DNA of 64,000 nt from contig NZ_PVTF01000001.1 in the NCBI RefSeq assembly GCF_003002815.1, positions 1,054,001-1,118,000 on the forward strand. The letters are read 5' to 3'. Origin of the DNA: Umezawaea tangerina. GTDB taxonomy: Bacteria; Actinomycetota; Actinomycetes; Mycobacteriales; Pseudonocardiaceae. Both the position numbers and the translations under genes were made by a program. Shown here piece after piece: positions 1 to 64,000 of this stretch. How positions within the stretch are numbered: position 1 is the first letter of the stretch; each line of letters starts with the position of its first letter. The notes beneath the pieces are model-generated. The model searched no databases. It had not been told where the DNA came from and saw only the letters and a list, made by a program, of their open reading frames with translations.

Positions 1-685
1 CGTCGACCCGGATGCCGTGGTCGTCCACCGGCACGCCGACGACGCGCAGCCCGTGCGAGGCCAGCATCTCCGCGGCGCCGAAGTGGCTGGGCTCCTCGAC
101 GGCGATGCTGCGGTGGCCCTGGGCGCGCAGCACCCGGCACAGCAGCGACAGGCCCTCGGCCGAGCCGTTGGTGACCACGACGGCCTCGGGTTCGGTGACC
201 GCGGCGCGCACCCGGCCGAGGTAGTCGGCCAGCTCCGCGCGCAGCGGCGGGAACCCGGCGGCGTGCGGGTAGCCGAGCTCCTCGTCGGAGAGCCCCGCGA
301 GCCCGGCGCGGTAGGCGGCGACCCACTCGGCGCGCGGGAACGCGTTCAGCGCGGGCAGTCCCGGTCGCAGGTCGTAGCGCCAGTGCGGCGTCGGGTCGGG
401 CTCGGGGCGGCTGTCCGACGGCCACGTGCCCGCCGCCGTCACGGTGGTGCCCGACCCGCGCTTGGCCGTCAGGTAGCCCTCGCCCACGAGCTGCGCGTAC
501 GCGGCCGTCACGGTGCCCCTGGCGACGCCGAGCTGCTCGGCCAGGTCGCGGCTGGACGGCAGCCGGGTGCCGGTGGTGAGCCTGCCGTCGCGCACGGCCC
601 GGCGCAGCTCGGTCTCCACGGCGCGACGGCGCCCGCTCACCGCCGGGAGCAGCAGCTCCCGATAAGTGGACCAGTCGGCGGTCAT
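1..685 (-). CDS. MocR/PdxR-type GntR-aminotransferase transcriptional regulator (N-terminal part, runs off the window)
   Basis: The visible 228 residues start with a GntR-type winged helix (about residues 10-75, with RLPSSRDLAEQLG and the recognition segment VARGTVTAAY). A linker and the start of a fold-type I aminotransferase domain follow (RPGLPALNAFPRAEW, LGYPHAAGFPPLR, VVTNGSAEGLSLL). This domain order defines the MocR family, in which a PLP-binding domain acts as the effector sensor. The catalytic lysine region lies beyond the window edge. The start is the ATG at 683-685. The gene is divergent from the EamA permease with only 46 bp between them, a classic MocR-target arrangement, so it probably controls that permease. 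The effector is unknown. Confidence 0.85.
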   Translation of the reverse strand, partial: MTADWSTYRELLLPAVSGRRRAVETELRRAVRDGRLTTGTRLPSSRDLAEQLGVARGTVTAAYAQLVGEGYLTAKRGSGTTVTAAGTWPSDSRPEPDPTPHWRYDLRPGLPALNAFPRAEWVAAYRAGLAGLSDEELGYPHAAGFPPLRAELADYLGRVRAAVTEPEAVVVTNGSAEGLSLLCRVLRAQGHRSIAVEEPSHFGAAEMLASHGLRVVGVPVDDHGIRVD

Positions 686-731
686 GGAATTGGAGCTTAA
701 TCATGAGCCACTCGGCGGGCACGCTGTCCGC

Positions 732-1673
732 ATGACCAGCAGAACCGCCGTCGCCGCGGGGGCGACCGCCGCCGTGATCGTCGGAGCGTCCGTGCCGGTC
801 ACCGGCATGCTCCAGGACTACCCGCTGCTCACCGGCCAGGCCCTGCGGTACGGGCTCAGCGCCGTCGTGCTGCTCGGGTGGACGTTCGCCCGCGGCCGGC
901 GCCTGCCGCTGCCGAGGCCGGCGGACGTGCCGTCGTTGCTGGCGCTCGTCGGGCTCGGGATGCTCGGGTTCACCGGCGCCCTCCTGTACGCCCAGCGCTA
1001 CGCCGAGCCCGGTTTCGTCGCGGCGATGCTCGGCGGGACACCGGTCGTGCTGGCGCTGGCGAGCAGGCGGCGGTCGGCGGTGACGGTGGTGGGCGCGGGG
1101 ATCGTGGCGCTCGGCGTGGTCGTGCTGTCCGGCGGTGGCGCGTGGCACGGGCCGGGACTGCTGCTCGCCGCGTTGGCGCTGGTGGGGGAGGCGTCGTTCA
1201 CGCTGTTCGCGGTGGGGGTGGTGCGGCGGCTGGGCGGGGTGGCCGTGGCGACGTGGTGCTGCCTGCTCGCGGCGGTGTCCGGGGCGGTGCTGGGCACGGT
1301 CTTTGGCGGCTGGCGGGTGCCGGACGCCAGGCAGGGCCTCGCCCTGGTCGCGCTGGCGGTCGTGGTCACCGCGTTGGCGTTCGGGCTCTGGTACTTCGCC
1401 GTCGGACGGCTGGGCGCGGACCGGGCGGGAGTCCTCATCGGACTGATGCCGATCTCCGGGCTGCTGGTGTCGGTGCTGCTGGGCGTGCAGGAGTCCAGCG
1501 CGCTCGACCTGGTCGGCGCGGCCGTGGTCGCGGTCGGCTGCGTGGTCGGGCTGTCGACCGCCCGCGCCCGACCCCGCGCGGGCACGGTGGAGACCGTGCC
1601 CGCGCCGTGGGTCAGCGGCCGCCGCGGGCCATGTGCAGCACGTCCAGCGCCGCGTCGAGCTGCTCCTCGGTGA
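732..1673 (+). CDS. EamA/DMT-superfamily transporter
   Basis: This roughly 313-residue protein is almost entirely hydrophobic, with about ten predicted membrane segments and two related halves, as in the drug/metabolite (EamA) family. Typical features are a Gly/Ala-rich first helix ([13 protein letters not shown]), the [15 protein letters not shown] segment, and an Arg-rich C-terminal tail in the cytoplasm. The ATG at 732 is preferred to the upstream in-frame ATG at 666, because 666 would begin inside the divergent regulator. The C-terminus overlaps the 3' end of fumC by about 60 bp in a convergent arrangement. The substrate cannot be read from sequence; the MocR-type neighbour suggests an amino acid-like or vitamin-like compound. 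Confidence 0.8.
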
Positions 1674-3006
1674 GCTTGCCGGGCACGTGGCCGCGCTCCA
1701 GCACGACCTCGCGGATCGTCTTGCGCTCCTTGAGGGACTGCTTCGCGATCGCCGCCGCCTCCTCGTAGCCGAGGTAGCGGTTGAGCGGCGTCACGATCGA
1801 CGGCGACGACTCGGCCAGCTCGCGCAGCCGGTCCACCTGCGGCTCGGTGCCCACGAGCACCTTGTCCGCCAGCAGCCGGGCCACCGCGGCGATCAGCCGG
1901 GCGGACTCCAGCACGTTGCGCGCGATCACCGGCAGCATGACGTTGAGCTGGAAGTTGCCCTGGCTGCCCGCGAACGCGACGGCGGCGTCGTTCCCGATCA
2001 CCTGCGCGACGACCATCATGGTCGCCTCGGAGATCACCGGGTTGACCTTGCCGGGCATGATGGACGAGCCGGGTTGCAGGTCGGGAAGGGCCAGCTCGCC
2101 GAGCCCGGTGCGCGGGCCGGACCCGAGCCAGCGCAGGTCGTTCGCGATCTTGTAGAGCCCCACGGCGGTCGCCCTGAGCTGGCCGGAGATCTCGACCACG
2201 CCGTCCTGGGTCGCCTGCGCCTCGAAGTGGTCGCGCGCCTCGGTCAACGGCAGCCCGGTCACCCGCGCGAGCTCCGCGGACACCGCCGCGCCGAAGCCCT
2301 CCGGCGCGTTCAGCCCGCTGCCCACGGCCGTGCCGCCGATCGGCAGCTCGGCCAGCCGCGGGACCGACGACGTGAGCCGCTCGACACCGTAGCGGACCTG
2401 CGCGGCCCACGCGCCGACCTCCTGGCCGAGCGTGATCGGCACGGCGTCCATCAGGTGCGTGCGCCCGGACTTGACCAGGTCGGCCCACTCGGCCGCGCGG
2501 CCCTCCAGGGTCGTGGCCAGGTGCTCCAGCGCCGGGACGACGTCGGTGACCACGGCCTCGGTCGCCGCGACCCGCAGCGTGGTCGGGAACGTGTCGTTCG
2601 ACGACTGCGACGCGTTGACGTGGTCGTTCGGGTGCACGTCCCGGCCGAGGCTCCTGGTCGCGAGGGTCGCGATCACCTCGTTCGCGTTCATGTTCGACGA
2701 CGTGCCCGACCCGGTCTGGAACACGTCCACCGGGAAGTGCTCGTCGTGCGCGCCCCCGGCGACCTCGTCGGCCGCGTCCGCGATGGCCTTCGCGACGTCG
2801 GACGGCAGCACGCCGAGCCGTTCGTTCACCCGCGCCGCGGCCCCCTTGAGCAGGCCGAGAGCCCGGATCTGCGACCGTTCCAGCCCGCGCCCCGAGATCG
2901 GGAAGTTCTCGACCGCCCGCTGGGTCTGCGCCCGCCACAACGCGTCGACCGGCACCCGGACCTCGCCCATGGTGTCGTGCTCGACGCGGTACCCCTGTTC
3001 GCCCAT
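1612..3006 (-). CDS. fumC: Class II fumarate hydratase
   Basis: The gene encodes 464 residues of the fumarase/aspartase superfamily, catalysing reversible hydration of fumarate to L-malate in the TCA cycle. The signature [11 protein letters not shown] is near residue 318. Upstream conserved boxes are GSGTSSNMN (about 99), HPNDHVN (about 126) and SGRTHLMDA. Length matches class II, iron-independent homotetrameric enzymes. I place the start at the ATG encoding [11 protein letters not shown] rather than the upstream ATG at 3057, because family members begin with this tyrosine/arginine segment. In M. tuberculosis the fumarase gene is also near glpX. It is divergent from the ferredoxin reductase gene. 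Confidence 0.95.
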
Positions 3007-3076
3007 AGTCCCCAGTTTGTCCCCGTAGGGGGATCTGGGCACGGTGGCGTTGAGCACCTAAGGTCGGTCTCCTGCA

Positions 3077-3096
3077 CTGCCACCCACCACTGGCAG
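3077..3096 (+). promoter_or_regulatory. Small inverted repeat in the 5' region of the ferredoxin reductase gene
   Basis: CTGCCA and TGGCAG form 6-bp arms around an 8-base loop, ending 12 bases before the reductase start codon and overlapping the probable ribosome binding site (AGAGGGG). It could be a weak mRNA hairpin or an operator half-site pair. No function is established. Confidence 0.3.
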
Positions 3097-3108
3097 AGGG
3101 GTTCATCG

Positions 3109-4074
3109 ATGGATGTCGACCTGTTGATCGTGGGAGCAGGACCCACGGGGCTGTTCGCGGCCTACTACGCGGGGTTCCGCGACCTGTCCGTCGCCCTGGT
3201 CGACGCGCTGCCCGAGGCGGGCGGCCAGATCACGGCGATGTACCCGGAAAAGATGATCTTCGACGTCGCGGGCTTCCCGGCCGTCCGGGGCCGCGACCTC
3301 GTCAACGCGCTGGTCGAGCAGGCCGCGCAGTGGAAGCCGCAGTACCTGCTGGGCCACCAGGCCCGCACGCTGTCCACAGTGGACTCCCGGTTGCACGTCG
3401 GCCTCGCCGACGGCACGGTCGTGAACGCGGGCGCGGTGCTGATCACCGCGGGCATGGGCGAGTTCAGGCCCCGGCCGCTGCCCGCGGGCGACGGCTGGCT
3501 GGACCGCGGGATGGTGCACTTCGTGCCGTCGTTGGCCGTGCACACCGCCCAGCACGTCGTGATCGTCGGCGGCGGCGACTCGGCGTTCGACTGGGCGCTG
3601 GCCCTGCACCCGATCGCCGCGAGCGTCACCCTCGTGCACCGCCGCGCGAACTTCCGCGCCCACCCGCCCACCGTCCGCGCCGTCCGCGAGCTGGGCGTGG
3701 AGATCATCACCGACGCCGAGGTCACCGCGCTGCGCGGCGAACCGGAACTGGCCGAGGTGGAGGTCAGGCTGAAGTCCGGCGACGTGAAGACCCTGCCCGC
3801 GCACTCGGTCGTCGCCGCGCTCGGGTTCACCGCCGACCTGGGCCCCATCGAGTCCTGGGGGCTGGAGCTGGACCACCGGGCGGTGATGGTGGACACGACC
3901 ATGCGGACGCAACGGGAGATGATCTACGCGGCTGGGGACGTGGCGGCGTACCAGGGGAAGGTGAAGCTGATCGCCACGGGGTTCGGGGAGGCGGCCACGG
4001 CGGTGAACAACATCGCGGTCGCGCTGAACCCGGCGGCGCACCTGTTCCCAGGGCATTCGAGCAACGAGGGGTAG
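3109..4074 (+). CDS. Ferredoxin--NADP+ reductase, thioredoxin reductase-like type
   Basis: This 321-residue flavoprotein has an FAD-binding Rossmann motif at residues 9-14 (GAGPTG), a second NAD(P)-binding motif near 155 (GGGDSAFDW), and the C-terminal ATGFGEAATAVNN segment typical of TrxR-like ferredoxin-NADP reductases (the YumC/FNR type 2 family). It lacks the CxxC redox pair of true thioredoxin reductases, which argues against TrxB. It probably transfers electrons between NADPH and ferredoxins; a 7Fe ferredoxin gene lies at 51.6 kb. The ATG follows an AGAGGGG ribosome binding site. It is transcribed alone, divergent from fumC. The electron-transfer partner is inferred. Confidence 0.85.
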   Translation: MDVDLLIVGAGPTGLFAAYYAGFRDLSVALVDALPEAGGQITAMYPEKMIFDVAGFPAVRGRDLVNALVEQAAQWKPQYLLGHQARTLSTVDSRLHVGLADGTVVNAGAVLITAGMGEFRPRPLPAGDGWLDRGMVHFVPSLAVHTAQHVVIVGGGDSAFDWALALHPIAASVTLVHRRANFRAHPPTVRAVRELGVEIITDAEVTALRGEPELAEVEVRLKSGDVKTLPAHSVVAALGFTADLGPIESWGLELDHRAVMVDTTMRTQREMIYAAGDVAAYQGKVKLIATGFGEAATAVNNIAVALNPAAHLFPGHSSNEG

Positions 4075-4091
4075 GCGGGCGGGAATGGCGT

Positions 4092-4114
4092 AGCACCGCG
4101 GGACACGCGGTGCT
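4092..4114 (+). terminator. Perfect 9-bp inverted repeat before the toxin-antitoxin remnant
   Basis: AGCACCGCG and CGCGGTGCT surround the 5-base loop GGACA, 18 bases after the reductase stop codon and 11 bases before the antitoxin start. There is no T-tract. It may terminate the reductase transcript, or it may be the former autoregulatory operator of the Phd-type antitoxin. Confidence 0.45.
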
Positions 4115-4125
4115 GCGTCCTAGTG

Positions 4126-4381
4126 GTGAAGGCGATCTCCCAGCGCGAGTCCCGCGACAACTCCGCGGCGGTGATGGACGCCGTGGAGACCGGCGAGACC
4201 TTCCACATCACCCGCAACGGCACCGAGGTCGCCGGGCTGCGCCCGCTGAACCAGCGGCGCCGCCTCACCGCGGACGAGCCGGTGGCCCGGCACCGCAGGC
4301 TGCCCGTGGCCGCCGTTGCACACGCGCGACTCCGCGGACTTCAAGGGCCTCGACGGGCTGGTCGAGGTCGTCGGGGTCTAG
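4126..4381 (+). pseudogene. Phd-VapC toxin-antitoxin scar: antitoxin N-terminus joined to the last residues of a PIN toxin
   Basis: Reading from the GTG at 4126 gives a good Phd/YefM antitoxin N-terminus (MKAISQRESRDNSAAVMDAV, GETFHITRNGTEVAGLRP, then LTADEPVARHRRLP). Homology stops near 4306. The +1 frame from about 4313 to the TAG at 4379-4381 encodes PLHTRDSADFKGLDGLVEVV, the characteristic end of a VapC-type PIN-domain RNase. An internal deletion of about 400 bp or more appears to have removed the antitoxin C-terminus and most of the toxin, leaving the two ends in different frames. No active toxin remains. The stop overlaps the convergent phosphotransferase gene by 4 bp. Family assignment is from motif recall; the frame change is read directly. 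Confidence 0.75.
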
Positions 4382-5313
4382 CCCTTCGGCCGTTGGACCT
4401 CGGCCAGGTGCCTGAGGGTGGCGTCGAGTTGGGTGCGCCAGGTGGTGCGGAACATCGGGTCGTGGCGCTGGGTGACGGCCCACATGGTGAGCTGCAGGCG
4501 GCGCAGGAGGAGCAGGTCGGGGAGGGCGTCCTCGTCGTCGAGCGGGCTGGTGGTGCGGTAGCCGGTGAGCAGGGCCCGGTGCAGGGCTGGGCGGTCGGGG
4601 CCCAGTTCGCTGATGGTGGTGGCGAGGTCGTAGAGGTGGGGGCCGTAGCCGCAGTCGTCGAAGTCGATCGCGCGGACCCGCCCCTGGTGGAACAGGAAGT
4701 TGTCCTGGTGCAGGTCTGCGTGGATGAGGCCGGTCGCGGGGAGGCCCGCCAGGGTGGTGTCGACGCGGGCGAGGGTCCTGGCGACGAGGGCACCGGCCGC
4801 GGGGGAGTGCAGGTCGGTGACGAGCTTCGCGGTGTCGGCGGGGACGGCGTCGACGCGGTTGCGGGCGAGCGCGGGCATGGTGGTGCCGTGCTGTTGCAGC
4901 AACGCGGTGAAGACGCCGACCTCGTGCAGGTGAGCGGGGGTCAGGGACCTGTCGCGGAACCTGCCGTCGACCCAGCGGTAGAGGACGCAGGTGCGCGGGC
5001 CGGGGACGGTCGGCGTGGTGGCGGTGACGACGGTGGCGCCGGACCGGGTGGGGACCGGTTCGGGGACGGCCAGGTCGGTGTCGCGCGCGAGTGCGGTGAG
5101 CCAGGTGGTCTCGGCCTCGGCGAAAGCGGCGTCGGTGCTGCGGATCCGCAGCATGTACCGGTCGTCGACGCGCACGTTCGTGTTCCAGCCCTTGGCCAGC
5201 GGCACCAAGGACCTCGCCGGCACGTCGTACTCGGCCAGGGCGGTGCGGGCCAGGGTGAGGAGGCGACGGGTCTGGCCCGCGCCGGTCAGCTGGGTGAAGT
5301 CGGGCGGTGGCAC
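4378..5313 (-). CDS. Aminoglycoside phosphotransferase-family kinase
   Basis: This 311-residue protein carries the APH/choline kinase catalytic signature at residues 198-205 (HADLHQDN, with Asp200 as likely catalytic base) and the metal-binding IDFDDCGYG at 216-224. The N-terminal lobe has GWNTNVRVDDRYMLRIR as the likely nucleotide-binding region. Such enzymes phosphorylate small hydroxylated substrates (homoserine, choline, aminoglycosides, macrolides), and the substrate cannot be assigned here. The gene stands alone, convergent with the toxin-antitoxin remnant. No linked efflux or resistance genes are seen, so a metabolic role is as likely as antibiotic resistance. Confidence 0.8.
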   Translation of the reverse strand: MPPPDFTQLTGAGQTRRLLTLARTALAEYDVPARSLVPLAKGWNTNVRVDDRYMLRIRSTDAAFAEAETTWLTALARDTDLAVPEPVPTRSGATVVTATTPTVPGPRTCVLYRWVDGRFRDRSLTPAHLHEVGVFTALLQQHGTTMPALARNRVDAVPADTAKLVTDLHSPAAGALVARTLARVDTTLAGLPATGLIHADLHQDNFLFHQGRVRAIDFDDCGYGPHLYDLATTISELGPDRPALHRALLTGYRTTSPLDDEDALPDLLLLRRLQLTMWAVTQRHDPMFRTTWRTQLDATLRHLAEVQRPKG

Positions 5314-5349
5314 CGGATCACTGTGCCCGAGCGCGCCGCGGCCGACAAC

Positions 5350-5371
5350 GGACCGCCCGTCCCGGCGGTCC
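5350..5371 (-). terminator. Hairpin terminator after the first L,D-transpeptidase gene
   Basis: GGACCGCC and GGCGGTCC form an 8-bp stem with a 6-base loop, 19 bases beyond the stop codon of the gene at 5390-5830. There is no U-tract, as usual in G+C-rich actinomycetes. Confidence 0.5.
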
Positions 5372-5389
5372 GCTGGTCGGGTCGTTCGG

Positions 5390-5830
5390 TTACGGGACCA
5401 CCTGGACTTCTTCGCCGATGAGCAGGTTGTCGAAGAACGTGACCGCGGCCTCGTGCGACAGGTGCACGCAGCCGTGCGAGGGCACGTCCAGGCTGCCCTC
5501 GTGGAACGCGATGCCGGTCGACGTGAAGTACGTCGAGTACGGCATCGGGCCGTTGTAGGGCACGCTCCACTCGTTCTGCACCTTGCGCAGCACGGAGAAC
5601 GTGCCTACCGGTGTCTCGTAGCCCGGCCTGCCCGTGGTGACCGGGACGGGGCCGTAGCTGTTGGATCCGTTGTGGACGAGCCAGGCCTCGTTGGTGGACA
5701 GCCGCAGGCACGCGCCTTCGGTGATGGAGCAGGGCGTGTCCGTGGCCGCCGACGCGGGTAGCGCGAAGCCGAGAGCCAAGGCCGTTGCTGCGAACACTGT
5801 TCCGAGTGTCCTAGTGCCGAGAGTCGTCAT
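5390..5830 (-). CDS. Secreted L,D-transpeptidase family protein (paralog 1)
   Basis: The 146-residue protein has an N-terminal signal peptide ending near AlaSerAlaAla (residues 26-29) and a compact YkuD domain with the active-site motif SHGCVHL (Ser118 to Leu124, nucleophile Cys121). His110 in IAFHEGSLDVP lies upstream. YkuD enzymes form 3-3 peptidoglycan cross-links or attach proteins to peptidoglycan outside the membrane. The domain is unusually short, and it keeps the paired-Cys N-terminal piece TPCSITEGACL that is shared with the two neighbouring paralogs. Unlike them it has no lipobox and no proline/serine linker. Together the three genes form a tandem same-strand array. Confidence 0.8.
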   Translation of the reverse strand: MTTLGTRTLGTVFAATALALGFALPASAATDTPCSITEGACLRLSTNEAWLVHNGSNSYGPVPVTTGRPGYETPVGTFSVLRKVQNEWSVPYNGPMPYSTYFTSTGIAFHEGSLDVPSHGCVHLSHEAAVTFFDNLLIGEEVQVVP

Positions 5831-5880
5831 CTCGAATCACCCCTCATCCCGTCGGGTACCCAGGATTCGGATCATCCAAC

Positions 5881-5930
5881 CACCCGGACCCGACCGCCCG
5901 GTGAAAGTGCTTCGCGGTCGGGAGTCCGGG
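5881..5930 (-). terminator. Long imperfect inverted repeat between L,D-transpeptidase genes 2 and 1
   Basis: The outer arms CACCCGGA/TCCGGGTG and inner arms CCCGACCGC/GCGGTCGGG give a roughly 18-bp stem with about a 16-base loop, 34 bases after the stop codon of the second paralog. It probably terminates that transcript and makes paralog 1 separately transcribed. Confidence 0.5.
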
Positions 5931-5963
5931 TGACTGTCCCAAGAGGACCGGCCGGTGGGACGC

Positions 5964-6593
5964 CTACGGCGTGACCTGGACCTGCTGGCCGGACTGGAGG
6001 AAGTCGAAGTAGGTCGCGGCCGCTTCCTGGGACAGGTGGACGCAGCCGTGCGAGGGCACTTCCAGGCTGCCCTCGTGGAACGCGATGCCGTAGTTGGTGA
6101 AGTAGACCGAGTACGGCATCGGCGCGTTGTTGTACGGGCGGCTGATCTCGTGCAACACCTTGTGCAGCACCGGGAAGTAGCCCGTCGGCGTCTCGTAGCC
6201 GGGCCTGCCGGAGGTGATCGGCACCGGGCCGTAGGTCACCGCGCCGTTGCTGATGAGCCACGTCTGCTGACTCGACAGCTCCACGCACGCGCCGTTGGTG
6301 ATGTCGCACGGCGTGCCCGCGACGGTGACCGGCGGAGGCGGTGGCGCGGGCTGCGGGGGCGGCGGGGCCTCCGACGACGTGGACGGGGCCGGCGCCGGTT
6401 CCGGGGCGGGCGCGGGCGCCTCGGAGGACGAGGACGCCGACGAGCTCGCCGGCGCGGCCGAGGACGAGGGCTGGGCGGAGGACGACGGGCCTGCCGATGT
6501 GGACAGCGCGGGCGGTGCCGCCGCTTCCGTGGTCCCGCCCTGCGCGCACGCCGTTGCGAGCAGTGCCGTTGCCACCAAGACGAGTACGCGCAT
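5964..6593 (-). CDS. L,D-transpeptidase lipoprotein with a proline/serine linker (paralog 2)
   Basis: The gene encodes 209 residues. The lipobox LATAC places the lipidated Cys near residue 16. About 70 residues of low-complexity Ser, Ala, Pro and Glu follow and probably span the wall. The YkuD domain then has SHGCVHL at residues 181-187 (nucleophile Cys184). The short TPCDITNGACVEL segment opens the domain, as in the other two paralogs. The ATG is preceded by GGGGTCGGGAG as ribosome binding site. The likely role is outer-surface peptidoglycan cross-linking or modification while anchored in the membrane. Confidence 0.82.
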   Translation of the reverse strand: MRVLVLVATALLATACAQGGTTEAAAPPALSTSAGPSSSAQPSSSAAPASSSASSSSEAPAPAPEPAPAPSTSSEAPPPPQPAPPPPPVTVAGTPCDITNGACVELSSQQTWLISNGAVTYGPVPITSGRPGYETPTGYFPVLHKVLHEISRPYNNAPMPYSVYFTNYGIAFHEGSLEVPSHGCVHLSQEAAATYFDFLQSGQQVQVTP

Positions 6594-6681
6594 CTCCCGA
6601 CCCCCTGATCGTCGTGTCTGGGAGGAGAGACGTGAGGGGCGCCACCCCGGTTGCCCCGCCCGCGTAACGAATGGGGGACGG

Positions 6682-7194
6682 CTACGCCAGGACCTGCACC
6701 TCGGCGCCGGGCTGGAGGGTGTCGAAGAACCGCGCCGCGGCGTCCGGGGCCAGGTGCACGCAGCCGTGCGACGAGCCGGGCGCGAGGTCGCCTTGGTGGA
6801 AGGCGATGCCGTAGTCGGTGAAGTAGACGGCGTAGGGCATCGGGGTGTTGTCGAAGTCGAAGCTGATCTCGTCGCGGACCTTGCGCAGCACCTGGAACCT
6901 GCCGGTCGGCGTCTCGTAGCCCGCCATGCCGAACGCCGAGGGCACCGGCCCGTAGCTCACCGCGCCGTCGGTGATCAGCCAGCTCTCCGACGTGGACATC
7001 CGCACGCACGCGCCGTTGGTGATCCCGCACGGGTTGACCGGTGCGCGGGGCGGCGCGGGCTGGGGCAGGGGTACCTCGGCCGAGGGCGCCACCGACGGCG
7101 TCCCGGTCACCCCGACCGCTGGTGGTGTCGCCGCACGGGTCTGGCCGCACGCCGAGGCGAGCAGCACCGTGGCCAGCACCAGCAGAACGCGCAT
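6682..7194 (-). CDS. L,D-transpeptidase lipoprotein (paralog 3)
   Basis: The 170-residue protein starts with a lipoprotein signal (LLASAC, Cys near 16), a short proline-rich linker, the shared NPCGITNGACVRM piece and a YkuD domain with SHGCVHL at 142-148 (nucleophile Cys145). Compared with the other two, the loop before the active site differs (FHQGDLAPGSSHGC instead of FHEGSLxVPSHGC). The start is supported by GGAGGAG a few bases upstream. It is the most 5' member of the tandem array; 88 bp separate it from paralog 2. A peptidoglycan-remodelling role is inferred from the family. Confidence 0.8.
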   Translation of the reverse strand: MRVLLVLATVLLASACGQTRAATPPAVGVTGTPSVAPSAEVPLPQPAPPRAPVNPCGITNGACVRMSTSESWLITDGAVSYGPVPSAFGMAGYETPTGRFQVLRKVRDEISFDFDNTPMPYAVYFTDYGIAFHQGDLAPGSSHGCVHLAPDAAARFFDTLQPGAEVQVLA

Positions 7195-7250
7195 CCTCTA
7201 CTCCTCCGTCGTCCGTCGCAGATCAAGACGAGTGACCCTCGCAAAAGGTT

Positions 7251-7281
7251 GACCGCCCTCCCAGGTACCCGGAGGGCGGTC
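7251..7281 (-). terminator. Hairpin terminator after the S1 protease gene
   Basis: GACCGCCCTCC and GGAGGGCGGTC form a perfect 11-bp stem with a 9-base loop, 32 bases beyond the protease stop codon. Confidence 0.7.
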
Positions 7282-7313
7282 AGCCATGCGTGCGGAGGAG
7301 GAGCTGTGTCCGA

Positions 7314-8081
7314 CTAGACAGTGCCCGCGTTCGCGCTGATCCACGAGCGCAGCGACGGCACGTCGACGTAGATCGAGGGCGCCGTCGCGCAGGTCGAGCC
7401 GCCACCGCTGCGGCTGGTGGCCCCGATCAGCTGCCAGGTCCCGCCCACCGACTTGATCTGCGGCCCGCCCGAGTCGCCGTAGCAGGCGCCCTTGTTGCCG
7501 TCCGTGTTGTTCGTGCAGATCTCCGTGGACCCCCGGATGCCCGAGCACCGGCTGTCCGCCACGATCGACGTGTCGAGCTGCTGCAACGTCACCGGCGCCG
7601 CCCCGCACCCGCTGGAGGACGGGCAGGTCTGCCCCCACCCGATGATCCGGGTGGCCGTGCCGGTCGCGCCCGACGACGAGGAGATCGCCACCGGCGCCTG
7701 GGTCACCGAGGTCGACAGCTGGACCAGCGCCAGGTCCTCGCTCGGGTTCAGGACGATCCGGCTCGCCGTCGCCAGCGTGCCGCCACTGGTCCGGTTGGTC
7801 GTCCCGATCCGCGCCCGCGTCGAAGCAGGCGTGCGGCCCTGGACGCAGTGCTTCGCGGTCACGACCCAGTTGGCCTTGATCAGCGAACCACCGCAGAAGT
7901 GCCCGCCCGACGTGCTCTGCAGGGACACCATGAACGAGTAGACCTGGGTGGCGTTGCCACCGCCGACGATCATCGGCGTGACACCGTCGGGCGTCATCGG
8001 CTGCGCCGAAGCGGCACCCGTCGACGCGAAAGCCATGCCGAGCGCCACGGCCACCGCCGTGAACAGGGAACGTGCCCTCAT
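7314..8081 (-). CDS. Secreted chymotrypsin-fold (S1A) serine protease
   Basis: The 255-residue precursor has a signal peptide ending around ALA26-GLN27, a short propeptide and the mature N-terminus IVGG at 38-41. The catalytic triad is His78 (TAKHC), Asp116 (EDLAL) and Ser204 (GDSGGP). Six to eight cysteines are placed for disulfides. The position equivalent to trypsin Asp189 is Gly198, so tryptic Arg/Lys specificity is unlikely. I chose the ATG at 8081 because GGAAGGAA lies in front and the signal peptide begins there; an upstream in-frame ATG at 8168 would add a non-signal leader. It is monocistronic, with a terminator hairpin downstream. Confidence 0.9.
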
Positions 8082-8098
8082 CGTTTCCGTTCCTTCCC

Positions 8099-8124
8099 GT
8101 CCCCGGCGCAGGGTTGCCGGGGAC
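8099..8124 (-). promoter_or_regulatory. Inverted repeat upstream of the S1 protease gene
   Basis: GTCCCCGGC and GCCGGGGAC form perfect 9-bp arms around an 8-base spacer, ending 17 bases before the protease start codon. The position fits an operator or a 5' untranslated hairpin near the ribosome binding site. The binding protein is unknown. Confidence 0.4.
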
Positions 8125-8280
8125 GAAACGGAAACTAAGGACATGTCCGGCAGTCCCACCACGTCCATCCGACCGGTACCGGTTCATTGACCGTTGACGC
8201 AGCCGAGACCCACCGACGCGAAGCGAGGGAAGGCCTACCCGGGTCGCTGGAAGGCGACGGGCCGAACGCCCGACCAAGAC

Positions 8281-8429
8281 AACCCGCTGGTACGCAAGGG
8301 AAGCACGCAAGCGTGGTCGATTTTACTTGGGGTTTTTGGGCCTACAATGAGTCGGCGGGCAGGCTCTACCACCTGCCCTTTTTCGCCCGACGAGGCCCAA
8401 AAAGAGGGGCCCCAAGTCAAATCGACCAC
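8281..8429 (-). repeat. Repeated nested-palindrome element, copy 1 (117-bp core 8313-8429 plus 32-bp tail)
   Basis: The core reads identically (117 of 117 bases) to the copy at 13298-13414 on the opposite strand. It has 20-bp terminal inverted repeats beginning GTGGTCGATTT with one mismatch, a second perfect 11-bp stem (TTTTTGGGCCT/AGGCCCAAAAA), a third imperfect stem, and an apical stem GGGCAGG/CCTGCCC with loop TGGTAGAG. A 32-bp tail ending in CAGCGGGTT is also conserved. On the minus strand it lies 53 bp downstream of glpX with its terminal repeat first and tail last. No transposase or obvious target duplication is seen. Confidence 0.9.
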
Positions 8430-8482
8430 ACCCCCACGGCACTCGACCCCGTCAGACCGCTGGAAAGCCCCGTAAAACGGCC

Positions 8483-9541
8483 CTACGGCAGCGGCGGGAT
8501 CAGTTGGGAGGCCTCGGACTCGGCCAGTCGGTCGAAGTCGACCGAGGAGTACTCGCGCAGCTTCGTCAGCCGGTGGAAGCCGTCGATCATGCGCACGGTC
8601 CCCGACTTGGACCGCATCACGATGGACTGCGTGGTGCACCCGCCGGTCCGGTAGTGCACTCCGCGCAGCAGGTCGCCGTCCGTCACGCCGGTGGCGCAGA
8701 AGAACACGTTGTCGCCGCGGACGAGCTCCCGCGTCGTCAGCACGCGGTCGAGGTCGTGGCCCGCGTCGATCGCCTTCTGCCGCTCCTCGTCGTCCTTCGG
8801 CCACAGCTTCGCCTGGATCTCGCCGCCGATGCACTTCAGCGCGGCTGCGGCGATGATGCCCTCGGGGGTGCCGCCGATGCCGACCAGCAGGTCCACGCCG
8901 GTGTCCGGGCGGGCGGCGGAGATGGCGCCCGCGACGTCGCCGTCGGAGATGAAGTGGATGCGGGCACCGGCCTGGCGGACCTCGTGCACCAGGTGCTCGT
9001 GGCGGGGGCGGTCCAGGATGCAGACGGTGACGTCGGAGACCTCGATGTGCTTGGCCTTCGCGACCCGGCGGATGTTCTCCGCGATGGGGGCGGTGATGTC
9101 GATGACGTCCGCGGCCTCCGGTCCGACCGCGAGCTTCTCCATGTAGAACACGGCCGACGGGTCGAACATGGCGCCGCGTTCGGCGACGGCGAGCACGGCG
9201 AGGGCGTTGGGCATGCCCTTGGCCATCAGGGTGGTGCCGTCGATCGGGTCCACGGCGACGTCGCAGTCGGGGCCGTTGCCGTCGCCGACCTCCTCGCCGT
9301 TGTAGAGCATGGGCGCCTCGTCCTTCTCGCCCTCGCCGATCACGACGACACCGCGCATGGACACGGTGTGGATGAGCTTGCGCATGGCGTCCACGGCCGC
9401 GCCGTCGCCGCCGTTCTTGTCACCCCGGCCGACCCATCTGCCGGCGGCCATGGCGGCGGCCTCGGTGACCCGGACCAATTCCAGCGCCAGGTTGCGGTCA
9501 GGTGCCTCTTGGCGGCGTTCGGAAGGGGTCGAGCTCACCAT
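8483..9541 (-). CDS. glpX: Class II fructose-1,6-bisphosphatase
   Basis: This 352-residue enzyme hydrolyses fructose 1,6-bisphosphate to fructose 6-phosphate, the committed gluconeogenic step. Hallmarks are [10 protein letters not shown] near residue 45, the metal-binding [11 protein letters not shown] and DPIDGTT near 100, and [15 protein letters not shown] near 220. Class I and III enzymes do not share these motifs. GGAGG lies six bases before the ATG. In M. tuberculosis glpX is the only FBPase and neighbours fum, as here (a recalled comparison). The gene is followed by repeated element copy 1, which may serve as its 3' processing or termination structure. Confidence 0.95.
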
Positions 9542-9613
9542 TGTGCGCCTCCTGGGATGATCGGCCGGTAGACCAATCCTCGCACGCGGGACCCCGTGAC
9601 CAGGGTCCCAATG

Positions 9614-9832
9614 TCAGCCCTCGACGTCCTCCTCGACCACGGCGAGCGCCGCGTCGATGCGTTCCTTGGCGCCGTCGAGGTGCCGTTCGCACGTCTTCGC
9701 GAGGGCCTCCCCGCGTTCCCACAGGGCGATCGAGTCCTCCAGGGACAGTCCGCCCGCCTCCAGCTTGCGGACCACCTCCACCAGCTCGTCGCGCGCCGCC
9801 TCGTACCCGAGCTCGGTCTCGGTAGGACTCAC
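9614..9832 (-). CDS. xseB: Exodeoxyribonuclease VII small subunit
   Basis: The 72-residue protein is of standard XseB length, with the conserved pattern [35 protein letters not shown] read in two stretches and a C-terminal acidic tail. Several XseB subunits bind one XseA to form ExoVII, which degrades single-stranded DNA. The GTG start overlaps the stop codon of the preceding small gene (GTGA). It ends the operon Rv1109c-like, xseA, hypothetical, xseB. Confidence 0.93.
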
Positions 9833-10263
9833 TGGGTCAAGCTCCCCATTCTGCTCTGGACGTGCACCACGACCGTGGCGACGGCCTGGTCGTACCCGAC
9901 GAACGCCTCCGCGAACTCGGCGCCGTCACCATCCCGCACGGCCTCGTCGATGCGGCCCTCGGCCTCCACGACGCGCCTGCGGTGCACCGAGCCGTGGCTG
10001 AGCCACCAGCGGGTGCCCGCGTACTGCGAGGTCGCCATCGACAGGTGGTGCAGCTCGTCGACCAGGGTCTGGCGGCCGGACGTGCAGCCCGCGACCAGCG
10101 CGGTCCAGCAGTCCGCGGCCGCGGAGTTGGCTGTCTCCGCCCGGTGCCGGACGGCCTGCGCGCTGTCGCGGGCGAGCGGATCGGCCGAGCCGTCCGCCGC
10201 CGACCCCGCGGCGGCCATCGTCAACGGGAGGAACGTCGGTTCACGCGCCGGCTTGGGCACCAC
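9829..10263 (-). CDS. Hypothetical protein between xseA and xseB
   Basis: The frame encodes 144 residues rich in Ala, with no domain I recognise. The middle is probably helical ([36 protein letters not shown]) and includes a [12 protein letters not shown] patch. There is no signal peptide and no membrane segment. It overlaps xseA by 23 bp and xseB by 4 bp, so it is translationally coupled in the ExoVII operon. In the mycobacterial arrangement I recall, xseA and xseB are adjacent, so this is a lineage insertion. An internal in-frame ATG at 10218 is an alternative start. Function unknown. Confidence 0.6.
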
Positions 10264-11500
10264 TGCCTCCGTCCTCGGTCACGACCGCGTGCACGGCCCC
10301 GTCGGCCACGCGCACGCGCAACCGCGTCCCGGCCGGGGCCTGTGTGGTCGACCTCAGCACGCCGTCGACACCCTCGGGTGTGACGCGTTGCACTACCGCG
10401 TATCCGCGGGCAAGCGTGGCCGCCGGTCCGAGGGTCGTCAAGCGCGCTTTCGTCGAGGCCAGGCCGCTCTGCTCGGCGGAGAGCCGGGCGAGCACCGCGC
10501 GGCGGGCGCGTTCCCGGAGCCGGTCGACCTCCTCGGCGCGCCGGTCCAGCGGGCCGTACGGGTCGGAAAGCGCAGGTCGGGTGCGCACCGAGTGCAGCAG
10601 CTTGCGCTCGCGGTCGACCCAGCCGTGCAGCGCCCGGCGGGCCCGGTCGCGCATTTGGAGTACCCGCTGTGCTTCTTCCGCCACATCCGGAACCACCCGT
10701 TTGCCCGCGTCGGTCGGCGTGGAGCAGCGGACGTCGGCGACGTAGTCGACCAGCGGGCTGTCCGGTTCGTGTCCGATCGCGGACATGACGGGCGTCCGGC
10801 ACGACGCCACCGCGCGGCACAGCGCCTCGTCGGAGAACGGCAGCAGGTCCTCGACGCTGCCGCCGCCGCGGGCCAGCACGATGACGTCCACCTCGACGTC
10901 GCGCTCCAAAGTGGACAGTGCGGTGAGGATCTGCGGCACCGCCGTCGGCCCCTGCACGGCGACGTTCACGACCCGGAAGCGGGCGCCCGGCCACCGGTTG
11001 CGCGCGTTCGTCAGCACGTCCCGCTCGGCCGCCGACGCCCGACCGGTGATCAGGCCGATCTTGTTGGGCAGGAACGGCGGCCTGCGCTTGCGGCGGGGGT
11101 CGAACAGGCCTTCCGCGCCGAGCAGCTTGCGCAGCCGCTCGATCCTGGCCAGCAGCTCGCCGATGCCGACCGCGCGGATCTCGTCCACCCGCAGGCTCAG
11201 CGTGCCGCGGCCGGCGAAGAACGTCGGCTTCCCGTGCACGACCACGCGGCTGCCGTCGGTCAGCGGCGGCTCCATGTTCCGGACCAGCGCGATCGGGCTG
11301 GTCAGCGACATCGACATGTCCACCGACGGGTCGCGCAGCGTCAGGAACGCCGTCGACGTCCCCGGTCGCGCGGAGACCTGGGTGACCTGGCCCTCGACCC
11401 ACACGGCGCCGAGCCGGTTGATCCACTCGGTGAGCTTGCGCGCCACCGTGCGGACCGGCCACGGCTGCTCGGCGGTCGACGGCGCGTCCGACGCGGTCAC
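10241..11500 (-). CDS. xseA: Exodeoxyribonuclease VII large subunit
   Basis: This 419-residue protein has an N-terminal OB-fold ([20 protein letters not shown]) followed by the XseA nuclease domain with [31 protein letters not shown] and [20 protein letters not shown] long coiled-coil region (about 270-350) binds XseB. The complex degrades single-stranded DNA to oligonucleotides and limits the accumulation of toxic intermediates in repair. The GTG at 11500 overlaps the stop of the upstream Rv1109c-like gene (GTGA), which decides this start over longer readings. Confidence 0.95.
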
Positions 11501-12039
11501 GTCTGCGCGCGAACGGTGGCGATGCGCCGGTTCAGCATCCCGGTGAACTGCGGCCGGTCGTCGTGGGCGCGCTCGTAGGCGAGCAGCTCCTCGAGGTCCT
11601 CGGCCGACAGCACGCGCAGCCGGGCGCGCAGCTGGGGCAGCGACAGCTCGTCGTAGGCGGGCAGCGCGGCCGGGGGCTCGGCGAGTATCGCCCGCTCCTC
11701 CTCGGTCCACGGGTCGTCGTCATCGTCGTCGGAGTCGGCGTCCGTCGGCGTTTCGTCCGGCGTTTCGCGCACCACGACGGGCGCCGCGGGGGCGCTGTCG
11801 TCCTCGTCGAAGGTCGCCCATTCGGGTTCTTCTTGCGGCGGTCGCATCCCGGCCAGGACGTCGTCGCCCTTGATGGCGAGCTCGGTCACCTGTTGCTGGA
11901 GGCGCATGGACAGCTGCAGGGCCTCGCTGACCACCGTCACGGGCAGGCCCGCGAGCTGCTGCGGGAGAAGGCGGGCCCGCTCCACGGCGGTGACCGCGAG
12001 GCCTGCCGCGATGCGGACCGGCAGCGGCAGTTGCTTCAT
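11497..12039 (-). CDS. Rv1109c-like lipid droplet-associated family protein
   Basis: The roughly 180-residue protein begins [20 protein letters not shown], an amphipathic/hydrophobic helical start, and continues with [20 protein letters not shown] long acidic stretch follows ([11 protein letters not shown]), then a short helical C-terminal domain ([26 protein letters not shown]). Position between xseA and ispH matches the mycobacterial Rv1109c locus; homologs are annotated as lipid droplet-associated, which I take from memory. The C-terminal segment resembles a peptidoglycan- or protein-binding helical hairpin, but function is not established. It is translationally coupled to xseA. Confidence 0.7.
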
Positions 12040-12137
12040 GGGTCCAGCCTGCCGCAAACCATCCCCCCGTGCCTACCTCCGCGACCGTGACGCTGCGCAT
12101 TTCGGCCTCTCAGCGGTACCCCCGTACCCTGGGAGGC

Positions 12138-13106
12138 ATGACCGCACAGACTGAGACCGCCGCCCCCAAGCGCGTGCTGCTGGCCAAGCCGCGCGGCTAC
12201 TGCGCGGGTGTCGACCGTGCGGTCGTCGCGGTGGAGAAGGCGCTCGAGAAGTACGGCGCCCCCGTGTACGTGCGCAAGGAGATCGTGCACAACAAGCACG
12301 TCGTCGAGACCCTGAGCGACCGCGGCGCGATCTTCGTCGACCAGACCGAGCAGGTCCCCGAGGGCGCGCTCGTCGTGTTCTCGGCCCACGGCGTCTCGCC
12401 CGCCGTGCACGAGGAGGCCGCCGCGCGGTCGCTGCGCACCATCGACGCCACGTGCCCGCTGGTCACGAAGGTGCACATGGAGGCGAAGCGCTTCGCCCGC
12501 GACGACTACGACATCCTCCTGATCGGCCACGAGGGCCACGAGGAGGTGGAGGGCACCGCGGGCGAGGCACCCGAGCACATCCAGCTCGTGGACACCGCCG
12601 AGGACGTCGACAAGGTCGTCGTCCGCGACCCCTCCAAGGTCATCTGGCTGTCCCAGACCACCCTGTCCGTGGACGAGACGATGGTCCGGGTCAACCAGCT
12701 CAAGGAGAAGTACCCCGACCTCCAGGACCCGCCCAGCGACGACATCTGCTACGCCACGTCCAACCGGCAGACCGCCGTGAAGACCATGGCCCCGTCCTGC
12801 GACCTCGTGCTGGTCGTCGGGTCGAAGAACTCCTCCAACTCGGTGCGGCTGGTGGAGGTGGCGCTGCAGGCCGGTGCCCGCGCCTCCTACCTGGTGGACT
12901 ACGCCAAGGAGGTGGACGAGGCCTGGCTTGAGGGGGTTACGACCGTCGGCGTGACCAGTGGGGCCTCGGTGCCGGACATCCTGGTGATGGAACTGCTGAA
13001 GTGGTTGGGGGAGCGGGGGTACGGGGACGTGGAGGAGATCACCACGGCGAACGAGACCATCGCTTTCGCGCTGCCGAAGGAAGTTCGGCAGAGCCGGGTG
13101 CGTTGA
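12138..13106 (+). CDS. ispH: 4-hydroxy-3-methylbut-2-enyl diphosphate reductase
   Basis: The 322-residue enzyme performs the last step of the MEP isoprenoid pathway, reducing HMBPP to IPP and DMAPP. The three iron-sulfur cluster cysteines are Cys22 (GYCAGV), Cys106 (ATCPLV) and Cys204 ([10 protein letters not shown]). The catalytic Glu is in the [10 protein letters not shown] region, and HGVSP is conserved. The ATG at 12138 follows GGGAGG and a candidate -10 TACCCT at 12125-12130, so the transcript may be leaderless or nearly so. The gene is divergent from the xse operon. Reducing power could come from ferredoxin and ferredoxin reductase, both encoded in this window. Confidence 0.96.
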
Positions 13107-13129
13107 GGGTCCCTGGGGCCGGGTTTGGT

Positions 13130-13258
13130 GCGTAGCGGGTTCGCTGTGTGATCGGTTTGGTGGCCTGGGGCTGCCAGGTGGTTCCGAGGCGTAGCGAGTG
13201 CGTTTGGTGTGTGGCTCGGTGGGGTTGTGCGTGGTTGTCGAGGCGTAGCGAGTTCGCT
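13130..13258 (+). repeat. Three degenerate 16-bp direct repeats
   Basis: GCGTAGCGGGTTCGCT (13130), GCGTAGCGAGTGCGTT (13189) and GCGTAGCGAGTTCGCT (13243) recur at 59- and 54-base spacing just downstream of ispH. Each is embedded in G/T-rich sequence. Their role is unknown. Confidence 0.55.
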
Positions 13259-13297
13259 GGGGTGCGTGGCTGGGTGGGGGTTACGACCCGCGGTGGT

Positions 13298-13446
13298 GTG
13301 GTCGATTTGACTTGGGGCCCCTCTTTTTGGGCCTCGTCGGGCGAAAAAGGGCAGGTGGTAGAGCCTGCCCGCCGACTCATTGTAGGCCCAAAAACCCCAA
13401 GTAAAATCGACCACGGTTGCGTGCTTCCCTTGCGTACCAGCGGGTT
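13298..13446 (+). repeat. Repeated nested-palindrome element, copy 2 (117-bp core 13298-13414 plus 32-bp tail)
   Basis: It is identical over the core to copy 1 and differs from copy 3 at one base. The four stacked stems are intact: terminal 20-bp repeats, the TTTTTGGGCCT stem, an inner GTCGG stem and the apical GGGCAGG stem. It lies 191 bp after ispH and 84 bp from the end of the convergent hydrolase. Relative to ispH it has the same orientation as copies 1 and 3 relative to glpX and typA. Confidence 0.9.
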
Positions 13447-13498
13447 TCGTTAGTCGTACGCTTGTGTGTTTCTTTTGCGTCTTTTCTTCGTCTTCCTG

Positions 13499-14383
13499 TC
13501 AGCAGTTCTTGAGCAGGTCGGCTAGTGCTGTGATGACGGCGTCTGGTTGTTCGATGGTCAGGTACTGGTGTGAGGCGTTGTCGACGGTTCGGTGTTGGCC
13601 TCTTGGTACTGAGCTCGCGATGGCCGCGTGCATGGCGTGGAGGCCGGTTTGGGCGGCTTGCACGAGGTGTTCGTCGGCGAACTGGGACCAGTAGGCGTTG
13701 CGGCCCGTGGCGGTGAGGACGGTCAGGGGGACGTCCGGGAGCGGGGTGCCGTGGCGGAGTTCGTCGTAGACGGTGGTGTCCATGTTGGCGGCTTCCGCCA
13801 GGCCGGTTCGCCAGGCCGTGAGGTGGTGTTCGACCAGGGGCGGTAGGACCTCCGCGGGCCAGGTCGCGTAGAGGGTCGTGAGGGCGGTGCGGGAGGCGGT
13901 CAGCTGGTCGTCGGTCAGGTCCGGCATGTCCTGTGCGGCCTGTTTCATGCGGTTGTTCAGCTCGGCGGCCTGCGGGGGCAGGTAGGTGAGCATGTCCTCG
14001 TGGCCGGGGTCCAGCAGGAGGAGACCCGCTACCTCGGTGGGGAACAGCTGGGCGTAGCGGCGGGCGTAGAAGGCGCCCAGGGAGTGGCCCACCAGGACGA
14101 ACGGGCCGGGGAGTGACGCGGTGTGCAGCAGCGCCCGGAGCTCGGTGGCGACCTCGGTGGCGGTGCGGGGCAGGTCGGCGGGGGTGCTCCAGCCGGTGCC
14201 CGCGCGGTCGTAGACGGCGCTGGTGGCGAGGTCGGCGGCCAGCTGCTGGACGTTGAGGAAGTCGAGGCCGACCAGGCCGGCGCCGGGCAGGAACACGACC
14301 GTGGGGCCGCCGGTGCCGGAGGTGTGCAGGAACAGGTGGTGGTCGGCGACGGGGACGAGGCGGCCGAGAGGGGGTTTGTGCAT
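13499..14383 (-). CDS. Alpha/beta-hydrolase fold enzyme
   Basis: This roughly 294-residue protein has the nucleophile elbow VGHSLGAFYA (Ser near 103), an oxyanion region VVFLPGAG near 30, a probable acid in the LTVLTATGRN region, and the C-terminal catalytic His in DNASHQYLTIEQP. The pattern fits non-heme haloperoxidase, esterase or epoxide hydrolase-like members. The ATG at 14383 is preferred to the in-frame GTG at 14389 because GGAGAG sits six bases upstream. It is divergent from an HTH regulator with an inverted repeat in the short gap, so it is probably under that regulator's control. Substrate unknown. Confidence 0.8.
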   Translation of the reverse strand: MHKPPLGRLVPVADHHLFLHTSGTGGPTVVFLPGAGLVGLDFLNVQQLAADLATSAVYDRAGTGWSTPADLPRTATEVATELRALLHTASLPGPFVLVGHSLGAFYARRYAQLFPTEVAGLLLLDPGHEDMLTYLPPQAAELNNRMKQAAQDMPDLTDDQLTASRTALTTLYATWPAEVLPPLVEHHLTAWRTGLAEAANMDTTVYDELRHGTPLPDVPLTVLTATGRNAYWSQFADEHLVQAAQTGLHAMHAAIASSVPRGQHRTVDNASHQYLTIEQPDAVITALADLLKNC

Positions 14384-14402
14384 TGGCACTCTCCATTCTT
14401 GA

Positions 14403-14422
14403 GTTTGAGAACGGTATCAAAC
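14403..14422. promoter_or_regulatory. Candidate operator between the alpha/beta hydrolase and its divergent HTH regulator
   Basis: GTTTGA and TCAAAC are perfect 6-bp arms separated by 8 bases in a 55-bp divergent gap. The site is more A/T-rich than its surroundings and covers the space where both promoters must lie. Binding by the ArsR-like protein encoded at 14439 is inferred. Confidence 0.5.
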
Positions 14423-14438
14423 GTGAGATCGTGCTGTC

Positions 14439-14975
14439 GTGGAAACCGTCGAACTGCTCCTGCACCCGGTGCGGCTGCGCATCGTGCACGCGATGGCCGG
14501 TGACCGGAGGCTGACGACGTCGCAGCTGTGCGCGCGGATGCCCGACGTGTCGAAGGCGACCGTGTACCGGCACGTGGGGCTGCTCACCGACGGCGGCGTG
14601 CTGGAGGTGGAGGGCGAGCAGCGGGTGCACGGGGCCGTGGAGCGGACCTACCGGCTGCGGCGGGAGCGGGCGGTGGTCGACGCGGAGACGGCGGCGTCGG
14701 CGACGGTGGAGGACCACCGGCGGGTGTTCGCGGTGGCGATGGCGACGCTGATCGCCGAGTTCAACGGCTACCTGGACCTGGACGGCGCCGACCCGGCGGC
14801 CGACGCGGTGGGGTACCGGCAGCACTCGGTGTGGCTGAGCCCGGAGGAGGTCGCCGAGCTGATCGCGGAGCTGCGGGCGGTGATCGTGCCGAGGATGCGC
14901 CACGAGCCCGCGCCGGGACGCAGGCGGCACCTGCTCAGCCCGATCCTGTTCCCCGTGGAGGAATCCCAGGCCTGA
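14439..14975 (+). CDS. ArsR-like winged-helix transcriptional regulator
   Basis: The 178-residue protein has an N-terminal winged helix (ELLLHPVRLRIVHAMAG, LTTSQLCARMPDVSKATVYRHVGLL), matching ArsR/YrhO-like regulators that act without an obvious metal-binding cysteine motif. The C-terminal domain (about 80-178, EFNGYLDLDGADPAADAVGY and SPEEVAELIAELRAV) is probably for dimerisation or ligand binding. The GTG start lacks a Shine-Dalgarno sequence, so the mRNA may be leaderless. The divergent hydrolase gene is the probable target. A strong hairpin follows. Confidence 0.75.
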   Translation: METVELLLHPVRLRIVHAMAGDRRLTTSQLCARMPDVSKATVYRHVGLLTDGGVLEVEGEQRVHGAVERTYRLRRERAVVDAETAASATVEDHRRVFAVAMATLIAEFNGYLDLDGADPAADAVGYRQHSVWLSPEEVAELIAELRAVIVPRMRHEPAPGRRRHLLSPILFPVEESQA

Positions 14976-14980
14976 ACGGA

Positions 14981-15008
14981 CGAAGGGCCCCCGGTCGGGG
15001 GCCCTTCG
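14981..15008. terminator. Strong bidirectional terminator between the HTH regulator and DUF6542 genes
   Basis: CGAAGGGCCCCC and GGGGGCCCTTCG form a perfect 12-bp stem with loop GGTC, six bases after one stop codon and nine before the other in a convergent gap. Confidence 0.85.
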
Positions 15009-15017
15009 TGGTGGGGC

Positions 15018-15842
15018 CTAGTCGTCGTCGCGCGGGCGGGGCCTGCGCGGGGGGACGGGGCGGTCGCGGGGCTCCGGGCGCTGCCGGGGACCCGAGCCGC
15101 GGTCGGTGGGCGGGGTGGACCTGCGGCGTTCGCCCTGCTGGGCGGCCGGGCGGGGGCGGGAGCGGCGGTCGTCGTCGGTCGCGGGGGCCGGGCGCTTGCC
15201 CTCGGCGGGCGCGGGCCTGCGGCGGGGGCCGGAGTCGGCGTCGCGTTCGCGCGGCCGTTCGGCGCGGGCCTTCTCGACCGGCGGCTTGGGCTTGGCGACC
15301 GGCCTGGACGGGTGGTCGGCCCGGTCGGCCTTGCGGTCGGCCTTGGCCTCGCGCGCCTCTTCTCGGGTCACTCGGTTCGGGTCGCGCTGCCTGGTCACCC
15401 GCAGGATGCCGACGACCACGGTGAAGATCGTGGTGATCGCCATCGTCGGGAACCCGTTGATCAGCGGCTTGCCCAGGGACAGGGCCGCGCCGCTGAGACC
15501 ACCGCTCGGCATCCCGTCGGACACCACGACCACCAGCGGCACCACGATCGCGAGGATCAGCGGTGGCTGGACGATCGGCCCGAACATCGACCGCCGCTCC
15601 ACGAACACGATCGCGCCGCCGCACCCCAGGAAGAACAGGATGGCGAACACCGTGCCGACCGTCTTCGACGAGCTGACGTCGATGAACGTGCCGACGATCG
15701 CCAGCACGAACGCGATCAGCACCGCCGCCCACCAGGGCAGACCCTTGAAGCTGCCGAACAGGGCGCGGTCGTTCCAGGCGACTTCGTCCGAGTAGTCCTC
15801 GTCCTCGTCCTGCTCGTCAAGCCGCTCGCGCGTCACCGTCAC
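15018..15842 (-). CDS. DUF6542-type membrane protein with a basic disordered tail
   Basis: The 274-residue protein has an acidic N-terminus (DEQDEDEDYSDE), four predicted membrane helices between about residues 35 and 140 (WWAAVLIAFVLAIVGTFI, VGTVFAILFFLGCGGAIVF, PLILAIVVPLVVVVSD, TMAITTIFTVVVGIL), and then a roughly 120-residue tail rich in Arg, Pro, Lys and Asp that is probably disordered. The mycobacterial counterpart in position is Rv1111c, between ispH and ychF (recalled synteny). GTG at 15842 is favoured by AAGGAG five bases upstream. Function unknown; the tail could bind nucleic acid or anionic lipid head groups. Confidence 0.7.
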   Translation of the reverse strand: MTVTRERLDEQDEDEDYSDEVAWNDRALFGSFKGLPWWAAVLIAFVLAIVGTFIDVSSSKTVGTVFAILFFLGCGGAIVFVERRSMFGPIVQPPLILAIVVPLVVVVSDGMPSGGLSGAALSLGKPLINGFPTMAITTIFTVVVGILRVTRQRDPNRVTREEAREAKADRKADRADHPSRPVAKPKPPVEKARAERPRERDADSGPRRRPAPAEGKRPAPATDDDRRSRPRPAAQQGERRRSTPPTDRGSGPRQRPEPRDRPVPPRRPRPRDDD

Positions 15843-16089
15843 GCACACTCCTTGCTCGGCATCGTCACGGAAGGGGCACACGGTAGTCGGTGCGGTGTCA
15901 GCGCACGCTACGGCCGTGAAACGTCCCCAGCTTCCTCCACGCTCCGCGGGCCTCCAAGGATGCACCCGGACCGGTCCGATCTCCAGCCGGGTCGACGACC
16001 GGCGCGACCCGGCGGTGCAGCACCCGGTCGGGCGACACGCCGACCCGGTGGTGTTCGGGACTGTCGGTGCTTGGTCATAGCGTTGCCCC

Positions 16090-17226
16090 ATGCGTCTGCT
16101 GCACACCTCGGACTGGCACGTGGGCCGCACGTTCCACGGCCGGGACCTGCTGGCCGAGCAGGAGGCGGTGCTCGGGGGCCTGGCCGACCTGGTCACGACC
16201 GAGCGGGTGGACGTGGTGGTCGTCTCGGGCGACCTGTACGACCGGGCGGTGCCGAGCCCGGAGGCCGTGCACACCTGCGCGCGGGTGCTGACCAGGATCG
16301 GCGCGGCGGGCGCGAGGATCGTGATCACGCCGGGCAACCACGACTCGGCGGCGCGGATCGGCGTGTTCGGCGCGTTCGCCGCCGCGGGCGGGCTGCACCT
16401 GCGCACCCGGATCGGCGAGCTGGACGAGCCGGTGCTGCTGCCGGACGCGCACGGGCCGGTGGCGCTCTACGGCATCCCGTTCCTGGAGCCCGAACCCGCG
16501 CGGCAGGCGCTGGAGGTGCCGGACGCCCGCGGGCACGCCGGTGTGCTGACCGAGGCGATGCGCCGGGTCCGCGCGGACCTCGACGGGCGCGCGGGCACCC
16601 GGTCGGTGGTGCTGGCGCACGCGTTCGTGTCCGGCGGGGCGAGCAGCGACTCGGAGCGGACCATCGCCGTCGGCGGCGTGCAGGACGTGCCCGCGGACGT
16701 GTTCGACGGTGTGGACTACGTGGCCCTCGGCCACCTGCACGGGCCGCAGGTGCTCTCCGAGCGGCTGCGGTACTCGGGCAGCCCGATGGCGTACTCGTTC
16801 TCCGAGGCGGGCCAGGAGAAGTCCGTCTGGCTGGTGGAGCTGGACGCCGGCGGGCTGGTCGGCGTGGAGAGGCGCGAGCTGCCGGTGCCGCGCCCGCTGG
16901 CGACGTTGACGGGGGAGCTGGACGACCTGCTGGTCGACCCGGAGCACGACGAGGTGCTCGACAGCTTCCTGTCGGTGGCCCTCACCGACCGGGTGCGGCC
17001 GCTGGACGCGTTGCGGCGCCTGCAGAAGCGCTACCCGCACGCGGTGCACGTCGAGTGGCAGCCCGCGGGCGGTCGGGACGCGGCGGTGCGGTTCGCGGTG
17101 CGCGGCAAGGACGACGACGAGATCGCCTGCTGCTTCGTCGACGACTGCCGCGGCAAGCGGCCGAACCGGCGGGAGCTGGCGCTGCTGCGCGAGGCGTTCG
17201 CCGCCGCGGCGAGGGAGGCCCTGTGA
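16090..17226 (+). CDS. sbcD: SbcCD nuclease subunit D
   Basis: This 378-residue calcineurin-like phosphoesterase has motif I DWHVG (residues 8-12), motif II GDLYDRA, motif III GNHDS and the C-terminal GHLHGPQ. These bind two Mn ions in the Mre11/SbcD family. With SbcC it opens hairpins and trims DNA ends. A TAGCGT hexamer at 16078-16083 lies six bases before the ATG, suggesting a leaderless message. It overlaps sbcC by 4 bp. The pair is inserted between the Rv1111c-like gene and ychF relative to the mycobacterial order. Confidence 0.95.
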   Translation: MRLLHTSDWHVGRTFHGRDLLAEQEAVLGGLADLVTTERVDVVVVSGDLYDRAVPSPEAVHTCARVLTRIGAAGARIVITPGNHDSAARIGVFGAFAAAGGLHLRTRIGELDEPVLLPDAHGPVALYGIPFLEPEPARQALEVPDARGHAGVLTEAMRRVRADLDGRAGTRSVVLAHAFVSGGASSDSERTIAVGGVQDVPADVFDGVDYVALGHLHGPQVLSERLRYSGSPMAYSFSEAGQEKSVWLVELDAGGLVGVERRELPVPRPLATLTGELDDLLVDPEHDEVLDSFLSVALTDRVRPLDALRRLQKRYPHAVHVEWQPAGGRDAAVRFAVRGKDDDEIACCFVDDCRGKRPNRRELALLREAFAAAAREAL

Positions 17227-20099
17227 GGCTGCACGGCCTCGAGCTGGTCGCGTTCGGCCCGTACCCGAAGCGCGAGTCGGTCGACTTCGACCTGCTCGGC
17301 GCGGACGGGCTGTTCCTGCTGCACGGCGACACCGGCGCGGGCAAGACGACGCTCCTCGACGCGGTGGCGTTCGCGCTGTTCGGCAAGGTCCCCGGCGCGC
17401 GCGGCGACGTGAAGCGGCTGCGCTGCGACTACGCGGACCCGGACGTGCGGACCGTGGTGACGCTGGAGCTGACCGTGCAGGGCAGGAGGTTCCGGATCGA
17501 GCGCAGCCCGGAGTACCTGCGGCCGAAGAAGCGCGGCGACGGATTCACCAAGGAGCAGGCCAAGGCGTCGCTGACCTGGGTCAGCGGGTGGCACGGCGAC
17601 GGGCACACCCGCATCGAGGAAGTGGCGCAGGAGGTCGAGAACCTGCTGGGGATGACCGCCGAGCAGTTCTTCCAGGTCGTGCTGCTGCCGCAGGGCGAGT
17701 TCGCGAAGTTCCTGCGGGCGGACACCGGCGAGCGCGAGAAGCTGCTGGAGAAGCTGTTCGGCACCCAGCGGTTCCTGGACGTGGAGAACTGGTTCCGCGA
17801 ACGCCGGACCGCGGCGGGCCGGGAGCTGGAGGCGCACCGGCAGGCCACCAAGGGGCTGGTCGAGCGGATCTCCGAGGCCGCCGCCGAGGACGTGCCGGAG
17901 GACGGCGACGACGAGTGGCTCAGCTCCGTGCTGAAGCTGCTCGGCGAGTCGGCCGACGAGGCGGAGACCGTGGGGCGGCGGGCCGCGGCGGCCCGTGACG
18001 CGGCCGACGCGGCGTTGGCGGCGGCGCGCGAGGAGGTCGAGCGGGTCCGGCGGGTGCGCGAGGCGTGGCGGACGAGGGCGTCGTGCGACGAGGCCGAGCC
18101 GCGGCGGCTGGCGTGGGTGGCGGAGCGGGACGCGGCGCGGCGGGCCGCGGTGGTCGTGCCCGCGCACGAGACGTCGGCACGGCTGGAGCGGTCGCTGGCC
18201 GCGGCGAAGTCCGCCGAGGCGGCGGCGTTCACGGCGCTCGGCGGCTACCGGGGCACCGACCTGCGCGGCGACTCCGAGCGGCTGCGGGAGGAGGCGGGCG
18301 GGCTGACCCGCCTCGCCGAGGAGGCCGAGCGGCAGAAGCAGGACGTGGCGCAGGTCGCCGCGCTGGTCGAGCGGCAGGCGCGGCTGGAACGGCAGGTGGC
18401 GGAGGTCGACCCGACCCTGCCCGCGCGGGTCGCGGACGCGCGGGCCGAACTGGAGCGGGCCACGGTCGCGTCGGCCAGGCTCGCCGAGGTCGAGGCGGCG
18501 GCGGACGCGGCCCGGCGGCTGCCCGCCGCCCTGGCCGCGCTGACCGGGGCGTCGGACGGGCTGCGCGCGGCGATCGACGCGCACCAGAAGGCCCAGGGGA
18601 CGCTGCTCGACGTGCGCAGGCAGCGGCTGGACGGGATGGCCGTCGAACTGGCCGGAGCCCTGACACCGGGGCGGCCGTGCCTGGTGTGCGGGTCCGAGGC
18701 GCACCCGGCCCCCGCGCAGCCGATGCTCGACGCGGTCGGCGCGGCGGACGAGGACGCGGCGGCGGCCCGCGAGCAGGCCGCGGCCAAGGACCGCGCGGCC
18801 GCCGAGCAGACCAGGTCCGCGGCCGAGCACCGGCTGGAGTCGCTGACCAAGGTCGTCGACGGGCGGGACCCGGCCGAGCTGCTGCGCGAACACGAGGAGA
18901 CGGCCCGGTTGGCCCGCTCGCGGTCCCAGCGGGCGTCCGCGCTCGGCGCGCTCGAACGGCGGCTGGAGGAGACCACGGCGGCCCACGCGGCCGCGAAGGA
19001 GGAGCTGGTCGGCGCGGCCACCCGGCGCGCGGCGCTGGAGGAGACCGTGCGCGAACGCGCCCGGCGGCTCGACGACGCCCGCGGCGACTTCCCGGACGTG
19101 CGGGCCCGCCGGGCGCACCTGCTCGACCTGGCCGACGCCCTGGTGCAGGCGGCCGACCGGCGCGCCGCCGTCGCCGACCGCACCGCGCGGCTGGAGGAGC
19201 AGCGGGTCGAGACGTCCGAGCTGGCCGCGAAAGCCGGGTTCGCCGACGTCGGGGAAGCCCTGTCGGCGGCGCGGACGGACGCGGCGCTCGCGTTGCTGGA
19301 GCAGCGGATCTCGTCGCTGGCCGACCGGCGGGCCGCGGCGGCGGCCGTGCTGGAGGAGCTGGCCGACGTGGACCCGGCGACGGAGGTCGACGTGCCCGGC
19401 GCGGCGGCGGAGTCGCAGGCCCGGCGCGAGGAGGCGCAGCGGACCGCGTCGGCGTTCACGACCGCGCGCACGCGGGTGCGGCGGGTCGCCGAGCTGGCCG
19501 GGGTGCTGCGCGCCAAGTGGGTCGAGTTCGAGCCGGTCGAGATGGCGTTCGCCGAGCTGGACGCGTTGACGGACGTGATCAACGGGCGCGGGCAGAACCA
19601 CCGGCGGATGACGCTGCGCACCTACGTGCTGGCGTCGCGGCTGGAGGAGGTCGCGCTGGCCGCGAGCATGCGGCTGGAGCGGATGAGCCAGGGCCGGTAC
19701 CGGTTCGTGCACTCGCTGGAGGCCGGGTCCCACGGGAAGGCCGGTGGGCTCGGGCTGGACGTGCTGGACGACTACTCCGGGCAGCAGCGGCCCGCGAAGA
19801 CCCTGTCCGGCGGCGAGTCGTTCCTGGCGTCGCTGTCGCTCGCGCTGGGGCTCGCGGACGTCGTGGCCGCCGAGACCGGCGGGGCGCTGCTGGACACGCT
19901 GTTCGTCGACGAGGGCTTCGGCACGCTCGACGCCGACACCCTCGACCTCGTCATGAACACCCTCGACGAGCTGCGCGCGGGCGGGCGCGTGGTCGGGCTG
20001 GTGTCGCACGTCGAGGAGCTGCGCCAGCGCATCCCCACCAGGCTCCGGGTGCGCAAGGCCCGCACCGGCTCGACGTTGCAGCTGTTCGCGGGCGCGTAG
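17223..20099 (+). CDS. sbcC: SbcCD ATPase subunit C
   Basis: The 958-residue SMC-like ATPase has Walker A GDTGAGKTT near residue 35, long antiparallel coiled coils (about 220-480 and 500-790), a zinc-hook CLVC at 486-489, an ABC signature LSGGES near 860 and Walker B LFVDEGFGTLD near 895. The hook dimerises two coiled-coil arms. With SbcD it forms the Mre11-Rad50-like nuclease. The GTG start overlaps the sbcD stop, giving translational coupling. Length and architecture are typical. Confidence 0.95.
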   Translation: MRLHGLELVAFGPYPKRESVDFDLLGADGLFLLHGDTGAGKTTLLDAVAFALFGKVPGARGDVKRLRCDYADPDVRTVVTLELTVQGRRFRIERSPEYLRPKKRGDGFTKEQAKASLTWVSGWHGDGHTRIEEVAQEVENLLGMTAEQFFQVVLLPQGEFAKFLRADTGEREKLLEKLFGTQRFLDVENWFRERRTAAGRELEAHRQATKGLVERISEAAAEDVPEDGDDEWLSSVLKLLGESADEAETVGRRAAAARDAADAALAAAREEVERVRRVREAWRTRASCDEAEPRRLAWVAERDAARRAAVVVPAHETSARLERSLAAAKSAEAAAFTALGGYRGTDLRGDSERLREEAGGLTRLAEEAERQKQDVAQVAALVERQARLERQVAEVDPTLPARVADARAELERATVASARLAEVEAAADAARRLPAALAALTGASDGLRAAIDAHQKAQGTLLDVRRQRLDGMAVELAGALTPGRPCLVCGSEAHPAPAQPMLDAVGAADEDAAAAREQAAAKDRAAAEQTRSAAEHRLESLTKVVDGRDPAELLREHEETARLARSRSQRASALGALERRLEETTAAHAAAKEELVGAATRRAALEETVRERARRLDDARGDFPDVRARRAHLLDLADALVQAADRRAAVADRTARLEEQRVETSELAAKAGFADVGEALSAARTDAALALLEQRISSLADRRAAAAAVLEELADVDPATEVDVPGAAAESQARREEAQRTASAFTTARTRVRRVAELAGVLRAKWVEFEPVEMAFAELDALTDVINGRGQNHRRMTLRTYVLASRLEEVALAASMRLERMSQGRYRFVHSLEAGSHGKAGGLGLDVLDDYSGQQRPAKTLSGGESFLASLSLALGLADVVAAETGGALLDTLFVDEGFGTLDADTLDLVMNTLDELRAGGRVVGLVSHVEELRQRIPTRLRVRKARTGSTLQLFAGA

Positions 20100-20110
20100 A
20101 CTCACCGCTC

Positions 20111-21190
<1,080 letters not shown>

Positions 21191-21260
21191 GGTTTCCGGT
21201 TTTCCTTTCGGTTTTCCGCGGTTCACTCGATCGAGCAGGTCGCGGTGGCTAACGATCGGT

Positions 21261-21289
21261 CGGTCAGTAGCGAAATCGTCTACTGATCG
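21261..21289 (+). promoter_or_regulatory. Inverted repeat upstream of a lipoprotein gene
   Basis: CGGTCAGTAG and CTACTGATCG match at nine of ten positions across a 9-base spacer, ending 15 bases before the lipoprotein start codon and touching its GGAGG ribosome binding site. It may be an operator or an mRNA hairpin that affects translation. Confidence 0.4.
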
Positions 21290-21304
21290 GAGGTCTGCCG
21301 AACA

Positions 21305-21886
21305 ATGGAAAACCGTTTCGTTCCAGTCTGTTTGCTCGCACTGGTGCTCACCGGGTGCTCGCAGTCGTCCCAGGGTGGCGAGCACCCGGTGACGTCCACG
21401 TCCGCGACCACCACGGCGACGACCAGGACGACAACCGCGCCCACGACGACGACCCGACCCCAGCCGATCGCGTTCCGGCAGGGTGAGACGGCCACCGCGG
21501 GGTGTGCGGGGACCAAGTGCGACCTGTCGTTCACCCTGACCAAGATCACCGACTGCACCGGTGAGTACGCGGGGAGTCCACCTCCGGAGGGCTCTGTCCG
21601 CAAGCTCCTGTGGGTCGAGGTGGAAACCGGGAGCCGGTTCAGCACCACCGACCTGCCGTCCGGTGCGTTCACGCAGTTCACGGCGATCAACGCGCGCGGG
21701 TTCACCAGCGGTCGGATAAACCCCTCCAGCTATTGGACGTGCGCTCCGGAGGGCAGTCGCATGGGTGCCGGTGACGAGAACTGGTTGCCGGGCAAGAAGT
21801 ACGGCGGTGCGATCGAGGTCTACCTCCCCCTCGACGCGGTCAAGGTCGTCAACGCCCAGGGGTTCTGGGAGTGGCAGGTCGACTGA
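21305..21886 (+). CDS. Secreted lipoprotein of unknown function
   Basis: The 193-residue protein carries a lipoprotein signal with lipobox LVLTGC (Cys near residue 18), a Thr-rich linker (TSATTTATTRTTTAPTTTT) and a globular domain of about 135 residues containing four cysteines, likely beta-rich, with FRQGETATAGC, LLWVEVETGS and YGGAIEVYLPLDAVKV. The fold could be DUF4352-like or related extracellular immunoglobulin-like, but I do not recognise it firmly. GGAGG is 10 bases before the ATG. It is monocistronic after ychF and convergent with the exonuclease gene. Confidence 0.7.
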   Translation: MENRFVPVCLLALVLTGCSQSSQGGEHPVTSTSATTTATTRTTTAPTTTTRPQPIAFRQGETATAGCAGTKCDLSFTLTKITDCTGEYAGSPPPEGSVRKLLWVEVETGSRFSTTDLPSGAFTQFTAINARGFTSGRINPSSYWTCAPEGSRMGAGDENWLPGKKYGGAIEVYLPLDAVKVVNAQGFWEWQVD

Positions 21887-21911
21887 CCGTCCGCCGTGCA
21901 GGCCCCGAGCC

Positions 21912-22781
21912 TCAGCCGCACAGCCTGCGGAGGAAGTCCACCTCGTCGATGACCTCGATCCGGTGCCCCCGGTCGAGCAGTTCCCGCGCCTCGCGCTGTT
22001 CCCCGCTCTCCACCCTCCCCGGCACGAACAGGTCGGGTTCGGGTGTGCCGACGACGAGCACGTCGGTTCTGGGGGTGACGGCGGGGACGGGTTGGGCGCC
22101 TGCTTCGGCGAGGCGGTAGTGGGCCTCGATGCGGGGCATCGTGGTGAGCGTGCCGGTGAGGCAGACGTTGAGCCCGTAGAAGAGGCCGCGGCGGGTCGGG
22201 CGGGTGCCGGTCCAGGTGGTGGCGGTCTGGTGGCCGGTGCGCAGGCGCAGGGTGTCGTGGAGGTCGTCGACGGTGTCGACGCCGTGCAGGCGCATGGCGG
22301 CCAGCAGGATCCCGGCGGCGGTGTCGGCGTGGGCCTGGGTGTCGCCTGCGCCCATGTCCACGCCCGCGGCCTCGGCGACGTGCGGGAGGCGGTAGGCGAG
22401 CAGTTCCCAGGTGCGGCGGGCGATCATGAGGGTGCAGGCCCAGCGGAGCTCGGGCCACGGGACGCGGGTGGCGGTGCAGGCGTGGCGGATGACGCTCATG
22501 TCGAACCCGGCGTTGTGGGCGACCAGCGGCCTGCCGCCCGCGAACTCGAGCATCAGCGCGAGGGCCTCGGGCCACTCGGGGGCGTCGGCGACCACGTCCT
22601 CGGTGATCCCGTGGATGGACGTGTTGAACGGGTGGAACCCGCCGACGCCGGGCGGTTTGACGAAGGTGCTGAACCTGTCGACGACCCGGCCGTCCCGCAC
22701 CAGCGCCATGGCCGCTGAGCAGGCGCTCTCCCGCGACCAGTTGGCGTTCTCGAAGTCGATCGCCACCCATTCAGCGCTCAC
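21912..22781 (-). CDS. DEDDh exonuclease with C-terminal BRCT domain
   Basis: The N-terminal domain (about 1-165) is a DnaQ-like 3'-5' exonuclease: ExoI with Asp9 and Glu11 (IDFENAN), ExoII AHNAGFD, and ExoIII His-Asp in QAHADT. The C-terminal 90 residues (LFYGLNVCLTGTLTTMPR, then TDVLVVGTPEPDLF) resemble a BRCT domain like those in DNA ligase and in DnaQ-BRCT fusions. The total of 289 residues fits this two-domain architecture. It probably acts in DNA end processing or repair. The gene is alone and divergent from an unknown gene at 22897. Confidence 0.8.
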   Translation of the reverse strand: MSAEWVAIDFENANWSRESACSAAMALVRDGRVVDRFSTFVKPPGVGGFHPFNTSIHGITEDVVADAPEWPEALALMLEFAGGRPLVAHNAGFDMSVIRHACTATRVPWPELRWACTLMIARRTWELLAYRLPHVAEAAGVDMGAGDTQAHADTAAGILLAAMRLHGVDTVDDLHDTLRLRTGHQTATTWTGTRPTRRGLFYGLNVCLTGTLTTMPRIEAHYRLAEAGAQPVPAVTPRTDVLVVGTPEPDLFVPGRVESGEQREARELLDRGHRIEVIDEVDFLRRLCG

Positions 22782-22896
22782 TGTTCCCCCATCCAGGGTG
22801 CGTGGTTATCCGCCCCATCGGTCACGGGTACCACTCGCGTTACACCGGGTGGAGCCGCGCGGTGAAACGAAACGATCACCAGGACGATGGACAGGC

Positions 22897-23538
22897 ATGG
22901 TCATCGATAGTTCGCCTGCCCCGTTGTCCGACCGAGCCGCCGACGAGCGGTCGGCGAGTGGGCACGTGGTGGTGTGCCGTTGTGGTGACGTGGTGGCGGT
23001 GCGGGTGGTCGACGTGCTGGGGGAGCGGACCGCGGCGTGGGACGCGGTGCTGAGCGGGGAGACGGCGCGCAGGGCGTTGGCGGAGTGCGCGGGGCGGGCG
23101 TTGTTGGCGTGGGAGTCGGACCGGGTGCTGGACGTGGTGCGGCAGCTGGAAGAAGTGGCGGGCGTCACGTCCGCGGAGCGGGTCGTGGTGGAGATCCCCG
23201 AGGTGCTGGCCGAGATCGCGGAGGCGCGGGCGGCGTACGCGGAGGTGGTGGCGGAGCACCAGGCGGGGCACCGGGAGTCGCGGGACCTGCGGTGGCTGGT
23301 GGCGTTGCCGGAGCCGTTGCCGACCACGGCCGAGCAGCTGCGGCGGCGGGCGCGGATCGTGGTGGCCGGTGGGCCGGAGACGGCCGAGGCCGAGCTGATC
23401 GCCTCGCTGGGCACGTGGGTGGTGCGGCGGTGGCAGGAGAACGTCGACGTGCTGGAGCGCCGGGAGTACCTCCGCGAGCGCTTCGGGCCCGCGACGGTCC
23501 TCCCCGCGCGTTGGGGCAAACTCGTGGCGGACGCCTGA
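22897..23538 (+). CDS. Hypothetical protein
   Basis: This 213-residue soluble protein has no motif I recognise. It starts with a short polar segment, then GHVVVCRCGDVVAVRVVDVLG with a CxC pair. A largely helical, Glu/Ala/Arg-rich body follows (VLDVVRQLEEVAGV, EVLAEIAEARAAYAEVV), which may form coiled coils. There is no signal peptide. The ATG at 22897 lies close after a GGACAGG ribosome binding site. A terminator-like stem follows. Function unknown. Confidence 0.6.
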   Translation: MVIDSSPAPLSDRAADERSASGHVVVCRCGDVVAVRVVDVLGERTAAWDAVLSGETARRALAECAGRALLAWESDRVLDVVRQLEEVAGVTSAERVVVEIPEVLAEIAEARAAYAEVVAEHQAGHRESRDLRWLVALPEPLPTTAEQLRRRARIVVAGGPETAEAELIASLGTWVVRRWQENVDVLERREYLRERFGPATVLPARWGKLVADA

Positions 23539-23547
23539 AAAAGGGAA

Positions 23548-23578
23548 GAAGGGCCGCCCCGGTCCGGGACGACCCTTC
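23548..23578. terminator. Hairpin between the hypothetical gene and the small membrane-protein gene
   Basis: Arms of about 14 bases (starting GAAGGGCCG) pair with two mismatches around a short loop, ten bases after the stop codon at 23538. Being nearly symmetrical, it can serve both convergent genes. Confidence 0.6.
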
Positions 23579-23592
23579 GTACGTGCCGCCGG

Positions 23593-23697
23593 TCAGTGGA
23601 GCTGGCGGCGGCCTCGGGCGGCGAGCGCCAGCACGCCTCCGGCGGTGAAGAGCATTCCTACTGCGGCGACGACTGCCACCACGATGTCCGCGGTCAT
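23593..23697 (-). CDS. Small single-pass membrane protein of 34 residues
   Basis: A short frame from ATG at 23697 to TGA encodes one hydrophobic helix (VVAVVAAVGMLFTAGGVLAL) followed by a positive tail (AARGRRQLH). GAGGAGAACC directly precedes the ATG, a near-ideal ribosome binding site. The positive C-terminal end predicts an outside N-terminus and cytoplasmic C-terminus. Family unknown. A frame of this size can occur by chance in G+C-rich DNA, but the ribosome binding site, the clean helix-plus-charge design and the terminator just downstream support it as real. Confidence 0.6.
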   Translation of the reverse strand: MTADIVVAVVAAVGMLFTAGGVLALAARGRRQLH

Positions 23698-23809
23698 GGT
23701 TCTCCTCGTGGTTGATGACTCCCACTAGTAGTGACGTTCGGGTACCCCGTTTTCACTCCTCCAGTCACCTACTTCACACTGGAACTACCGTCGACGGAGG
23801 AGGCCTCGC

Positions 23810-25048
23810 GTGAACCCGCGTGCCGTGGAAGCCCGCGTGCTCGCAATCGCGCCGTGGCTGCTGGCGCTGTCCCTGGTGGGGCAGTTGACGATGGTGGCGT
23901 TCCAGACGCAGATGACCATGATCGACCTGATGGTCTACCGGAACGGCTCACCCGAGTTGTTCACGGGGTTCCTGTACGACTGGCGGCTCAGCGAGTTCTC
24001 GGACAAGTTCGCGCTGCCGTTCACCTACCCGCCGTTCTCGGCGCTGGTGTTCGTGCCGCTGTCGTGGATCCCGTGGGGCGTCGCGCGCTGGTTCTGGCAG
24101 ATCCTCTGCCTTGCCTGCCTGTACTGGTTGATCCGCACCGCGTTGAGGATGATCGACGCCGAGCACCTGTCCCGGCGCGCGATGCTGTGGACGGCGCTGG
24201 CGATCTGGGTCGAGCCGGTGCGCACGACGTTGAACTACGGCCAGATCAACCTGCTGCTGGCCGCCGTGCTGCTCGCCACGATGGCGAGCACCCGCCCGTG
24301 GGTCGCCGGGTTCGGCGTCGGCGTGACCGCGGGGATCAAGCTGACGCCCGCGGTGTCCGGCGTGTACTTCCTGGGCACCAAGCGGTTCGCGGCGGCGGTC
24401 TGGTCGGTGGTGGCGTTCGGGCTCACGGTCGGGCTCGGGTTCCTGGTCGCGCCGCAGCTGTCGGGCGAGTACTGGTTCCACCTGCTCGGCGACGCGAGCC
24501 GCATCGGTCCGGTGGGCTCGTCGATCAACCAGTCGCTGCGCGGGGCGCTGTCCCGGACGGTCGGCTACGACGTGCAGAGCGGGCCGATCTACCTGGCGGG
24601 CTGCGCCGTCGCGGTGGTGCTGATGGTGTGGGCGCTGCGCGAGGCGTTGCGGGCCAAGCAGACCCTGGCCGCGATCGTCGTGGTGCAGGTGTTCGGGCTG
24701 CTGGTGTCGCCGATCTCCTGGAGCCACCACTGGGTGTGGGCGATGCCCGCCCTGATGTGGCTGCTCTACGGCCCGGCGAACCGGCACCGGCTGGTCAACA
24801 CCACCGCGGTCGTCTGGGTGCTGTCGATCGGCAGCTTCCTGATCTCGTTCCTGCTGATCTGGCAGGACTCCATCTGGACCATCCCGCGCCCCTGGTGGGA
24901 GTCGCTGCTCGGCTGGGTCTACCCGGCCGCGGGCCTGCTCACGCTGGTTGCGGTCGCCGTCGGCCTGCGGGCCCTCGAACCGGGCCCGCGGACCGAGGCG
25001 GAGATCAGCAGCCCGGTGTCAGAGCCGCAACCTGCTGACCGGCGCTGA
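23810..25048 (+). CDS. pimE: GT87 polyprenol-phosphate-mannose mannosyltransferase, PimE-like
   Basis: This 412-residue membrane protein has about ten helices typical of GT-C glycosyltransferases of DUF2029/GT87. The first extracellular loop contains an acidic residue in MTMIDLMVYRNG, the position of the catalytic Asp in PimE-type enzymes. Other landmarks are FTYPPFSAL, YGQINLLL, GIKLTPA and SPISWSHHWVW. PimE adds the fifth mannose of phosphatidylinositol mannosides using polyprenyl phosphomannose. The GTG start follows GGAGG. The pterin dehydratase is nearby, as after mycobacterial pimE (recalled). The 3' end overlaps the convergent hydrolase gene by 44 bp. Confidence 0.78.
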   Translation: MNPRAVEARVLAIAPWLLALSLVGQLTMVAFQTQMTMIDLMVYRNGSPELFTGFLYDWRLSEFSDKFALPFTYPPFSALVFVPLSWIPWGVARWFWQILCLACLYWLIRTALRMIDAEHLSRRAMLWTALAIWVEPVRTTLNYGQINLLLAAVLLATMASTRPWVAGFGVGVTAGIKLTPAVSGVYFLGTKRFAAAVWSVVAFGLTVGLGFLVAPQLSGEYWFHLLGDASRIGPVGSSINQSLRGALSRTVGYDVQSGPIYLAGCAVAVVLMVWALREALRAKQTLAAIVVVQVFGLLVSPISWSHHWVWAMPALMWLLYGPANRHRLVNTTAVVWVLSIGSFLISFLLIWQDSIWTIPRPWWESLLGWVYPAAGLLTLVAVAVGLRALEPGPRTEAEISSPVSEPQPADRR

Positions 25049-26042
25049 GGAACGCCCCGACGGCGAACGCCGCGCTGTCGTCCGCACCCGCCGGTCGGTG
25101 CGACCCGCGGGCCTGCACGTAGCCGAACCTCCCGCTGTCCCGCAACGCCGAGGTGGTCAACGCGGTCCAGCCGCGCCGCACGACGGGCAGGTAGGTGTCC
25201 TCGTCGAGCACACCGGCGTTGATCCCGGCGGCGAGGGCATGGGTGACCAGCGCGGTCGAGCTGGACTCCTTGCCGCCGAACAGCAGTTCGGCGTCGAAGA
25301 ACCCGTCCGGCCGCTGGAGCCACCGCATCGTCTCGGCCGACCGCCGCAGCGTCCGCGCGTACTCGGCGCGGTCCGGGCTGTCGGCGGGCAGCGCGAGCAC
25401 GGCCTTGGCCAGCCCGGACATCGCGAAGCCGTTCGCCTGCGCGTTGCCGCGCCAGAGTCCGGTGACGTCGTCGAACAGCCGCCGCCTGGCATCGCGGAAC
25501 AGCGTCCGCGCCGCGTCCAGCAGGGCCGGGTCCGCGTCCATCACGCCGAGGCGGGTGAACGACGGCAGCGACATGTCCAGCGCGTCCGGCGTCGTCCAGT
25601 ACCGGGTGTCGCCCCGCGCGACGCTCGCGGCCTCGGCGGCCAGGTTCGCGCGCAGCGGGTCGAGCACGCGGTCCTCCTGGTGGAAGAACCACACGTCCAG
25701 GTAGGCCTCGCCGGAGGCCTGCGGGTCGGCGGCGAACGGGTGCGCCGGGTCGAGCGGCAGCAGCCACCCGTTGGCCTCGGTCCACGGCCACGTCTTGTGG
25801 TTGCTGACCCCGGTCGTGCGGACCTGGGCGAGGTTGCCGACGTGGAACAGCGCGTTGGACCAGGTGTTCGCGGCCTGGTCGGTGTCGTGGTCGACCCAGT
25901 ACGCGGACGAGCGGACCATCAGGTCGGTGACCCCGCAGTCCGCGGCGGGTGCGGGGTCGGCGACCGACGGAGGGGCGACGGCCAGGCCGGTGGCGAGCAG
26001 GCCCACCGCGACGAGCGCGGTCCTCCGAAGTGACTTCAGCAC
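25005..26042 (-). CDS. Secreted glycosyl hydrolase, GH88/GH105-like
   Basis: The 345-residue protein starts with an Arg-containing signal peptide (LKSLRRTALVAVGLLATGLAVAPP read in parts) and has an alpha/alpha-barrel-like sequence: YWVDHDTDQAANTW, HKTWPWTEANGW, YLDVWFFHQ, and a C-terminal RRGWTALTTSALRDSGRFGYVQARGS with DDSAAFAVGAFLSAGQQVA. The ending resembles unsaturated rhamnogalacturonyl or glucuronyl hydrolases of the YteR type. Catalytic residues are not confidently placed. The GTG at 26042 is chosen because AGGAGG precedes it by five bases and the signal peptide starts there. Substrate unknown; a plant or envelope polysaccharide is likely. Confidence 0.6.
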   Translation of the reverse strand: MLKSLRRTALVAVGLLATGLAVAPPSVADPAPAADCGVTDLMVRSSAYWVDHDTDQAANTWSNALFHVGNLAQVRTTGVSNHKTWPWTEANGWLLPLDPAHPFAADPQASGEAYLDVWFFHQEDRVLDPLRANLAAEAASVARGDTRYWTTPDALDMSLPSFTRLGVMDADPALLDAARTLFRDARRRLFDDVTGLWRGNAQANGFAMSGLAKAVLALPADSPDRAEYARTLRRSAETMRWLQRPDGFFDAELLFGGKESSSTALVTHALAAGINAGVLDEDTYLPVVRRGWTALTTSALRDSGRFGYVQARGSHRPAGADDSAAFAVGAFLSAGQQVAALTPGC

Positions 26043-26153
26043 GGGTGCCTCCTGGAGCGGAGGCGGCGGTGGTCCCATCGAACCGAGCGCGAGCCGGCCG
26101 CACAAGGGCGGCGGCGTTTCCGGTCGCTCCCCGCGGACGACGCCGTCGACCGG

Positions 26154-26447
26154 TTACCCGAGCGCGTCGAGGACGCCGTCGATCTCGGCCGCGAGACCCA
26201 GGTCCAGCGCCGTCACGCCGCCCTTCGAGTGCGTGCTGACCCGGAACGTGAGCGTCCGCCACCGGATGTCGACGTCCGGGTGGTGGTCGTTGTTCTCGGC
26301 GATCTCGGCCACCCGGTTCACCACCTGGATCGCCTCCGGGAAGCTCTTGAGCTCCACGATGCGCATGAGCGCGTTCTCCTGCGCGCTCCAGCTCGGCAGC
26401 GAGCGCAGGGCTTCGGTCACCTGGTCGTCGGTCAGCAGTTCGGCCAT
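26154..26447 (-). CDS. phhB: 4a-hydroxytetrahydrobiopterin dehydratase (pterin-4-alpha-carbinolamine dehydratase)
   Basis: The 97-residue protein is standard PCD/DCoH length with the active-site signature ENNDHHPDVDI (His55, His56 and Pro57). It dehydrates 4a-carbinolamine pterin to quinonoid dihydropterin. No aromatic amino acid hydroxylase is in the window, so its role in this genome may be in molybdopterin or other pterin chemistry. In M. tuberculosis the counterpart Rv1159A follows pimE, matching this neighbourhood (recalled). It is divergent from the TPP riboswitch and thiBPQ operon. Confidence 0.92.
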   Translation of the reverse strand: MAELLTDDQVTEALRSLPSWSAQENALMRIVELKSFPEAIQVVNRVAEIAENNDHHPDVDIRWRTLTFRVSTHSKGGVTALDLGLAAEIDGVLDALG

Positions 26448-26482
26448 GACCCCGATGGTGCCACCAGGTCGCGTACGCTGCC

Positions 26483-26578
26483 GCTTACCACGGGAGTCCG
26501 GTACTGCGCCGGGCTGAGAGGAAGGCGCGCGAGCCTTCGACCGTCCACACCTGATCCGGGTCATGCCGGTGTAGGGAG
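26483..26578 (+). promoter_or_regulatory. TPP riboswitch (THI element)
   Basis: The canonical conserved blocks are present in order: GGGAGTCCGG, GGGCTGAGAGG, a variable hairpin (AAGGCGCGCGAGCCTT), ACCTGATCCGGGTCATGCCGG and GTAGGGAGAG, ending against the thiB start codon. The last block includes the ribosome binding site (GGGAGAG), so TPP binding probably blocks translation initiation. Edges are approximate. The riboswitch matches the downstream thiamine ABC transporter genes exactly in function. Confidence 0.95.
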
Positions 26579-26580
26579 AG

Positions 26581-27633
26581 ATGATGCTCCGCCGAGTTCT
26601 GGTCGCGTCCGCATGCCTTTCGCTGGTGGCGGGCTGTTCGCTGAGCGGTGGGTCCGGGTCGTCCGCGTCCGGTGGAGGCGACCACGTCGTCACGCTGGTG
26701 ACGCACGACTCGTTCGTCGCCAAGCAGGAGACGCTGGACGCGTTCAAGACCGCCACCGGGATCACCGTCAAGCCGCTCGCCAGCGGGGACGCCGGGGCGC
26801 TGACGAACAAGCTGGTGCTCACCAAGTCCAACCCGATCGGGGACATCGCGTTCGGCGTCGACTCGACGTTCGCGTCGCGGGCGCTGGCCGAGGGCGTGTT
26901 CGCCGAGTACAAGAGCCCCGAGGCGGACAAGGGCGCGCAGCGCTACCAGGTCGACGGCGGCACCAGGCTGCACGCCGTCGACGTCGGGGACGTGTGCCTC
27001 AACGTCGACGTCGCCGGGCTGGCCGCGAAGGGCGTCCCGGAGCCGAAGACCTACGACGACCTGGTCGACCCGAAGTACAAGGACATGCTGGTGGTCGAGG
27101 ACCCGGCGACCTCCTCGCCGGGGCTCGCGTTCCTGCTCGGCACGATCGGCAAGTACGGCCCCACGGGCTGGGGCGAGTACTGGACCAAGCTCAAGGCCAA
27201 CGGCGTCAAGGTCGTCAGCGGCTGGGAGGAGGCCTACAACCAGGACTTCTCCGGGTCCGCGGGCAAGGGTCCGCGGCCGGTCGTGGTGTCCTACGCGTCC
27301 TCGCCGTCCGCCGAGATCGGCGACGACGGCGTGCCGCGCACCAAGGCCGTGCTCGACACCTGCTACCGGCAGGTGGAGTACGCCGGTGTGCTGACCGGCG
27401 CGAAGAACGCCGAGGACGCCAAGAAGGTGCTGGACTTCCTGCTGTCCGAGCAGTTCCAGGCCGACGTGCCGGAGCAGATGTACGTGTACCCCTCGCGCGA
27501 GGGCGTGAAGCTGCCCGAGGCGTGGACCAAGGCGGCGCCGCTGCCCGCGTCCTCGCAGGCGCTGCCCGCGGACCAGGTCAGCGCCAACCGCGAGCAGTGG
27601 GTGCAGCAGTGGCGCGCGCTCGTAGTGGGCTGA
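26581..27633 (+). CDS. thiB: Thiamine ABC transporter substrate-binding lipoprotein
   Basis: The 350-residue protein has a lipobox LVAGC (Cys near 19) and a periplasmic-binding fold of the iron/thiamine/polyamine type with VTLVTHDSF, KPLASGDAGALTNKLVLTK and GDIAFGVDS. ThiB binds thiamine, TMP and TPP outside the membrane and delivers them to ThiP. The TPP riboswitch directly upstream confirms the assignment. The ATG at 26581 follows GGGAGAG; a second ATG follows immediately. It overlaps thiP by 25 bp. Confidence 0.93.
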   Translation: MMLRRVLVASACLSLVAGCSLSGGSGSSASGGGDHVVTLVTHDSFVAKQETLDAFKTATGITVKPLASGDAGALTNKLVLTKSNPIGDIAFGVDSTFASRALAEGVFAEYKSPEADKGAQRYQVDGGTRLHAVDVGDVCLNVDVAGLAAKGVPEPKTYDDLVDPKYKDMLVVEDPATSSPGLAFLLGTIGKYGPTGWGEYWTKLKANGVKVVSGWEEAYNQDFSGSAGKGPRPVVVSYASSPSAEIGDDGVPRTKAVLDTCYRQVEYAGVLTGAKNAEDAKKVLDFLLSEQFQADVPEQMYVYPSREGVKLPEAWTKAAPLPASSQALPADQVSANREQWVQQWRALVVG

Positions 27634-29225
27634 GACTCCGGGGCACGGGGTGGGCGTTGGCGGCGTTGGTGCCGCTGGCCTTCCTCGGCGTCTTCTTCGC
27701 CTGGCCGGTGCTCGCGATCGTGCGGCTCGGGGTGCGCGACGGCGGGGTCGGCGGGGTGCTGGCCGCCGCCGGGACGTGGGAGCTGGTCGGGTTCACCCTC
27801 GGCCAGGCCGCCGCGTCCACGGTGCTCGCCCTGCTCGCGGGGCTGCCCGTCGCGTTCCTGCTGGCCCGCTGCGAGGTCGTGGGCACGGGGTTCGTGCGGG
27901 CGGCGGTGATGGTCCCGTTCGTGCTGCCGACCGTGGTGGTGGGCCTGGCCTTCCGGGCGCTGTGGCCCGACGGCGGGGTGCTGCCGATCGTGCTGGCCAA
28001 CGCGTTCTTCAACGTCGCCGTGGTCGCGCGGACCGTGGGCGGGCTGTGGGCGCACACCGACCGCCGGGCCGAGGACGCCGCCCGCGCGCTGGGCGCGTCC
28101 CGGCCGCGGGCGTTCCGGTCGGTCGTCCTGCCCGCGCTGCTGCCCGCGATCGGGTCGGCGGCGTCGGTGGTGTTCCTGTTCTGCGCCACCAGCTTCGGCG
28201 TCGTGCTGGTGCTCGGCGGCGCGCGCTACCGGACGTTGGAGACCGAGATCTACCTGCGCACGGTCGAGCTGTTCGACCTGTCCGGCGCGGCCGCGCTGTC
28301 ACTGCTCCAGTTCGCCGCGGTGCTCGCGGTGCTGCTGCTCGGCGGGCTGGCCCGGCGCAGGCGGGAGACCGCGTTGTCGTTGCGCGGCAACGCCGAGGTG
28401 GTGCGCAGGCCGACCGGCGGCGAGTGGGGCGTGGTCGGCGTCGCGTTCGCCGTGGTGCTCACGCTGCTCGTCCCGGTCGTCGGCCTGCTCGTGCGCTCGC
28501 TGTCCACTGTGGACGGCTGGAGCCTGGCGGGCTACCGGGCGCTGGCGGGCACGGGGGAGCGCGGCACGCTCGCCGTGTCGGGGGTCGACGCGGCGCTGAA
28601 CTCGGTGCGCGCGGCCACCGACGCGACCCTGCTTGCGCTGTCGATCGGGGTGTTCTCCGCGGTCGTGCTGGTCGGCCTGCGCCGCGGCCGGACGCCCCGC
28701 GGGGTCGGCGAGGTGCTGGACACCGCGCTGATGCTGCCGCTCGGGGTGTCCGCGGTGACGGTCGGCTTCGGCTACCTGGTCACCATGGACGCCCTGCCCG
28801 GCGACCTGCGCACGTCACCCGCCCTGGTGCCGCTGGCGCAGGCCCTCGTGGTCACGCCGCTGGTCGTCCGGATCGTGCTGCCGGTGCTGCGCGCGGTCGA
28901 CGAACGGCTGAGGCAGGCCGCGGCGACGCTGGGCGCGAGCCCGTGGCGGGTGTGGCGCGAGGTCGACCTGCCGCTGGCGGGCCGGTCGCTGCTGGCCGCC
29001 GCCGGGTTCGGGTACGTGGTGGCGCTGGGGGAGTTCGGGGCGACCAGCTTCCTGGCCCGCCCGGACTCGCCGACGCTGCCGATCGTGATCGCCCGGCTGA
29101 TGTCGCGGCCGGGGCAGCTCAACAGCCAGATGGCCTACGCGGCGTGCGCGCTGCTGATGGTCGCGACGGTCGCCGCGGTGCTGCTGATCGAACGGCTGCG
29201 CGTGCCCAGTGGTGGGGAGTTCTGA
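27609..29225 (+). CDS. thiP: Thiamine ABC transporter permease, fused two-domain type
   Basis: The 538-residue protein has about twelve membrane helices and two BPD-transporter permease halves, each with an EAA loop (EDAARALGASRPRAF near 145 and RQAAATLGASPWRVW near 435). Fusion of two halves is typical of ThiP and FbpB. The start is taken at GTG 27609, beginning MARARSGLRLRG, a positively charged cytoplasmic N-terminus; the frame is open far upstream but not conserved there. It overlaps thiB and meets thiQ with a one-base TGATG overlap, so the three genes are translationally coupled. Confidence 0.9.
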   Translation: MARARSGLRLRGTGWALAALVPLAFLGVFFAWPVLAIVRLGVRDGGVGGVLAAAGTWELVGFTLGQAAASTVLALLAGLPVAFLLARCEVVGTGFVRAAVMVPFVLPTVVVGLAFRALWPDGGVLPIVLANAFFNVAVVARTVGGLWAHTDRRAEDAARALGASRPRAFRSVVLPALLPAIGSAASVVFLFCATSFGVVLVLGGARYRTLETEIYLRTVELFDLSGAAALSLLQFAAVLAVLLLGGLARRRRETALSLRGNAEVVRRPTGGEWGVVGVAFAVVLTLLVPVVGLLVRSLSTVDGWSLAGYRALAGTGERGTLAVSGVDAALNSVRAATDATLLALSIGVFSAVVLVGLRRGRTPRGVGEVLDTALMLPLGVSAVTVGFGYLVTMDALPGDLRTSPALVPLAQALVVTPLVVRIVLPVLRAVDERLRQAAATLGASPWRVWREVDLPLAGRSLLAAAGFGYVVALGEFGATSFLARPDSPTLPIVIARLMSRPGQLNSQMAYAACALLMVATVAAVLLIERLRVPSGGEF

Positions 29226-30205
29226 TGTCGTTGCTGCTCGACGGGGTCGACGTCCGCTACGGCGACGTGGCCGCCGTGTCCGGGGTCGACCTGACCGTGG
29301 CCGACGGGGAGGTCGTCGCCCTGCTCGGCCCGTCCGGTTGCGGCAAGTCGACGATGCTGCGCGCGGTCGCGGGTCTGGAACGGCCCAGCGCGGGCTCGGT
29401 GCGCTGGGACGACGAGGACCTGGCCGGTGTCCCGGTGCACCGCAGGGGGTTCGGGCTGGTGTTCCAGGACGGCCAGCTGTTCCCGCACCGCGACGTGGCG
29501 GGCAACGTGGCGTTCGGGATGCGGATGCACGGCGTGGAGGCCGAGGCGCGGCACAAGCGCGTGGCCGAGCTGCTGGAGCTGGTCGGCCTCGGCGGGTACC
29601 AGAAGCGCAAGGTCACCGAGCTGTCCGGCGGTGAGCAGCAGCGGGTCGCGCTGGCGCGGGCGCTGGCCCCGCGGCCCCGGTTGCTGCTGCTGGACGAGCC
29701 GCTGTCCGCGCTGGACCGGGCCCTGCGCGAGCAGCTCGCGGTCGACCTCGCCCGGCTGCTGCGCGAGGCGGGCGCCACGGCGCTGGTCGTCACGCACGAC
29801 CACGACGAGGCCTTCACGCTGGCCGACCGGGTCGCGGTGATGCGCGCCGGGCGGATCCGCCAGGTCGGGCCGCCCACCGACGTGTGGCGGTCGCCGGTCG
29901 ACGTGGACACGGCGAAGTTCCTGGGCTGCAACCGGATCCTGCCCGCGGACGCGGCGCTCGACCTGCTCGGCGTCACCGTGCCCGGCCGGGTCGGGCTCCG
30001 CTCGACCGCGCTGCGCGTGGACGCCGCGGGGCCGCTGGAGGGCGTGGTGCTGGAACGGGTGCACCGCCGCGACCACGTGCGGCTGCTGGTGGCGGTGCGG
30101 GACGAGGAGCTGGAGGCCGTCGCCCCGATCGCCGAGCCCCCAGCGCTCGGCGATCGGGTGCGGCTGTCGGTGGACCCCGACGGGCTGGCCGTGCTGCCCG
30201 GCTGA
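29225..30205 (+). CDS. thiQ: Thiamine ABC transporter ATP-binding protein
   Basis: The 326-residue ATPase has Walker A GPSGCGKST at 35-43, Q-loop VFQDGQLFPHRDV, signature LSGGEQQ near 138 and Walker B LLLLDEPLSALD near 157. A C-terminal regulatory TOBE-like extension runs from about 235 to 326. It energises thiamine uptake by ThiBP. It is longer than enterobacterial ThiQ, closer to FbpC or PotA-type ATPases, but position in the riboswitch-controlled operon defines its role. The MITE-like palindrome begins 10 bp after its stop codon. Confidence 0.92.
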   Translation: MSLLLDGVDVRYGDVAAVSGVDLTVADGEVVALLGPSGCGKSTMLRAVAGLERPSAGSVRWDDEDLAGVPVHRRGFGLVFQDGQLFPHRDVAGNVAFGMRMHGVEAEARHKRVAELLELVGLGGYQKRKVTELSGGEQQRVALARALAPRPRLLLLDEPLSALDRALREQLAVDLARLLREAGATALVVTHDHDEAFTLADRVAVMRAGRIRQVGPPTDVWRSPVDVDTAKFLGCNRILPADAALDLLGVTVPGRVGLRSTALRVDAAGPLEGVVLERVHRRDHVRLLVAVRDEELEAVAPIAEPPALGDRVRLSVDPDGLAVLPG

Positions 30206-30215
30206 CCGACCGGCC

Positions 30216-30384
30216 CTAGGGCGTGTGTCGGAGTCTCGTTCGATGGGAGTCGCGCCTGAGGTGGTTCCTGGCGGTGCGGCCGACTGGTCCGCATACCGCT
30301 GTTGTATGCGGGCCAGTCGGCCGTGCCCCCAGGGGCCGCGTCAGGCCCGGCTACCGCGAACACGGACTTCGACACACGCCCTAG
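30216..30384. mobile_element. 169-bp MITE-like palindromic element with CTAG ends
   Basis: The ends CTAGGGCGTGTGTCGGAGTC and its complement on the other side match at 19 of 20 positions. Inside, GCCTGA/TCAGGC and CCTGG/CCAGG pair, and a central near-perfect 20-bp stem (CGGCCGACTGG plus CCGCATAC) closes a 7-base loop. The element fills almost all of the gap between thiQ and the convergent permease. Its right-hand CTAG supplies the TAG stop codon of that permease. There is no coding capacity for a transposase, so it would be non-autonomous. A diverged copy of one end occurs at 57952. Confidence 0.75.
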
Positions 30385-31217
30385 CCGTCCTTGGTGACCA
30401 GTCGGATGGCGGCCAGCGACAGGCCGATCACCAGGTAGCAGGCGGCCAGCGCGGTGCTGTTCCACAGGCCCTCGGTCGGCAGCGGGTCGCGCATCACGTC
30501 GGCCAGGCCGTCCCACGCCGAGGTGATCAGGTAGGGCTGGAGCCAGTCCAGCGAGCTGAACGCGCCCAGCACGGCGAACACGATGAGCCCGGCCATGGTC
30601 GCGGCCATCACGACCAGCGGGTGCTCGGTGCACGCCGAGATCGCCAGCGCCACGGCGGCCACGGCCCACATCTGGAACGTCACCAGCAGGATGGTGAGCA
30701 CGATCCGGCCGACGGCCGCGCCGACCGACAGCGTGGTGCCGGAGATCGTGAGCATCCCGTCCATGCCGAACAGCGCGATGCCGGTGATCGTGCCGACGAA
30801 CGCCATCAGCGTCACCGCGAACAGCGACATCGTGGCGATGCCGAACGCCTTCACGCCGAGCAGCCGGATGCGGCCCACCGGCGCGACCATGAGACCGCGC
30901 AACGTGCCGCTGTTCGCCTCGCCCGCTAGCCCGTCGGCCGCCCAGATCGCGCCGACCAGCGGCAGCAGCAGCGGCAGCGACAGGAACAGCGTGAAGATCG
31001 GCAGCACCAGGCCGTTGCCCGCGATGATCGCGGCGAGCCCCGGACCGGCCGGGCCGCCCGCGTTGTCGACGGCGAACCAGAGCCCTACGCCCGCGAGGAC
31101 CGGGACGACGCACAGCAGCCCGAGGCCGATCACGGTGCGCGGGCGGCGCAGGATCCAGCGCAGCTCCGAGCGCAGCTGCCTGGCCAGGGGTGCGCGGGTG
31201 GCGACTGCGGTGGTCAT
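30381..31217 (-). CDS. ABC-2-type transporter permease
   Basis: This 278-residue protein has six probable membrane helices, a cytoplasmic basic N-terminus (RSELRWILRRPRTV), the loop WAADGLAGEANSGTLRGLM typical of ABC-2 permeases, and conserved ALAISACTEHPLVVM. It pairs with the ATPase upstream; the overlap is ATGA. With the LolA-like gene it forms a three-gene operon divergent from a two-component system, suggesting export or sensing at the envelope. The stop codon lies in the end of the palindromic element, so the natural C-terminus may have been altered by insertion. Confidence 0.82.
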   Translation of the reverse strand: MTTAVATRAPLARQLRSELRWILRRPRTVIGLGLLCVVPVLAGVGLWFAVDNAGGPAGPGLAAIIAGNGLVLPIFTLFLSLPLLLPLVGAIWAADGLAGEANSGTLRGLMVAPVGRIRLLGVKAFGIATMSLFAVTLMAFVGTITGIALFGMDGMLTISGTTLSVGAAVGRIVLTILLVTFQMWAVAAVALAISACTEHPLVVMAATMAGLIVFAVLGAFSSLDWLQPYLITSAWDGLADVMRDPLPTEGLWNSTALAACYLVIGLSLAAIRLVTKDG

Positions 31218-32224
31218 CGTGCCCCCTGCTCGATGGTGTCCACAGTGGACAGGTGGTCGGACTCCCCGGCCTCGGTGAGCCGGGCGAACAGGTCCTCCAG
31301 CCCGGTGCGCGTGCGGGTCGCCTCCTGGATCTCGACGTCCGCCTGCACCAGGGTCCGGAACACGGCGGGCGCGGTCGTGCCGATCAGCTCGACCCGCACG
31401 CCGTCCTCGGCGGGGCGGGCCGAGATCCGGGCGGCGCGCAGCGCGTTCAGCGCACTGTCCACATCGGACGTGGTGACCTGGAGCGCGGAGCTGTCGGCCT
31501 GCAGCAGCTCGGCCAGCTCCCCTTGCGCCACCACGGTCCCGCGGTGCAGCACGGCGACGTGCGTGCAGATCGCCTCGATCTCGCTGAGCAGGTGCGACGA
31601 CACCAGCACCGTGCTGCCCGCGGTGTGCAGGTCGTGCACGACCTTGCGCACCTCGCGGGTGCCCGCCGGGTCGAGGCCGTTGGTCGGCTCGTCGAGCACG
31701 ATCAGCTTGCGCGGCACCAGCAGCGCCGCGGCCAGCCCCAGCCGCTGCTTCATGCCCAGCGAGTACCCCCGGTACCGCCGGTGCGCGGCCTGCGCGAGGC
31801 CGACGCGCTCCAGCGCGTCCTCCACCGCCTGCTTGACCGACCCGGTCGCCAGCAGCGGCTCGAACGCCGCGGCGCGCCGCAGGTTCTCCCGCCCCGACAG
31901 GAACGGGTGGAACCCCGGACCCTCGACCAGCGCGCCGACGTGCGGCAACGACTCCGCGGCCCCGTCGGGCAACGGCCTGCCGAGCAGCTCGACCTCGCCC
32001 TCCGTCGGCCGCACCAGCCCCAGCAGCATCCGGATGGTCGTGGTCTTCCCGGACCCGTTCGGCCCCAGCATGCCCATCACGGCACCCTCGGGCAGGTCCA
32101 GGTCCACCCGGTCGACCGCGACCGTGTTCCCGTACGTCTTGCGCAGCCCCCGCGTCCGAGCGGCGAGGACCGGGGTGGAGCCGGCCGAGGCCGGCTCCAC
32201 CCGCGCGCTGGTCGAAGTGGTCAC
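31214..32224 (-). CDS. ABC transporter ATP-binding protein
   Basis: The 336-residue protein has Walker A GPNGSGKTT, signature-like YSLGMKQRLGLA, Walker B LIVLDEPTNGLDP and the SSHLLSEIE H-loop, followed by a C-terminal domain of about 90 residues found in ABC-2 exporter ATPases of the bacitracin or lantibiotic-immunity type. GTG at 32224 overlaps the stop codon of the LolA-like gene. It works with the downstream permease. Substrate unknown; a drug, lantibiotic or lipid-like compound is possible. Confidence 0.88.
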   Translation of the reverse strand: MTTSTSARVEPASAGSTPVLAARTRGLRKTYGNTVAVDRVDLDLPEGAVMGMLGPNGSGKTTTIRMLLGLVRPTEGEVELLGRPLPDGAAESLPHVGALVEGPGFHPFLSGRENLRRAAAFEPLLATGSVKQAVEDALERVGLAQAAHRRYRGYSLGMKQRLGLAAALLVPRKLIVLDEPTNGLDPAGTREVRKVVHDLHTAGSTVLVSSHLLSEIEAICTHVAVLHRGTVVAQGELAELLQADSSALQVTTSDVDSALNALRAARISARPAEDGVRVELIGTTAPAVFRTLVQADVEIQEATRTRTGLEDLFARLTEAGESDHLSTVDTIEQGAR

Positions 32225-33363
32225 TTCAGCTGACCGATCGCCTCGGTGAGCACCTGCTCCGGGACCGCGCCCAACGCGATGCGGCCGTCGTCGGCCAGCA
32301 GCACGTTGCCGATCTTGCTGCTGATCAGCGTCCCGTTGCCCCACGAACCGCTGACCTGCTTGCCCAGCTGCTTGAGCAGGGCCTGCGGGTCGGTCTGGTC
32401 GGCGCCGCCGCGACGGGGCCGGTCGGACCTGCCGGGCTCGTCGGCCGGGGCCTGGAGGCCGGTGAGCTGGTCGGCGGGCAGCTTGGCGACGATCACGCTG
32501 TCCCAGCCGTCACCGACGACCTGGGGCGCGACCTGGCCGAACACCTTCTCGGCCTCGGCCTTGTCCTGCTCGGACGGCTCCTCGGCCTTCTTCTCCTCCA
32601 CCTTGGCGCTGGCGGACGGCGTGAACCGGAACAGCCCCGCGTCCTGGGCGCCGACGGTGATCTCGGAGAACCCGACCTGCACGGCCGCCTCGTCGGTGCC
32701 GTTGGTCAGCACCGCCACCCGCAGCGGGATGCGCAGCTCCGAGTCGACCGCGATGCGCACCTCGCGCAGCACCGTCCGCTCGGTGGGCTTGGGCGTGAGC
32801 ACCAGCTCGTAGGCCGACCGGTTGGCCACGCGGGCCGTCCCGTCCACGGTCACGGTGCTGGTCTTCTCGACCTCGCCGACGACGTCGCGGGCCAGCGACA
32901 GCGGGTCGAGCGGTTTGCCGTCCTGGCCGAGGCCCAGCCCGAGCTCGGGCTTCGCGTCCGGCTCGGCGTCGCCGTGCGGGGCCTTGGTGACGGTCTGCGT
33001 CTCCGAGTTCCACGTCCAGAGCGTCTCGCCGTCGTCCACGATGGTCCGCTCCGAGCTGCCGCTCGGCATCGACACCCGCGCCCGGCCCTCGCCGTCGGTC
33101 CACATCCGGATCTGGCTGGCGCCGTCGGAGAGCTGCGGGATGCCCGCGATCGTCGGGATGCCGAGGCTGTTGTTCACGTCGACCGTGCCGCCGAACGCGG
33201 CGGGCTTCGCGGTCAGGACGGATTCGACCAGGGACTGCGCGTCGACCTGCGGCAGCGCGGGAGCGGGCCCGGCACCGGCGGGCATCGCCAGCACCCCCAG
33301 ACCGGCCACCCCGGCGACCACTCCGGCCGCCGCCACGGCCACGGTCACCTTTCTCCTGTTCAT
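32221..33363 (-). CDS. LolA-like secreted/membrane-anchored protein (DUF2092 type)
   Basis: The 380-residue protein begins with an uncleaved-type anchor or signal (KVTVAVAAAGVVAGVAGLGVLAMPAGAG) and contains LolA/RseB-like beta-strand pattern: LPQVDAQSLVESVLTAKPAAFGGTV, GETLWTWNSETQTVTKAPHG, YELVLTPKPTERTVLREVRIAVD and IPLRVAVLTNG. A charged linker EEKKAEEPSEQDKAEAE follows, then a C-terminal segment. LolA-fold proteins bind lipid acyl chains, and RseB-type ones sense envelope damage. GGAGGAGGGG precedes the ATG. It leads an operon with the ABC ATPase and permease. Role inferred as lipid or envelope-stress partner. Confidence 0.72.
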   Translation of the reverse strand: MNRRKVTVAVAAAGVVAGVAGLGVLAMPAGAGPAPALPQVDAQSLVESVLTAKPAAFGGTVDVNNSLGIPTIAGIPQLSDGASQIRMWTDGEGRARVSMPSGSSERTIVDDGETLWTWNSETQTVTKAPHGDAEPDAKPELGLGLGQDGKPLDPLSLARDVVGEVEKTSTVTVDGTARVANRSAYELVLTPKPTERTVLREVRIAVDSELRIPLRVAVLTNGTDEAAVQVGFSEITVGAQDAGLFRFTPSASAKVEEKKAEEPSEQDKAEAEKVFGQVAPQVVGDGWDSVIVAKLPADQLTGLQAPADEPGRSDRPRRGGADQTDPQALLKQLGKQVSGSWGNGTLISSKIGNVLLADDGRIALGAVPEQVLTEAIGQLK

Positions 33364-33505
33364 GTCCCCTCCTCCACGTGCCGGTCGGCCTGGTGCCGTC
33401 CGACACCCCAGACACTGCCCGGATGGAACTGAGATGGTGCTGAGAGCCTGAGAGACCGCTGAGATCCCGCGCCGATTGTCCTCCTGAACCGGCATGCTGG
33501 GCCAC

Positions 33506-34234
33506 GTGAGACCACGGGTGCTGGTTGTCGACGACGAGATCGGTGTGCGCCGTGCCCTGGAGCGGGGCCTGTCGGCGGAGGGCATGGAGGTCGTCACGGC
33601 CGCCGACGGCCCGAACGCCCTGCGCGTGGCGCTGACCGGCGCGTTCGACGTCGTGCTGCTCGACATCATGCTGCCCGGCCTGTCCGGCTACCGCGTCCTG
33701 CAGCGGATGCGCGCCGAGGGCGTGCGCACCCCCGTGCTGATGGTGTCGGCCAAGGACGGCGAGGTCGACCAGGCCGACGGGCTCGACCTGGGCGCCGACG
33801 GGTACCTGGTCAAGCCGTTCTCGTTCGTGGTGCTGGTCGCGCAGGTCCGCGCGCTGCTGCGGCGCAACTCCGGCGGCAACTCCCGGCGCAGGCTCAAGCT
33901 GGGCGAGCTCGTCGTCGACCGGGGGCTGCGCGAGGTCACCTGGGCGGGCGCGCCGGTGTCGCTGAGCCCCCGCGAGTACGCGGTGCTCGACGTGCTGGCG
34001 GGCCGCGCGGGCTCGGTCGTGACCAAGGACGAGCTGCTGCGCACGGTGTGGGGCGACGAGCAGGCCGCGACCCGCAACGCCGTGGAGGTCTACGTCGGCT
34101 ACCTGCGGCGCAAGCTCGACGCGATGGGCGCCGGCGAGGTCGTCCGCACCGTCCGCGGGCACGGCTACCTCGCCTCCACCGCCGACCTCGACGCGGCGCT
34201 CGGCGCGACCGTGCAGCGGGCGGCCCGTAGGTGA
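33506..34234 (+). CDS. OmpR-family response regulator
   Basis: The roughly 242-residue regulator has a receiver domain with acidic pocket Asp9-Asp10, phospho-acceptor Asp53 (LLDIMLPG) and Lys in YLVKPFS. A winged-helix DNA-binding domain follows (SPREYAVLDVLAGRAGSVVTKDELLRTVWG, VGYLRRKL, VRTVRGHGYLA). I prefer GTG 33506 (MRPRVLVVDDE); ATG 33494 in frame is an alternative and neither has a clear ribosome binding site. It overlaps the histidine kinase gene by 4 bp. It is divergent from the LolA-ABC operon, its likely target. Confidence 0.92.
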   Translation: MRPRVLVVDDEIGVRRALERGLSAEGMEVVTAADGPNALRVALTGAFDVVLLDIMLPGLSGYRVLQRMRAEGVRTPVLMVSAKDGEVDQADGLDLGADGYLVKPFSFVVLVAQVRALLRRNSGGNSRRRLKLGELVVDRGLREVTWAGAPVSLSPREYAVLDVLAGRAGSVVTKDELLRTVWGDEQAATRNAVEVYVGYLRRKLDAMGAGEVVRTVRGHGYLASTADLDAALGATVQRAARR

Positions 34235-35517
34235 ACCCGCGTCGGTGGTGGTTCCGGCGCACGTTGCGGTTCCGGATCACCGTGGTGGCCACCGGCGTCG
34301 CGTGGCTGTGCCTGATGGCGTTGACCAGCCTGGCGCCGAGCCTCATCGCGCGCGTGCAGATCAGCGCCGTCGACTCGCAGCTGACCAGGGCGGTCGCGCT
34401 CGGCAGCGGCCCCGAGGTGCGGGTGCTGGACACCGCGGGGGCCCCGTTCGACGGGCTGCCCGCGCCCGACCTGACGCCCGCCGAGCTGCGCACCCTGAAG
34501 GCCGGGCAGCCGGTGCTGCGCGAGAACGGCGTGAGCGCCATGCGCTGGCTCGGCCGCGTCGAGACCACCGCCGACGGCACGCCCCGGCTCGTCGTCGCGG
34601 GCAACACCCTCATCGGCTACACCGGCGCGAACGAGCTCGGCACCCGCTGGCTCGCCGTGGCCACGGCGCTGGTCGCGCTGCTGGTCGGCATCGCGACCTG
34701 GCTGTCCGTCCGGTCCTCGCTGCGCCCGGTCGAGCGGATGCGCGTCGCCGCCGCCGAGCTGCCCCGCGGCGAACGGCTGCCGGTGCCCGAGTCGCGCGAC
34801 GAGCTGCAAGCGCTCGCGGAGGCGTTGAACGGCCTGCTCGCCCGGCGCGACGAGGCCACCGAGCGGCTGCGCCGGTTCACCGGCGACGCCGCCCACGAGC
34901 TGCGCTCGCCCGTCACGTCGGTGCGCGCCCAGGCCGAGGTCGCCGTCGCCCACCCGGACCCGGAGTTCTCGCTGGAGGTGCTGGAGTCCGTCGTCGAGGA
35001 GTCCGAACGCCTCTCCGCCCTGGTCGACGCCCTGCTCATCCTGGCCCGCGCCGACAGCGGCGAGCTGCCCCGCGCCGAGCCGGTGGACCTGGTGCTCCAG
35101 GTGCAGGCGATCGTCGACCGGATGCCGTCGACCGACCTGATCGTGCAGGTCGCGGCTCCGCTGAGCGCGTGCATGGTGTCCGCGACCCGCGCCGAGGTCG
35201 AGCTGGTCGTCGACAACCTCGTCCGCAACGCCGTCCGCTACGCCAACGGCCTGATCCGCATCTCGGTGCTGCCCGCCGCGCGGGAGATCCGGCTGATCGT
35301 GGACGACGACGGCCCCGGCATCCCGTCCGAGCACTGGTCGCGGATCTTCGACCGGTTCTACCGCGTCGAGGAGCACCGCGGCCGGGCCTCCGGCGGCTTC
35401 GGCCTCGGCCTCGCGCTGGTCGCCCACCTGGTCCGGCAGCGCAAGGGGACCGTCCGGGTCGCCGAGTCGCCGCAGCGCGGTGCCCGCCTCGAGGTCCGCT
35501 GGCCCGCTTACCGGTGA
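34231..35517 (+). CDS. Sensor histidine kinase
   Basis: The 428-residue kinase has two membrane helices (about 13-40 and 145-165) bracketing a roughly 100-residue extracellular sensor, a HAMP-like linker (SSLRPVERMRVAAAEL), the H-box TGDAAHELRSPVTSV with phospho-accepting His near 222, N-box VDNLVRNAVRYANG, and G-boxes DDDGPGIP and GGFGLGLALV. It phosphorylates the preceding response regulator. The GTG start overlaps the regulator stop. The small extracellular domain suggests sensing of an envelope signal. Confidence 0.92.
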   Translation: MNPRRWWFRRTLRFRITVVATGVAWLCLMALTSLAPSLIARVQISAVDSQLTRAVALGSGPEVRVLDTAGAPFDGLPAPDLTPAELRTLKAGQPVLRENGVSAMRWLGRVETTADGTPRLVVAGNTLIGYTGANELGTRWLAVATALVALLVGIATWLSVRSSLRPVERMRVAAAELPRGERLPVPESRDELQALAEALNGLLARRDEATERLRRFTGDAAHELRSPVTSVRAQAEVAVAHPDPEFSLEVLESVVEESERLSALVDALLILARADSGELPRAEPVDLVLQVQAIVDRMPSTDLIVQVAAPLSACMVSATRAEVELVVDNLVRNAVRYANGLIRISVLPAAREIRLIVDDDGPGIPSEHWSRIFDRFYRVEEHRGRASGGFGLGLALVAHLVRQRKGTVRVAESPQRGARLEVRWPAYR

Positions 35518-35545
35518 TCGCACAGGTGAATGGCAGTATGCGGCC

Positions 35546-36367
35546 GTGCCCGATCTCCGTGCGACCACGCTCGTAGCCGCGCCCGTCCGCACCGTCGCGG
35601 GCGCACTGCTCGACGCGCGTCTGCTCACCGCGTCCGTGCGCGGGCTGGGCGTGCGCATCTCCGGCGGCTCGGGCGTCCTGCACGTCGGCGCCGAGCTCCA
35701 GGGCTCCGTCGGCCCGGTCCGCGGCAGGCTCGTGGTCACCCGCGCGGACGTGACCGGTGTGTCCGCGTCCCTCGTCGACGGCCCGCTGCCCTCGTTCGAG
35801 CTGTCCACCGACCTCGTCGAGACCGGCGGGGGCACGCTGGTCGTCGACTGCGTCGAGTGGAACAGCCCCGGCGGCCCGTTCGGACGGCTGGCCGACGTGA
35901 TGGTCGGCCGCGGCCTCGCCCTCAAGATCCTCGAAGCCCGCGCGGGCGCCGTGTCCCGGCGGGCGTTGCAGCTGGTGGAGGCCGCCGTCGTGGTCGGCGC
36001 CGCCATCACCCGCGACGGGCTGCTCCTGGTCCAGCAGCGCTCCTTCCCCGCCGAGGCCGCGGGGAAGTGGGAGCTGCCCGGCGGCCGGGTCGACGCCGGG
36101 GAGACCGAGGCGGTGGCGCTGGCGCGGGAGTGCGTCGAGGAGCTGGGCGTGGAGATCGAGGTCGGCGACCAGGTCGGGCCCGACGTGCCGCTGACCGCCT
36201 CGCTCCTGCTCCGGGTGTTCTCGGCTGGTCTGGTGTCGGGCGAACCCGAGGCCCGTGAGCACCGGGCCGTGCGCTGGGTCCCGGTCTCGGCGCTGGAGGG
36301 CCTCGACTGGCTGCCCGCGGACCGCGTGCTGGTACCGGGGCTGCAGGGACTCTTGTCCTCTATTTAG
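35546..36367 (+). CDS. SRPBCC-like domain fused to a C-terminal Nudix hydrolase
   Basis: The 273-residue protein has an N-terminal domain of about 145 residues with the pattern of START/SRPBCC lipid-binding folds (RATTLVAAPVRTVAGALLDARLL, GTLVVDCVEWNSPGGPFGRLADVMV). A Nudix domain follows, with Nudix box GRVDAGETEAVALARECVEELGV (positions roughly 185-207, all invariant Gly, Glu and Arg residues kept). The Nudix half resembles MutT2-type pyrophosphatases that clear 8-oxo- or 5-methyl-dCTP. The locus order matches mycobacterial mutT2, which to my memory lacks the N-terminal domain. The GTG at 35546 is six bases after CAGTAT, a likely -10. Confidence 0.75.
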   Translation: MPDLRATTLVAAPVRTVAGALLDARLLTASVRGLGVRISGGSGVLHVGAELQGSVGPVRGRLVVTRADVTGVSASLVDGPLPSFELSTDLVETGGGTLVVDCVEWNSPGGPFGRLADVMVGRGLALKILEARAGAVSRRALQLVEAAVVVGAAITRDGLLLVQQRSFPAEAAGKWELPGGRVDAGETEAVALARECVEELGVEIEVGDQVGPDVPLTASLLLRVFSAGLVSGEPEAREHRAVRWVPVSALEGLDWLPADRVLVPGLQGLLSSI

Positions 36368-36388
36368 GGGCTAGGTAGAGTTCTGGGT

Positions 36389-36721
36389 ATGGCGGGACCC
36401 AGGATGACGTTGCCGACGCAGCTCGTGCTGCGCCAGTTGATGCAGGACCCGACCCGCGAGATGTACGGGCTGGAGATCTGCGCGGCGGCGGGCCTGCCCA
36501 GCGGCACGATCCACCCGATCCTCGCGCGACTGGAGAAGGTCGGCTGGCTGGAGAGCCGCTGGGAGGAGGTGGACCCGGCGGCGGAAGGACGGCCGAAGCG
36601 CCGGTACTACCGACTGCACCCGGACGGGATCGCGCAGGTCAAGGCCGCTCTGCACCGCGCGGAGGCCTCGGTGGCCGCACTGGGTCGCCTGCGGCCGGGG
36701 CTGGCCGGGGGTGCGGGGTGA
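36389..36721 (+). CDS. PadR-family transcriptional regulator
   Basis: The 110-residue protein is a compact PadR winged helix: LPTQLVLRQLMQDPTREMYGLEI, the recognition helix LPSGTIHPILARLEKVGWL, and the wing RPKRRYYRLHPDG. PadR repressors often pair with small membrane proteins or transporters; a small membrane-protein gene overlaps here by 4 bp (GTGA). A TAGAGT hexamer lies seven bases before the ATG, so the message is probably leaderless. Ligand unknown. Confidence 0.88.
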   Translation: MAGPRMTLPTQLVLRQLMQDPTREMYGLEICAAAGLPSGTIHPILARLEKVGWLESRWEEVDPAAEGRPKRRYYRLHPDGIAQVKAALHRAEASVAALGRLRPGLAGGAG

Positions 36722-36972
36722 GCGGCCGGCTCCTCGACCGGCCGGGCGCCGGGTGGGTGTTGCTGGGCGAGATCGTCCGCGACGACCGCCGCACCCGCAA
36801 CGCCGTGCGCCTGCTGCGCTGGGTCGTCCCGGCGTTCCTGCTGGTCGTGGGCCTGGTGGCCGCGGTCGCGGTGGTCTCGCCGGTCGGTGCCGGAGTGCTG
36901 GTGACCGCGCTCGGCGGCGGTGCGGTGGTGCGCAAGAAGGTGGGTGGGCGCGGGGGGTCCGCGCCCACCTGA
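36718..36972 (+). CDS. Small membrane protein coupled to PadR
   Basis: The 84-residue protein has an arginine-rich amphipathic start (EIVRDDRRTRNAVRLLRW), followed by one or two membrane helices (VVPAFLLVVGLVAAVAVV, VGAGVLVTALGGGAVV) and a basic, Gly-rich tail. Translation is coupled to the PadR gene by the GTGA overlap. It has no recognised family; a regulator-associated membrane partner is inferred from context only. Confidence 0.6.
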   Translation: MSGRLLDRPGAGWVLLGEIVRDDRRTRNAVRLLRWVVPAFLLVVGLVAAVAVVSPVGAGVLVTALGGGAVVRKKVGGRGGSAPT

Positions 36973-36975
36973 GCC

Positions 36976-37941
36976 TCACCCCAACCCGGCCATCCGCAGC
37001 GCCGCGTCCAGCCGGTGCTGGGCCCGGCCGCGGGCGCGTTCGGCGCCGGCCTGGCGGACCCGGTCCAGCTCGGCGGCGTCGTCGAGCAGGGCCAGGGTGC
37101 GCTCGCGCACACCCCGCAGCTCCTCCACGACCGCCTCGGCCGCCAGGTCCTTCAGCTCGGAGTAGCTCCCCAGCGACGCCGCGATCTCGTCCGGCGCCTT
37201 GGTCGTGCACGCGGAGATGATCTCCAGCAGGTTCGCGACGCCCGGCTGCTCCACCGGGGCGTAGCGGACCTCGTTGAGGTTGTCCGTGACGGCGCGCTTG
37301 ATCTTGCGCTGGATCAGGTCGGGCGGGTCGAGCACGAAGACGGTGCCCGCGGCGTCGGTGGCGGACTTGGCCATCTTCTTGGTCGGGTCGGCCAGGTCGC
37401 GGACGCGGGAGGCGGTGGGCGGGACGACGCCGCGGGGCATGGCGAAGACCTCGCCGTAGGTGCCGTTGAAGCGCTTGGCCAACGCCCTGGCGAGCTCGAC
37501 GTGCTGGGCCTGGTCGTCGCCGACGGGGACCTCGTGGGCGCCCTGGAGCAGGATGTCGGCGGCCATCAGCACCGGGTAGGTGAGCAGGCTCAGCCGCACC
37601 GAGTCGCGGCCCGCGGACTTCTCCTTGAACTGGATCATCCGCGCGGCCTCGCCGTAGGTGCAGGTGCACTCCAGGATCCAGGTGAGCGCGCCCAGCTCCC
37701 TGACCAGGTCGGACTGCACCGAGACGCTGTGCGGGTCGACCCCCGCCGCGATCAGCAGCGCGAGCTGCTCCCTGGTCAGGGACCTGAGTTTCGACGGGTT
37801 GTGGGAGGACGTCATCGCGTGCAGGTCGCTGATGAAGTAGACGTCCTGCTCGGTCCCCTCGGCGGCCCACCGGCGGATGGCGCCGAGGTAGTTGCCCAGC
37901 TGGACGTGACCGGACGGGGTGATGGCGGAGAGCCTGATCAT
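36976..37941 (-). CDS. trpS: Tryptophanyl-tRNA synthetase
   Basis: This 321-residue class I synthetase charges tRNA-Trp. The first signature is PSGHVQLGN (residues 9-17, the HIGH-type motif), and the second is KMAKS at 189-193 in place of the common KMSKS. GDDQAQHVELAR and CTYGEAARMIQFKEKS are also typical. KMAKS and the shortened N-terminus resemble the second, inducible TrpRS of Streptomyces, which resists indolmycin (recalled). The start follows AAGGGACCC. Upstream lies a leader peptide with two adjacent Trp codons and overlapping hairpins, so expression is predicted to rise when charged tRNA-Trp is scarce. The gene is convergent with the small membrane-protein gene. Confidence 0.94.
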   Translation of the reverse strand: MIRLSAITPSGHVQLGNYLGAIRRWAAEGTEQDVYFISDLHAMTSSHNPSKLRSLTREQLALLIAAGVDPHSVSVQSDLVRELGALTWILECTCTYGEAARMIQFKEKSAGRDSVRLSLLTYPVLMAADILLQGAHEVPVGDDQAQHVELARALAKRFNGTYGEVFAMPRGVVPPTASRVRDLADPTKKMAKSATDAAGTVFVLDPPDLIQRKIKRAVTDNLNEVRYAPVEQPGVANLLEIISACTTKAPDEIAASLGSYSELKDLAAEAVVEELRGVRERTLALLDDAAELDRVRQAGAERARGRAQHRLDAALRMAGLG

Positions 37942-37998
37942 GGTGGGTCCCTTCGACAGGTGTGCCACCCGTCGGCGCGGGACCCCGAACACAGCGAA

Positions 37999-38018
37999 GG
38001 CCGCCCGAGCGGGCGGCC
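37999..38018 (-). terminator. Attenuator terminator hairpin of the trpS leader (segments 3 and 4)
   Basis: GGCCGCCC and GGGCGGCC form a perfect 8-bp stem with a 4-base loop on the minus-strand transcript, between the leader peptide and trpS. The 5' arm of the hairpin can instead pair with the end of the preceding hairpin (GGCGGCC, complement of 38046-38052), which would give an antiterminator. The tract after the stem (TTCGCTGTGTT) is only moderately T-rich. Confidence 0.75.
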
Positions 38019-38041
38019 TGTGGTTCGTCTAGCGCACAGTT

Positions 38042-38089
38042 CTAGGGCCGCCGAGAGGCGGGCCACCAGGACGTGTGAAGACTGCGCAT
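38042..38089 (-). CDS. trpS leader peptide with tandem tryptophan codons
   Basis: The 15-codon frame from ATG 38089 to TAG 38042 reads MRSLHTSWWPASRRP. The adjacent Trp codons (complement of 38063-38068) overlap the first arm of a GGCCCGCC/GGCGGCC hairpin. Stalling there would free the second arm to form the antiterminator with the third segment. A TAGGAT hexamer ends seven bases upstream, so the leader itself is probably translated from a leaderless transcript. This design is the same logic as the trp operon attenuator and the Streptomyces trpS1 leader (known); its function here is inferred. Confidence 0.85.
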   Translation of the reverse strand: MRSLHTSWWPASRRP

Positions 38090-38096
38090 GGCCGCG

Positions 38097-38102
38097 ATCC
38101 TA
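38097..38102 (-). promoter_or_regulatory. -10 box of the trpS leader transcript
   Basis: TAGGAT on the minus strand matches the actinobacterial -10 consensus and ends seven bases before the leader-peptide ATG. No convincing -35 is visible, which is common for leaderless actinobacterial promoters. Confidence 0.6.
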
Positions 38103-38162
38103 TCGTGTCCGGGCGCTGTCTGGAGCGTCTACATTTGTTCTATGCGGCGGTACACCACCTGG

Positions 38163-38366
38163 TCAGGCCGCCGTCTTCGCGGACTTCCTCCCGGACTTCT
38201 TGTCCGCCTTCTTCCCGGCCTTCTTCCCTGCCTTCTTGCGCTCCTGCTTGGCGAGCTTCCTGAGCGCCTTCGCGCGGGCCTCGTCCCTGGCCTTGAGCAG
38301 GGCCACCACCGGGCACTTGCGGCACCGCGGTGTCGACCGGCAGCACTTCTTCTTCACCTTGCCCAC
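38163..38366 (-). CDS. Lys/Cys-rich 67-residue protein, possibly metal-binding
   Basis: The protein has four cysteines in a CC-x5-C-x2-C pattern (Cys8, Cys9, Cys15 and Cys18) within KVKKKCCRSTPRCRKCP, then a highly basic Lys/Ala tail of about 35 residues. Such clusters can bind a metal ion or iron-sulfur cluster, and the tail could bind nucleic acid. The GTG start has GGGAG about 12 bases upstream. Its promoter region overlaps a strong DtxR/IdeR-like box, suggesting control by iron. It is divergent from typA. The family occurs as small hypothetical proteins in actinobacteria, as far as I recall; function unknown. Confidence 0.65.
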   Translation of the reverse strand: MGKVKKKCCRSTPRCRKCPVVALLKARDEARAKALRKLAKQERKKAGKKAGKKADKKSGRKSAKTAA

Positions 38367-38401
38367 GCTCAGTACACTCCCTGGTAGAGGTGCTTCCCAG
38401 A

Positions 38402-38420
38402 CTAGGTGAGGCTGACCTCA
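38402..38420. promoter_or_regulatory. Candidate DtxR/IdeR iron box
   Basis: The 19-base site CTAGGTGAGGCTGACCTCA matches the consensus TTAGGTTAGSCTAACCTAA at 15 positions and is part of a perfect inverted repeat (GGTGAGG-N4-CCTCACC). It overlaps TAGTCT (complement of 38399-38404), the apparent -10 of the Lys/Cys-rich gene, so iron-loaded repressor would block it. A role for typA, 113 bases away, is less likely. Confidence 0.6.
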
Positions 38421-38532
38421 CCCCCGACGATGTGTGGTATTGGCGACGGAGCCGGTACTCTTGTGAAGGCTGTGCGCGATCTCCGTCCCGGCGCTGGCCC
38501 CCTTCCTCGACTTCCAGCTCTAGGAGTTCCGC

Positions 38533-40440
38533 GTGCCCACGGCCACCGCGTCGATCAACGATTCGCCCGCTCAGGTGCGTGCTGACCTGCGCAACGTCGC
38601 GATCGTCGCGCACGTTGACCACGGCAAGACCACCCTCGTCGACGCCATGCTCCGGCAGTCCGGAGCGTTCTCGGCCCGCGCCGAGCTCGTCGACCGAGTC
38701 ATGGACTCCGGTGACCTCGAGCGCGAGAAGGGCATCACCATCCTCGCGAAGAACACCGCGGTCCGCAGGGAGACCCCCGATGGCCCGGTGACGATCAACG
38801 TCGTCGACACCCCCGGCCACGCCGACTTCGGCGGCGAGGTCGAACGCGGCCTCTCCATGGTCGACGGCGTCGTCCTGCTCATCGACGCCAGCGAGGGCCC
38901 GCTCCCGCAGACCCGCTTCGTGCTGCGCAAGACCCTGGCCGCGGGCCTGCCCGTGATCCTGGTCGTCAACAAGGTCGACCGCCCCGACGCCCGCATCAGC
39001 GAGGTCGTCGAAGAGGCCCACGACCTGCTGCTCGAACTGGCCGCCGAGGTCGGCGCCGACGACTCCGTGCTCGACCTCCCGGTCGTGTACGCGTCGGCCC
39101 GCGCCGGTCGCGCCAGCATGATCCAGCCCGCCGACGGCGGCCTCCCGGACGAGGAGAACCTCGACACCCTGTTCGAGGTGCTGCTCAACCACATCCCCGC
39201 CCCGCGCGGCGACGTGAACGCGCCCCTCCAGGCGCTGGTCACGAACCTCGACGCGTCGTCGTTCCTCGGCCGCATCGCGCTGTGCCGCATCCACTCGGGC
39301 CACATGCGCAAGGGCGACTACGTGGCCTGGTGCCGCGAGGACGGCACGACCCAGCGCGTCCGCATCACCGAGCTGCTGATCACCGAGGCGCTCGACCGCG
39401 TCCCCACCGAGGAGGCGCACGCGGGCGACCTGGTCGCCATCGCGGGCATCCCGGACATCACGATCGGCGACACGCTCGCCGACGCCGACAACCCGGTGCC
39501 GCTCGAGCGCATCACCGTCGACCTGCCCGCCATCTCGATGACCATCGGCGTGAACACCTCGCCGCTGGCCGGTCGCGGCGGCGGCACCAAGCTGACGGCC
39601 CGCGTCCTCAAGGCCCGCCTCGACTCGGAGCTGGTCGGCAACGTGTCGATCCGCGTGCTCCCGACCGAGCGCCCCGACACCTGGGAGGTGCAGGGCCGCG
39701 GCGAGCTGGCCCTCGCCATCCTGGTCGAGCAGATCCGCCGCGAGGGCTTCGAGCTCACCGTCGGCAAGCCGCAGGTGGTCACCCGCACCGTCGACGGCAA
39801 GCTCCACGAGCCCTTCGAGCGCGTCACCATCGACGCCCCCGAGGAGCACCTGGGCGCCGTGACGCAGCTCCTGGCGAACCGCAAGGGCCGCATGGAGAAC
39901 ATGTCCGGCCACGGCACGGGCCGCGTCAAGCTCGACTACGTCATCCCGTCGCGCGGCCTCATCGGCTTCCGCACGGAGTTCCTGACCGAGACCCGCGGCA
40001 CCGGCATCGCCAACGCCGTCTCCGAGGGCTACGGCCCGTGGGCGGGCGAGATCCGCACCCGCCACAACGGCTCCCTGGTCGCCGACCGCTCCGGCATGAT
40101 CACCGCCTACGCCATGATCCAGCTGGCCGACCGCGGCACGTTCTTCGTCGAGCCCGGCGCGGACGCCTACGAGGGCATGGTCGTCGGCGAGAACCCGCGC
40201 GCCGAGGACCTCGACATCAACGTGTGCCGTGAGAAGAAGCTCACGAACATGCGCCAGTCCTCCGCCGACGTCATGGAGACCCTGGCCCGCCCCCGCAAGC
40301 TCTCGCTCGAAGAGGCCCTCGAGTTCTGCGCCTCCGACGAGTGCGTCGAGGTCGCGCCCAACGTCATCCGCGTGCGCAAGCTCATCCTGGACGCGAACCT
40401 CCGCGGCCGCGAGCGCTCGCGCAACAAGCTCCGCGGCTAG
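38533..40440 (+). CDS. typA: Translational GTPase TypA/BipA
   Basis: The 635-residue EF-G-like GTPase has G1 AHVDHGKTTL, G2 RGITI-like EKGITILAKNT, G3 DTPGHADFGGEVER and G4 NKVDRPDA, followed by beta-barrel, EF-G III/V-like domains and the C-terminal BipA domain (VIPSRGLIGFRTEFLTETRG). It binds 50S subunits and assists ribosome assembly under stress or low temperature. The GTG follows AGGAG by seven bases. Repeated palindrome copy 3 follows the gene. In mycobacteria typA is followed by lpqW, as here (recalled). Confidence 0.96.
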   Translation: MPTATASINDSPAQVRADLRNVAIVAHVDHGKTTLVDAMLRQSGAFSARAELVDRVMDSGDLEREKGITILAKNTAVRRETPDGPVTINVVDTPGHADFGGEVERGLSMVDGVVLLIDASEGPLPQTRFVLRKTLAAGLPVILVVNKVDRPDARISEVVEEAHDLLLELAAEVGADDSVLDLPVVYASARAGRASMIQPADGGLPDEENLDTLFEVLLNHIPAPRGDVNAPLQALVTNLDASSFLGRIALCRIHSGHMRKGDYVAWCREDGTTQRVRITELLITEALDRVPTEEAHAGDLVAIAGIPDITIGDTLADADNPVPLERITVDLPAISMTIGVNTSPLAGRGGGTKLTARVLKARLDSELVGNVSIRVLPTERPDTWEVQGRGELALAILVEQIRREGFELTVGKPQVVTRTVDGKLHEPFERVTIDAPEEHLGAVTQLLANRKGRMENMSGHGTGRVKLDYVIPSRGLIGFRTEFLTETRGTGIANAVSEGYGPWAGEIRTRHNGSLVADRSGMITAYAMIQLADRGTFFVEPGADAYEGMVVGENPRAEDLDINVCREKKLTNMRQSSADVMETLARPRKLSLEEALEFCASDECVEVAPNVIRVRKLILDANLRGRERSRNKLRG

Positions 40441-40848
40441 GAGCACCAGCACGACGGCAGGGCCACTTCCGGTGTCGGGGGTGGCCCTGCTTGCTGTGCT
40501 CGATTGGGGGTGCTGCTCGGTTGCGTGGGTGGTGCGGGTGGTTGCGTGGGTGGGTGTGGTCGATTTGACTTGGGGCCCCTCTTTTTGGGCCTCGTCGGGC
40601 GAAAAAGGGCAGGTGGTAGAGCCTGCCCGCCGACTAATTGTAGGCCCAAAAACCCCAAGTAAAATCGACCACGCTTGCGTGCTTCCCTTGCCTACCAGCG
40701 GGTTCGGGTGCTTCGGGGTGCTTGAGGTGCGGGTTCGGCCTCTCGCATCCGGTGCCGGTTGGAACCCCACCACCGCCTCGGGCGTCCTCAGAACATGAAC
40801 TCCAGGCCTCTCGGGCAACTGTCAACGCGCTCTGGCAGGCTGCGGGGC
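40441..40848. other. 408-bp intergenic region with G/T-rich direct repeats, palindromic element copy 3 and the lpqW control region
   Basis: It starts with a G/T-rich stretch containing two copies of GGTTGCGTGGGTGG (40519 and 40540), continues with the repeated nested palindrome and its tail, and ends with about 140 bases that must hold the promoter of the lipoprotein gene. No coding frame is supported. Confidence 0.6.
40556..40704 (+). repeat. Repeated nested-palindrome element, copy 3 (117-bp core 40556-40672 plus 32-bp tail)
   Basis: The core differs from copies 1 and 2 at one base (CTAAT for CTCAT in an unpaired bulge). All paired positions of the four stems are kept. The tail ends in CAGCGGGTT like the others, with one change. 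It starts 116 bp after typA, in the same orientation relative to the upstream gene as the other two copies. Confidence 0.9.
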
Positions 40849-42561
40849 ATGACTCGGTCTGGGGGGACCCGAATCCCACGTGCGGCGGCGCTGGCGGTGG
40901 TGGTGCTGTGCGCCGTGACGGCCTGCACGAACTCCGGTCCGCTGCCCATCGTGTCGTCGACGCCCGGCATGTCGGTCGTGCCCGAGCAGACCCTCAACGA
41001 GGTCGTGGTCGGGGTGGACGACGTGAAGGGCAGCTACAACCCGCACACGATCGCGGGGCAGTCGACGATCACGACGGCGTTGACGAGCCTGTTGCTGCCG
41101 AGCGTGTTCCGGGCGGCGCCGGACGGGACGCCGAGGTTGGACACGAACCTGATGGTGTCCGCGCAGGTGACGAAGACCGAGCCGTACACGGTCAGCTACA
41201 CGCTGCGCAAGGACGCCTCGTGGACGGACACCGCGCCGATGGCGGCGGAGGACTTCGTCTACCTGTGGCAGCGGATGCGCAGCGAGCCTGGTGTGGTCGA
41301 CCCGGCCGGGTACCGGCTGATCTCGGACATCGCCTCCCGCGAGGGCGGGAAGACGGTCGAGGTCACGTTCAGCAAGCCCTACCCCGGTTGGCGGTCGCTG
41401 TTCTCCAACCTCCTCCCGGCCCACCTGCTCAAGGACCAGCCCGGTGGCTGGGCGAGCGCGCTGACCGACAGCTTCCCGGCGACCGGCGGGCCCTTCGCCG
41501 TGAAGACGCTGGACGTGCCCAGGGGCGAGATCGTCCTGGAGCGCAACGACCGGTACTGGGAGCAGCCGACGGCGCTGGACCGGGTGGTCCTGCGGCGGGC
41601 CAGCCACGACGGCACCCTGACGGCGCTGCGGGACAAGGACGACCAGGCGGCGCTGATCCGGGCCGACGCGATCGCGCTGAACGCGGTGACCGAGCTGGCG
41701 AAGGGCACGCCGCTCGTCAGCTCGGTCGTCCCGAGGTCCGAGGTGGTCCAGGTGCTCCTGCGCCCGGCCTCGGCGCAGCTGGCCGACCTGAAGGTCCGCC
41801 AGGCGCTCCTGGCCGCGCTGGACCGGGAGGCGCTGATCGCGATCGGGACGGGCAACGGGCCGTCCAACCAGTTCAGGGCCGACTCGCAGGTGGTGCCGCC
41901 GTCGAAGGCCGGGTACGCGCCGACGATCCCGGCGGGCGTGGTGCCGGACCCGGCGGCGACGGCGCGGCTGCTGGGCGAGGCCGGGTACGTCCGGCCGGAG
42001 GGCGGGGTGTGGTCGCGGGACGGGAAACCGCTGGGCATCACGATCGCGGCGGTCGAGGGGGCCGAGCCGTACAACACGGTCGCCAACCAGGTGCAACGCC
42101 AACTCGTTTTGGCCGGAATCCAAGCGAAGGTGATCTCGCCGCCCGCGAATCAGTTGTTCGGACAAGATCTGCCCGGTTCACCCAATGGTGAGGAAGGCAC
42201 CTCGATCGACATAACCGTCGTCCCCCAGGTGGACACCGGTGATTCGGCCGCCACGCTGGCCTCGGCATTTGGTTGTCGTCCCTCGATCGGGGACGGGTCG
42301 ACACCCATTCCGGCGAATCTCTCCGGTTTTTGCGATCAAACCCTGCAGCCCGTGATCGACGACGCCCTGACGGGCCGGACGTTGCTGGGCGACGCGCTGA
42401 CCAAGATCGAACCGGTGCTCTGGCAGCAAGCGATTGCGCTCCCGTTGTTCCAGGTGGCCGACTTCCTGGTAGTCCTTCCGGAGGCACAGGGGGCGGCGGT
42501 GGGTGCCCCGTTCGCGGGTCCGCTCAGCGACGCGGCGACGTGGCGGCGCGAGCGCGGCTGA
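40849..42561 (+). CDS. lpqW: LpqW-like lipoprotein, family 5 solute-binding fold
   Basis: The 570-residue protein has a lipobox AVTAC (Cys near 26) and an SBP_bac_5 fold: NEVVVGVDDVKGSYNPHTI, YTLRKDASWTDTAPMAAEDFVY, PFAVKTLDVPRGEIVLERNDRYW and a conserved C-terminal ALPLFQVADF. The position just after typA and the fold match mycobacterial LpqW, which regulates the balance between polar PIMs and lipoarabinomannan and interacts genetically with PimE. Use of the symbol rests on synteny. A simple peptide-binding role is the alternative, since an Opp-type importer follows. ATG 40849 follows GCGGGG. Confidence 0.65.
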   Translation: MTRSGGTRIPRAAALAVVVLCAVTACTNSGPLPIVSSTPGMSVVPEQTLNEVVVGVDDVKGSYNPHTIAGQSTITTALTSLLLPSVFRAAPDGTPRLDTNLMVSAQVTKTEPYTVSYTLRKDASWTDTAPMAAEDFVYLWQRMRSEPGVVDPAGYRLISDIASREGGKTVEVTFSKPYPGWRSLFSNLLPAHLLKDQPGGWASALTDSFPATGGPFAVKTLDVPRGEIVLERNDRYWEQPTALDRVVLRRASHDGTLTALRDKDDQAALIRADAIALNAVTELAKGTPLVSSVVPRSEVVQVLLRPASAQLADLKVRQALLAALDREALIAIGTGNGPSNQFRADSQVVPPSKAGYAPTIPAGVVPDPAATARLLGEAGYVRPEGGVWSRDGKPLGITIAAVEGAEPYNTVANQVQRQLVLAGIQAKVISPPANQLFGQDLPGSPNGEEGTSIDITVVPQVDTGDSAATLASAFGCRPSIGDGSTPIPANLSGFCDQTLQPVIDDALTGRTLLGDALTKIEPVLWQQAIALPLFQVADFLVVLPEAQGAAVGAPFAGPLSDAATWRRERG

Positions 42562-42611
42562 AAGACGCCTTTTCCGAGAAGTCTTCCCCGAGTGGCAGCC
42601 GGATGTTAATT

Positions 42612-42640
42612 TTGACAGTATTCCCTCCGTCCGGTTAACG
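42612..42640 (+). promoter_or_regulatory. Candidate promoter of the peptide transporter operon
   Basis: TTGACA (42612-42617) and TTAACG (42635-42640) are separated by 17 bases, the best -35/-10 pair in the 285-bp region before the substrate-binding protein gene. The untranslated leader would be about 200 bases and contains further hairpin-forming sequence. Confidence 0.4.
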
Positions 42641-42846
42641 AACGCTCCCGCCCGGTAACCAGGGAGTAGCGTGCTGCTACCAGCGTGTCACCCTTTGGTC
42701 ACGATCGGCCCATGGGCAGTGACCGTGCCGCCGGCCGGTTCCTAACCTGCTGCCACGGTGTGTCGGTTCGGGGCGCGTTTGGCACATCACGGTTATGGGT
42801 GGAAGACGGCTCAAACGGCCGCTCCAACCCGGTGCTAGGAGGGCAC

Positions 42847-44676
42847 GTGTCGATGAGGAAATCAAAGGCTGTCTCGGCGCTCGCGCTGCTGACCGGCGCA
42901 GCACTCGTGCTGAGTGCTTGCGGCTCGGGCGGTTCGGGTGGTTCGGGCGATGCCGGGCAGCAGGATTCCAACCCTGGTGACATCGGCGGTGCCGACCAGG
43001 TGTTCAAGCGTCCGAAGGTGGACGACATCGGCGAGATCGCCGTGGCCGTGGAAGAGGGCTTCCACAACTACAACAACAACATCGGTGCGACGAACAACTT
43101 CTCCAGCACCATCGCGTTGTCCAACGTCGAGCCCTCGCCGTTCTTCTCCGACCTGGTCGACGGCAAGCTCGTCATCAAGGTCGACGGCGACCTCATGGAC
43201 TCCGTCGAGGTCACCAAGAACGACCCGCAGACCATCGTGTGGAAGGTCCGCAAGGAAGCCGTCTGGTCCGACGGCAAGCCGATCGACTGCAAGGACTTCC
43301 ACCTGAAGTGGCTGGCCGGCGCGAGCAAGGCCACCGTCAAGGGTGAGGACGGCGCCGAGGCCTCGATCTTCGACTCGACCCCCACGGGCTACGAGGACAT
43401 CGAGAAGCTCGACTGCTCCGACGACAACAAGACCATCACCACCACGTTCTTCGCGGGCAAGCAGTACGCGGACTACCGCGGCATCTTCTCCTCGCCGGGC
43501 AGCGACGGGCTCCTCCCCGCGCACATCCTGGAGGAGAAGACCGGCATCGCGGACATCACCAAGGTGCTGCCGACCCAGAACGACGAGAACGTCAAGAAGG
43601 CCGCCGAGTTCTACACCAAGGGCTGGCTGGGCTTCGACGCCTCCGTCGCGCTCTCCGGTGGGCCCTACATGATCACCTCGACGGACCTCAAGGACCAGAC
43701 GGTCCTCGAGCGCAACCCGAAGTGGTGGGGCGAGAAGCCCTCGGCTTCCAAGATCGTCCTGAAGACCAACACCGACTCCCAGTCCGCGGCGCAGCAGCTG
43801 CAGAACAAGGAAGTCCAGGTCATCGCTCCGCAGGCCGACCCGGCCGTCGCGCAGCAGCTCCGCGGCGACAGCGCGTTCAACGTGTTCGCCGCCGGTGGCC
43901 AGACCTTCGAGCACGTCGACCTCAACATGGCGCGCCCGTTGTTCAAGGAGAACCCGGACCTGCGCCTGGCGATCGCCCAGTGCTTCGACCGCCAGCAGCT
44001 GGTCGACAAGCTGGTCAAGGACGTCGACCCGAACGCCAAGCCGCTGAACAGCCTCACCTTCATGCCCAACGAGGTCGGCTACGAGGAGCACTTCGGCGAC
44101 ATCGGCAAGGGTGACGTCGAGGCCGCCAAGAAGACCCTCGAGGGTGGCGGCTGGAAGCAGGGCACGGACGGCATCTACGCCAAGGGCACCTACCGCGCCT
44201 CCTTCAAGCTCGGCCACAAGGTCGTGCAGCGCCGCGCCGACACCGTCCGCATCCTCCAGGACAAGTGCAAGCAGGCCGGCATCGAGATCGTGGACGACCA
44301 GGACGTCGACTTCAACGACAAGCGACTCCCGGCCAGCGAGTTCGACGCGGCCCTGTTCGCGTGGGTCGGCCAGCCCCTCAAGGCCGGCGCGTTCGGCAAC
44401 TACGCCAGCAAGGACAAGGGCGGCTCGGGCAACTACAACAACTACTCCTCCTCCGTCGTGGACGAGAAGTGGAAGGCCGCCAACTCCGAGCTGGACTACC
44501 AGAAGCGCGTGACCCTGATGAACGAGGTCGACAAGCAGATGCGGACCGACCTCCACAGCGTCCCGCTCTTCCAGCTGCCCGACTTCGCGGCTTCGAGCGC
44601 CGACATCGGCCCGATCAGCTACGTGGGCGTCGGCGGCGGTGTCACCTGGAACATCTTCGCGTGGCAGAAGAAGTAG
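42847..44676 (+). CDS. dppA: Peptide ABC transporter substrate-binding lipoprotein
   Basis: The 609-residue protein has lipobox LVLSAC (Cys near 25), a Gly/Ser linker and an SBP_bac_5 domain: IAVAVEEGFHNYNNNIGATN, VWKVRKEAVWSDGKPIDCKDF, GGPYMITSTDLKDQTVLERNPKWWG and LHSVPLFQLPDFAA. It probably binds oligo- or dipeptides outside the cell. GTG 42847 follows AGGAGGGCAC; ATG 42853 is an alternative two codons later. It begins an operon with two permeases and two ATPases. A strong hairpin just after the gene probably keeps its mRNA in excess over the rest. Confidence 0.88.
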   Translation: MSMRKSKAVSALALLTGAALVLSACGSGGSGGSGDAGQQDSNPGDIGGADQVFKRPKVDDIGEIAVAVEEGFHNYNNNIGATNNFSSTIALSNVEPSPFFSDLVDGKLVIKVDGDLMDSVEVTKNDPQTIVWKVRKEAVWSDGKPIDCKDFHLKWLAGASKATVKGEDGAEASIFDSTPTGYEDIEKLDCSDDNKTITTTFFAGKQYADYRGIFSSPGSDGLLPAHILEEKTGIADITKVLPTQNDENVKKAAEFYTKGWLGFDASVALSGGPYMITSTDLKDQTVLERNPKWWGEKPSASKIVLKTNTDSQSAAQQLQNKEVQVIAPQADPAVAQQLRGDSAFNVFAAGGQTFEHVDLNMARPLFKENPDLRLAIAQCFDRQQLVDKLVKDVDPNAKPLNSLTFMPNEVGYEEHFGDIGKGDVEAAKKTLEGGGWKQGTDGIYAKGTYRASFKLGHKVVQRRADTVRILQDKCKQAGIEIVDDQDVDFNDKRLPASEFDAALFAWVGQPLKAGAFGNYASKDKGGSGNYNNYSSSVVDEKWKAANSELDYQKRVTLMNEVDKQMRTDLHSVPLFQLPDFAASSADIGPISYVGVGGGVTWNIFAWQKK

Positions 44677-44711
44677 TCACCGAGCTGTTCTGAACCAACC
44701 GAACCGGGCCG

Positions 44712-44740
44712 GGGGGCTGGTGCCACGAGCACCAGCCCCC
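44712..44740 (+). terminator. Intercistronic hairpin after the substrate-binding protein gene
   Basis: GGGGGCTGGTGC and GCACCAGCCCCC form a perfect 12-bp stem with the 5-base loop CACGA. It lies inside the transporter operon and would give partial termination or 3'-end protection. Confidence 0.8.
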
Positions 44741-44802
44741 TGGCCGGTGTCACCGTCCGGTAGACTTCCCCGCGCCTGCGGGGGTGTCTAGGGAGACCTC
44801 TC

Positions 44803-45801
44803 ATGCTGCGATACATAATCCGGCGGTTGATGATTTCCATCCCGCTGTTGATCCTCGCGTCGTTCCTCTGCTTCGGACTCACCACCGCCATGGGCGACCC
44901 CCTGGGCGAGTGGAAGCTGCAGAAGCCGCGCACCCCGGCCGAGATCGCCGCCGCCTACGAGCGGACGGGGTACAACGACCCGTTCCTCGAGCGCTACACG
45001 AACTGGGCGGGCGACTTCGTCACCGGCGACTGGGGCGAGTCCGTCGTCCCCGGCAACGCGGGCCGCTCCGTCAAGGAGGACATCGGCAAGGCGTTCGTCG
45101 TCACCTTCAGGCTCGTGATCGTCGCCGAGATCATCGCCCTGCTGCTGGGCATGGTCGTCGGCGTGATCGGCGCGGTGAGACAGTATTCGCTCTTCGACTA
45201 CACGGCCACCGGAATATCGTTCGCGATGTTCTCGATGCCGCTGTTCTGCGTCGCCCTCATCCTCAAGACCGGCGGCATCTCGCTCAACAACTGGCTGGAG
45301 TCCATCGGCGCGGACAGGTGGATCATCACGGCCGGACCACCGGGTGACGGCTTCAAGGGCGGCTTCGGCGAGCAGTTCTTCCAGTACACCGGCGCCTACA
45401 TCCTGCCGACGATCTCGCTCGTGGTCATCCAGTTCGCCCTGTACAGCCGGTTCCAGCGGGCGTCCATGCTGGACACCCTGAACGCCGACTACGTGCGCAC
45501 CGCGCAGGCCAAGGGCATCTCCGAGGCCCGCTCGATCTTCCGCCACGCCTTCCGCAACGCCCTGATCCCCATCGTCACCGTGTCGTCGCTGAACTTCGGC
45601 GCCACCGTCGGCGGCGCCGTGATCACCGAGACGGTGTTCGGCTGGTCGGGGATGGGCAAGTTCCTGGTCGACGCCATCACCAAGCTCGAGCCCTTCCAGG
45701 TGCTGGGCTTCATGATGGTGACCGCCGTGTTCATCATCGTGTTCAACCTTGTCGCGGACGTCCTTTACGCGTTCATGGACCCGAGGATCCGCCTTGACTG
45801 A
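44803..45801 (+). CDS. dppB: Peptide ABC transporter permease, DppB/OppB type
   Basis: The 332-residue permease starts MLRYIIRRLMISIPLLILASFLCF, typical of DppB, and has six helices. The periplasmic loop is large and the EAA-like loop reads NADYVRTAQAKGISEARSIFRHAFRNALIP. The C-terminus ADVLYAFMDPRIRLD is also typical. The ATG follows AGGGAG. An imperfect CCCCGC/GCGGGG stem (44763-44791) lies just upstream of the ribosome binding site. Confidence 0.93.
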   Translation: MLRYIIRRLMISIPLLILASFLCFGLTTAMGDPLGEWKLQKPRTPAEIAAAYERTGYNDPFLERYTNWAGDFVTGDWGESVVPGNAGRSVKEDIGKAFVVTFRLVIVAEIIALLLGMVVGVIGAVRQYSLFDYTATGISFAMFSMPLFCVALILKTGGISLNNWLESIGADRWIITAGPPGDGFKGGFGEQFFQYTGAYILPTISLVVIQFALYSRFQRASMLDTLNADYVRTAQAKGISEARSIFRHAFRNALIPIVTVSSLNFGATVGGAVITETVFGWSGMGKFLVDAITKLEPFQVLGFMMVTAVFIIVFNLVADVLYAFMDPRIRLD

Positions 45802-46750
45802 CCTGACTACGCCCGCGGTGCCACCCGCGGCTCCCACCACGGCCGACAAGAGCCAGTTCGACTCGTCGTCGGCGCGCAAGCAGTGGCAGGTCATCGCACG
45901 ACGCTTCCTGCGGCACCGCGCCGCGGTCGTCGGCGTCGTGATCTTCATCCTGCTGGTGCTGTTCGCCTTCCTGGGCAGCGCCTTCTGGCAGTACTCGTTC
46001 ACCGACCTCGGCTTCCCGAGGTACCAGAACCCGACCGCCGACCACCCGTTCGGCACGGACCGGCTGGGCGCCGACATGGTGTCCCAGACGATCCGCGGCA
46101 CCCAGTTCTCGTTGCAGATCGCCCTGGTCGTGGCCTTCCTGTCCACGTTCATCGGCGTCATGCTGGGCGCGCTCGCCGGGTACAAGGGCGGCTGGGTGGA
46201 CACGGCGATCAGCCGGTTCATCGACCTGCTGCTGGTGATCCCGTCGTTCATCATCGCGGCCGTGCTGGTGCGCAACAGCTTCGTGGCCTCGGCCACGGGC
46301 AGCAACGGCGGCAGCAACTGGCTCGTCGTGGCCCTCTACCTCGGCCTGATCGGCTGGCTCTCCATCGCCCGCGTCATCCGCGGCATGGTGCTGTCGCTGC
46401 GCGAGAAGGAGTTCGTGGAGGCCGCCCGCGCGCTGGGCGCGTCGACCTCGCGGATCATCTTCCGGCACATCCTGCCGAACACGGTGGACGTCATCATCGT
46501 GAACGCGACCCTGGCGGTCGCGCAGGCGGTGCTGCTGGAGGCGGCCCTGTCCTTCATCGGACTCGGCGTGCACAGCCCGGACACCTCGCTCGGGCTGATG
46601 ATCTCGCTGAACAAGAACGAGTTGAACCTGCACCCATGGCTGTTCCTGATCCCCTTCGTGTTCATCGTGCTGATCTCGTTGTCGGTGAACTTCATCGGTG
46701 ACGGGCTCCGGGATGCTTTCGACCCAAGGCAGAAGAGGGTGAAGGCATGA
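45794..46750 (+). CDS. dppC: Peptide ABC transporter permease, DppC/OppC type
   Basis: The 318-residue protein has a cytoplasmic N-terminus of about 40 residues with RKQWQVIARRFLRHRAAVVG, six helices, the DppC motif HPFGTDRLGADMVSQTI and the EAA loop EKEFVEAARALGASTSRIIFRHILPN. I assign a TTG start at 45794, overlapping dppB by 8 bp, since GAGGA lies upstream and no ATG or GTG fits. A further in-frame TTG is at 45749. It overlaps dppD by 4 bp. Confidence 0.9.
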   Translation: MTDLTTPAVPPAAPTTADKSQFDSSSARKQWQVIARRFLRHRAAVVGVVIFILLVLFAFLGSAFWQYSFTDLGFPRYQNPTADHPFGTDRLGADMVSQTIRGTQFSLQIALVVAFLSTFIGVMLGALAGYKGGWVDTAISRFIDLLLVIPSFIIAAVLVRNSFVASATGSNGGSNWLVVALYLGLIGWLSIARVIRGMVLSLREKEFVEAARALGASTSRIIFRHILPNTVDVIIVNATLAVAQAVLLEAALSFIGLGVHSPDTSLGLMISLNKNELNLHPWLFLIPFVFIVLISLSVNFIGDGLRDAFDPRQKRVKA

Positions 46751-47928
46751 GTGAGCTGGACGTTATGGATGCTCCCGAGTCCGCGAGCAACTCCTCGTCG
46801 GGCGAGAAGCTGCTCACGGTCAAGGACCTGTCGGTCGACTTCCCGACCGACGACGGCGTCGTGCACGCCGTGCGCAACGTGACGTTCACCCTCGCCCCGG
46901 GCGAGGTGCTGGGCGTCGTCGGCGAGTCCGGCTCCGGCAAGTCGGTGTCGTCCATGGCGATCATGGGCCTGCTGCCGAAGACGGCCAACGTCACCGGGTC
47001 GATCAAGTTCAAGGACCGCGAGCTCGTGGGCCTGAACTACAAGCAGATGATGCCGGTGCGCGGCAACAACATCTCGATGATCTTCCAGGACCCGATGACG
47101 TCGCTGAACCCGGTCTACACCGTCGGGTGGCAGCTCGCCGAGGCCTACAAGGCCCACCACGACGTGTCGAAGAAGGCCGCGTGGGCCAAGGCCGTCGAGT
47201 CCCTGGAGCTCGTGGGCATCCCGCAGCCCGACCGGCGCGCGGCGCAGTACCCGCACGAGTTCTCCGGCGGCATGCGGCAGCGCGTGATGATCGCGATGGC
47301 GATCATCAACGACCCCGACGTGATCGTGGCCGACGAGCCGACGACCGCGCTGGACGTCACCGTGCAGGCGCAGATCCTGGACACGCTGCTGCGCATCCGC
47401 GACGAGACGAACGCGGGCATCATCGTGATCACCCACGACCTCGGCGTCGTGGCGGGCATGGTGGACCGCGTCCAGGTGATGTACGGCGGCACGGTCGTCG
47501 AGCAGGGCACCGTGGACGAGGTCTTCGAGACCCAGCGGATGCCCTACACCGTCGGCCTGCTGGGCTCCATCCCGAACCCGAGCCTGCTCGGCAAGCGGCT
47601 CACGCCCATCAAGGGCGCGCCGCCCTCGTTGATGAACCTGCCCGAGGGGTGCGCCTTCTCGCCGCGCTGCCCGCTGGCGATCGACGAGTGCCGCGAGGTC
47701 GAGCCGGAGCTGCTGGAGACCGACCGCCACGGCCACTTCTCCCGCTGCCACCGGTCCGCGCACCTGGCCACGATCGCGGAACCGCAGAAGCTGTTCGCGA
47801 CCGACGAGATCGGCGTGGTGGAGAACCCGGCCTCGCTGCTCGTCGCCGACCCGGACATGCCGATCGTCGAGGACGTCGAGGTCGTGGAAGCCCGGATGCA
47901 GGAAGAAGAGGAGAACCCGACCTCATGA
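46747..47928 (+). CDS. dppD: Peptide ABC transporter ATP-binding protein, DppD/OppD type
   Basis: The 393-residue ATPase has Walker [10 protein letters not shown]-loop [15 protein letters not shown], signature [12 protein letters not shown] and Walker [15 protein letters not shown]. The C-terminal oligopeptide domain has Cys residues in [15 protein letters not shown], the site of a 4Fe-4S cluster in some OppD/DppD proteins (recalled). An acidic C-terminal tail (EEEENPTS) is added. It is coupled to dppC and dppF by 4-bp overlaps. Confidence 0.93.
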
Positions 47929-48992
47929 CGACCCCGAACGACGGGCCCAGCGTCCTGACCGCGGTGAAGCCCTCCTCCGCGGACAAGAACGCGGGCAAGA
48001 CCCCACTGCTCGAGGTCAACGACCTGGTCAAGTCCTTCCCGGTCCGCGGCGGCGGGATCATCCCGCGCACCGTGGGCCAGGTGCAGGCGGTGTCCGGCAT
48101 CTCCTTCGACCTCTACCCCGGCGAGACGCTGGGTCTGGTCGGCGAGTCCGGCTGCGGCAAGTCCACGTCCGGCCGCGCGATCCTCCAGCTGCACAAGCCG
48201 ACCTCCGGCTCGGTGAAGTTCGAGGGCAAGGAGCTGACCAAGCTCAAGGGCAAGGAGCTGCAGGGCGTCCGCCGGGACATGCAGATCGTGTTCCAGGACC
48301 CCTACGCGTCGCTGAACCCGCGCTGGCAGATCAACAACATCATCTCGGAGCCGTTCAAGATCCACGGCGCCGAGGGCCAGGACGTGCAGCACCGGGTCAA
48401 CGAGCTGATGGAGCTGGTCGGCCTCAACCCGGAGCACCGCAACCGCTACGCCCACGAGTTCTCGGGCGGCCAGCGGCAGCGCATCGGCATCGCGCGGGCG
48501 CTCGCGCTCAACCCGAAGCTGGTCGTGCTGGACGAGCCGGTCTCCGCGCTCGACGTGTCGGTGCAGGCCGGTGTCGTCAACCTGCTGGAGGAGCTCCAGG
48601 AACGGCTGGGCCTGGCCTACCTGTTCGTGGCGCACGACCTGTCGGTGGTCCGGCACATCTCCGACCGGGTGGCGGTGATGTACCTCGGCAAGATCATCGA
48701 GCTCGGCGACCGCGAGGACATCTACGCCCGGCCGATGCACCCCTACACCCAGGCGCTGCTGTCCGCGGTGCCGGTGCCAGACCCCAAGCTGGAGCGCAGC
48801 CGCCAGCGGATCGTGCTCACCGGCGACGTGCCCAGCCCGGTCAACCCGCCCTCGGGCTGCCGGTTCCGCACCCGCTGCTGGAAGGCGCAGGACATCTGCG
48901 CCACCGAGGAGCCGAAGCTGGAACGCCGCGGCGCGGGCGACGGCACGCTGTCCGCGTGCCACTTCGCCGAGGAGCGCTCGCTGCTCGGGTGA
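47925..48992 (+). CDS. dppF: Peptide ABC transporter ATP-binding protein, DppF/OppF type
   Basis: The 355-residue ATPase has Walker [11 protein letters not shown]-loop [13 protein letters not shown], signature [12 protein letters not shown], Walker [15 protein letters not shown] and the C-terminal [14 protein letters not shown] cysteine motif. It forms a heterodimer with DppD to drive peptide import. The ATG overlaps the dppD stop. A perfect long-stem terminator follows. Confidence 0.93.
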
Positions 48993-49006
48993 TCTCCAAC
49001 CCGTCC

Positions 49007-49049
49007 GCCGTCAAGGCCACCGCGACAGCGCTATGGTGGCCTTGACGGC
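49007..49049 (+). terminator. Terminator of the peptide transporter operon
   Basis: GCCGTCAAGGCCACC and GGTGGCCTTGACGGC form a perfect 15-bp stem with a 13-base loop, 14 bases after the dppF stop codon. Confidence 0.85.
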
Positions 49050-49102
49050 ATCTCGGGCGAGGCCGTCATGTGACGCTGCGGATCTGCCTCTACTCTGATC
49101 CG

Positions 49103-49951
49103 GTGACGCTCACCTCTCCACCCCGGTTGCTGCTGGTGCACGCGCACCCGGACGACGAAAGCCTGTGGACCGGCGGCACGATCGCCCGCTACTCCGCGCA
49201 CGGCGTCCACGTCACGGTGGTCACCTGCACCCTCGGCGAGGAGGGCGAGATCATCCCGGCCGGACTCCGCGAGCTCGCCGCCGACGCCGCCGACCAGCTC
49301 GGCGGGTACCGGGTCGGCGAGCTGCGGTCCGCGTGCGCCGCGCTGGGCGTGACGGCCCACCGCTTCCTCGGCGGCATCGGCCGCTGGCGCGACTCCGGCA
49401 TGGTCGGCGTCCAGGCCAACGAGCACCCCAGGGCGTTCGTCCGCGGCTCCGTCGACGAACAGGCCGCGATGCTGGCCGACGTGCTCCGCGAGGTGCGGCC
49501 CCAGGTCGTCGTCACCTACGACGCGTTCGGCGGCTACGGCCACCCCGACCACATCCGGGCCCACGAGATCACCACGGCGGCCACCGCCGAGGTCTCCGAC
49601 ATCGACCGCGTCTACTACGCGGTCACCTCCCGCGACGCCACCGAACAGGGCGCCGCCGCGCTCGCCGGGATGGCCGACCTGCCCTTCCGGCTCCCGCGGC
49701 CCGGCGAGCTGCCGGTCACCGACGACGCCGACATCACCACGACCGTCGACATCTCCGACCACCTGTCGGCGAAGCTGCGCGCACTGCGGGCGCACTCGAC
49801 CCAGGTGAGCGTGTGGCAGGACGGCGCGGGCGGGGCCAGCTACGCGCTGTCCAACGGCATCGCCCAGCCCGTCGTGCGCGAAGAGTTCTACGTGCTCGCC
49901 AAGGGGACGGGCGCGGGAGCGGAGACCGACCTGTTCGGGGGACTGGGGTGA
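49103..49951 (+). CDS. mshB: Mycothiol biosynthesis deacetylase MshB
   Basis: The 282-residue LmbE-type zinc deacetylase has the AHPDDES motif at residues 14-20 and GHPDH near 147, which bind Zn. It deacetylates GlcNAc-Ins to GlcN-Ins, an early step of mycothiol synthesis in actinobacteria. Mycothiol conjugate amidase (Mca) is a paralog, but location next to an Rv1171-like gene favours MshB. The GTG is six bases after TACTCT, so a leaderless message is likely; an upstream GTG (49070) would start before the probable promoter. Confidence 0.88.
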   Translation: MTLTSPPRLLLVHAHPDDESLWTGGTIARYSAHGVHVTVVTCTLGEEGEIIPAGLRELAADAADQLGGYRVGELRSACAALGVTAHRFLGGIGRWRDSGMVGVQANEHPRAFVRGSVDEQAAMLADVLREVRPQVVVTYDAFGGYGHPDHIRAHEITTAATAEVSDIDRVYYAVTSRDATEQGAAALAGMADLPFRLPRPGELPVTDDADITTTVDISDHLSAKLRALRAHSTQVSVWQDGAGGASYALSNGIAQPVVREEFYVLAKGTGAGAETDLFGGLG

Positions 49952-50365
49952 GTGGTGAGCGGTGACGGCAAACCAGGCCCGTGGGTGCTGCCCATGCTCC
50001 TGGTCGAGGCGCTGGTGCTGGCCGTGCTGGAGCTGTTCTACCTCCCGCTCCGGTTCGACGGCACACTCCTGCCGCAGGTGGGCGCCGACTGGCCGTTCCC
50101 GATCGCCGTGGTGGTCGCGGTGCTGACCACACCGCTGTTGGTGCTGTGGGCGTCGGACCTGCAACGGGGGCTGCTGGTGTCGAGCTCGCCGTTGCTGGTG
50201 TGGTTGACGGCGTTGGTGGTGTTGGGGTTGTTCGGTCCTGGGGGGGACGTGATGTTGCCGAACGACTGGAGGAGTTTGGCGTTGTTGGCGGGTGGGGCGT
50301 TGCCAGGGGCGATTGCTGTGGGGGCGTCCATGGGGAGGAACTACGTGCCGAAGGGGACGCGGTAG
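49952..50365 (+). CDS. Rv1171-like membrane protein
   Basis: The 137-residue protein has four predicted membrane helices (VLPMLLVEALVLAVLELFYLPL, FPIAVVVAVLTTPLLVLW, SPLLVWLTALVVLGLF, SLALLAGGALPGAIAVG) and short loops. It immediately follows mshB, as Rv1171 does in M. tuberculosis (recalled). No family function is known. GTG 49952 or 49955 both give the same frame. Confidence 0.65.
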   Translation: MVSGDGKPGPWVLPMLLVEALVLAVLELFYLPLRFDGTLLPQVGADWPFPIAVVVAVLTTPLLVLWASDLQRGLLVSSSPLLVWLTALVVLGLFGPGGDVMLPNDWRSLALLAGGALPGAIAVGASMGRNYVPKGTR

Positions 50366-50437
50366 GGGGTTGGGCGGAGTCCGGTTGTGCCCTCTCACCC
50401 CGCGCGAAGCCCAGCCCCCGGCGCGCGATTGTCTCAA

Positions 50438-50492
50438 TGCCCGATCTTGATTGTCAAGACGATAGAACTGTCTTGACAATCAAGATCGGGCA
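50438..50492. promoter_or_regulatory. Perfect 23-bp inverted repeat containing two CTTGA-N3-TCAAG sites
   Basis: The arms (50438-50460 and 50470-50492) are exact complements across a 9-base loop. Within each arm CTTGATTGTCAAG or CTTGACAATCAAG is itself a palindrome. Such doubled sites suit binding by two dimers of a repressor; the whole can also form a stable hairpin. The A+T content is clearly above the surroundings. Confidence 0.7.
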
Positions 50493-50526
50493 GGAGGGCG
50501 CTGTGGATCGGGGGCAGAGGGGAAGT

Positions 50527-50656
50527 CTGGCTTCGCCAGCATCGGACTCCGTCCGACACTGCATCCTCGGCTTCGCCGTCGGACAAAGCATCCTTGCTTC
50601 GCTGCGGACAAGGCCCCAGGCGCTTCGCGCCGGATGCGCGCTGGCGGGCTGCGCCC
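50527..50656. repeat. Cluster of short stem-loops with TTC/TCC/TGC triloops
   Basis: Perfect short palindromes occur in series: CTGGCTTCGCCAG (50527), CGGACTCCGTCCG (50543), CGGCTTCGCCG (50568), GGCGCTTCGCGCC (50619) and GGGCTGCGCCC (50646). A weaker one is near 50594. GCATCCT and GGACAA also recur between them. Such arrays may act in termination or be decayed repeat DNA. Confidence 0.5.
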
Positions 50657-50690
50657 ATCGTGGGGGCCGTGTCGCCGATGGGCCTGTGTC

Positions 50691-51422
50691 CTACTTGGGG
50701 ATCCAGTAGCGGTAGCGGTGGTGTTCGGTGCAGCCCAGGGATGTGTAGAGGTGCCAGGCTGCTGTGTTGTGTTCGGCTACCTGGAGGGCGCAGCGGGTGG
50801 CGCCGTTCTTGGTGGCCCAGGTGGCGAGGTTGGCGAGTAGGGCGCGGGCCAGGCCGTGGCGGCGGTGGGTTGGGTGGACGGCGAGGCGGGCGATGTGCAG
50901 GAGATCACCTGAGATGGCGCCGCGGACGGCGGCGACGACCTTGCCGGAGTGGGTGATGGTGCCGAATCCCGAACCAGTGCCCGAAGCCAGGACGTGGCGT
51001 TGGGCGGGGGTGGGGTTCGGCTGGGCGGTGAGCTCCCACCATCCGGGAGTGGGCACGTCGGAGATGGCGACGCCGTCCACGGGTGGCGAGTTGAAGCCGT
51101 TCAGGGAACCCGTGAGGACGCCGGACTCGGCGCCGCCGGGGTGGTCCTGGTTGACGGTCCAGCCAGCGGCGGCGATGGCGGTTTCGTGCTCTGCGTCACG
51201 TACCACGTGGGCGGTCGGTGGGATGCCGTGGCGGTGGGCGAAGGACTTGACGCGGTCCAGGGCGTCCGGCACGGGTATGCCGGGGTCGCCGCAGGTCAGG
51301 GCGCTGTTGGCGCGGCCGGTGAAGCCGCCTGCGGCGCGGAGGCGCCAGGCGCCGAGCCGTTCGTCGACCTGTGCGGGCCACGCGTCCGCACACCTCTGTT
51401 CCACCTCGTAGACCGGATCCAC
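50691..51422 (-). CDS. GNAT acetyltransferase, Rv0428c-like two-domain type
   Basis: The 243-residue protein has an N-terminal part ([41 protein letters not shown] read in pieces) typical of the cg3035/Rv0428c group. A C-terminal GNAT domain follows, with the acetyl-CoA loop [19 protein letters not shown] and the [20 protein letters not shown] ending. It probably N-acetylates a small molecule or amine. Its substrate is unknown. GTG 51422 is chosen by comparison of the N-terminus; the frame is open upstream toward the ferredoxin gene. Divergent from fdxA. Confidence 0.8.
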
Positions 51423-51554
51423 GACATCATCGTGCCCGGTGCGGGAAAATGGATTTCCGCGTGTGTCGATAAGGCAAGCCTCACCAGTGGATGTCCGGGT
51501 TCGCCGCGTACTCTGCGGCTTGCGCGGTGTACCAGGAAGAGCAGGAGAACCGCA

Positions 51555-51878
51555 GTGACCTATGTGATCGCCCAGCCGTGCGTGGACGTGTTCGACAAGG
51601 CGTGCATCGAAGAGTGCCCGGTCGACTGCATCTACGAAGGCGACCGGATGCTCTACATCCACCCGGATGAGTGCGTCGACTGCGGCGCTTGCGAGCCGGT
51701 GTGCCCGGTGGAGGCCATCTACTACGAGGACGACGTCCCCGATGAGTGGAAGGACTACACCAAGGCCAACGTGGACTTCTTCGACGACCTCGGCTCGCCC
51801 GGTGGTGCCTCCAAGGTCGGCAAGACCAGTGCCGACCCCGACTGGATCAAGGCACTGCCCCCGCAAGCCTCCGAGTGA
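51555..51878 (+). CDS. fdxA: 7Fe ferredoxin (FdxA/FdxC type)
   Basis: The 107-residue ferredoxin has Cys at 9, 17, 21, 25, 40, 43, 46 and 50, the pattern that binds one [3Fe-4S] and one [4Fe-4S] cluster. [24 protein letters not shown] and a C-terminal acidic extension are typical of actinobacterial FdxC. It probably supplies low-potential electrons. The GTG follows AGGAG. It is cotranscribed with dapC by a GTGA overlap, the same pairing as in M. tuberculosis Rv1177-Rv1178 (recalled). A weak iron-box-like site is upstream (51468-51486). Confidence 0.95.
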
Positions 51879-52972
51879 CGGGCAGGCGCAGGGGACCGGC
51901 GCTGCCGGACTTCCCCTGGGACTCGCTGGCCGACCACGCCGCCAAGGCGCGAACGCACCCCGGCGGTGTGGTCGACCTCTCCATCGGCACCCCGGTGGAC
52001 CCCGTGTCGTCGTTGATCCAGACCGCGCTCACCTCGGTGGCCGACCAACCCGGCTACCCGACGACCCACGGGACACCGGAGCTCCGCGAAGCGGCCGTCG
52101 CCTCCATGGCGCGCCGCTACGGCATCGACGGCCTGGACCCGACAGCGGTCCTGCCGACGATGGGGTCCAAGGAGCTGGTCGGGTGGCTGCCCACGCTGCT
52201 CGGCCTCGGTGCCGGTGACGTGGTGGCGATCCCCGCGCTGTCCTACCCGACGTACGAGGTCGGCGCCCTGCTGGCCGGGGCGACCGTCGTGCGCCTGCGC
52301 GACGACGAGCCCCCGCCGCCGGGCACCGCCCTGGTGTGGCTGAACTCGCCGTCGAACCCGACCGGGCGCGTGCTGTCCGCCGCGGCGATGGCCGCGGCCG
52401 TGGGGGCCGCGCGGGACGTGGGCGCGGTGGTCGCCTCCGACGAGTGCTACCTCGCGCTGTCCTGGGACGCCGCACCGGTGTCCGTGCTGGACCCCGCGGT
52501 GCACGGCGGCTCGCTGGACGGACTGCTGGCCGTGCACTCGCTCTCCAAGTCCTCCAGCCTCGCCGGGTACCGCGCCGGGTTCGTCGCGGGCGACCCCGGC
52601 CTGGTCTCCGGTCTGCTCGAACTGCGCAAGCACGCGGGCATGATCGTCCCCCGCCCGGTGCAGGCCGCCATGACCGCCGCGCTGTCGGACGACGCCCACG
52701 TCACCGCGCAGCGCCACCGGTACGCCACCCGCCGGGCGCTGCTGCTGCCCGCGCTGCTCGCCGCGGGCTTCACCGTCGACCACTCCGAGGCTGGCCTGTA
52801 CCTGTGGGCCACCCGCGGTGAGGACGCCTGGGAGACCGTCGGCCGACTCGCCGAACGCGGCATCCTCGCCGCGCCGGGCACGTTCTACGGGCCCGGTGGG
52901 GACCGGCACGTGCGGATCGCTTTGACGGCGTCGGACGAGCGGATCGCCGCCGCGGTGGAACGCCTGGGCTAG
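51875..52972 (+). CDS. dapC: Succinyldiaminopimelate aminotransferase
   Basis: The 365-residue class I/II PLP aminotransferase has the cofactor Lys225 in [13 protein letters not shown], a [12 protein letters not shown] motif and the C-terminal [11 protein letters not shown] Arg that binds the substrate carboxylate. It converts N-succinyl-2-amino-6-ketopimelate to N-succinyl-LL-diaminopimelate in the lysine/peptidoglycan pathway. Assignment to DapC relies on the fdxA pairing and the dapD and dapE genes nearby. It overlaps fdxA by 4 bp. Confidence 0.88.
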
Positions 52973-52984
52973 CACCCCCTGACC

Positions 52985-53028
52985 ACGGCGAAGGGGCCGT
53001 CCCGGCACCGGGACGGCCCCTTCGCCGT
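52985..53028. terminator. Bidirectional terminator between dapC and dapD
   Basis: A perfect 21-bp stem (arms at 52985-53005 and 53008-53028, starting ACGGCGAAGGGGCCG) with a 2-base loop lies in the convergent gap, 12 bases after dapC and 8 before the dapD stop. Confidence 0.9.
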
Positions 53029-53036
53029 GAGCGGGG

Positions 53037-54011
53037 TCAGTCGTTCGCGTGCAGCGCCGCGTTCAGCTCGACGCCGGTGCCCTTGCGGGGCCGGACCTTC
53101 ACGGCGCCGGTGACCGAGTCGCGGATGAACAGCAGACCGGACACACCGGACAGCTGACCGGCCTTCACGACCTCGCCGTCGTCGGTGGTGACCTTGGTGC
53201 CCGCGGTGACGTACAGGCCCGCCTCGACGACGCAGTCGTCGCCCAGCGAGATGCCGATGCCGCCGTTGGCGCCGATCAGGCAGCGCTCCCCGATGGAGAC
53301 GACCTCCTTGCCGCCACCGGAGAGCGTGCCCATGATGGACGCGCCGCCGCCCACGTCGGAGCCGTCGCCGACGACGACACCCGCGGAGATCCGGCCCTCG
53401 ACCATCGACGCGCCGAGCGTGCCCGCGTTGAAGTTGACGAAGCCCTCGTGCATCACGGTGGTGCCGGACGCGAGGTGCGCGCCGAGGCGGACGCGGTCGG
53501 CGTCGGCGATGCGGACACCGCTCGGGACGACGTAGTCGACGAGCCGGGGGAACTTGTCGACGCCGTACACGGTCACGGCGCCGCGGGTGCGCAGGCGCAG
53601 CCGGGTCTGCTCGAAGCCCTCCACCGCGCACGGGCCGAAGTTGGTCCACACGACGTTGTTCAGCAGGCCGAACTGGCCGTCGAGGCTGAGGCCGTGCGGC
53701 CGCACGAGCCTGGTCGACAGCAGGTGCAGGCGCAGGTAGACGTCGTAGGTGTCGGCGGGGGCGTCGGCGAGCGAGGCGATGGAGACCTGGACGCCGATGA
53801 CCTCGACCCCGCGCTCCTTGTCCTCGCCCAGCAGGTGCGCGGCCTCCTCGCCGAGGGCGCCCGCGACGTCGACGGACGACAGGAGCTGCGTGCCGACCGA
53901 CGGCGGCTCCCCCAGCTGGGGCGCCGGGAACCAGGTGTCCAGGACGGTGCCCTCGGGCGTGACGGTTGCCAGTCCGACGCCGTACGCGCCGGTCACGTTT
54001 GCGGTGCTCAC
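53037..54011 (-). CDS. dapD: 2,3,4,5-tetrahydropyridine-2,6-dicarboxylate N-succinyltransferase, actinobacterial type
   Basis: The 324-residue protein has a left-handed beta-helix built from hexapeptide repeats ([63 protein letters not shown]). It catalyses succinylation of tetrahydrodipicolinate by succinyl-CoA in lysine/DAP synthesis. It is longer at the N-terminus than the enterobacterial type. GTG 54011 is chosen by the start [17 protein letters not shown]. It is divergent from dapE with only 25 bp between start codons. Confidence 0.95.
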
Positions 54012-54036
54012 GGCTCGCAACGGTAACCTGTGCGCC

Positions 54037-55101
54037 GTGGCCGACACCCTGCACCTCTCCGCTGATCCCGTCGACCTGACCGCGGCGCTGGTGGACGTAC
54101 CCAGCGTCTCCGGCGACGAGGCCGAGCTGGCCGACCTGGTCGAACGCTCCCTGCGAGAGCAGGCGCCGCACCTGGAGGTCGTCCGGTCGGGCAACTCGGT
54201 GCTGGCCCGCACGAACCTGGGGCGCGCGGAGCGGGTGGTGTTCGCGGGCCACCTGGACACCGTGCCGATCAACGACAACATGCCGAGCCGCCGCGAGGGC
54301 GACGTCCTGCACGGGTGCGGGACCGTCGACATGAAGGGCGGCGACGCGGTGATGCTGCACCTCGCCGCGACCCTCCGGGAGCCCCGGCACGACCTGACCT
54401 TCGTGTTCTACGACTGCGAGGAGATCGAGGCGAGCCGCAACGGGCTGGGGCGCGTCGAGCGCGACCTGCCGGAGTGGCTGCGCGGCGGGCTCGCGATCGT
54501 GTGCGAGCCGTCCGACGGCGTCGTGGAGGCGGGCTGCCAGGGCACGATCCGGGTCGAGGTGCGCACGACCGGGAGGCGGGCGCACACCGCGCGCGGCTGG
54601 ATGGGCGAGAACGCCGTGCACGCCATGGGCGAGGTGCTGCGCAGGCTGCAGGCGCACGAGACGCGGGTCGTCGAGATCGACGGCTGCACCTACCGCGAGG
54701 GCCTGCAGGCCGTGAAGATCACCGGCGGGGTGGCGGGCAACGTGGTGCCCGACGAGTGCGTCCTCACCGTCAACCACCGGTTCGCGCCGGACCGCTCGCC
54801 CGCCGAGGCGGAGGCGCACCTGCGCGAGGTGTTCGCGGGCTTCGACCTCGTGGTCACCGACTTCGCCGCCGGCGCACTGCCCGGTCTGTCCGCGCCCGTC
54901 GCGAAGGAGCTCGTCGCCGCCACGGGCGGCACCCCGGTGGGCAAGCTCGGGTGGACCGACGTCGCCCGGTTCGCCGCGCTCGGCATCCCCGCGGTCAACT
55001 TCGGACCGGGCGACCCGACCCTGGCGCACACCCAGCAGGAGAACGTCCCCGTCAGCCAGATCACCGGCTGCGTCGACGTCCTGCGCAGATTCCTCGCGTG
55101 A
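54037..55101 (+). CDS. dapE: Succinyl-diaminopimelate desuccinylase
   Basis: The 354-residue M20 peptidase family enzyme has GHLDTVPIN (Zn ligand His and Asp), [23 protein letters not shown] (catalytic Glu) and the C-terminal [15 protein letters not shown] His. It frees LL-DAP from N-succinyl-LL-DAP. The GTG is seven bases after TAACCT at 54024-54029, so the transcript is probably leaderless. Promoters of dapD and dapE must be interleaved in the 25-bp gap. Confidence 0.94.
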
Positions 55102-55150
55102 GACCGTCACCCGATGAGGGAATCCGGTTTCCTGACCTAGAATCCCGCCG

Positions 55151-55924
55151 ATGACTGACAACAACTCCGTCGACGAGAACCCGCCGGAACGGCAGCGCGG
55201 CCCCGTGACGCTGCGCCGTTCCCAGCGCGTCGAGCTGACCACCACCGACCAGCGGCTCCTGGACTCGCGCGGGCCGTCGGACTGGGTGCACACCGACCCG
55301 TGGCGGGTCCTGCGCATCCAGGCCGAGTTCGTCGAGGGTTTCGGCGCGCTCGCCGCGGTGCCCAGCGCCGTGACGGTGTTCGGGTCGGCGCGCACCCCGC
55401 GCGACCACGCCGAGTACCAGATCGGCCGCGACCTCGGCGGCGCGCTGGCCAGGGCCGGGTTCGCGGCCATCACCGGTGGTGGCCCCGGCGTGATGGAGGC
55501 GGTCAACCGCGGGTGCTCCGAGGCGGGCGGGTTCTCCGTCGGGCTCGGCATCGAGCTGCCGTTCGAACAGGGCCTCAACCCGTTCGTCGACCTCGGCGTG
55601 AACTTCCGGTACTTCTTCGTCCGCAAGACGATGTTCATCAAGTACTCGCAGGCGTTCATCTGCCTGCCCGGCGGTTTCGGCACGCTCGACGAGCTGTTCG
55701 AGGCGCTGACCCTGGTGCAGACCAAGAAGGTCACCAAGTTCCCGGTCGTCCTCTTCGGACGGTCCTACTGGCAGGGCCTGTACGACTGGATCCAGAACTC
55801 GGTGCTGGCGGGCGGCAAGGTCGGCGAGAAGGACCTGGCGCTGCTGCACCTCACCGACGACATCGACGACGCGGTGCGGGTCGTGCAGGAGGCCCACAAG
55901 GCGTGGGACGAGGCGCACTCGTGA
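55151..55924 (+). CDS. LOG-family (TIGR00730) Rossmann-fold protein
   Basis: The 257-residue protein has the lysine decarboxylase-like LOG motif PGGFGTLDE with GGGPGVMEAVNRGC and VFGSART. LOG proteins hydrolyse cytokinin or adenosine-type nucleoside 5'-monophosphates to free bases and ribose 5-phosphate; bacterial in vivo roles are largely unknown. The N-terminal ~60 residues are an extension seen in actinobacterial members. TAGAAT ends seven bases before the ATG (leaderless). It overlaps a second, shorter LOG gene by 4 bp. Confidence 0.9.
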   Translation: MTDNNSVDENPPERQRGPVTLRRSQRVELTTTDQRLLDSRGPSDWVHTDPWRVLRIQAEFVEGFGALAAVPSAVTVFGSARTPRDHAEYQIGRDLGGALARAGFAAITGGGPGVMEAVNRGCSEAGGFSVGLGIELPFEQGLNPFVDLGVNFRYFFVRKTMFIKYSQAFICLPGGFGTLDELFEALTLVQTKKVTKFPVVLFGRSYWQGLYDWIQNSVLAGGKVGEKDLALLHLTDDIDDAVRVVQEAHKAWDEAHS

Positions 55925-56460
55925 CGACCAGGGTCACCGTCTACTGCGGATCGCAGCGCACCGTCCCGGCGGGCTACCTGGAGCTGGCGGCCGAGGTCGG
56001 CACGGCCATCGCCGCCCGCGGCTGGTCGCTGACCTGGGGCGGCAGCAGCGTGTCGATGATGGGCGAGGTGGCCCGCACCGCCCGCGAGGGAGGTGCCCGC
56101 ACCGTCGGCGTCATCCCGCGGGGGCTGGTGGGCACCGAGCTCGCCGACGACCACGCGGACGAGCTGCTGGTGGTCGACACCATGCGCGAGCGCAAGGCGC
56201 TCATGGAGGAGCACGGGGACGCGTTCCTCGCCCTGCCGGGCGGCATCGGCACGTGCGAGGAGCTTTTCGAGATGTGGACTTCACGGGTGTTGTCCATGCA
56301 CACCAAACCGGTCGTGGTGCTGGATGTCGACAACCACTACCGGGGTCTGTTCGACTGGGTCCGCGAACTGGGCGGTCGCGGTTTCGTCTCGCGGCACGCG
56401 CTGGACTCGTTGACCATCACCGGAGACGTGGCGACGGCGTTGGACGCCTGCGCGAGCTGA
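55921..56460 (+). CDS. Second LOG-family protein, compact form
   Basis: The 179-residue protein is a typical-length LOG: VTVYCGSQRTVPAGYLELA, TWGGSSVSMMGEVAR, the PGGIGTCEELFEMW motif and VVLDVDNHYRGLFDWV. The conserved Glu and Arg-Lys of MRERKALM are kept. It probably splits nucleotide monophosphates, like its partner, and two LOG genes may give overlapping substrate range. GTG 55921 overlaps the preceding stop. Confidence 0.9.
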   Translation: MTTRVTVYCGSQRTVPAGYLELAAEVGTAIAARGWSLTWGGSSVSMMGEVARTAREGGARTVGVIPRGLVGTELADDHADELLVVDTMRERKALMEEHGDAFLALPGGIGTCEELFEMWTSRVLSMHTKPVVVLDVDNHYRGLFDWVRELGGRGFVSRHALDSLTITGDVATALDACAS

Positions 56461-56473
56461 GGAGAAGCAACAG

Positions 56474-56950
56474 ATGGGCAAGTGGGCGTCCTACGTCGTG
56501 CGACGCGGGGATGACGAGGAGCTCGACGACGGCTACCGGCTGGACGCCGTCGAGGGCTGGCAGTGGTGGGAGTTCCCGGTGCTGGACGAGGAGCCGCTGG
56601 TGCAGCTCGTCGGCACCGGCGCCGCCATCTCCGCCACCGTCGCCGACAGCGACATGTGCGTCGTGACCGGCTGGGACGGCGGCCAGGAGCAGTGGGAGTG
56701 GGTGTTCGGCGAGGTCGCCTACGCGGAGGCGGCGGCGGCCGAGGGCCTGCCCGCACCCGACCCCGAGGAGCTCGCCGAGACCCTCCCGGAACGCGCCGCG
56801 GCCCTCGCCGTGGCCGTGGTCGAGTGGGCGAAGGCGGCCGGGCTGTCGGCCGACGTGCCCACCGTGACCGCGGTGCTGGAGACCGACCACGACATCGCCG
56901 AGGACGGCCTCCAGGCCGTGCTGGGCGCGGTCGGGATCGTGGACAACTAG
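56474..56950 (+). CDS. Hypothetical protein
   Basis: The 158-residue acidic protein begins MGKWASYVVRRGDDEELDDG and has YRLDAVEGWQWWEFPVLDEEPLVQLVGTG, rich in Trp. A C-terminal helical part follows (PDPEELAETLPERAAALAVAVVEWAKAAG). No membrane segment and no motif is recognised. It is just 13 bases after the LOG gene, with GAGGAGAAG before the ATG, and so is probably in the same operon. Function unknown. Confidence 0.65.
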   Translation: MGKWASYVVRRGDDEELDDGYRLDAVEGWQWWEFPVLDEEPLVQLVGTGAAISATVADSDMCVVTGWDGGQEQWEWVFGEVAYAEAAAAEGLPAPDPEELAETLPERAAALAVAVVEWAKAAGLSADVPTVTAVLETDHDIAEDGLQAVLGAVGIVDN

Positions 56951-56995
56951 CCGTCCCGCCGGGTGCCGGTCGACCCCGACCGGCACCATGGGGGC

Positions 56996-57955
56996 ATGAG
57001 GATTCGCTGCGCGGTGCTGGACGACTACCAGGGTGTGGCGCTGGTCCTGGCGGACTGGTCGGTCCTGGCCGACCGGGTGGACGTGACCGTCCACCGCGAG
57101 CACTTCGACTCCCGCGACCGGCTCGTGGAGGCGTTGCGGGACCACGAGATCGTCGTCGTCATGCGCGAGCGCACCCCGTTCGACGCCGGGCTGGTCGCGC
57201 GCCTGCCCTCGTTGCGGCTGCTGGTGACCAGCGGGATGCGCAACGCCTCGATCGACCTGGAGGCCGCCGCCGCGGCCGGTGTCGTCGTGTGCGGCACGGG
57301 CAGCACGTCCGGTCCACCGGTCGAGCTGACCTGGGCCCTCATCCTCGGGCTCGCCCGGCACCTGGTCGCGGAAAGCGCTTCCCTGCGGTCGGACGGGCCG
57401 TGGCAGAGCACCGTCGGCACCGGGCTCGCGGGCAGGACGTTGGGGCTGCTCGGTTTCGGCAAGATCGGGGTGCGGGTCGCCCGGATCGGCCGGGCGTTCG
57501 GGATGGACGTCGTCGCCTGGAGCGCCAACCTCACCGCCGACCGGACCGAGCCCGAGGGGGTGCGGCTGGCGGCTTCCCTGGAAGACCTGTTGTCGGCCAG
57601 CGACGTGCTGTCGGTGCACCTGGTGCTGGGGGAGCGGACCAGGGGCCTGGTCGACGCAGGCGCCCTGAAGTCGTTGCGGCCCGGCGCTTTGCTCGTCAAC
57701 ACCTCGCGCGCGGCGATCGTCGACCAGGAGGCGCTGGTCGACGCGCTGCGCGAGGGACGGCTGGCGGGCGCGGGGCTCGACGTGTTCGAGCAGGAGCCCC
57801 TGCCGCACGGGCACCCGTTCCGCAGGCTGCCGAACGTCCTGGCCACACCGCACATCGGGTACGTGACCGACGGGAACTACCAGGTCTACTTCCGCGAAGC
57901 CGTCGAGGACATCCTGGCGTTCCTCGACGGCGCCCCGATCCGCACGCTCGGCTAG
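56996..57955 (+). CDS. D-2-hydroxyacid dehydrogenase family protein
   Basis: The 319-residue NAD-dependent enzyme has a Rossmann motif GLLGFGKIGVRVARIGRAFGM, catalytic Arg in LLVNTSRAAIVD, Glu in FEQEPLP and His in ATPHIGY, the family's triad. Substrates in the family include D-lactate, phosphoglycerate and glyoxylate. The N-terminus MRIRCAVLDDYQGVAL matches the actinobacterial uncharacterised group. The ATG is at 56996. The TAG stop lies in a CTAG that also begins a MITE-end-like sequence. Confidence 0.88.
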   Translation: MRIRCAVLDDYQGVALVLADWSVLADRVDVTVHREHFDSRDRLVEALRDHEIVVVMRERTPFDAGLVARLPSLRLLVTSGMRNASIDLEAAAAAGVVVCGTGSTSGPPVELTWALILGLARHLVAESASLRSDGPWQSTVGTGLAGRTLGLLGFGKIGVRVARIGRAFGMDVVAWSANLTADRTEPEGVRLAASLEDLLSASDVLSVHLVLGERTRGLVDAGALKSLRPGALLVNTSRAAIVDQEALVDALREGRLAGAGLDVFEQEPLPHGHPFRRLPNVLATPHIGYVTDGNYQVYFREAVEDILAFLDGAPIRTLG

Positions 57956-57982
57956 GGCGTGCATCGAAGTCTCGTACGAGAC
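57952..57982. repeat. Diverged end of the CTAG palindromic element
   Basis: CTAGGGCGTG-N2-TCG-N-AGTCTCGT-N-CGA matches the left end of the element at 30216. The last bases form the palindrome GTCTCGTACGAGAC (57969-57982). No other half is present. As in the full copy, CTAG supplies the stop codon of the neighbouring gene. It occupies the 32-bp gap between two convergent genes. Confidence 0.6.
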
Positions 57983-57987
57983 ATCCC

Positions 57988-58542
57988 CTATGGGCGCAGT
58001 CCCGCCATGGCCAGGTCGAGGATCCGGGAGGCCCGTGCGGCCTGGTCGGGGCCGGGGTCGATGCGCCACAGGAAACCCATCAGCAGCACGACGTCGTCCG
58101 GTACGAGGCCCGCCCGGATCGTCCCGTCCTCCTCGCCCGCGCGCAGCAGCACCGCCACCGCCCCCATGATCGGCCCGTAGCTCTGCCCGACCAGGTCCTC
58201 GCTGGTGGCCGCGTGCAGCACGTGCGACAGGCCGTGCTTGGTCTCCACGTAGTGGGCGAGCCGCTCGAACCACAGCCGCAGCGCCTCCAGCGGCGGGTGG
58301 GCCTCCAGCAGCGCGGGCGCGTAGTCCAGGAGCTGCTGCACGTCGTGCCGGTAGACCGCCAGCACCAGCGCCTCCCGGTTCGGGAAGTGCCGGTACAACG
58401 TCCCCGGCCCCACGCCCGCCTTCTTCGCGATGGAGTTCAACGAGGCGTCGCTCGACTCGAGCAACGCGTCCCGCGCGACCTCCAGGATCCGGTTCCGGTT
58501 CTGCTGCGCGTCGGCCCGCAGGGGTTCGTGCCGCTGGGTCAT
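57988..58542 (-). CDS. TetR-family transcriptional regulator
   Basis: The 184-residue regulator has an N-terminal HTH (RNRILEVARDALLESSDASLNSIAKKAGVGPGTLYRHFPNREAL read in parts) and a helical ligand-binding C-terminal half (VETKHGLSHVLHAATSEDLVG). Ligand and target are unknown. The ATG at 58542 is supported by GAGGAGG; an upstream in-frame start (58635) would lack that. It is divergent from a GNAT gene. Such regulators often control neighbouring oxidoreductases or transporters, so the D-2-hydroxyacid dehydrogenase is a possible target. Confidence 0.88.
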   Translation of the reverse strand: MTQRHEPLRADAQQNRNRILEVARDALLESSDASLNSIAKKAGVGPGTLYRHFPNREALVLAVYRHDVQQLLDYAPALLEAHPPLEALRLWFERLAHYVETKHGLSHVLHAATSEDLVGQSYGPIMGAVAVLLRAGEEDGTIRAGLVPDDVVLLMGFLWRIDPGPDQAARASRILDLAMAGLRP

Positions 58543-58664
58543 CGGTACCTCCTCGGTGATCGGAGAGGTCTCCGGCGAGTAGAGCACAGCTGGAATGCCC
58601 ACCGCTACGCGCGGCCCGCGCGACACGAGCCCCACTCCCCCGTCCGCGGTGGCACGATCTGTGC

Positions 58665-59216
58665 GTGAGCGAGCACCTGCCGCCTTGGCCGTCGACGCCC
58701 CCGGCCCACGGGGCGGTGGTGCTGCGGGCGTTCGGTGAGGGGGACGTGCACCTGGCGTTGGAGATGGGGGAGGACCCGTACATCCCGTTGATCGGCAGCC
58801 TGCCCGCCCACCCCAACCCCCACCAGGCCCTGGAGTGGATCGAGCGGCAGCAGGCGCGGTTCGCGGAGGGGAAGGGGTTCTCGTTCGCGATCGCGGACGT
58901 CGGCTCCGGGACGGCGTTGGGGGCGGTCGGGCTGGGGTTGCACAGCCTGGCCGCGGGCAGGGCGTCGGCGGGGTACTCGGTGGCGCCGAAGCACCGGGGG
59001 CGCGGGGTGGCGAGCAGCGGGTTGCGGGCGCTCACGGCGTTCGCCTGGACGATCCCGGCGCTGCACCGGGTCGAGCTGCACATCGAGCCGTGGAACGTCG
59101 GGTCGACGCGGGTGGCGGAGGCGGCCGGGTACGAGCGCGAGGGGCTGCTGCGCAGTCACCAGGAGATCGGGTGCACGCGGCGGGACATGCTGCTCTACGC
59201 CGCGATCAGGCCGTGA
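58665..59216 (+). CDS. GNAT N-acetyltransferase, RimJ-like
   Basis: The 183-residue GNAT protein has ASAGYSVAPKHRGRGVASSGLRALTAFAW (acetyl-CoA loop RGRGVA near 110) and the RimJ/RimL-type HRVELHIEPWNVGSTRVAEAAGYEREGLLR end. It probably acetylates a protein N-terminus or a small amine. The GTG start is divergent from the TetR gene. The 3' end overlaps the convergent AlkX-like gene by 11 bp. Confidence 0.85.
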   Translation: MSEHLPPWPSTPPAHGAVVLRAFGEGDVHLALEMGEDPYIPLIGSLPAHPNPHQALEWIERQQARFAEGKGFSFAIADVGSGTALGAVGLGLHSLAAGRASAGYSVAPKHRGRGVASSGLRALTAFAWTIPALHRVELHIEPWNVGSTRVAEAAGYEREGLLRSHQEIGCTRRDMLLYAAIRP

Positions 59217-60270
59217 CGACCTTCGCCGACGCCAGCCCGCGCACGGCCGCGAGGCGCTGGGCCTCGTCCTCGACGGCGGGCGGCGGTGGTTCGCCGAACG
59301 GGCGCAGGGTGACGTCGAGGCGCTTGCCCGAGGCCTTCGCCTGCCACGTGCCGGTGATCTCGCCGTCGACCATGATCGCGCCGCGCCGTCCGAGGATCCG
59401 CCACACCTCCTTCTGGTGGGCCTTGTCGGGCACCAGCAGGTCGCGGTCGCGGGCCTGGAGGTACGGGTCGAGCGGGGGCAGCAGGCGGACCACGTCGGGG
59501 TCCGGCGCGTCGAGCAGGGCGGACACCCGGTCGGCGGGCAGCCAGGCCTTCTTGCCCGCGACGCGGACCTCCACCAGGTCGTCGGACGGCCACACCTGCT
59601 TCACCGCGGTGGCCGTGGTGCCGAAGTAGCCCGCGACCTCGGACGGGCCCGCGGGTCCGTGCAGGCGCAGGTAGGCGAGGACCAGGTCCTCGAACCCGGC
59701 GGTCGCCGTCGGCACGCCGGGCCACGGGGAGGTGGGGACGAACGTGACGGTCTTCTCCGCCGGGTCGAACACCAGCCCGGCGGGCAGCACGGCCAGCCGG
59801 AAGACCGGGTCCTGCACGTGGGTGGCGTCGCAGCCGCGGCACCACGCCGTCACCTCCGGCGGCACGAGCGGCGTGACCAGCCCGCTCGCCTCGCCCTTGG
59901 TCATCGGCGACGTGACGACCTCCCGCAACGCCGACGCGACGGCCGTCAACGCCGCCAGCCCCGACTCGACGCCGCGCGGCCGCGACATGCGGGTCATCGC
60001 GTCGGCGTCGTCCAGCGGCCACAGGCGTGCGGCCAACGCCGGGAGGTCGGCGGTCCGGTGCAGGTGCGGAGCGCCGCGGACGGTCCACGTGGTCGGGTAG
60101 CCGCCGGTGTCGGGGTCGTCGGCCAGCCGGGCGGCGAGCGCGGCGGCCGCGGAGCGCTCGGAGTCCTGCACGCCGAGGTCGAACACGCGCAGGTCGGTGG
60201 ACCCGCGGTCGAACTGGTGGGAGGCGACCCGGTAGGCGAGCACCCGGTCGCGGTCGACTTCCTCAGCCAA
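59206..60270 (-). CDS. Winged-helix DNA-binding domain protein, AlkX-like (DUF1006/HTH_42)
   Basis: The 354-residue protein starts with LAYRVASHQF, contains GYPTTWTVRGAPHLHR, the long mixed alpha/beta body and C-terminal LLPPLDPYLQARDRDLLVPDKAHQKEVW. This matches the YcaQ/AlkX/AlZ group of winged-helix proteins, some of which are DNA glycosylases that unhook interstrand crosslinks or open alkylated bases; the QxQ/QxD catalytic motifs are not obvious here. A DNA-repair role is inferred. It overlaps the DUF3224 gene by 8 bp. Confidence 0.75.
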   Translation of the reverse strand: MAEEVDRDRVLAYRVASHQFDRGSTDLRVFDLGVQDSERSAAAALAARLADDPDTGGYPTTWTVRGAPHLHRTADLPALAARLWPLDDADAMTRMSRPRGVESGLAALTAVASALREVVTSPMTKGEASGLVTPLVPPEVTAWCRGCDATHVQDPVFRLAVLPAGLVFDPAEKTVTFVPTSPWPGVPTATAGFEDLVLAYLRLHGPAGPSEVAGYFGTTATAVKQVWPSDDLVEVRVAGKKAWLPADRVSALLDAPDPDVVRLLPPLDPYLQARDRDLLVPDKAHQKEVWRILGRRGAIMVDGEITGTWQAKASGKRLDVTLRPFGEPPPPAVEDEAQRLAAVRGLASAKVVTA

Positions 60271-60640
60271 GGTCGTACTCCAGGGTGATCAGCTCGTGCT
60301 CCACGCGGGCGGTGCCCTTGAGGCCCACGAGGGCGCCGGTGCCCGAACCGGGCACGACGTGGCCGAAGAACGAGGGGCCGTCGGGGGACATCGTGGCCCC
60401 GTGCTGGATCACGAACGTCCCCGCGCGCCCGTCGAGGGTGCCGCTGAACTGCTCGGACGCGACGTACCCCGCGGACCCGTCGGCGGCCGCGCAGGTGAGC
60501 AGCTGCGCGGTGCTCGTGCCCTCCAGCGGACCCGTGAACGTCTTGCCGACGTCGACCCGCGCGAGCTTCGGCTCACCCGCCTCGGCGGCGGACTCGTCCC
60601 AGCGGGTGATCGTGAAAGCGGCCTTCACCTGGGTGGTCAT
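60263..60640 (-). CDS. DUF3224-domain protein
   Basis: The 125-residue protein matches the DUF3224 pattern (KAAFTITRWDES, GKTFTGPLEGTS, VASEQFSGTLDGRAGTFVIQHGA, GTGALVGLKGTARVEH). It probably forms a small beta-barrel. No activity is established. The ATG 60640 follows the conserved start MTTQVKAAF. It is cotranscribed with the AlkX-like gene and divergent from the Nudix gene. Confidence 0.85.
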   Translation of the reverse strand: MTTQVKAAFTITRWDESAAEAGEPKLARVDVGKTFTGPLEGTSTAQLLTCAAADGSAGYVASEQFSGTLDGRAGTFVIQHGATMSPDGPSFFGHVVPGSGTGALVGLKGTARVEHELITLEYDLG

Positions 60641-60689
60641 GCCCTGATCCTGGCACCCGGAGCTGCCATCTGCTGTCAGGATGGTGTCC

Positions 60690-61217
60690 GTGGAGATCAC
60701 CAAGCAGCTCAGGGTCGCGGCCTACGCGCTGTGCGTGAGGGACGGTCGGATCCTGCTGTCCCGTTGGGTCGGGCCGGGCGGGAACAACAAGCGCTGGACG
60801 CTGCCCGGTGGTGGCATCGACCACGGCGAGGACCCGTACGAGGCGGTGATCCGCGAGGTCGACGAGGAGACCGGGTACGCCATCGAGGTGCGGCGGCTGC
60901 TCGGCGTCCACACGATCCGCCGCACCTTCGAGCGCGGGCCCGACGCCGAGGTCGACTTCCACGGGCTGCGGATCATCTACGAGGCCGAGGTCGTCGGCGG
61001 TGAGCTGCGGTTCGAGGTCGGCGGCTCGTCCGACCGCGCGGAGTGGTTCGACCTGGCCGACGTGGCCGGGCTGCGGCACTCCGACCAGGTCGACGTGGCG
61101 CTGGAGCTGGCGCGGACGAGCCCGCCGGACGGCAGGGGCGAGGTCGCCCTGCCGTCCGACGAGAGGCTCACCCGCGAGGGACCCGCAGCCAGGACGGGTC
61201 CGCCGCCGGGGAGCTGA
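60690..61217 (+). CDS. Nudix hydrolase
   Basis: The 175-residue protein has a complete Nudix box (GGGIDHGEDPYEAVIREVDEETGY, read with all invariant residues) near 50-75. The extended N-terminus VEITKQLRVAAYALCVRDGRILLSR is typical of MutT-like pyrophosphatases. I choose GTG 60690 because CAGGAT ends seven bases before it; ATG 60681 lies inside that hexamer. Substrate unknown. Its last 50 bp overlap the convergent CocE-family gene. Confidence 0.85.
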   Translation: MEITKQLRVAAYALCVRDGRILLSRWVGPGGNNKRWTLPGGGIDHGEDPYEAVIREVDEETGYAIEVRRLLGVHTIRRTFERGPDAEVDFHGLRIIYEAEVVGGELRFEVGGSSDRAEWFDLADVAGLRHSDQVDVALELARTSPPDGRGEVALPSDERLTREGPAARTGPPPGS

Positions 61218-62739
61218 AGGTGGCGCTCTGGCCCAGCGCGCTCTCGCTCAGGTAGCGCGGGTCGACGGTGTCGACGACGAGCACCAGCTGGTGACCGGCG
61301 GGAACGTCCCACAGGACCGGTTCGAGCTCGAAGTCCAGCGTCCTCGCCACGCCGGGGGAGACGTCGCGCAGGGTGAACGGCTTGTGCGTCACCAGCGAGC
61401 CGAGCCCGACCGACCCCACGTCGTACAGGTACGCGTACAGCGTCGTGGTCGGCGCGCTCGGCGTGACCGTGACGTGCAGCTTCGGCGCCCCGCTCACGGC
61501 CGTGGTGCGGGTGTAGGTCGGCCCCCACCACACGGCGGCGGCGTTGCGGTCGACCAGCGGCATCGACACCCCGGTCGGGATGCCGAAGAAGCCCTGCAGG
61601 GCCCCGCTGAGCAGGATCGTCCCGCTGTCGGCCACGGTCGGCCAGCCCGCGGCGATCCGGTTCTGCCAGCCCGTGGCGGCCGTCGTGCCCATCGCGCCGG
61701 TGCCCCAGGACGGGCCCGCCAGGTAGAGCGTGTCCTGCGCGGCCGACGCCGCGGCCCAACTGGGGAACGTCCGCCAGCCACCCCCGTTGTTCGGCTTGAG
61801 GTTGACCGGGTTCTCCCGGTCGATCCCGTTGTCCACGCCGCGCACGTGCTTGTCGAACCAGCGGCCGGCGGAGTCCCAGATCTCGTTGGGCAGCCCCGCC
61901 GCGCCGAACAGCTCGGCGGTCGCGTGGTCGCCGGGCGAGAGCATCAGCCGCTTCGGGCCGGTGAGCTTCGCGAACAGGTCGGTGACCTGGCCCGGCGCGA
62001 AGATCCCGTCGTTCCAGGCGTTGCCGATCATCACGGCGGTGCGGTTGGCGTTGATCGCGGCGATCTTGTTGGCGGCCGACCGGGACTCCGAGATCGGCAC
62101 GACCTCCTGGAACCGACCGTCGCGGTAGGCGTCCTCGGCCTGCCGCAGCACCGGGCCGGGGCGTCCGACGAGGTTGCCCGCGGCCAGCAGGACCTCGACG
62201 GCCTGGCTGTTCACGGTCTCGTTCGGGTAGAGCGAGCGGGCCAGGTCGGTCCACGTGCTCAGCGCCGCGACGGCCTTGATCCGCGGGTCGGCGGCCGCCG
62301 CCAGCAGGGCCTGCCCGGCGCCGTAGGAGATGCCCGCGACGCCGATCCTCGCCGCGTCGCCCCTGGCGTTGCCGATCGCCCAGTCGATCACCCGGCTGAC
62401 GTCGGCGACCGTGTCCGGCCCCGAGACGTCGATCTCGCCGCCGGAGTCGTAGAAGCCCCGGCTGGTGTAGCTGACCACCACGTACCCGGACTCGTAGGCG
62501 AACTTCGCGGCCGCGCCGACGTACTCGATGTTGTTGACGCCCCAGCTCGACGGCAGCACCAGCAGGGGGAACGGGCCGCTGCCGCGACCGGTCGGCTCGA
62601 CGACGAAGGCGCGGATGGGGGTTCCGCCCTGGCCGGGGATGGTCCGGTAGGAGGTGCTGAAGCCGGCGGCCTGCGCGACAGGGGTGAGCAGGCCTACGGC
62701 GAGCAGGGTGGTCAGGAACAGGACGAGTGATCGGCGCAC
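61168..62739 (-). CDS. Secreted CocE/NonD-family hydrolase (X-Pro dipeptidyl-peptidase-like)
   Basis: The 523-residue protein has a signal peptide (RRSLVLFLTTLLAVGLLTPVAQA), an alpha/beta-hydrolase domain with nucleophile GISYGAG, an acid in the WNDGIFAP region and His in LSPGDHATAE, and a C-terminal jelly-roll domain (about 370-523) as in X-Pro dipeptidyl-peptidases and cocaine esterase. The broad specificity of the family leaves the substrate open. GTG 62739 is supported by GGGAGGA and the start of the signal peptide. Confidence 0.85.
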   Translation of the reverse strand: MRRSLVLFLTTLLAVGLLTPVAQAAGFSTSYRTIPGQGGTPIRAFVVEPTGRGSGPFPLLVLPSSWGVNNIEYVGAAAKFAYESGYVVVSYTSRGFYDSGGEIDVSGPDTVADVSRVIDWAIGNARGDAARIGVAGISYGAGQALLAAAADPRIKAVAALSTWTDLARSLYPNETVNSQAVEVLLAAGNLVGRPGPVLRQAEDAYRDGRFQEVVPISESRSAANKIAAINANRTAVMIGNAWNDGIFAPGQVTDLFAKLTGPKRLMLSPGDHATAELFGAAGLPNEIWDSAGRWFDKHVRGVDNGIDRENPVNLKPNNGGGWRTFPSWAAASAAQDTLYLAGPSWGTGAMGTTAATGWQNRIAAGWPTVADSGTILLSGALQGFFGIPTGVSMPLVDRNAAAVWWGPTYTRTTAVSGAPKLHVTVTPSAPTTTLYAYLYDVGSVGLGSLVTHKPFTLRDVSPGVARTLDFELEPVLWDVPAGHQLVLVVDTVDPRYLSESALGQSATFSSPAADPSWLRVPRG

Positions 62740-62866
62740 GAGGTCCTCCCGGTGAACCGTGACCTGGATCACGTGTGGGTTACTCGTGAGTAAACAGAAC
62801 CTACCGCTAAGTAGCAATGGTTGTGATCCAGTTCACTTTTAACCGCCCGTGGCACCATCGGACCTT

Positions 62867-63736
62867 GTGAAACGTGTGCGATTCGGCGAGCGCGGGGTTC
62901 CGGACGACCGCGCGCTGGTGATGGCGATCGTCAACCGGACCAGGGACTCGTTCTACGACGGCGGCGCCACGTTCGCCGACGACACGGCGCTGGCCGCGGT
63001 CGACCGGGCCGTGGCCGAGGGCGCGGACATCGTCGACATCGGCGGTGTGCGCGCGGGGTCCAAGGGCGAGGTGGTCGACGCCGCCGAGGAGGCCCGCCGG
63101 GTCGTGCCGTTCGTCGCGCTGGTCCGCGAGCGGCACCCGGACCTGGTGATCAGCGTCGACACCTGGCGGCACGAGGTGGGCCGCGAGGTGTGCCGGGCGG
63201 GCGCGGACCTGCTCAACGACACCTGGGCGGGCGCGGACCCGGAGCTCGCCGAGGTCGCCGCGGAGTTCGGCGTCGGCATCGTCTGCTCGCACACCGGCGG
63301 CCTGGCCCCGCGCACCGACCCGCACCGCCCGCACTACACCGACGTCGTCGCCTCCGTGGTCGCCGAGCTGGTCGAGCGCGCCGAACGCGTGGTGGCGCTG
63401 GGCGTGCCCGCGGCGGGTGTGCTGATCGACCCGACGCACGACTTCGGCAAGAACACCTGGCACGGGCTGGAGCTGTTGCGGCGCCTGGACGAGCTGGTCG
63501 GCACGGGCTGGCCGGTGCTGATGGCGCTGTCCAACAAGGACTTCATCGGCGAGACGCTCGGCGCGGACGTCGGCGACCGGGTCGACGGCACGCTGGCCGC
63601 GACGGCGGTGGCGGCGTGGGCGGGCGCGCGGGTGTTCCGCGCCCACGAGGTCGGGCGGACCAGGCGGGCGCTGGAGATGGTGGCCTCGATCGCCGGGACG
63701 CGGACGCCTACGCGGGTGCTGAGAGCCCTCGCGTGA
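62867..63736 (+). CDS. folP2: Dihydropteroate synthase-like protein, FolP2 type
   Basis: The 289-residue TIM-barrel protein has the DHPS signature MAIVNRTRDSFYDGG and DIVDIGG near the N-terminus. However, the loop that is usually ESTRPG reads GVRAGSKGE, and the later segment reads SHTGGLAPRTDPHRPHY. These changes match mycobacterial FolP2, which I recall has no measurable DHPS activity. DPTHDFGKN and LSNKDFIGETL are present. A second, canonical folP is expected elsewhere. GTG 62867 or 62849 are both possible starts. It overlaps the convergent ABC gene at the 3' end. Confidence 0.8.
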   Translation: MKRVRFGERGVPDDRALVMAIVNRTRDSFYDGGATFADDTALAAVDRAVAEGADIVDIGGVRAGSKGEVVDAAEEARRVVPFVALVRERHPDLVISVDTWRHEVGREVCRAGADLLNDTWAGADPELAEVAAEFGVGIVCSHTGGLAPRTDPHRPHYTDVVASVVAELVERAERVVALGVPAAGVLIDPTHDFGKNTWHGLELLRRLDELVGTGWPVLMALSNKDFIGETLGADVGDRVDGTLAATAVAAWAGARVFRAHEVGRTRRALEMVASIAGTRTPTRVLRALA

Positions 63737-64000
63737 TGCCCTCGTCCTCCCAGCGGTCGCGGTAGTAGCCGGGGACCGCGACCAGCTCGGCGTGGCTGCC
63801 GCGCTGGGTGATCACCCCGGCCTCCAGCACCAGGACCTCGTCGAAGTGCTGGTGCGCCAACGGGCTCAGCCGGTGGGTGACCAGGACGACCGCGCCGGGG
63901 GCGGCGGCCAGGACGGCGGCGAGCACCCGGTCCGCGTGGTCGGGGTCGAGGCCCTCCACGGGTTCGTCCAGCAGCAGCACCGGGGGAGCGGCGAGCACCG
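63708..64000 (-). CDS. ABC exporter ATP-binding subunit, probably CydC-like (C-terminal end only)
   Basis: The 97 visible residues include Walker B LLLDEPVEGLDPDHAD, the H-loop VTHRLSPL and a C-terminal VLEAGVITQRGSHAELVAVPGYYRDRWEDE. The Walker A and signature lie outside the window. The ending resembles ATPase-permease fusions such as CydC (thiol reductant export for cytochrome bd). With only the C-terminus present, CydD or another exporter is possible. Overlaps folP2 by 29 bp at the 3' ends. Confidence 0.7.
   Translation of the reverse strand, partial: VLAAPPVLLLDEPVEGLDPDHADRVLAAVLAAAPGAVVLVTHRLSPLAHQHFDEVLVLEAGVITQRGSHAELVAVPGYYRDRWEDEGITRGLSAPA

Follow-up and report, generated by a model that had tools for sequence, protein, structure and literature searches.

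Three nearly identical hairpins, each behind a core gene, raise the question of what kind of element occupies these gaps: a mobile repeat, a signal in RNA, or a structure acting at the level of DNA. They lie in a window of 64,000 nucleotides (the whole stretch of DNA that was analysed) from Umezawaea tangerina, a soil actinomycete with a genome of 10.7 Mb (Table 1). Copies 1 and 2 are identical over 119 bp, and copy 3 differs from them by a single base change in an unpaired bulge, as the preliminary description had reported; when the tail of ~32 bp is included, the identity is 98-99% across 152 bp. Each copy is indeed preceded by a core gene, whose stop codon is 51, 189, and 113 bp away for copies 1, 2, and 3, respectively. 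Following the names of that description, we take the first two genes to be glpX (also judged from the translation) and ispH, and we keep its name for the third, typA.

Table 1. Positions in the window of the three hairpins, their tails and flanks, and the genes upstream.
Feature	Position	Strand
3' tail of copy 1, common to copies 2 and 3	8281..8312	-
Hairpin copy 1, type A, 3' of glpX	8313..8431	-
Upstream flank of copy 1, G+T-rich (0.69, element plus strand)	8432..8482	-
glpX (presumed), upstream of copy 1	8483..9541	-
ispH (presumed), upstream of copy 2	12138..13106	+
Upstream G+T-rich flank of copy 2 (0.76), with direct repeats	13107..13295	+
Hairpin copy 2, type A	13296..13414	+
CCCCT asymmetric bulge of copy 2, beside stem GGGG; kept in most rows across genera	13318..13322	+
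A-run bulge of copy 2; read on the minus strand, a terminator-like T-run behind a GC-rich hairpin of 7 bp	13344..13348	+
3' tail of copy 2	13415..13446	+
typA (name from the preliminary description), upstream of copy 3	38533..40440	+
Upstream G+T-rich flank of copy 3 (0.70)	40441..40553	+
Hairpin copy 3, type A	40554..40672	+
3' tail of copy 3	40673..40704	+

The element is a polar imperfect palindrome of ~118 bp that forms a nested hairpin made of an outer stem, a CCCCT bulge, an inner stem, an A-rich bulge, and a tip stem, and its ends are mostly GTGTGG or GTGCGG and CCAC or CCGC, without TA termini. When copy 2 and its tail are folded as plus-strand RNA, the energy is -75.7 kcal/mol (z -5.95), a value matched by none of 200 shuffles. 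The pairing is kept in the alignments: compensatory changes affect 12 of 41 pairs within the genus and 34 of 41 across genera, where 1160 of 1236 cells are paired (31 rows, 16 genomes, 8 genera), in an alignment fitted to the structure of the model, which leans towards it, and from which the reverse readings (25 of the 56 rows aligned) had been removed. In 137 distinct copies, the 15 outermost pairs comprise 2017 Watson-Crick, 16 G-T, 10 A-C, and 12 other pairs, which we take as favouring DNA over RNA, with the caveat that 16 against 10 are few events. A known structured RNA was rejected as an explanation: a scan of seven loci against 4227 Rfam families returned rRNA and otherwise nothing above gathering scores, and thus nothing over threshold on the element.

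The three window copies belong to a large family. We counted at least 114 copies in the source genome (G000), a lower bound because 150 candidates were scored; the count omits the 36 matches with 62.4 bits or less, which are reverse readings of the palindromes. One exact sequence occupies 14 sites. The two Umezawaea congeners, G001 and G002, gave 144 and 141 matches, and genome G224 gave 70, totals that may count reverse readings; by hand count, the matches listed occupy at least 69 distinct places in G001 and at least 81 in G002. The search of the genome and its relatives that had been proposed thus reveals a multicopy family with many members in both congeners, which is far from poor conservation. 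The wider searches covered samples of genomes with stricter filters: there were matches in 9 of 46 genera in the family-level sample of Pseudonocardiaceae and none outside this family in two wider genome samples. We found no published description of this palindrome family in a literature search whose reach excluded most subscription papers.

The copies are intergenic, as first proposed: with genes predicted by a codon-score predictor made for this analysis, in none of the 114 does the overlap with a gene exceed 20 bp. A total of 109 copies lie behind one or more predicted genes, 16 follow only a plus-strand gene, and five follow none. Convergent genes surround 55 copies and divergent genes five, and convergent gaps make up 8.7% of the element-free intergenic base pairs in the sampled loci, divergent ones 38.6%. 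The remaining copies lie between tandem genes, 38 of them opposite to the element and 16 in the same direction. The constant orientation relative to the upstream gene seen in the window therefore does not extend to the genome, where fixed orientation is largely contradicted; tandem copies favour the minus strand (p 0.004). The neighbours themselves are not special, a possibility that we rejected given the ordinary Pfam families in 112 of the 225 flanking proteins, and no replication polarity was seen, either in the 81 listed copies of G002, which are of mixed strand by eye, or in the arm 15-mers of G000 (56 forward and 56 reverse).

The preliminary description noted G/T-rich sequence before each copy, which was right and understated, since nearly every copy has it on either side. 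Flanks of ~200 bp are G+T-rich on the plus strand of the hairpin (111 of 113 and 109 of 114), the controls are unbiased, and the skew tracks the plus strand of the hairpin regardless of gene direction. Short direct repeats fill these flanks (27% vs 2.7%; the flank-repeat and site-comparison sets of G001 contain duplicates, whereas the outer-stem pair count used distinct sequences). In G000, the plus strand of the flanks has 38-46% G and 22-26% C, and so its minus strand is C-rich and G-poor. These two-sided, G+T-rich, repeat-filled flanks are new here.

Comparison of the three Umezawaea genomes reveals how the copies change in place. Many sites are common to the species, and there are reciprocal empty sites too (L214/L167). 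Within the window, the ispH site is occupied in both congeners in the same orientation, the typA site is occupied in both in the opposite orientation, and the 1.5 kb that follow glpX contain no copy in either, the order of the neighbouring genes there being different as well. Orthologous copies of G000 and G002 are on average 84% identical, against 98% for the ten nearest G000 paralogs. In all 26 pairs, the ortholog is less similar than these ten and also falls short of the average over all G000 paralogs; it ranks first among the cross-genome matches for just two of the 26. These pairs were picked by reading the site comparison and stem from 50 of the at least 81 copies of G002. Homogenisation is thus strong in G000 and weaker in G002, where the ortholog falls below the ten nearest paralogs in 22 of 26 pairs and below the mean of all paralogs in 8 of 26; the mean identity within G002 (82.5%) barely exceeds the cross-genome one (81.8%) because this genome holds several subfamilies. 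The G000 copy C1:1140366 and the G002 copy that occupies its gap (L229) show 97.5% identity, which indicates that ordinary divergence is small. For the pair L229/L027, the score used is that of the first member of a doublet (84.4%); the second member is the one that reaches 97.5%.

Inverted doublets were found in G000 (L027), G002 (L033/L039), and G001 (L046, L048), and the same site can be single in one species and a doublet in another (L007, L024, L160, L027). Single copies were also flipped in place, at L045/L004 (typA, flipped in G001 too), L035/L023, and L238/L022. A stricter automatic site rule kept 18 of the 50 G002 rows, 14 in the same orientation and four flipped, one of these being the second copy of a doublet. 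The 12 same-gap rows of G001 represent eight distinct copies, four in the same orientation and four flipped, of which two belong to doublets and one was set against a doublet; the 46 rows of G001 come from 40 loci, some overlapping. No G000 locus among those fetched matched on both sides for 31 of the 50 G002 rows and 33 of the 46 G001 rows.

The reading that we favour, to which we give about even chances, is that of an ERIC/BIME-like, DNA-level intergenic palindrome, so far seen only in Pseudonocardiaceae, that is fixed in place and repeatedly replaced. The cassette is a polar imperfect hairpin within a G+T-skewed, repeat-rich island, and would be tolerated almost only where genes and promoters stay unbroken, which would confine it to 3' ends and to gaps between convergent genes. 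Many sites outlast speciation, but the sequence at the site would be swapped for another version from the same genome, either a) by gene conversion between copies or b) by arrival of a new copy beside the old, giving an inverted doublet, followed by loss of one. Replacement at inherited sites would account for concerted evolution, doublets, and flips alike, and three genomes do not distinguish gene conversion from nested insertion and loss. We infer that the active form may be extruded or single-stranded hairpin DNA, which could stall replication or be cut, thereby driving replacement and creating local repeats. The palindrome may plausibly also have a side effect on the 3' ends of transcripts. 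Plain fork stalling leaves unexplained why the flank skew follows the polarity of the hairpin when no replication polarity is seen. In an extension that we consider unlikely, the hairpin would be a strand-specific target: its polar fold (CCCCT and A bulges) would be recognised and one strand opened or nicked, leaving the flanking plus strand often single-stranded. Deamination (C to T and A to G), slippage, and copying by recombination would then build the skewed repeat island and keep copies alike. If so, the element would be a hot spot in the chromosome that homogenises itself and leaves a mutational signature of its own.

The location of the copies also invites a reading as an RNA element of the host, either a (bi)directional terminator of transcription or a stabiliser of 3' ends, which is possible but rather improbable. 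A minus-strand transcript would meet a C-rich, G-poor stretch, which we take to be Rho-site-like, then GGGCAGG..CCTGCCC-TTTTT, and then the big hairpin. The 109 copies behind a gene, the 55 between convergent genes, the minus-strand preference of tandem copies, the base composition of the flanks, and a copy of genome G080 located ~130 bp 3' of a 5S rRNA on the same strand are all consistent with it, as are terminator-like matches on the minus strand of both window copies scanned, of the three; yet 0.5-1.2 such sites are expected by chance in the scanned stretches. Furthermore, 16 copies have just a plus-strand gene ahead of them and five have none, the T-run is shorter or gone in some other genera (by eye), G-U pairs are not clearly enriched, and at least 114 sites in 10.7 Mb are few for a general terminator. 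For the 3' processing or termination element suggested in the preliminary description, the location fits, whereas the orientation rule behind it does not hold across the genome.

That the element is instead a MITE-type non-autonomous transposon, now spreading via an unrecognised transposase, is quite unlikely. The gain and loss of copies implied by the glpX site, which lacks one in both congeners, and by the reciprocal empty sites fits this idea, and so do the 14 sites sharing one exact sequence, but many sites predate the species, and no clean target duplication was seen at the few empty sites examined, where flanks are too diverged. No nuclease, recombinase, or transposase could be tied to the element, and no transposase figures among the 25 commonest Pfam families (of 188) in the 112 of 225 flanking proteins scanned. 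The proposed autonomous partner with the same ends was not found in G000: the genome has 112 occurrences of the exact 15-mer arm, equal to the number of copies (112 of 114) that carry it, leaving no orphan arm with this exact sequence, and an autonomous element with a split hairpin was rejected accordingly. Mobilisation by Y1/RAYT was rejected too, as Y1_Tnp (PF01797) has no match in G000. It is very improbable that DUF222 (13E12-type) proteins move the palindrome as a homing-like or composite element, because G000, G001, and G224 are rich in element matches and have no DUF222 match, even if G002 has seven and G170 has 11, the latter with four inverted tail-in hairpin pairs that each flank DUF222 sequence. 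In G000, this reading would require a relative of DUF222 beyond the reach of the Pfam model.

Replacement at inherited sites, flips, and the strand-polar island make the persistence of bacterial palindromic repeats directly testable: across the three Umezawaea genomes, individual sites can already be seen as shared, empty, doubled, or flipped. REP, the best-understood parallel, relies on a Y1 transposase, for which G000 has no match. REP and BIME sequences are described as extragenic, with more than 100 copies per genome, inverted doublets, and complementary stem changes (PMC2817692), all of which the Umezawaea element shares. However, REPs are described as short palindromes headed by GT(A/G)G and linked to that transposase (PMC2817692), of 20-40 bp (PMC3733652), whereas ours is a nested hairpin of ~118 bp. 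The TMECO/PIT intrastrand-triplex repeats also have near-identical intergenic copies in surroundings of raised variability, but rely on a 37-nt triplex motif present in 23 copies in E. coli MG1655 (PMC4666352) rather than on a ~118-bp hairpin. By its description, YPAL/RU-2 of Yersinia (~168 bp) is similarly intergenic, with internal inverted repeats, no TA ends, and no A+T richness; it is reported to have target duplications of 3-26 bp (PMC2229807), and none was seen for our element at the few empty sites examined. Finally, the ERIC/IRU of enterobacteria is a 127-bp intergenic repeat in many copies whose transcript folds into a long stem-loop; its tabulated features are TA termini, duplicated target sites, and a terminal inverted repeat of 7 bp (PMC2229807). 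The Umezawaea element differs in being GC-rich, in lacking TA ends, in its much longer stem, in its polar G+T-rich, repeat-laden flanks, and in belonging to another phylum. As a likeness, the ERIC-like intergenic unit of the preliminary description is nonetheless supported: a large imperfect palindrome, present in more than 100 copies, with a preference for 3' ends, in several genera.

The three near-identical hairpins of the preliminary description lie where it had placed them, two being identical and the third differing at one unpaired base, and the fold of copy 2 stands far above chance expectation (z -5.95). All three share a tail of about 32 bp. They belong to a main family of polar imperfect palindromes (about 118 bp; the plus strand is the hairpin's own orientation), of which BLAST together with a 50-copy covariance model detected a minimum of 114 members across the window's genome, 30 with GTGTGG-like ends (type A) and 84 with GTGCGG-like ends (type B), in 57 distinct sequences. 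The congeners G001 and G002 have at least 69 and 81 distinct places, respectively, among the matches listed. Matches occur in 29 of the 297 sampled genomes of Pseudonocardiaceae, from 9 of 46 genera, with Lentzea sp. NBRC 105346 among the carriers. The samples of the order (298 genomes) and of the class (296 genomes), both of which include this family, gave four and one matching genomes, respectively, and none outside Pseudonocardiaceae. In genome G080, one copy (locus L113, 1530-1649) follows the 5S gene in an rRNA operon by about 130 bp, on the same strand.

Main-hairpin copies in the window (gene names presumptive)
Feature	Downstream of	Window position	Strand
Hairpin copy 1	glpX	8313-8431	minus
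Hairpin copy 2	ispH	13296-13414	plus
Hairpin copy 3	typA	40554-40672	plus

In a cross-genus alignment fitted to the structure of the covariance model (31 rows, 16 genomes, 8 genera), 1160 of 1236 cells are paired and 34 of 41 pairs have changes on both sides. Most rows keep the core TTGAYTTGGGG-CCCCT..CCCCAARTMAA and its asymmetric bulge, and the persistence of asymmetric bulges argues against arms that merely copy each other. Selection acting on the stem only as RNA is expected to leave an excess of G-U pairs; the outer 15 pairs of 137 distinct Umezawaea copies comprise 2017 Watson-Crick, 16 G-T, 10 A-C, and 12 other pairs, with no clear G-U excess among these few events.

None of the 114 copies overlaps a predicted gene. 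By element orientation, 55 are in convergent, 38 in minus tandem, 16 in plus tandem, and 5 in divergent gaps, whereas element-free intergenic DNA of the sampled loci is, by length, 8.7% convergent, 52.8% tandem, and 38.6% divergent, so 3' ends are favoured and promoters avoided. The fixed orientation to the upstream gene that had been proposed does not hold, since copies between tandem genes are opposite to it in 38 cases and as claimed in 16 (p 0.004).

Surprisingly, the island around the hairpin, rich in G+T and full of repeats, is strictly polar. On the plus strand, the G+T content of about 200 bp on each side averages 0.69 (left) and 0.67 (right) in the window's genome, exceeds 0.5 in 111/113 left and 109/114 right flanks, and is skewed in every gene-orientation class; element-free control gaps average 0.47-0.50. 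The flanks are also G+T-rich in G002 (36/36 left, 35/36 right) and, with weaker right sides, in Lentzea (15/15, 12/14), other genera (14/15, 13/17), and G001 (40/43, 32/45; some rows are the same site twice). Flanks have 27% of their length in direct 9-mer repeats within 80 bp, compared with 2.7% for control gaps and 2.4% after shuffling of the flanks. Strong skew over a 120-bp stretch occurs in 110/113 element-bearing gaps vs 15/132 element-free ones, and 4 of these 15 hold a different hairpin family.

Other repeats were also seen. A second hairpin family, with core TTGTCAAGAC-N9-GTCTTGACAA, is represented at window 50438-50492, in the convergent gap 50366-50690; its pattern finds 173 palindromic sites in the genome (reversed-pattern control, 0). 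Among 21 examined copies, 15 lie between convergent genes and 19 have 14-18 further pairs, in outer arms that differ between copies yet are perfectly complementary. Window 5380-7084 holds diverged tandem copies (repeat families D1-D3 and D8, 69-78% alike) of one gene, presumably L,D-transpeptidase-like.

Judged by flanking genes, many main-hairpin sites are common to Umezawaea species. Under the strict requirement of a match on both sides, 18 G002 copies out of 50 share a gap with a copy of the window's genome (14 in the same orientation and 4 flipped, one of these being the second copy of a doublet, i.e. of two copies in one gap), 31 have no such match among the loci fetched from that genome, and one faces an empty site there. 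The ispH site is occupied in each of the three species, always in the same orientation; the typA site is also common to them, with the copy flipped in both congeners and, by eye, the flank polarity turned along with it in G002. Within 1.5 kb past glpX there is no hairpin in either congener, and gene order there also differs; in G002 (locus L243) short tandem repeats (CGAACGTTCGACTCGGGGTGTC) occur without a hairpin. Gap sizes at reciprocal empty sites (441 vs 56 bp at L214, 510 vs 32 bp at L167) show that the cassette is present or absent as a whole.

A further surprise is that hairpin copies appear to have been replaced at inherited sites. Across 26 chosen site pairs of the window's genome and G002, orthologs average 84% identity vs 98% and 90% for the ten nearest paralogs in each genome, below which they fall in 26/26 and 22/26 pairs, respectively; they are below the mean of all paralogs in 26/26 and 8/26. 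Mean identity within G002 (82.5%) is hardly above the cross-genome mean (81.8%) because G002 has several subfamilies. The best match in the other genome is the ortholog in just 2/26 pairs, which means that site and sequence have nearly ceased to be linked. An exception is the doublet at L027 in the window's genome: with the G002 copy of this gap, C1:1140366 shares 97.5% identity and its partner 84.4%; the former value suggests that ordinary divergence has been small, and that other copies would thus have been replaced. Sites with a doublet in one species and a single copy in a sister species (L007, L024, L160, and L027) suggest a route: a new copy would come in beside the old one, in inverse orientation, and one copy of the pair would then be lost. 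Gene conversion is an alternative route of replacement.

In the window's genome we found no Y1 transposase, DUF222 gene, or orphan hairpin arm. Of the 188 Pfam families seen in 112 of 225 flanking proteins, the 25 commonest include none from mobile genes. In genome G170 (L099-L102), main-family hairpins form inverted, tail-in pairs, 1-2 kb apart, around DUF222 genes, which we take to include an HNH part and of which one (L099) has a split frame. They are arranged as if in a composite unit, which suggests that these hairpins can ride on other units.

A terminator-like hairpin on the element's minus strand was predicted in both window copies scanned (two of the three), and a role at transcript 3' ends is possible. 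The main hairpin lacks the TA ends that mark ERIC and is not a short GTAG-type palindrome such as marks REP-RAYT systems, whose Y1 enzyme is likewise not found in the window's genome; in the way it works, the main hairpin is nonetheless like an ERIC/BIME repeat.
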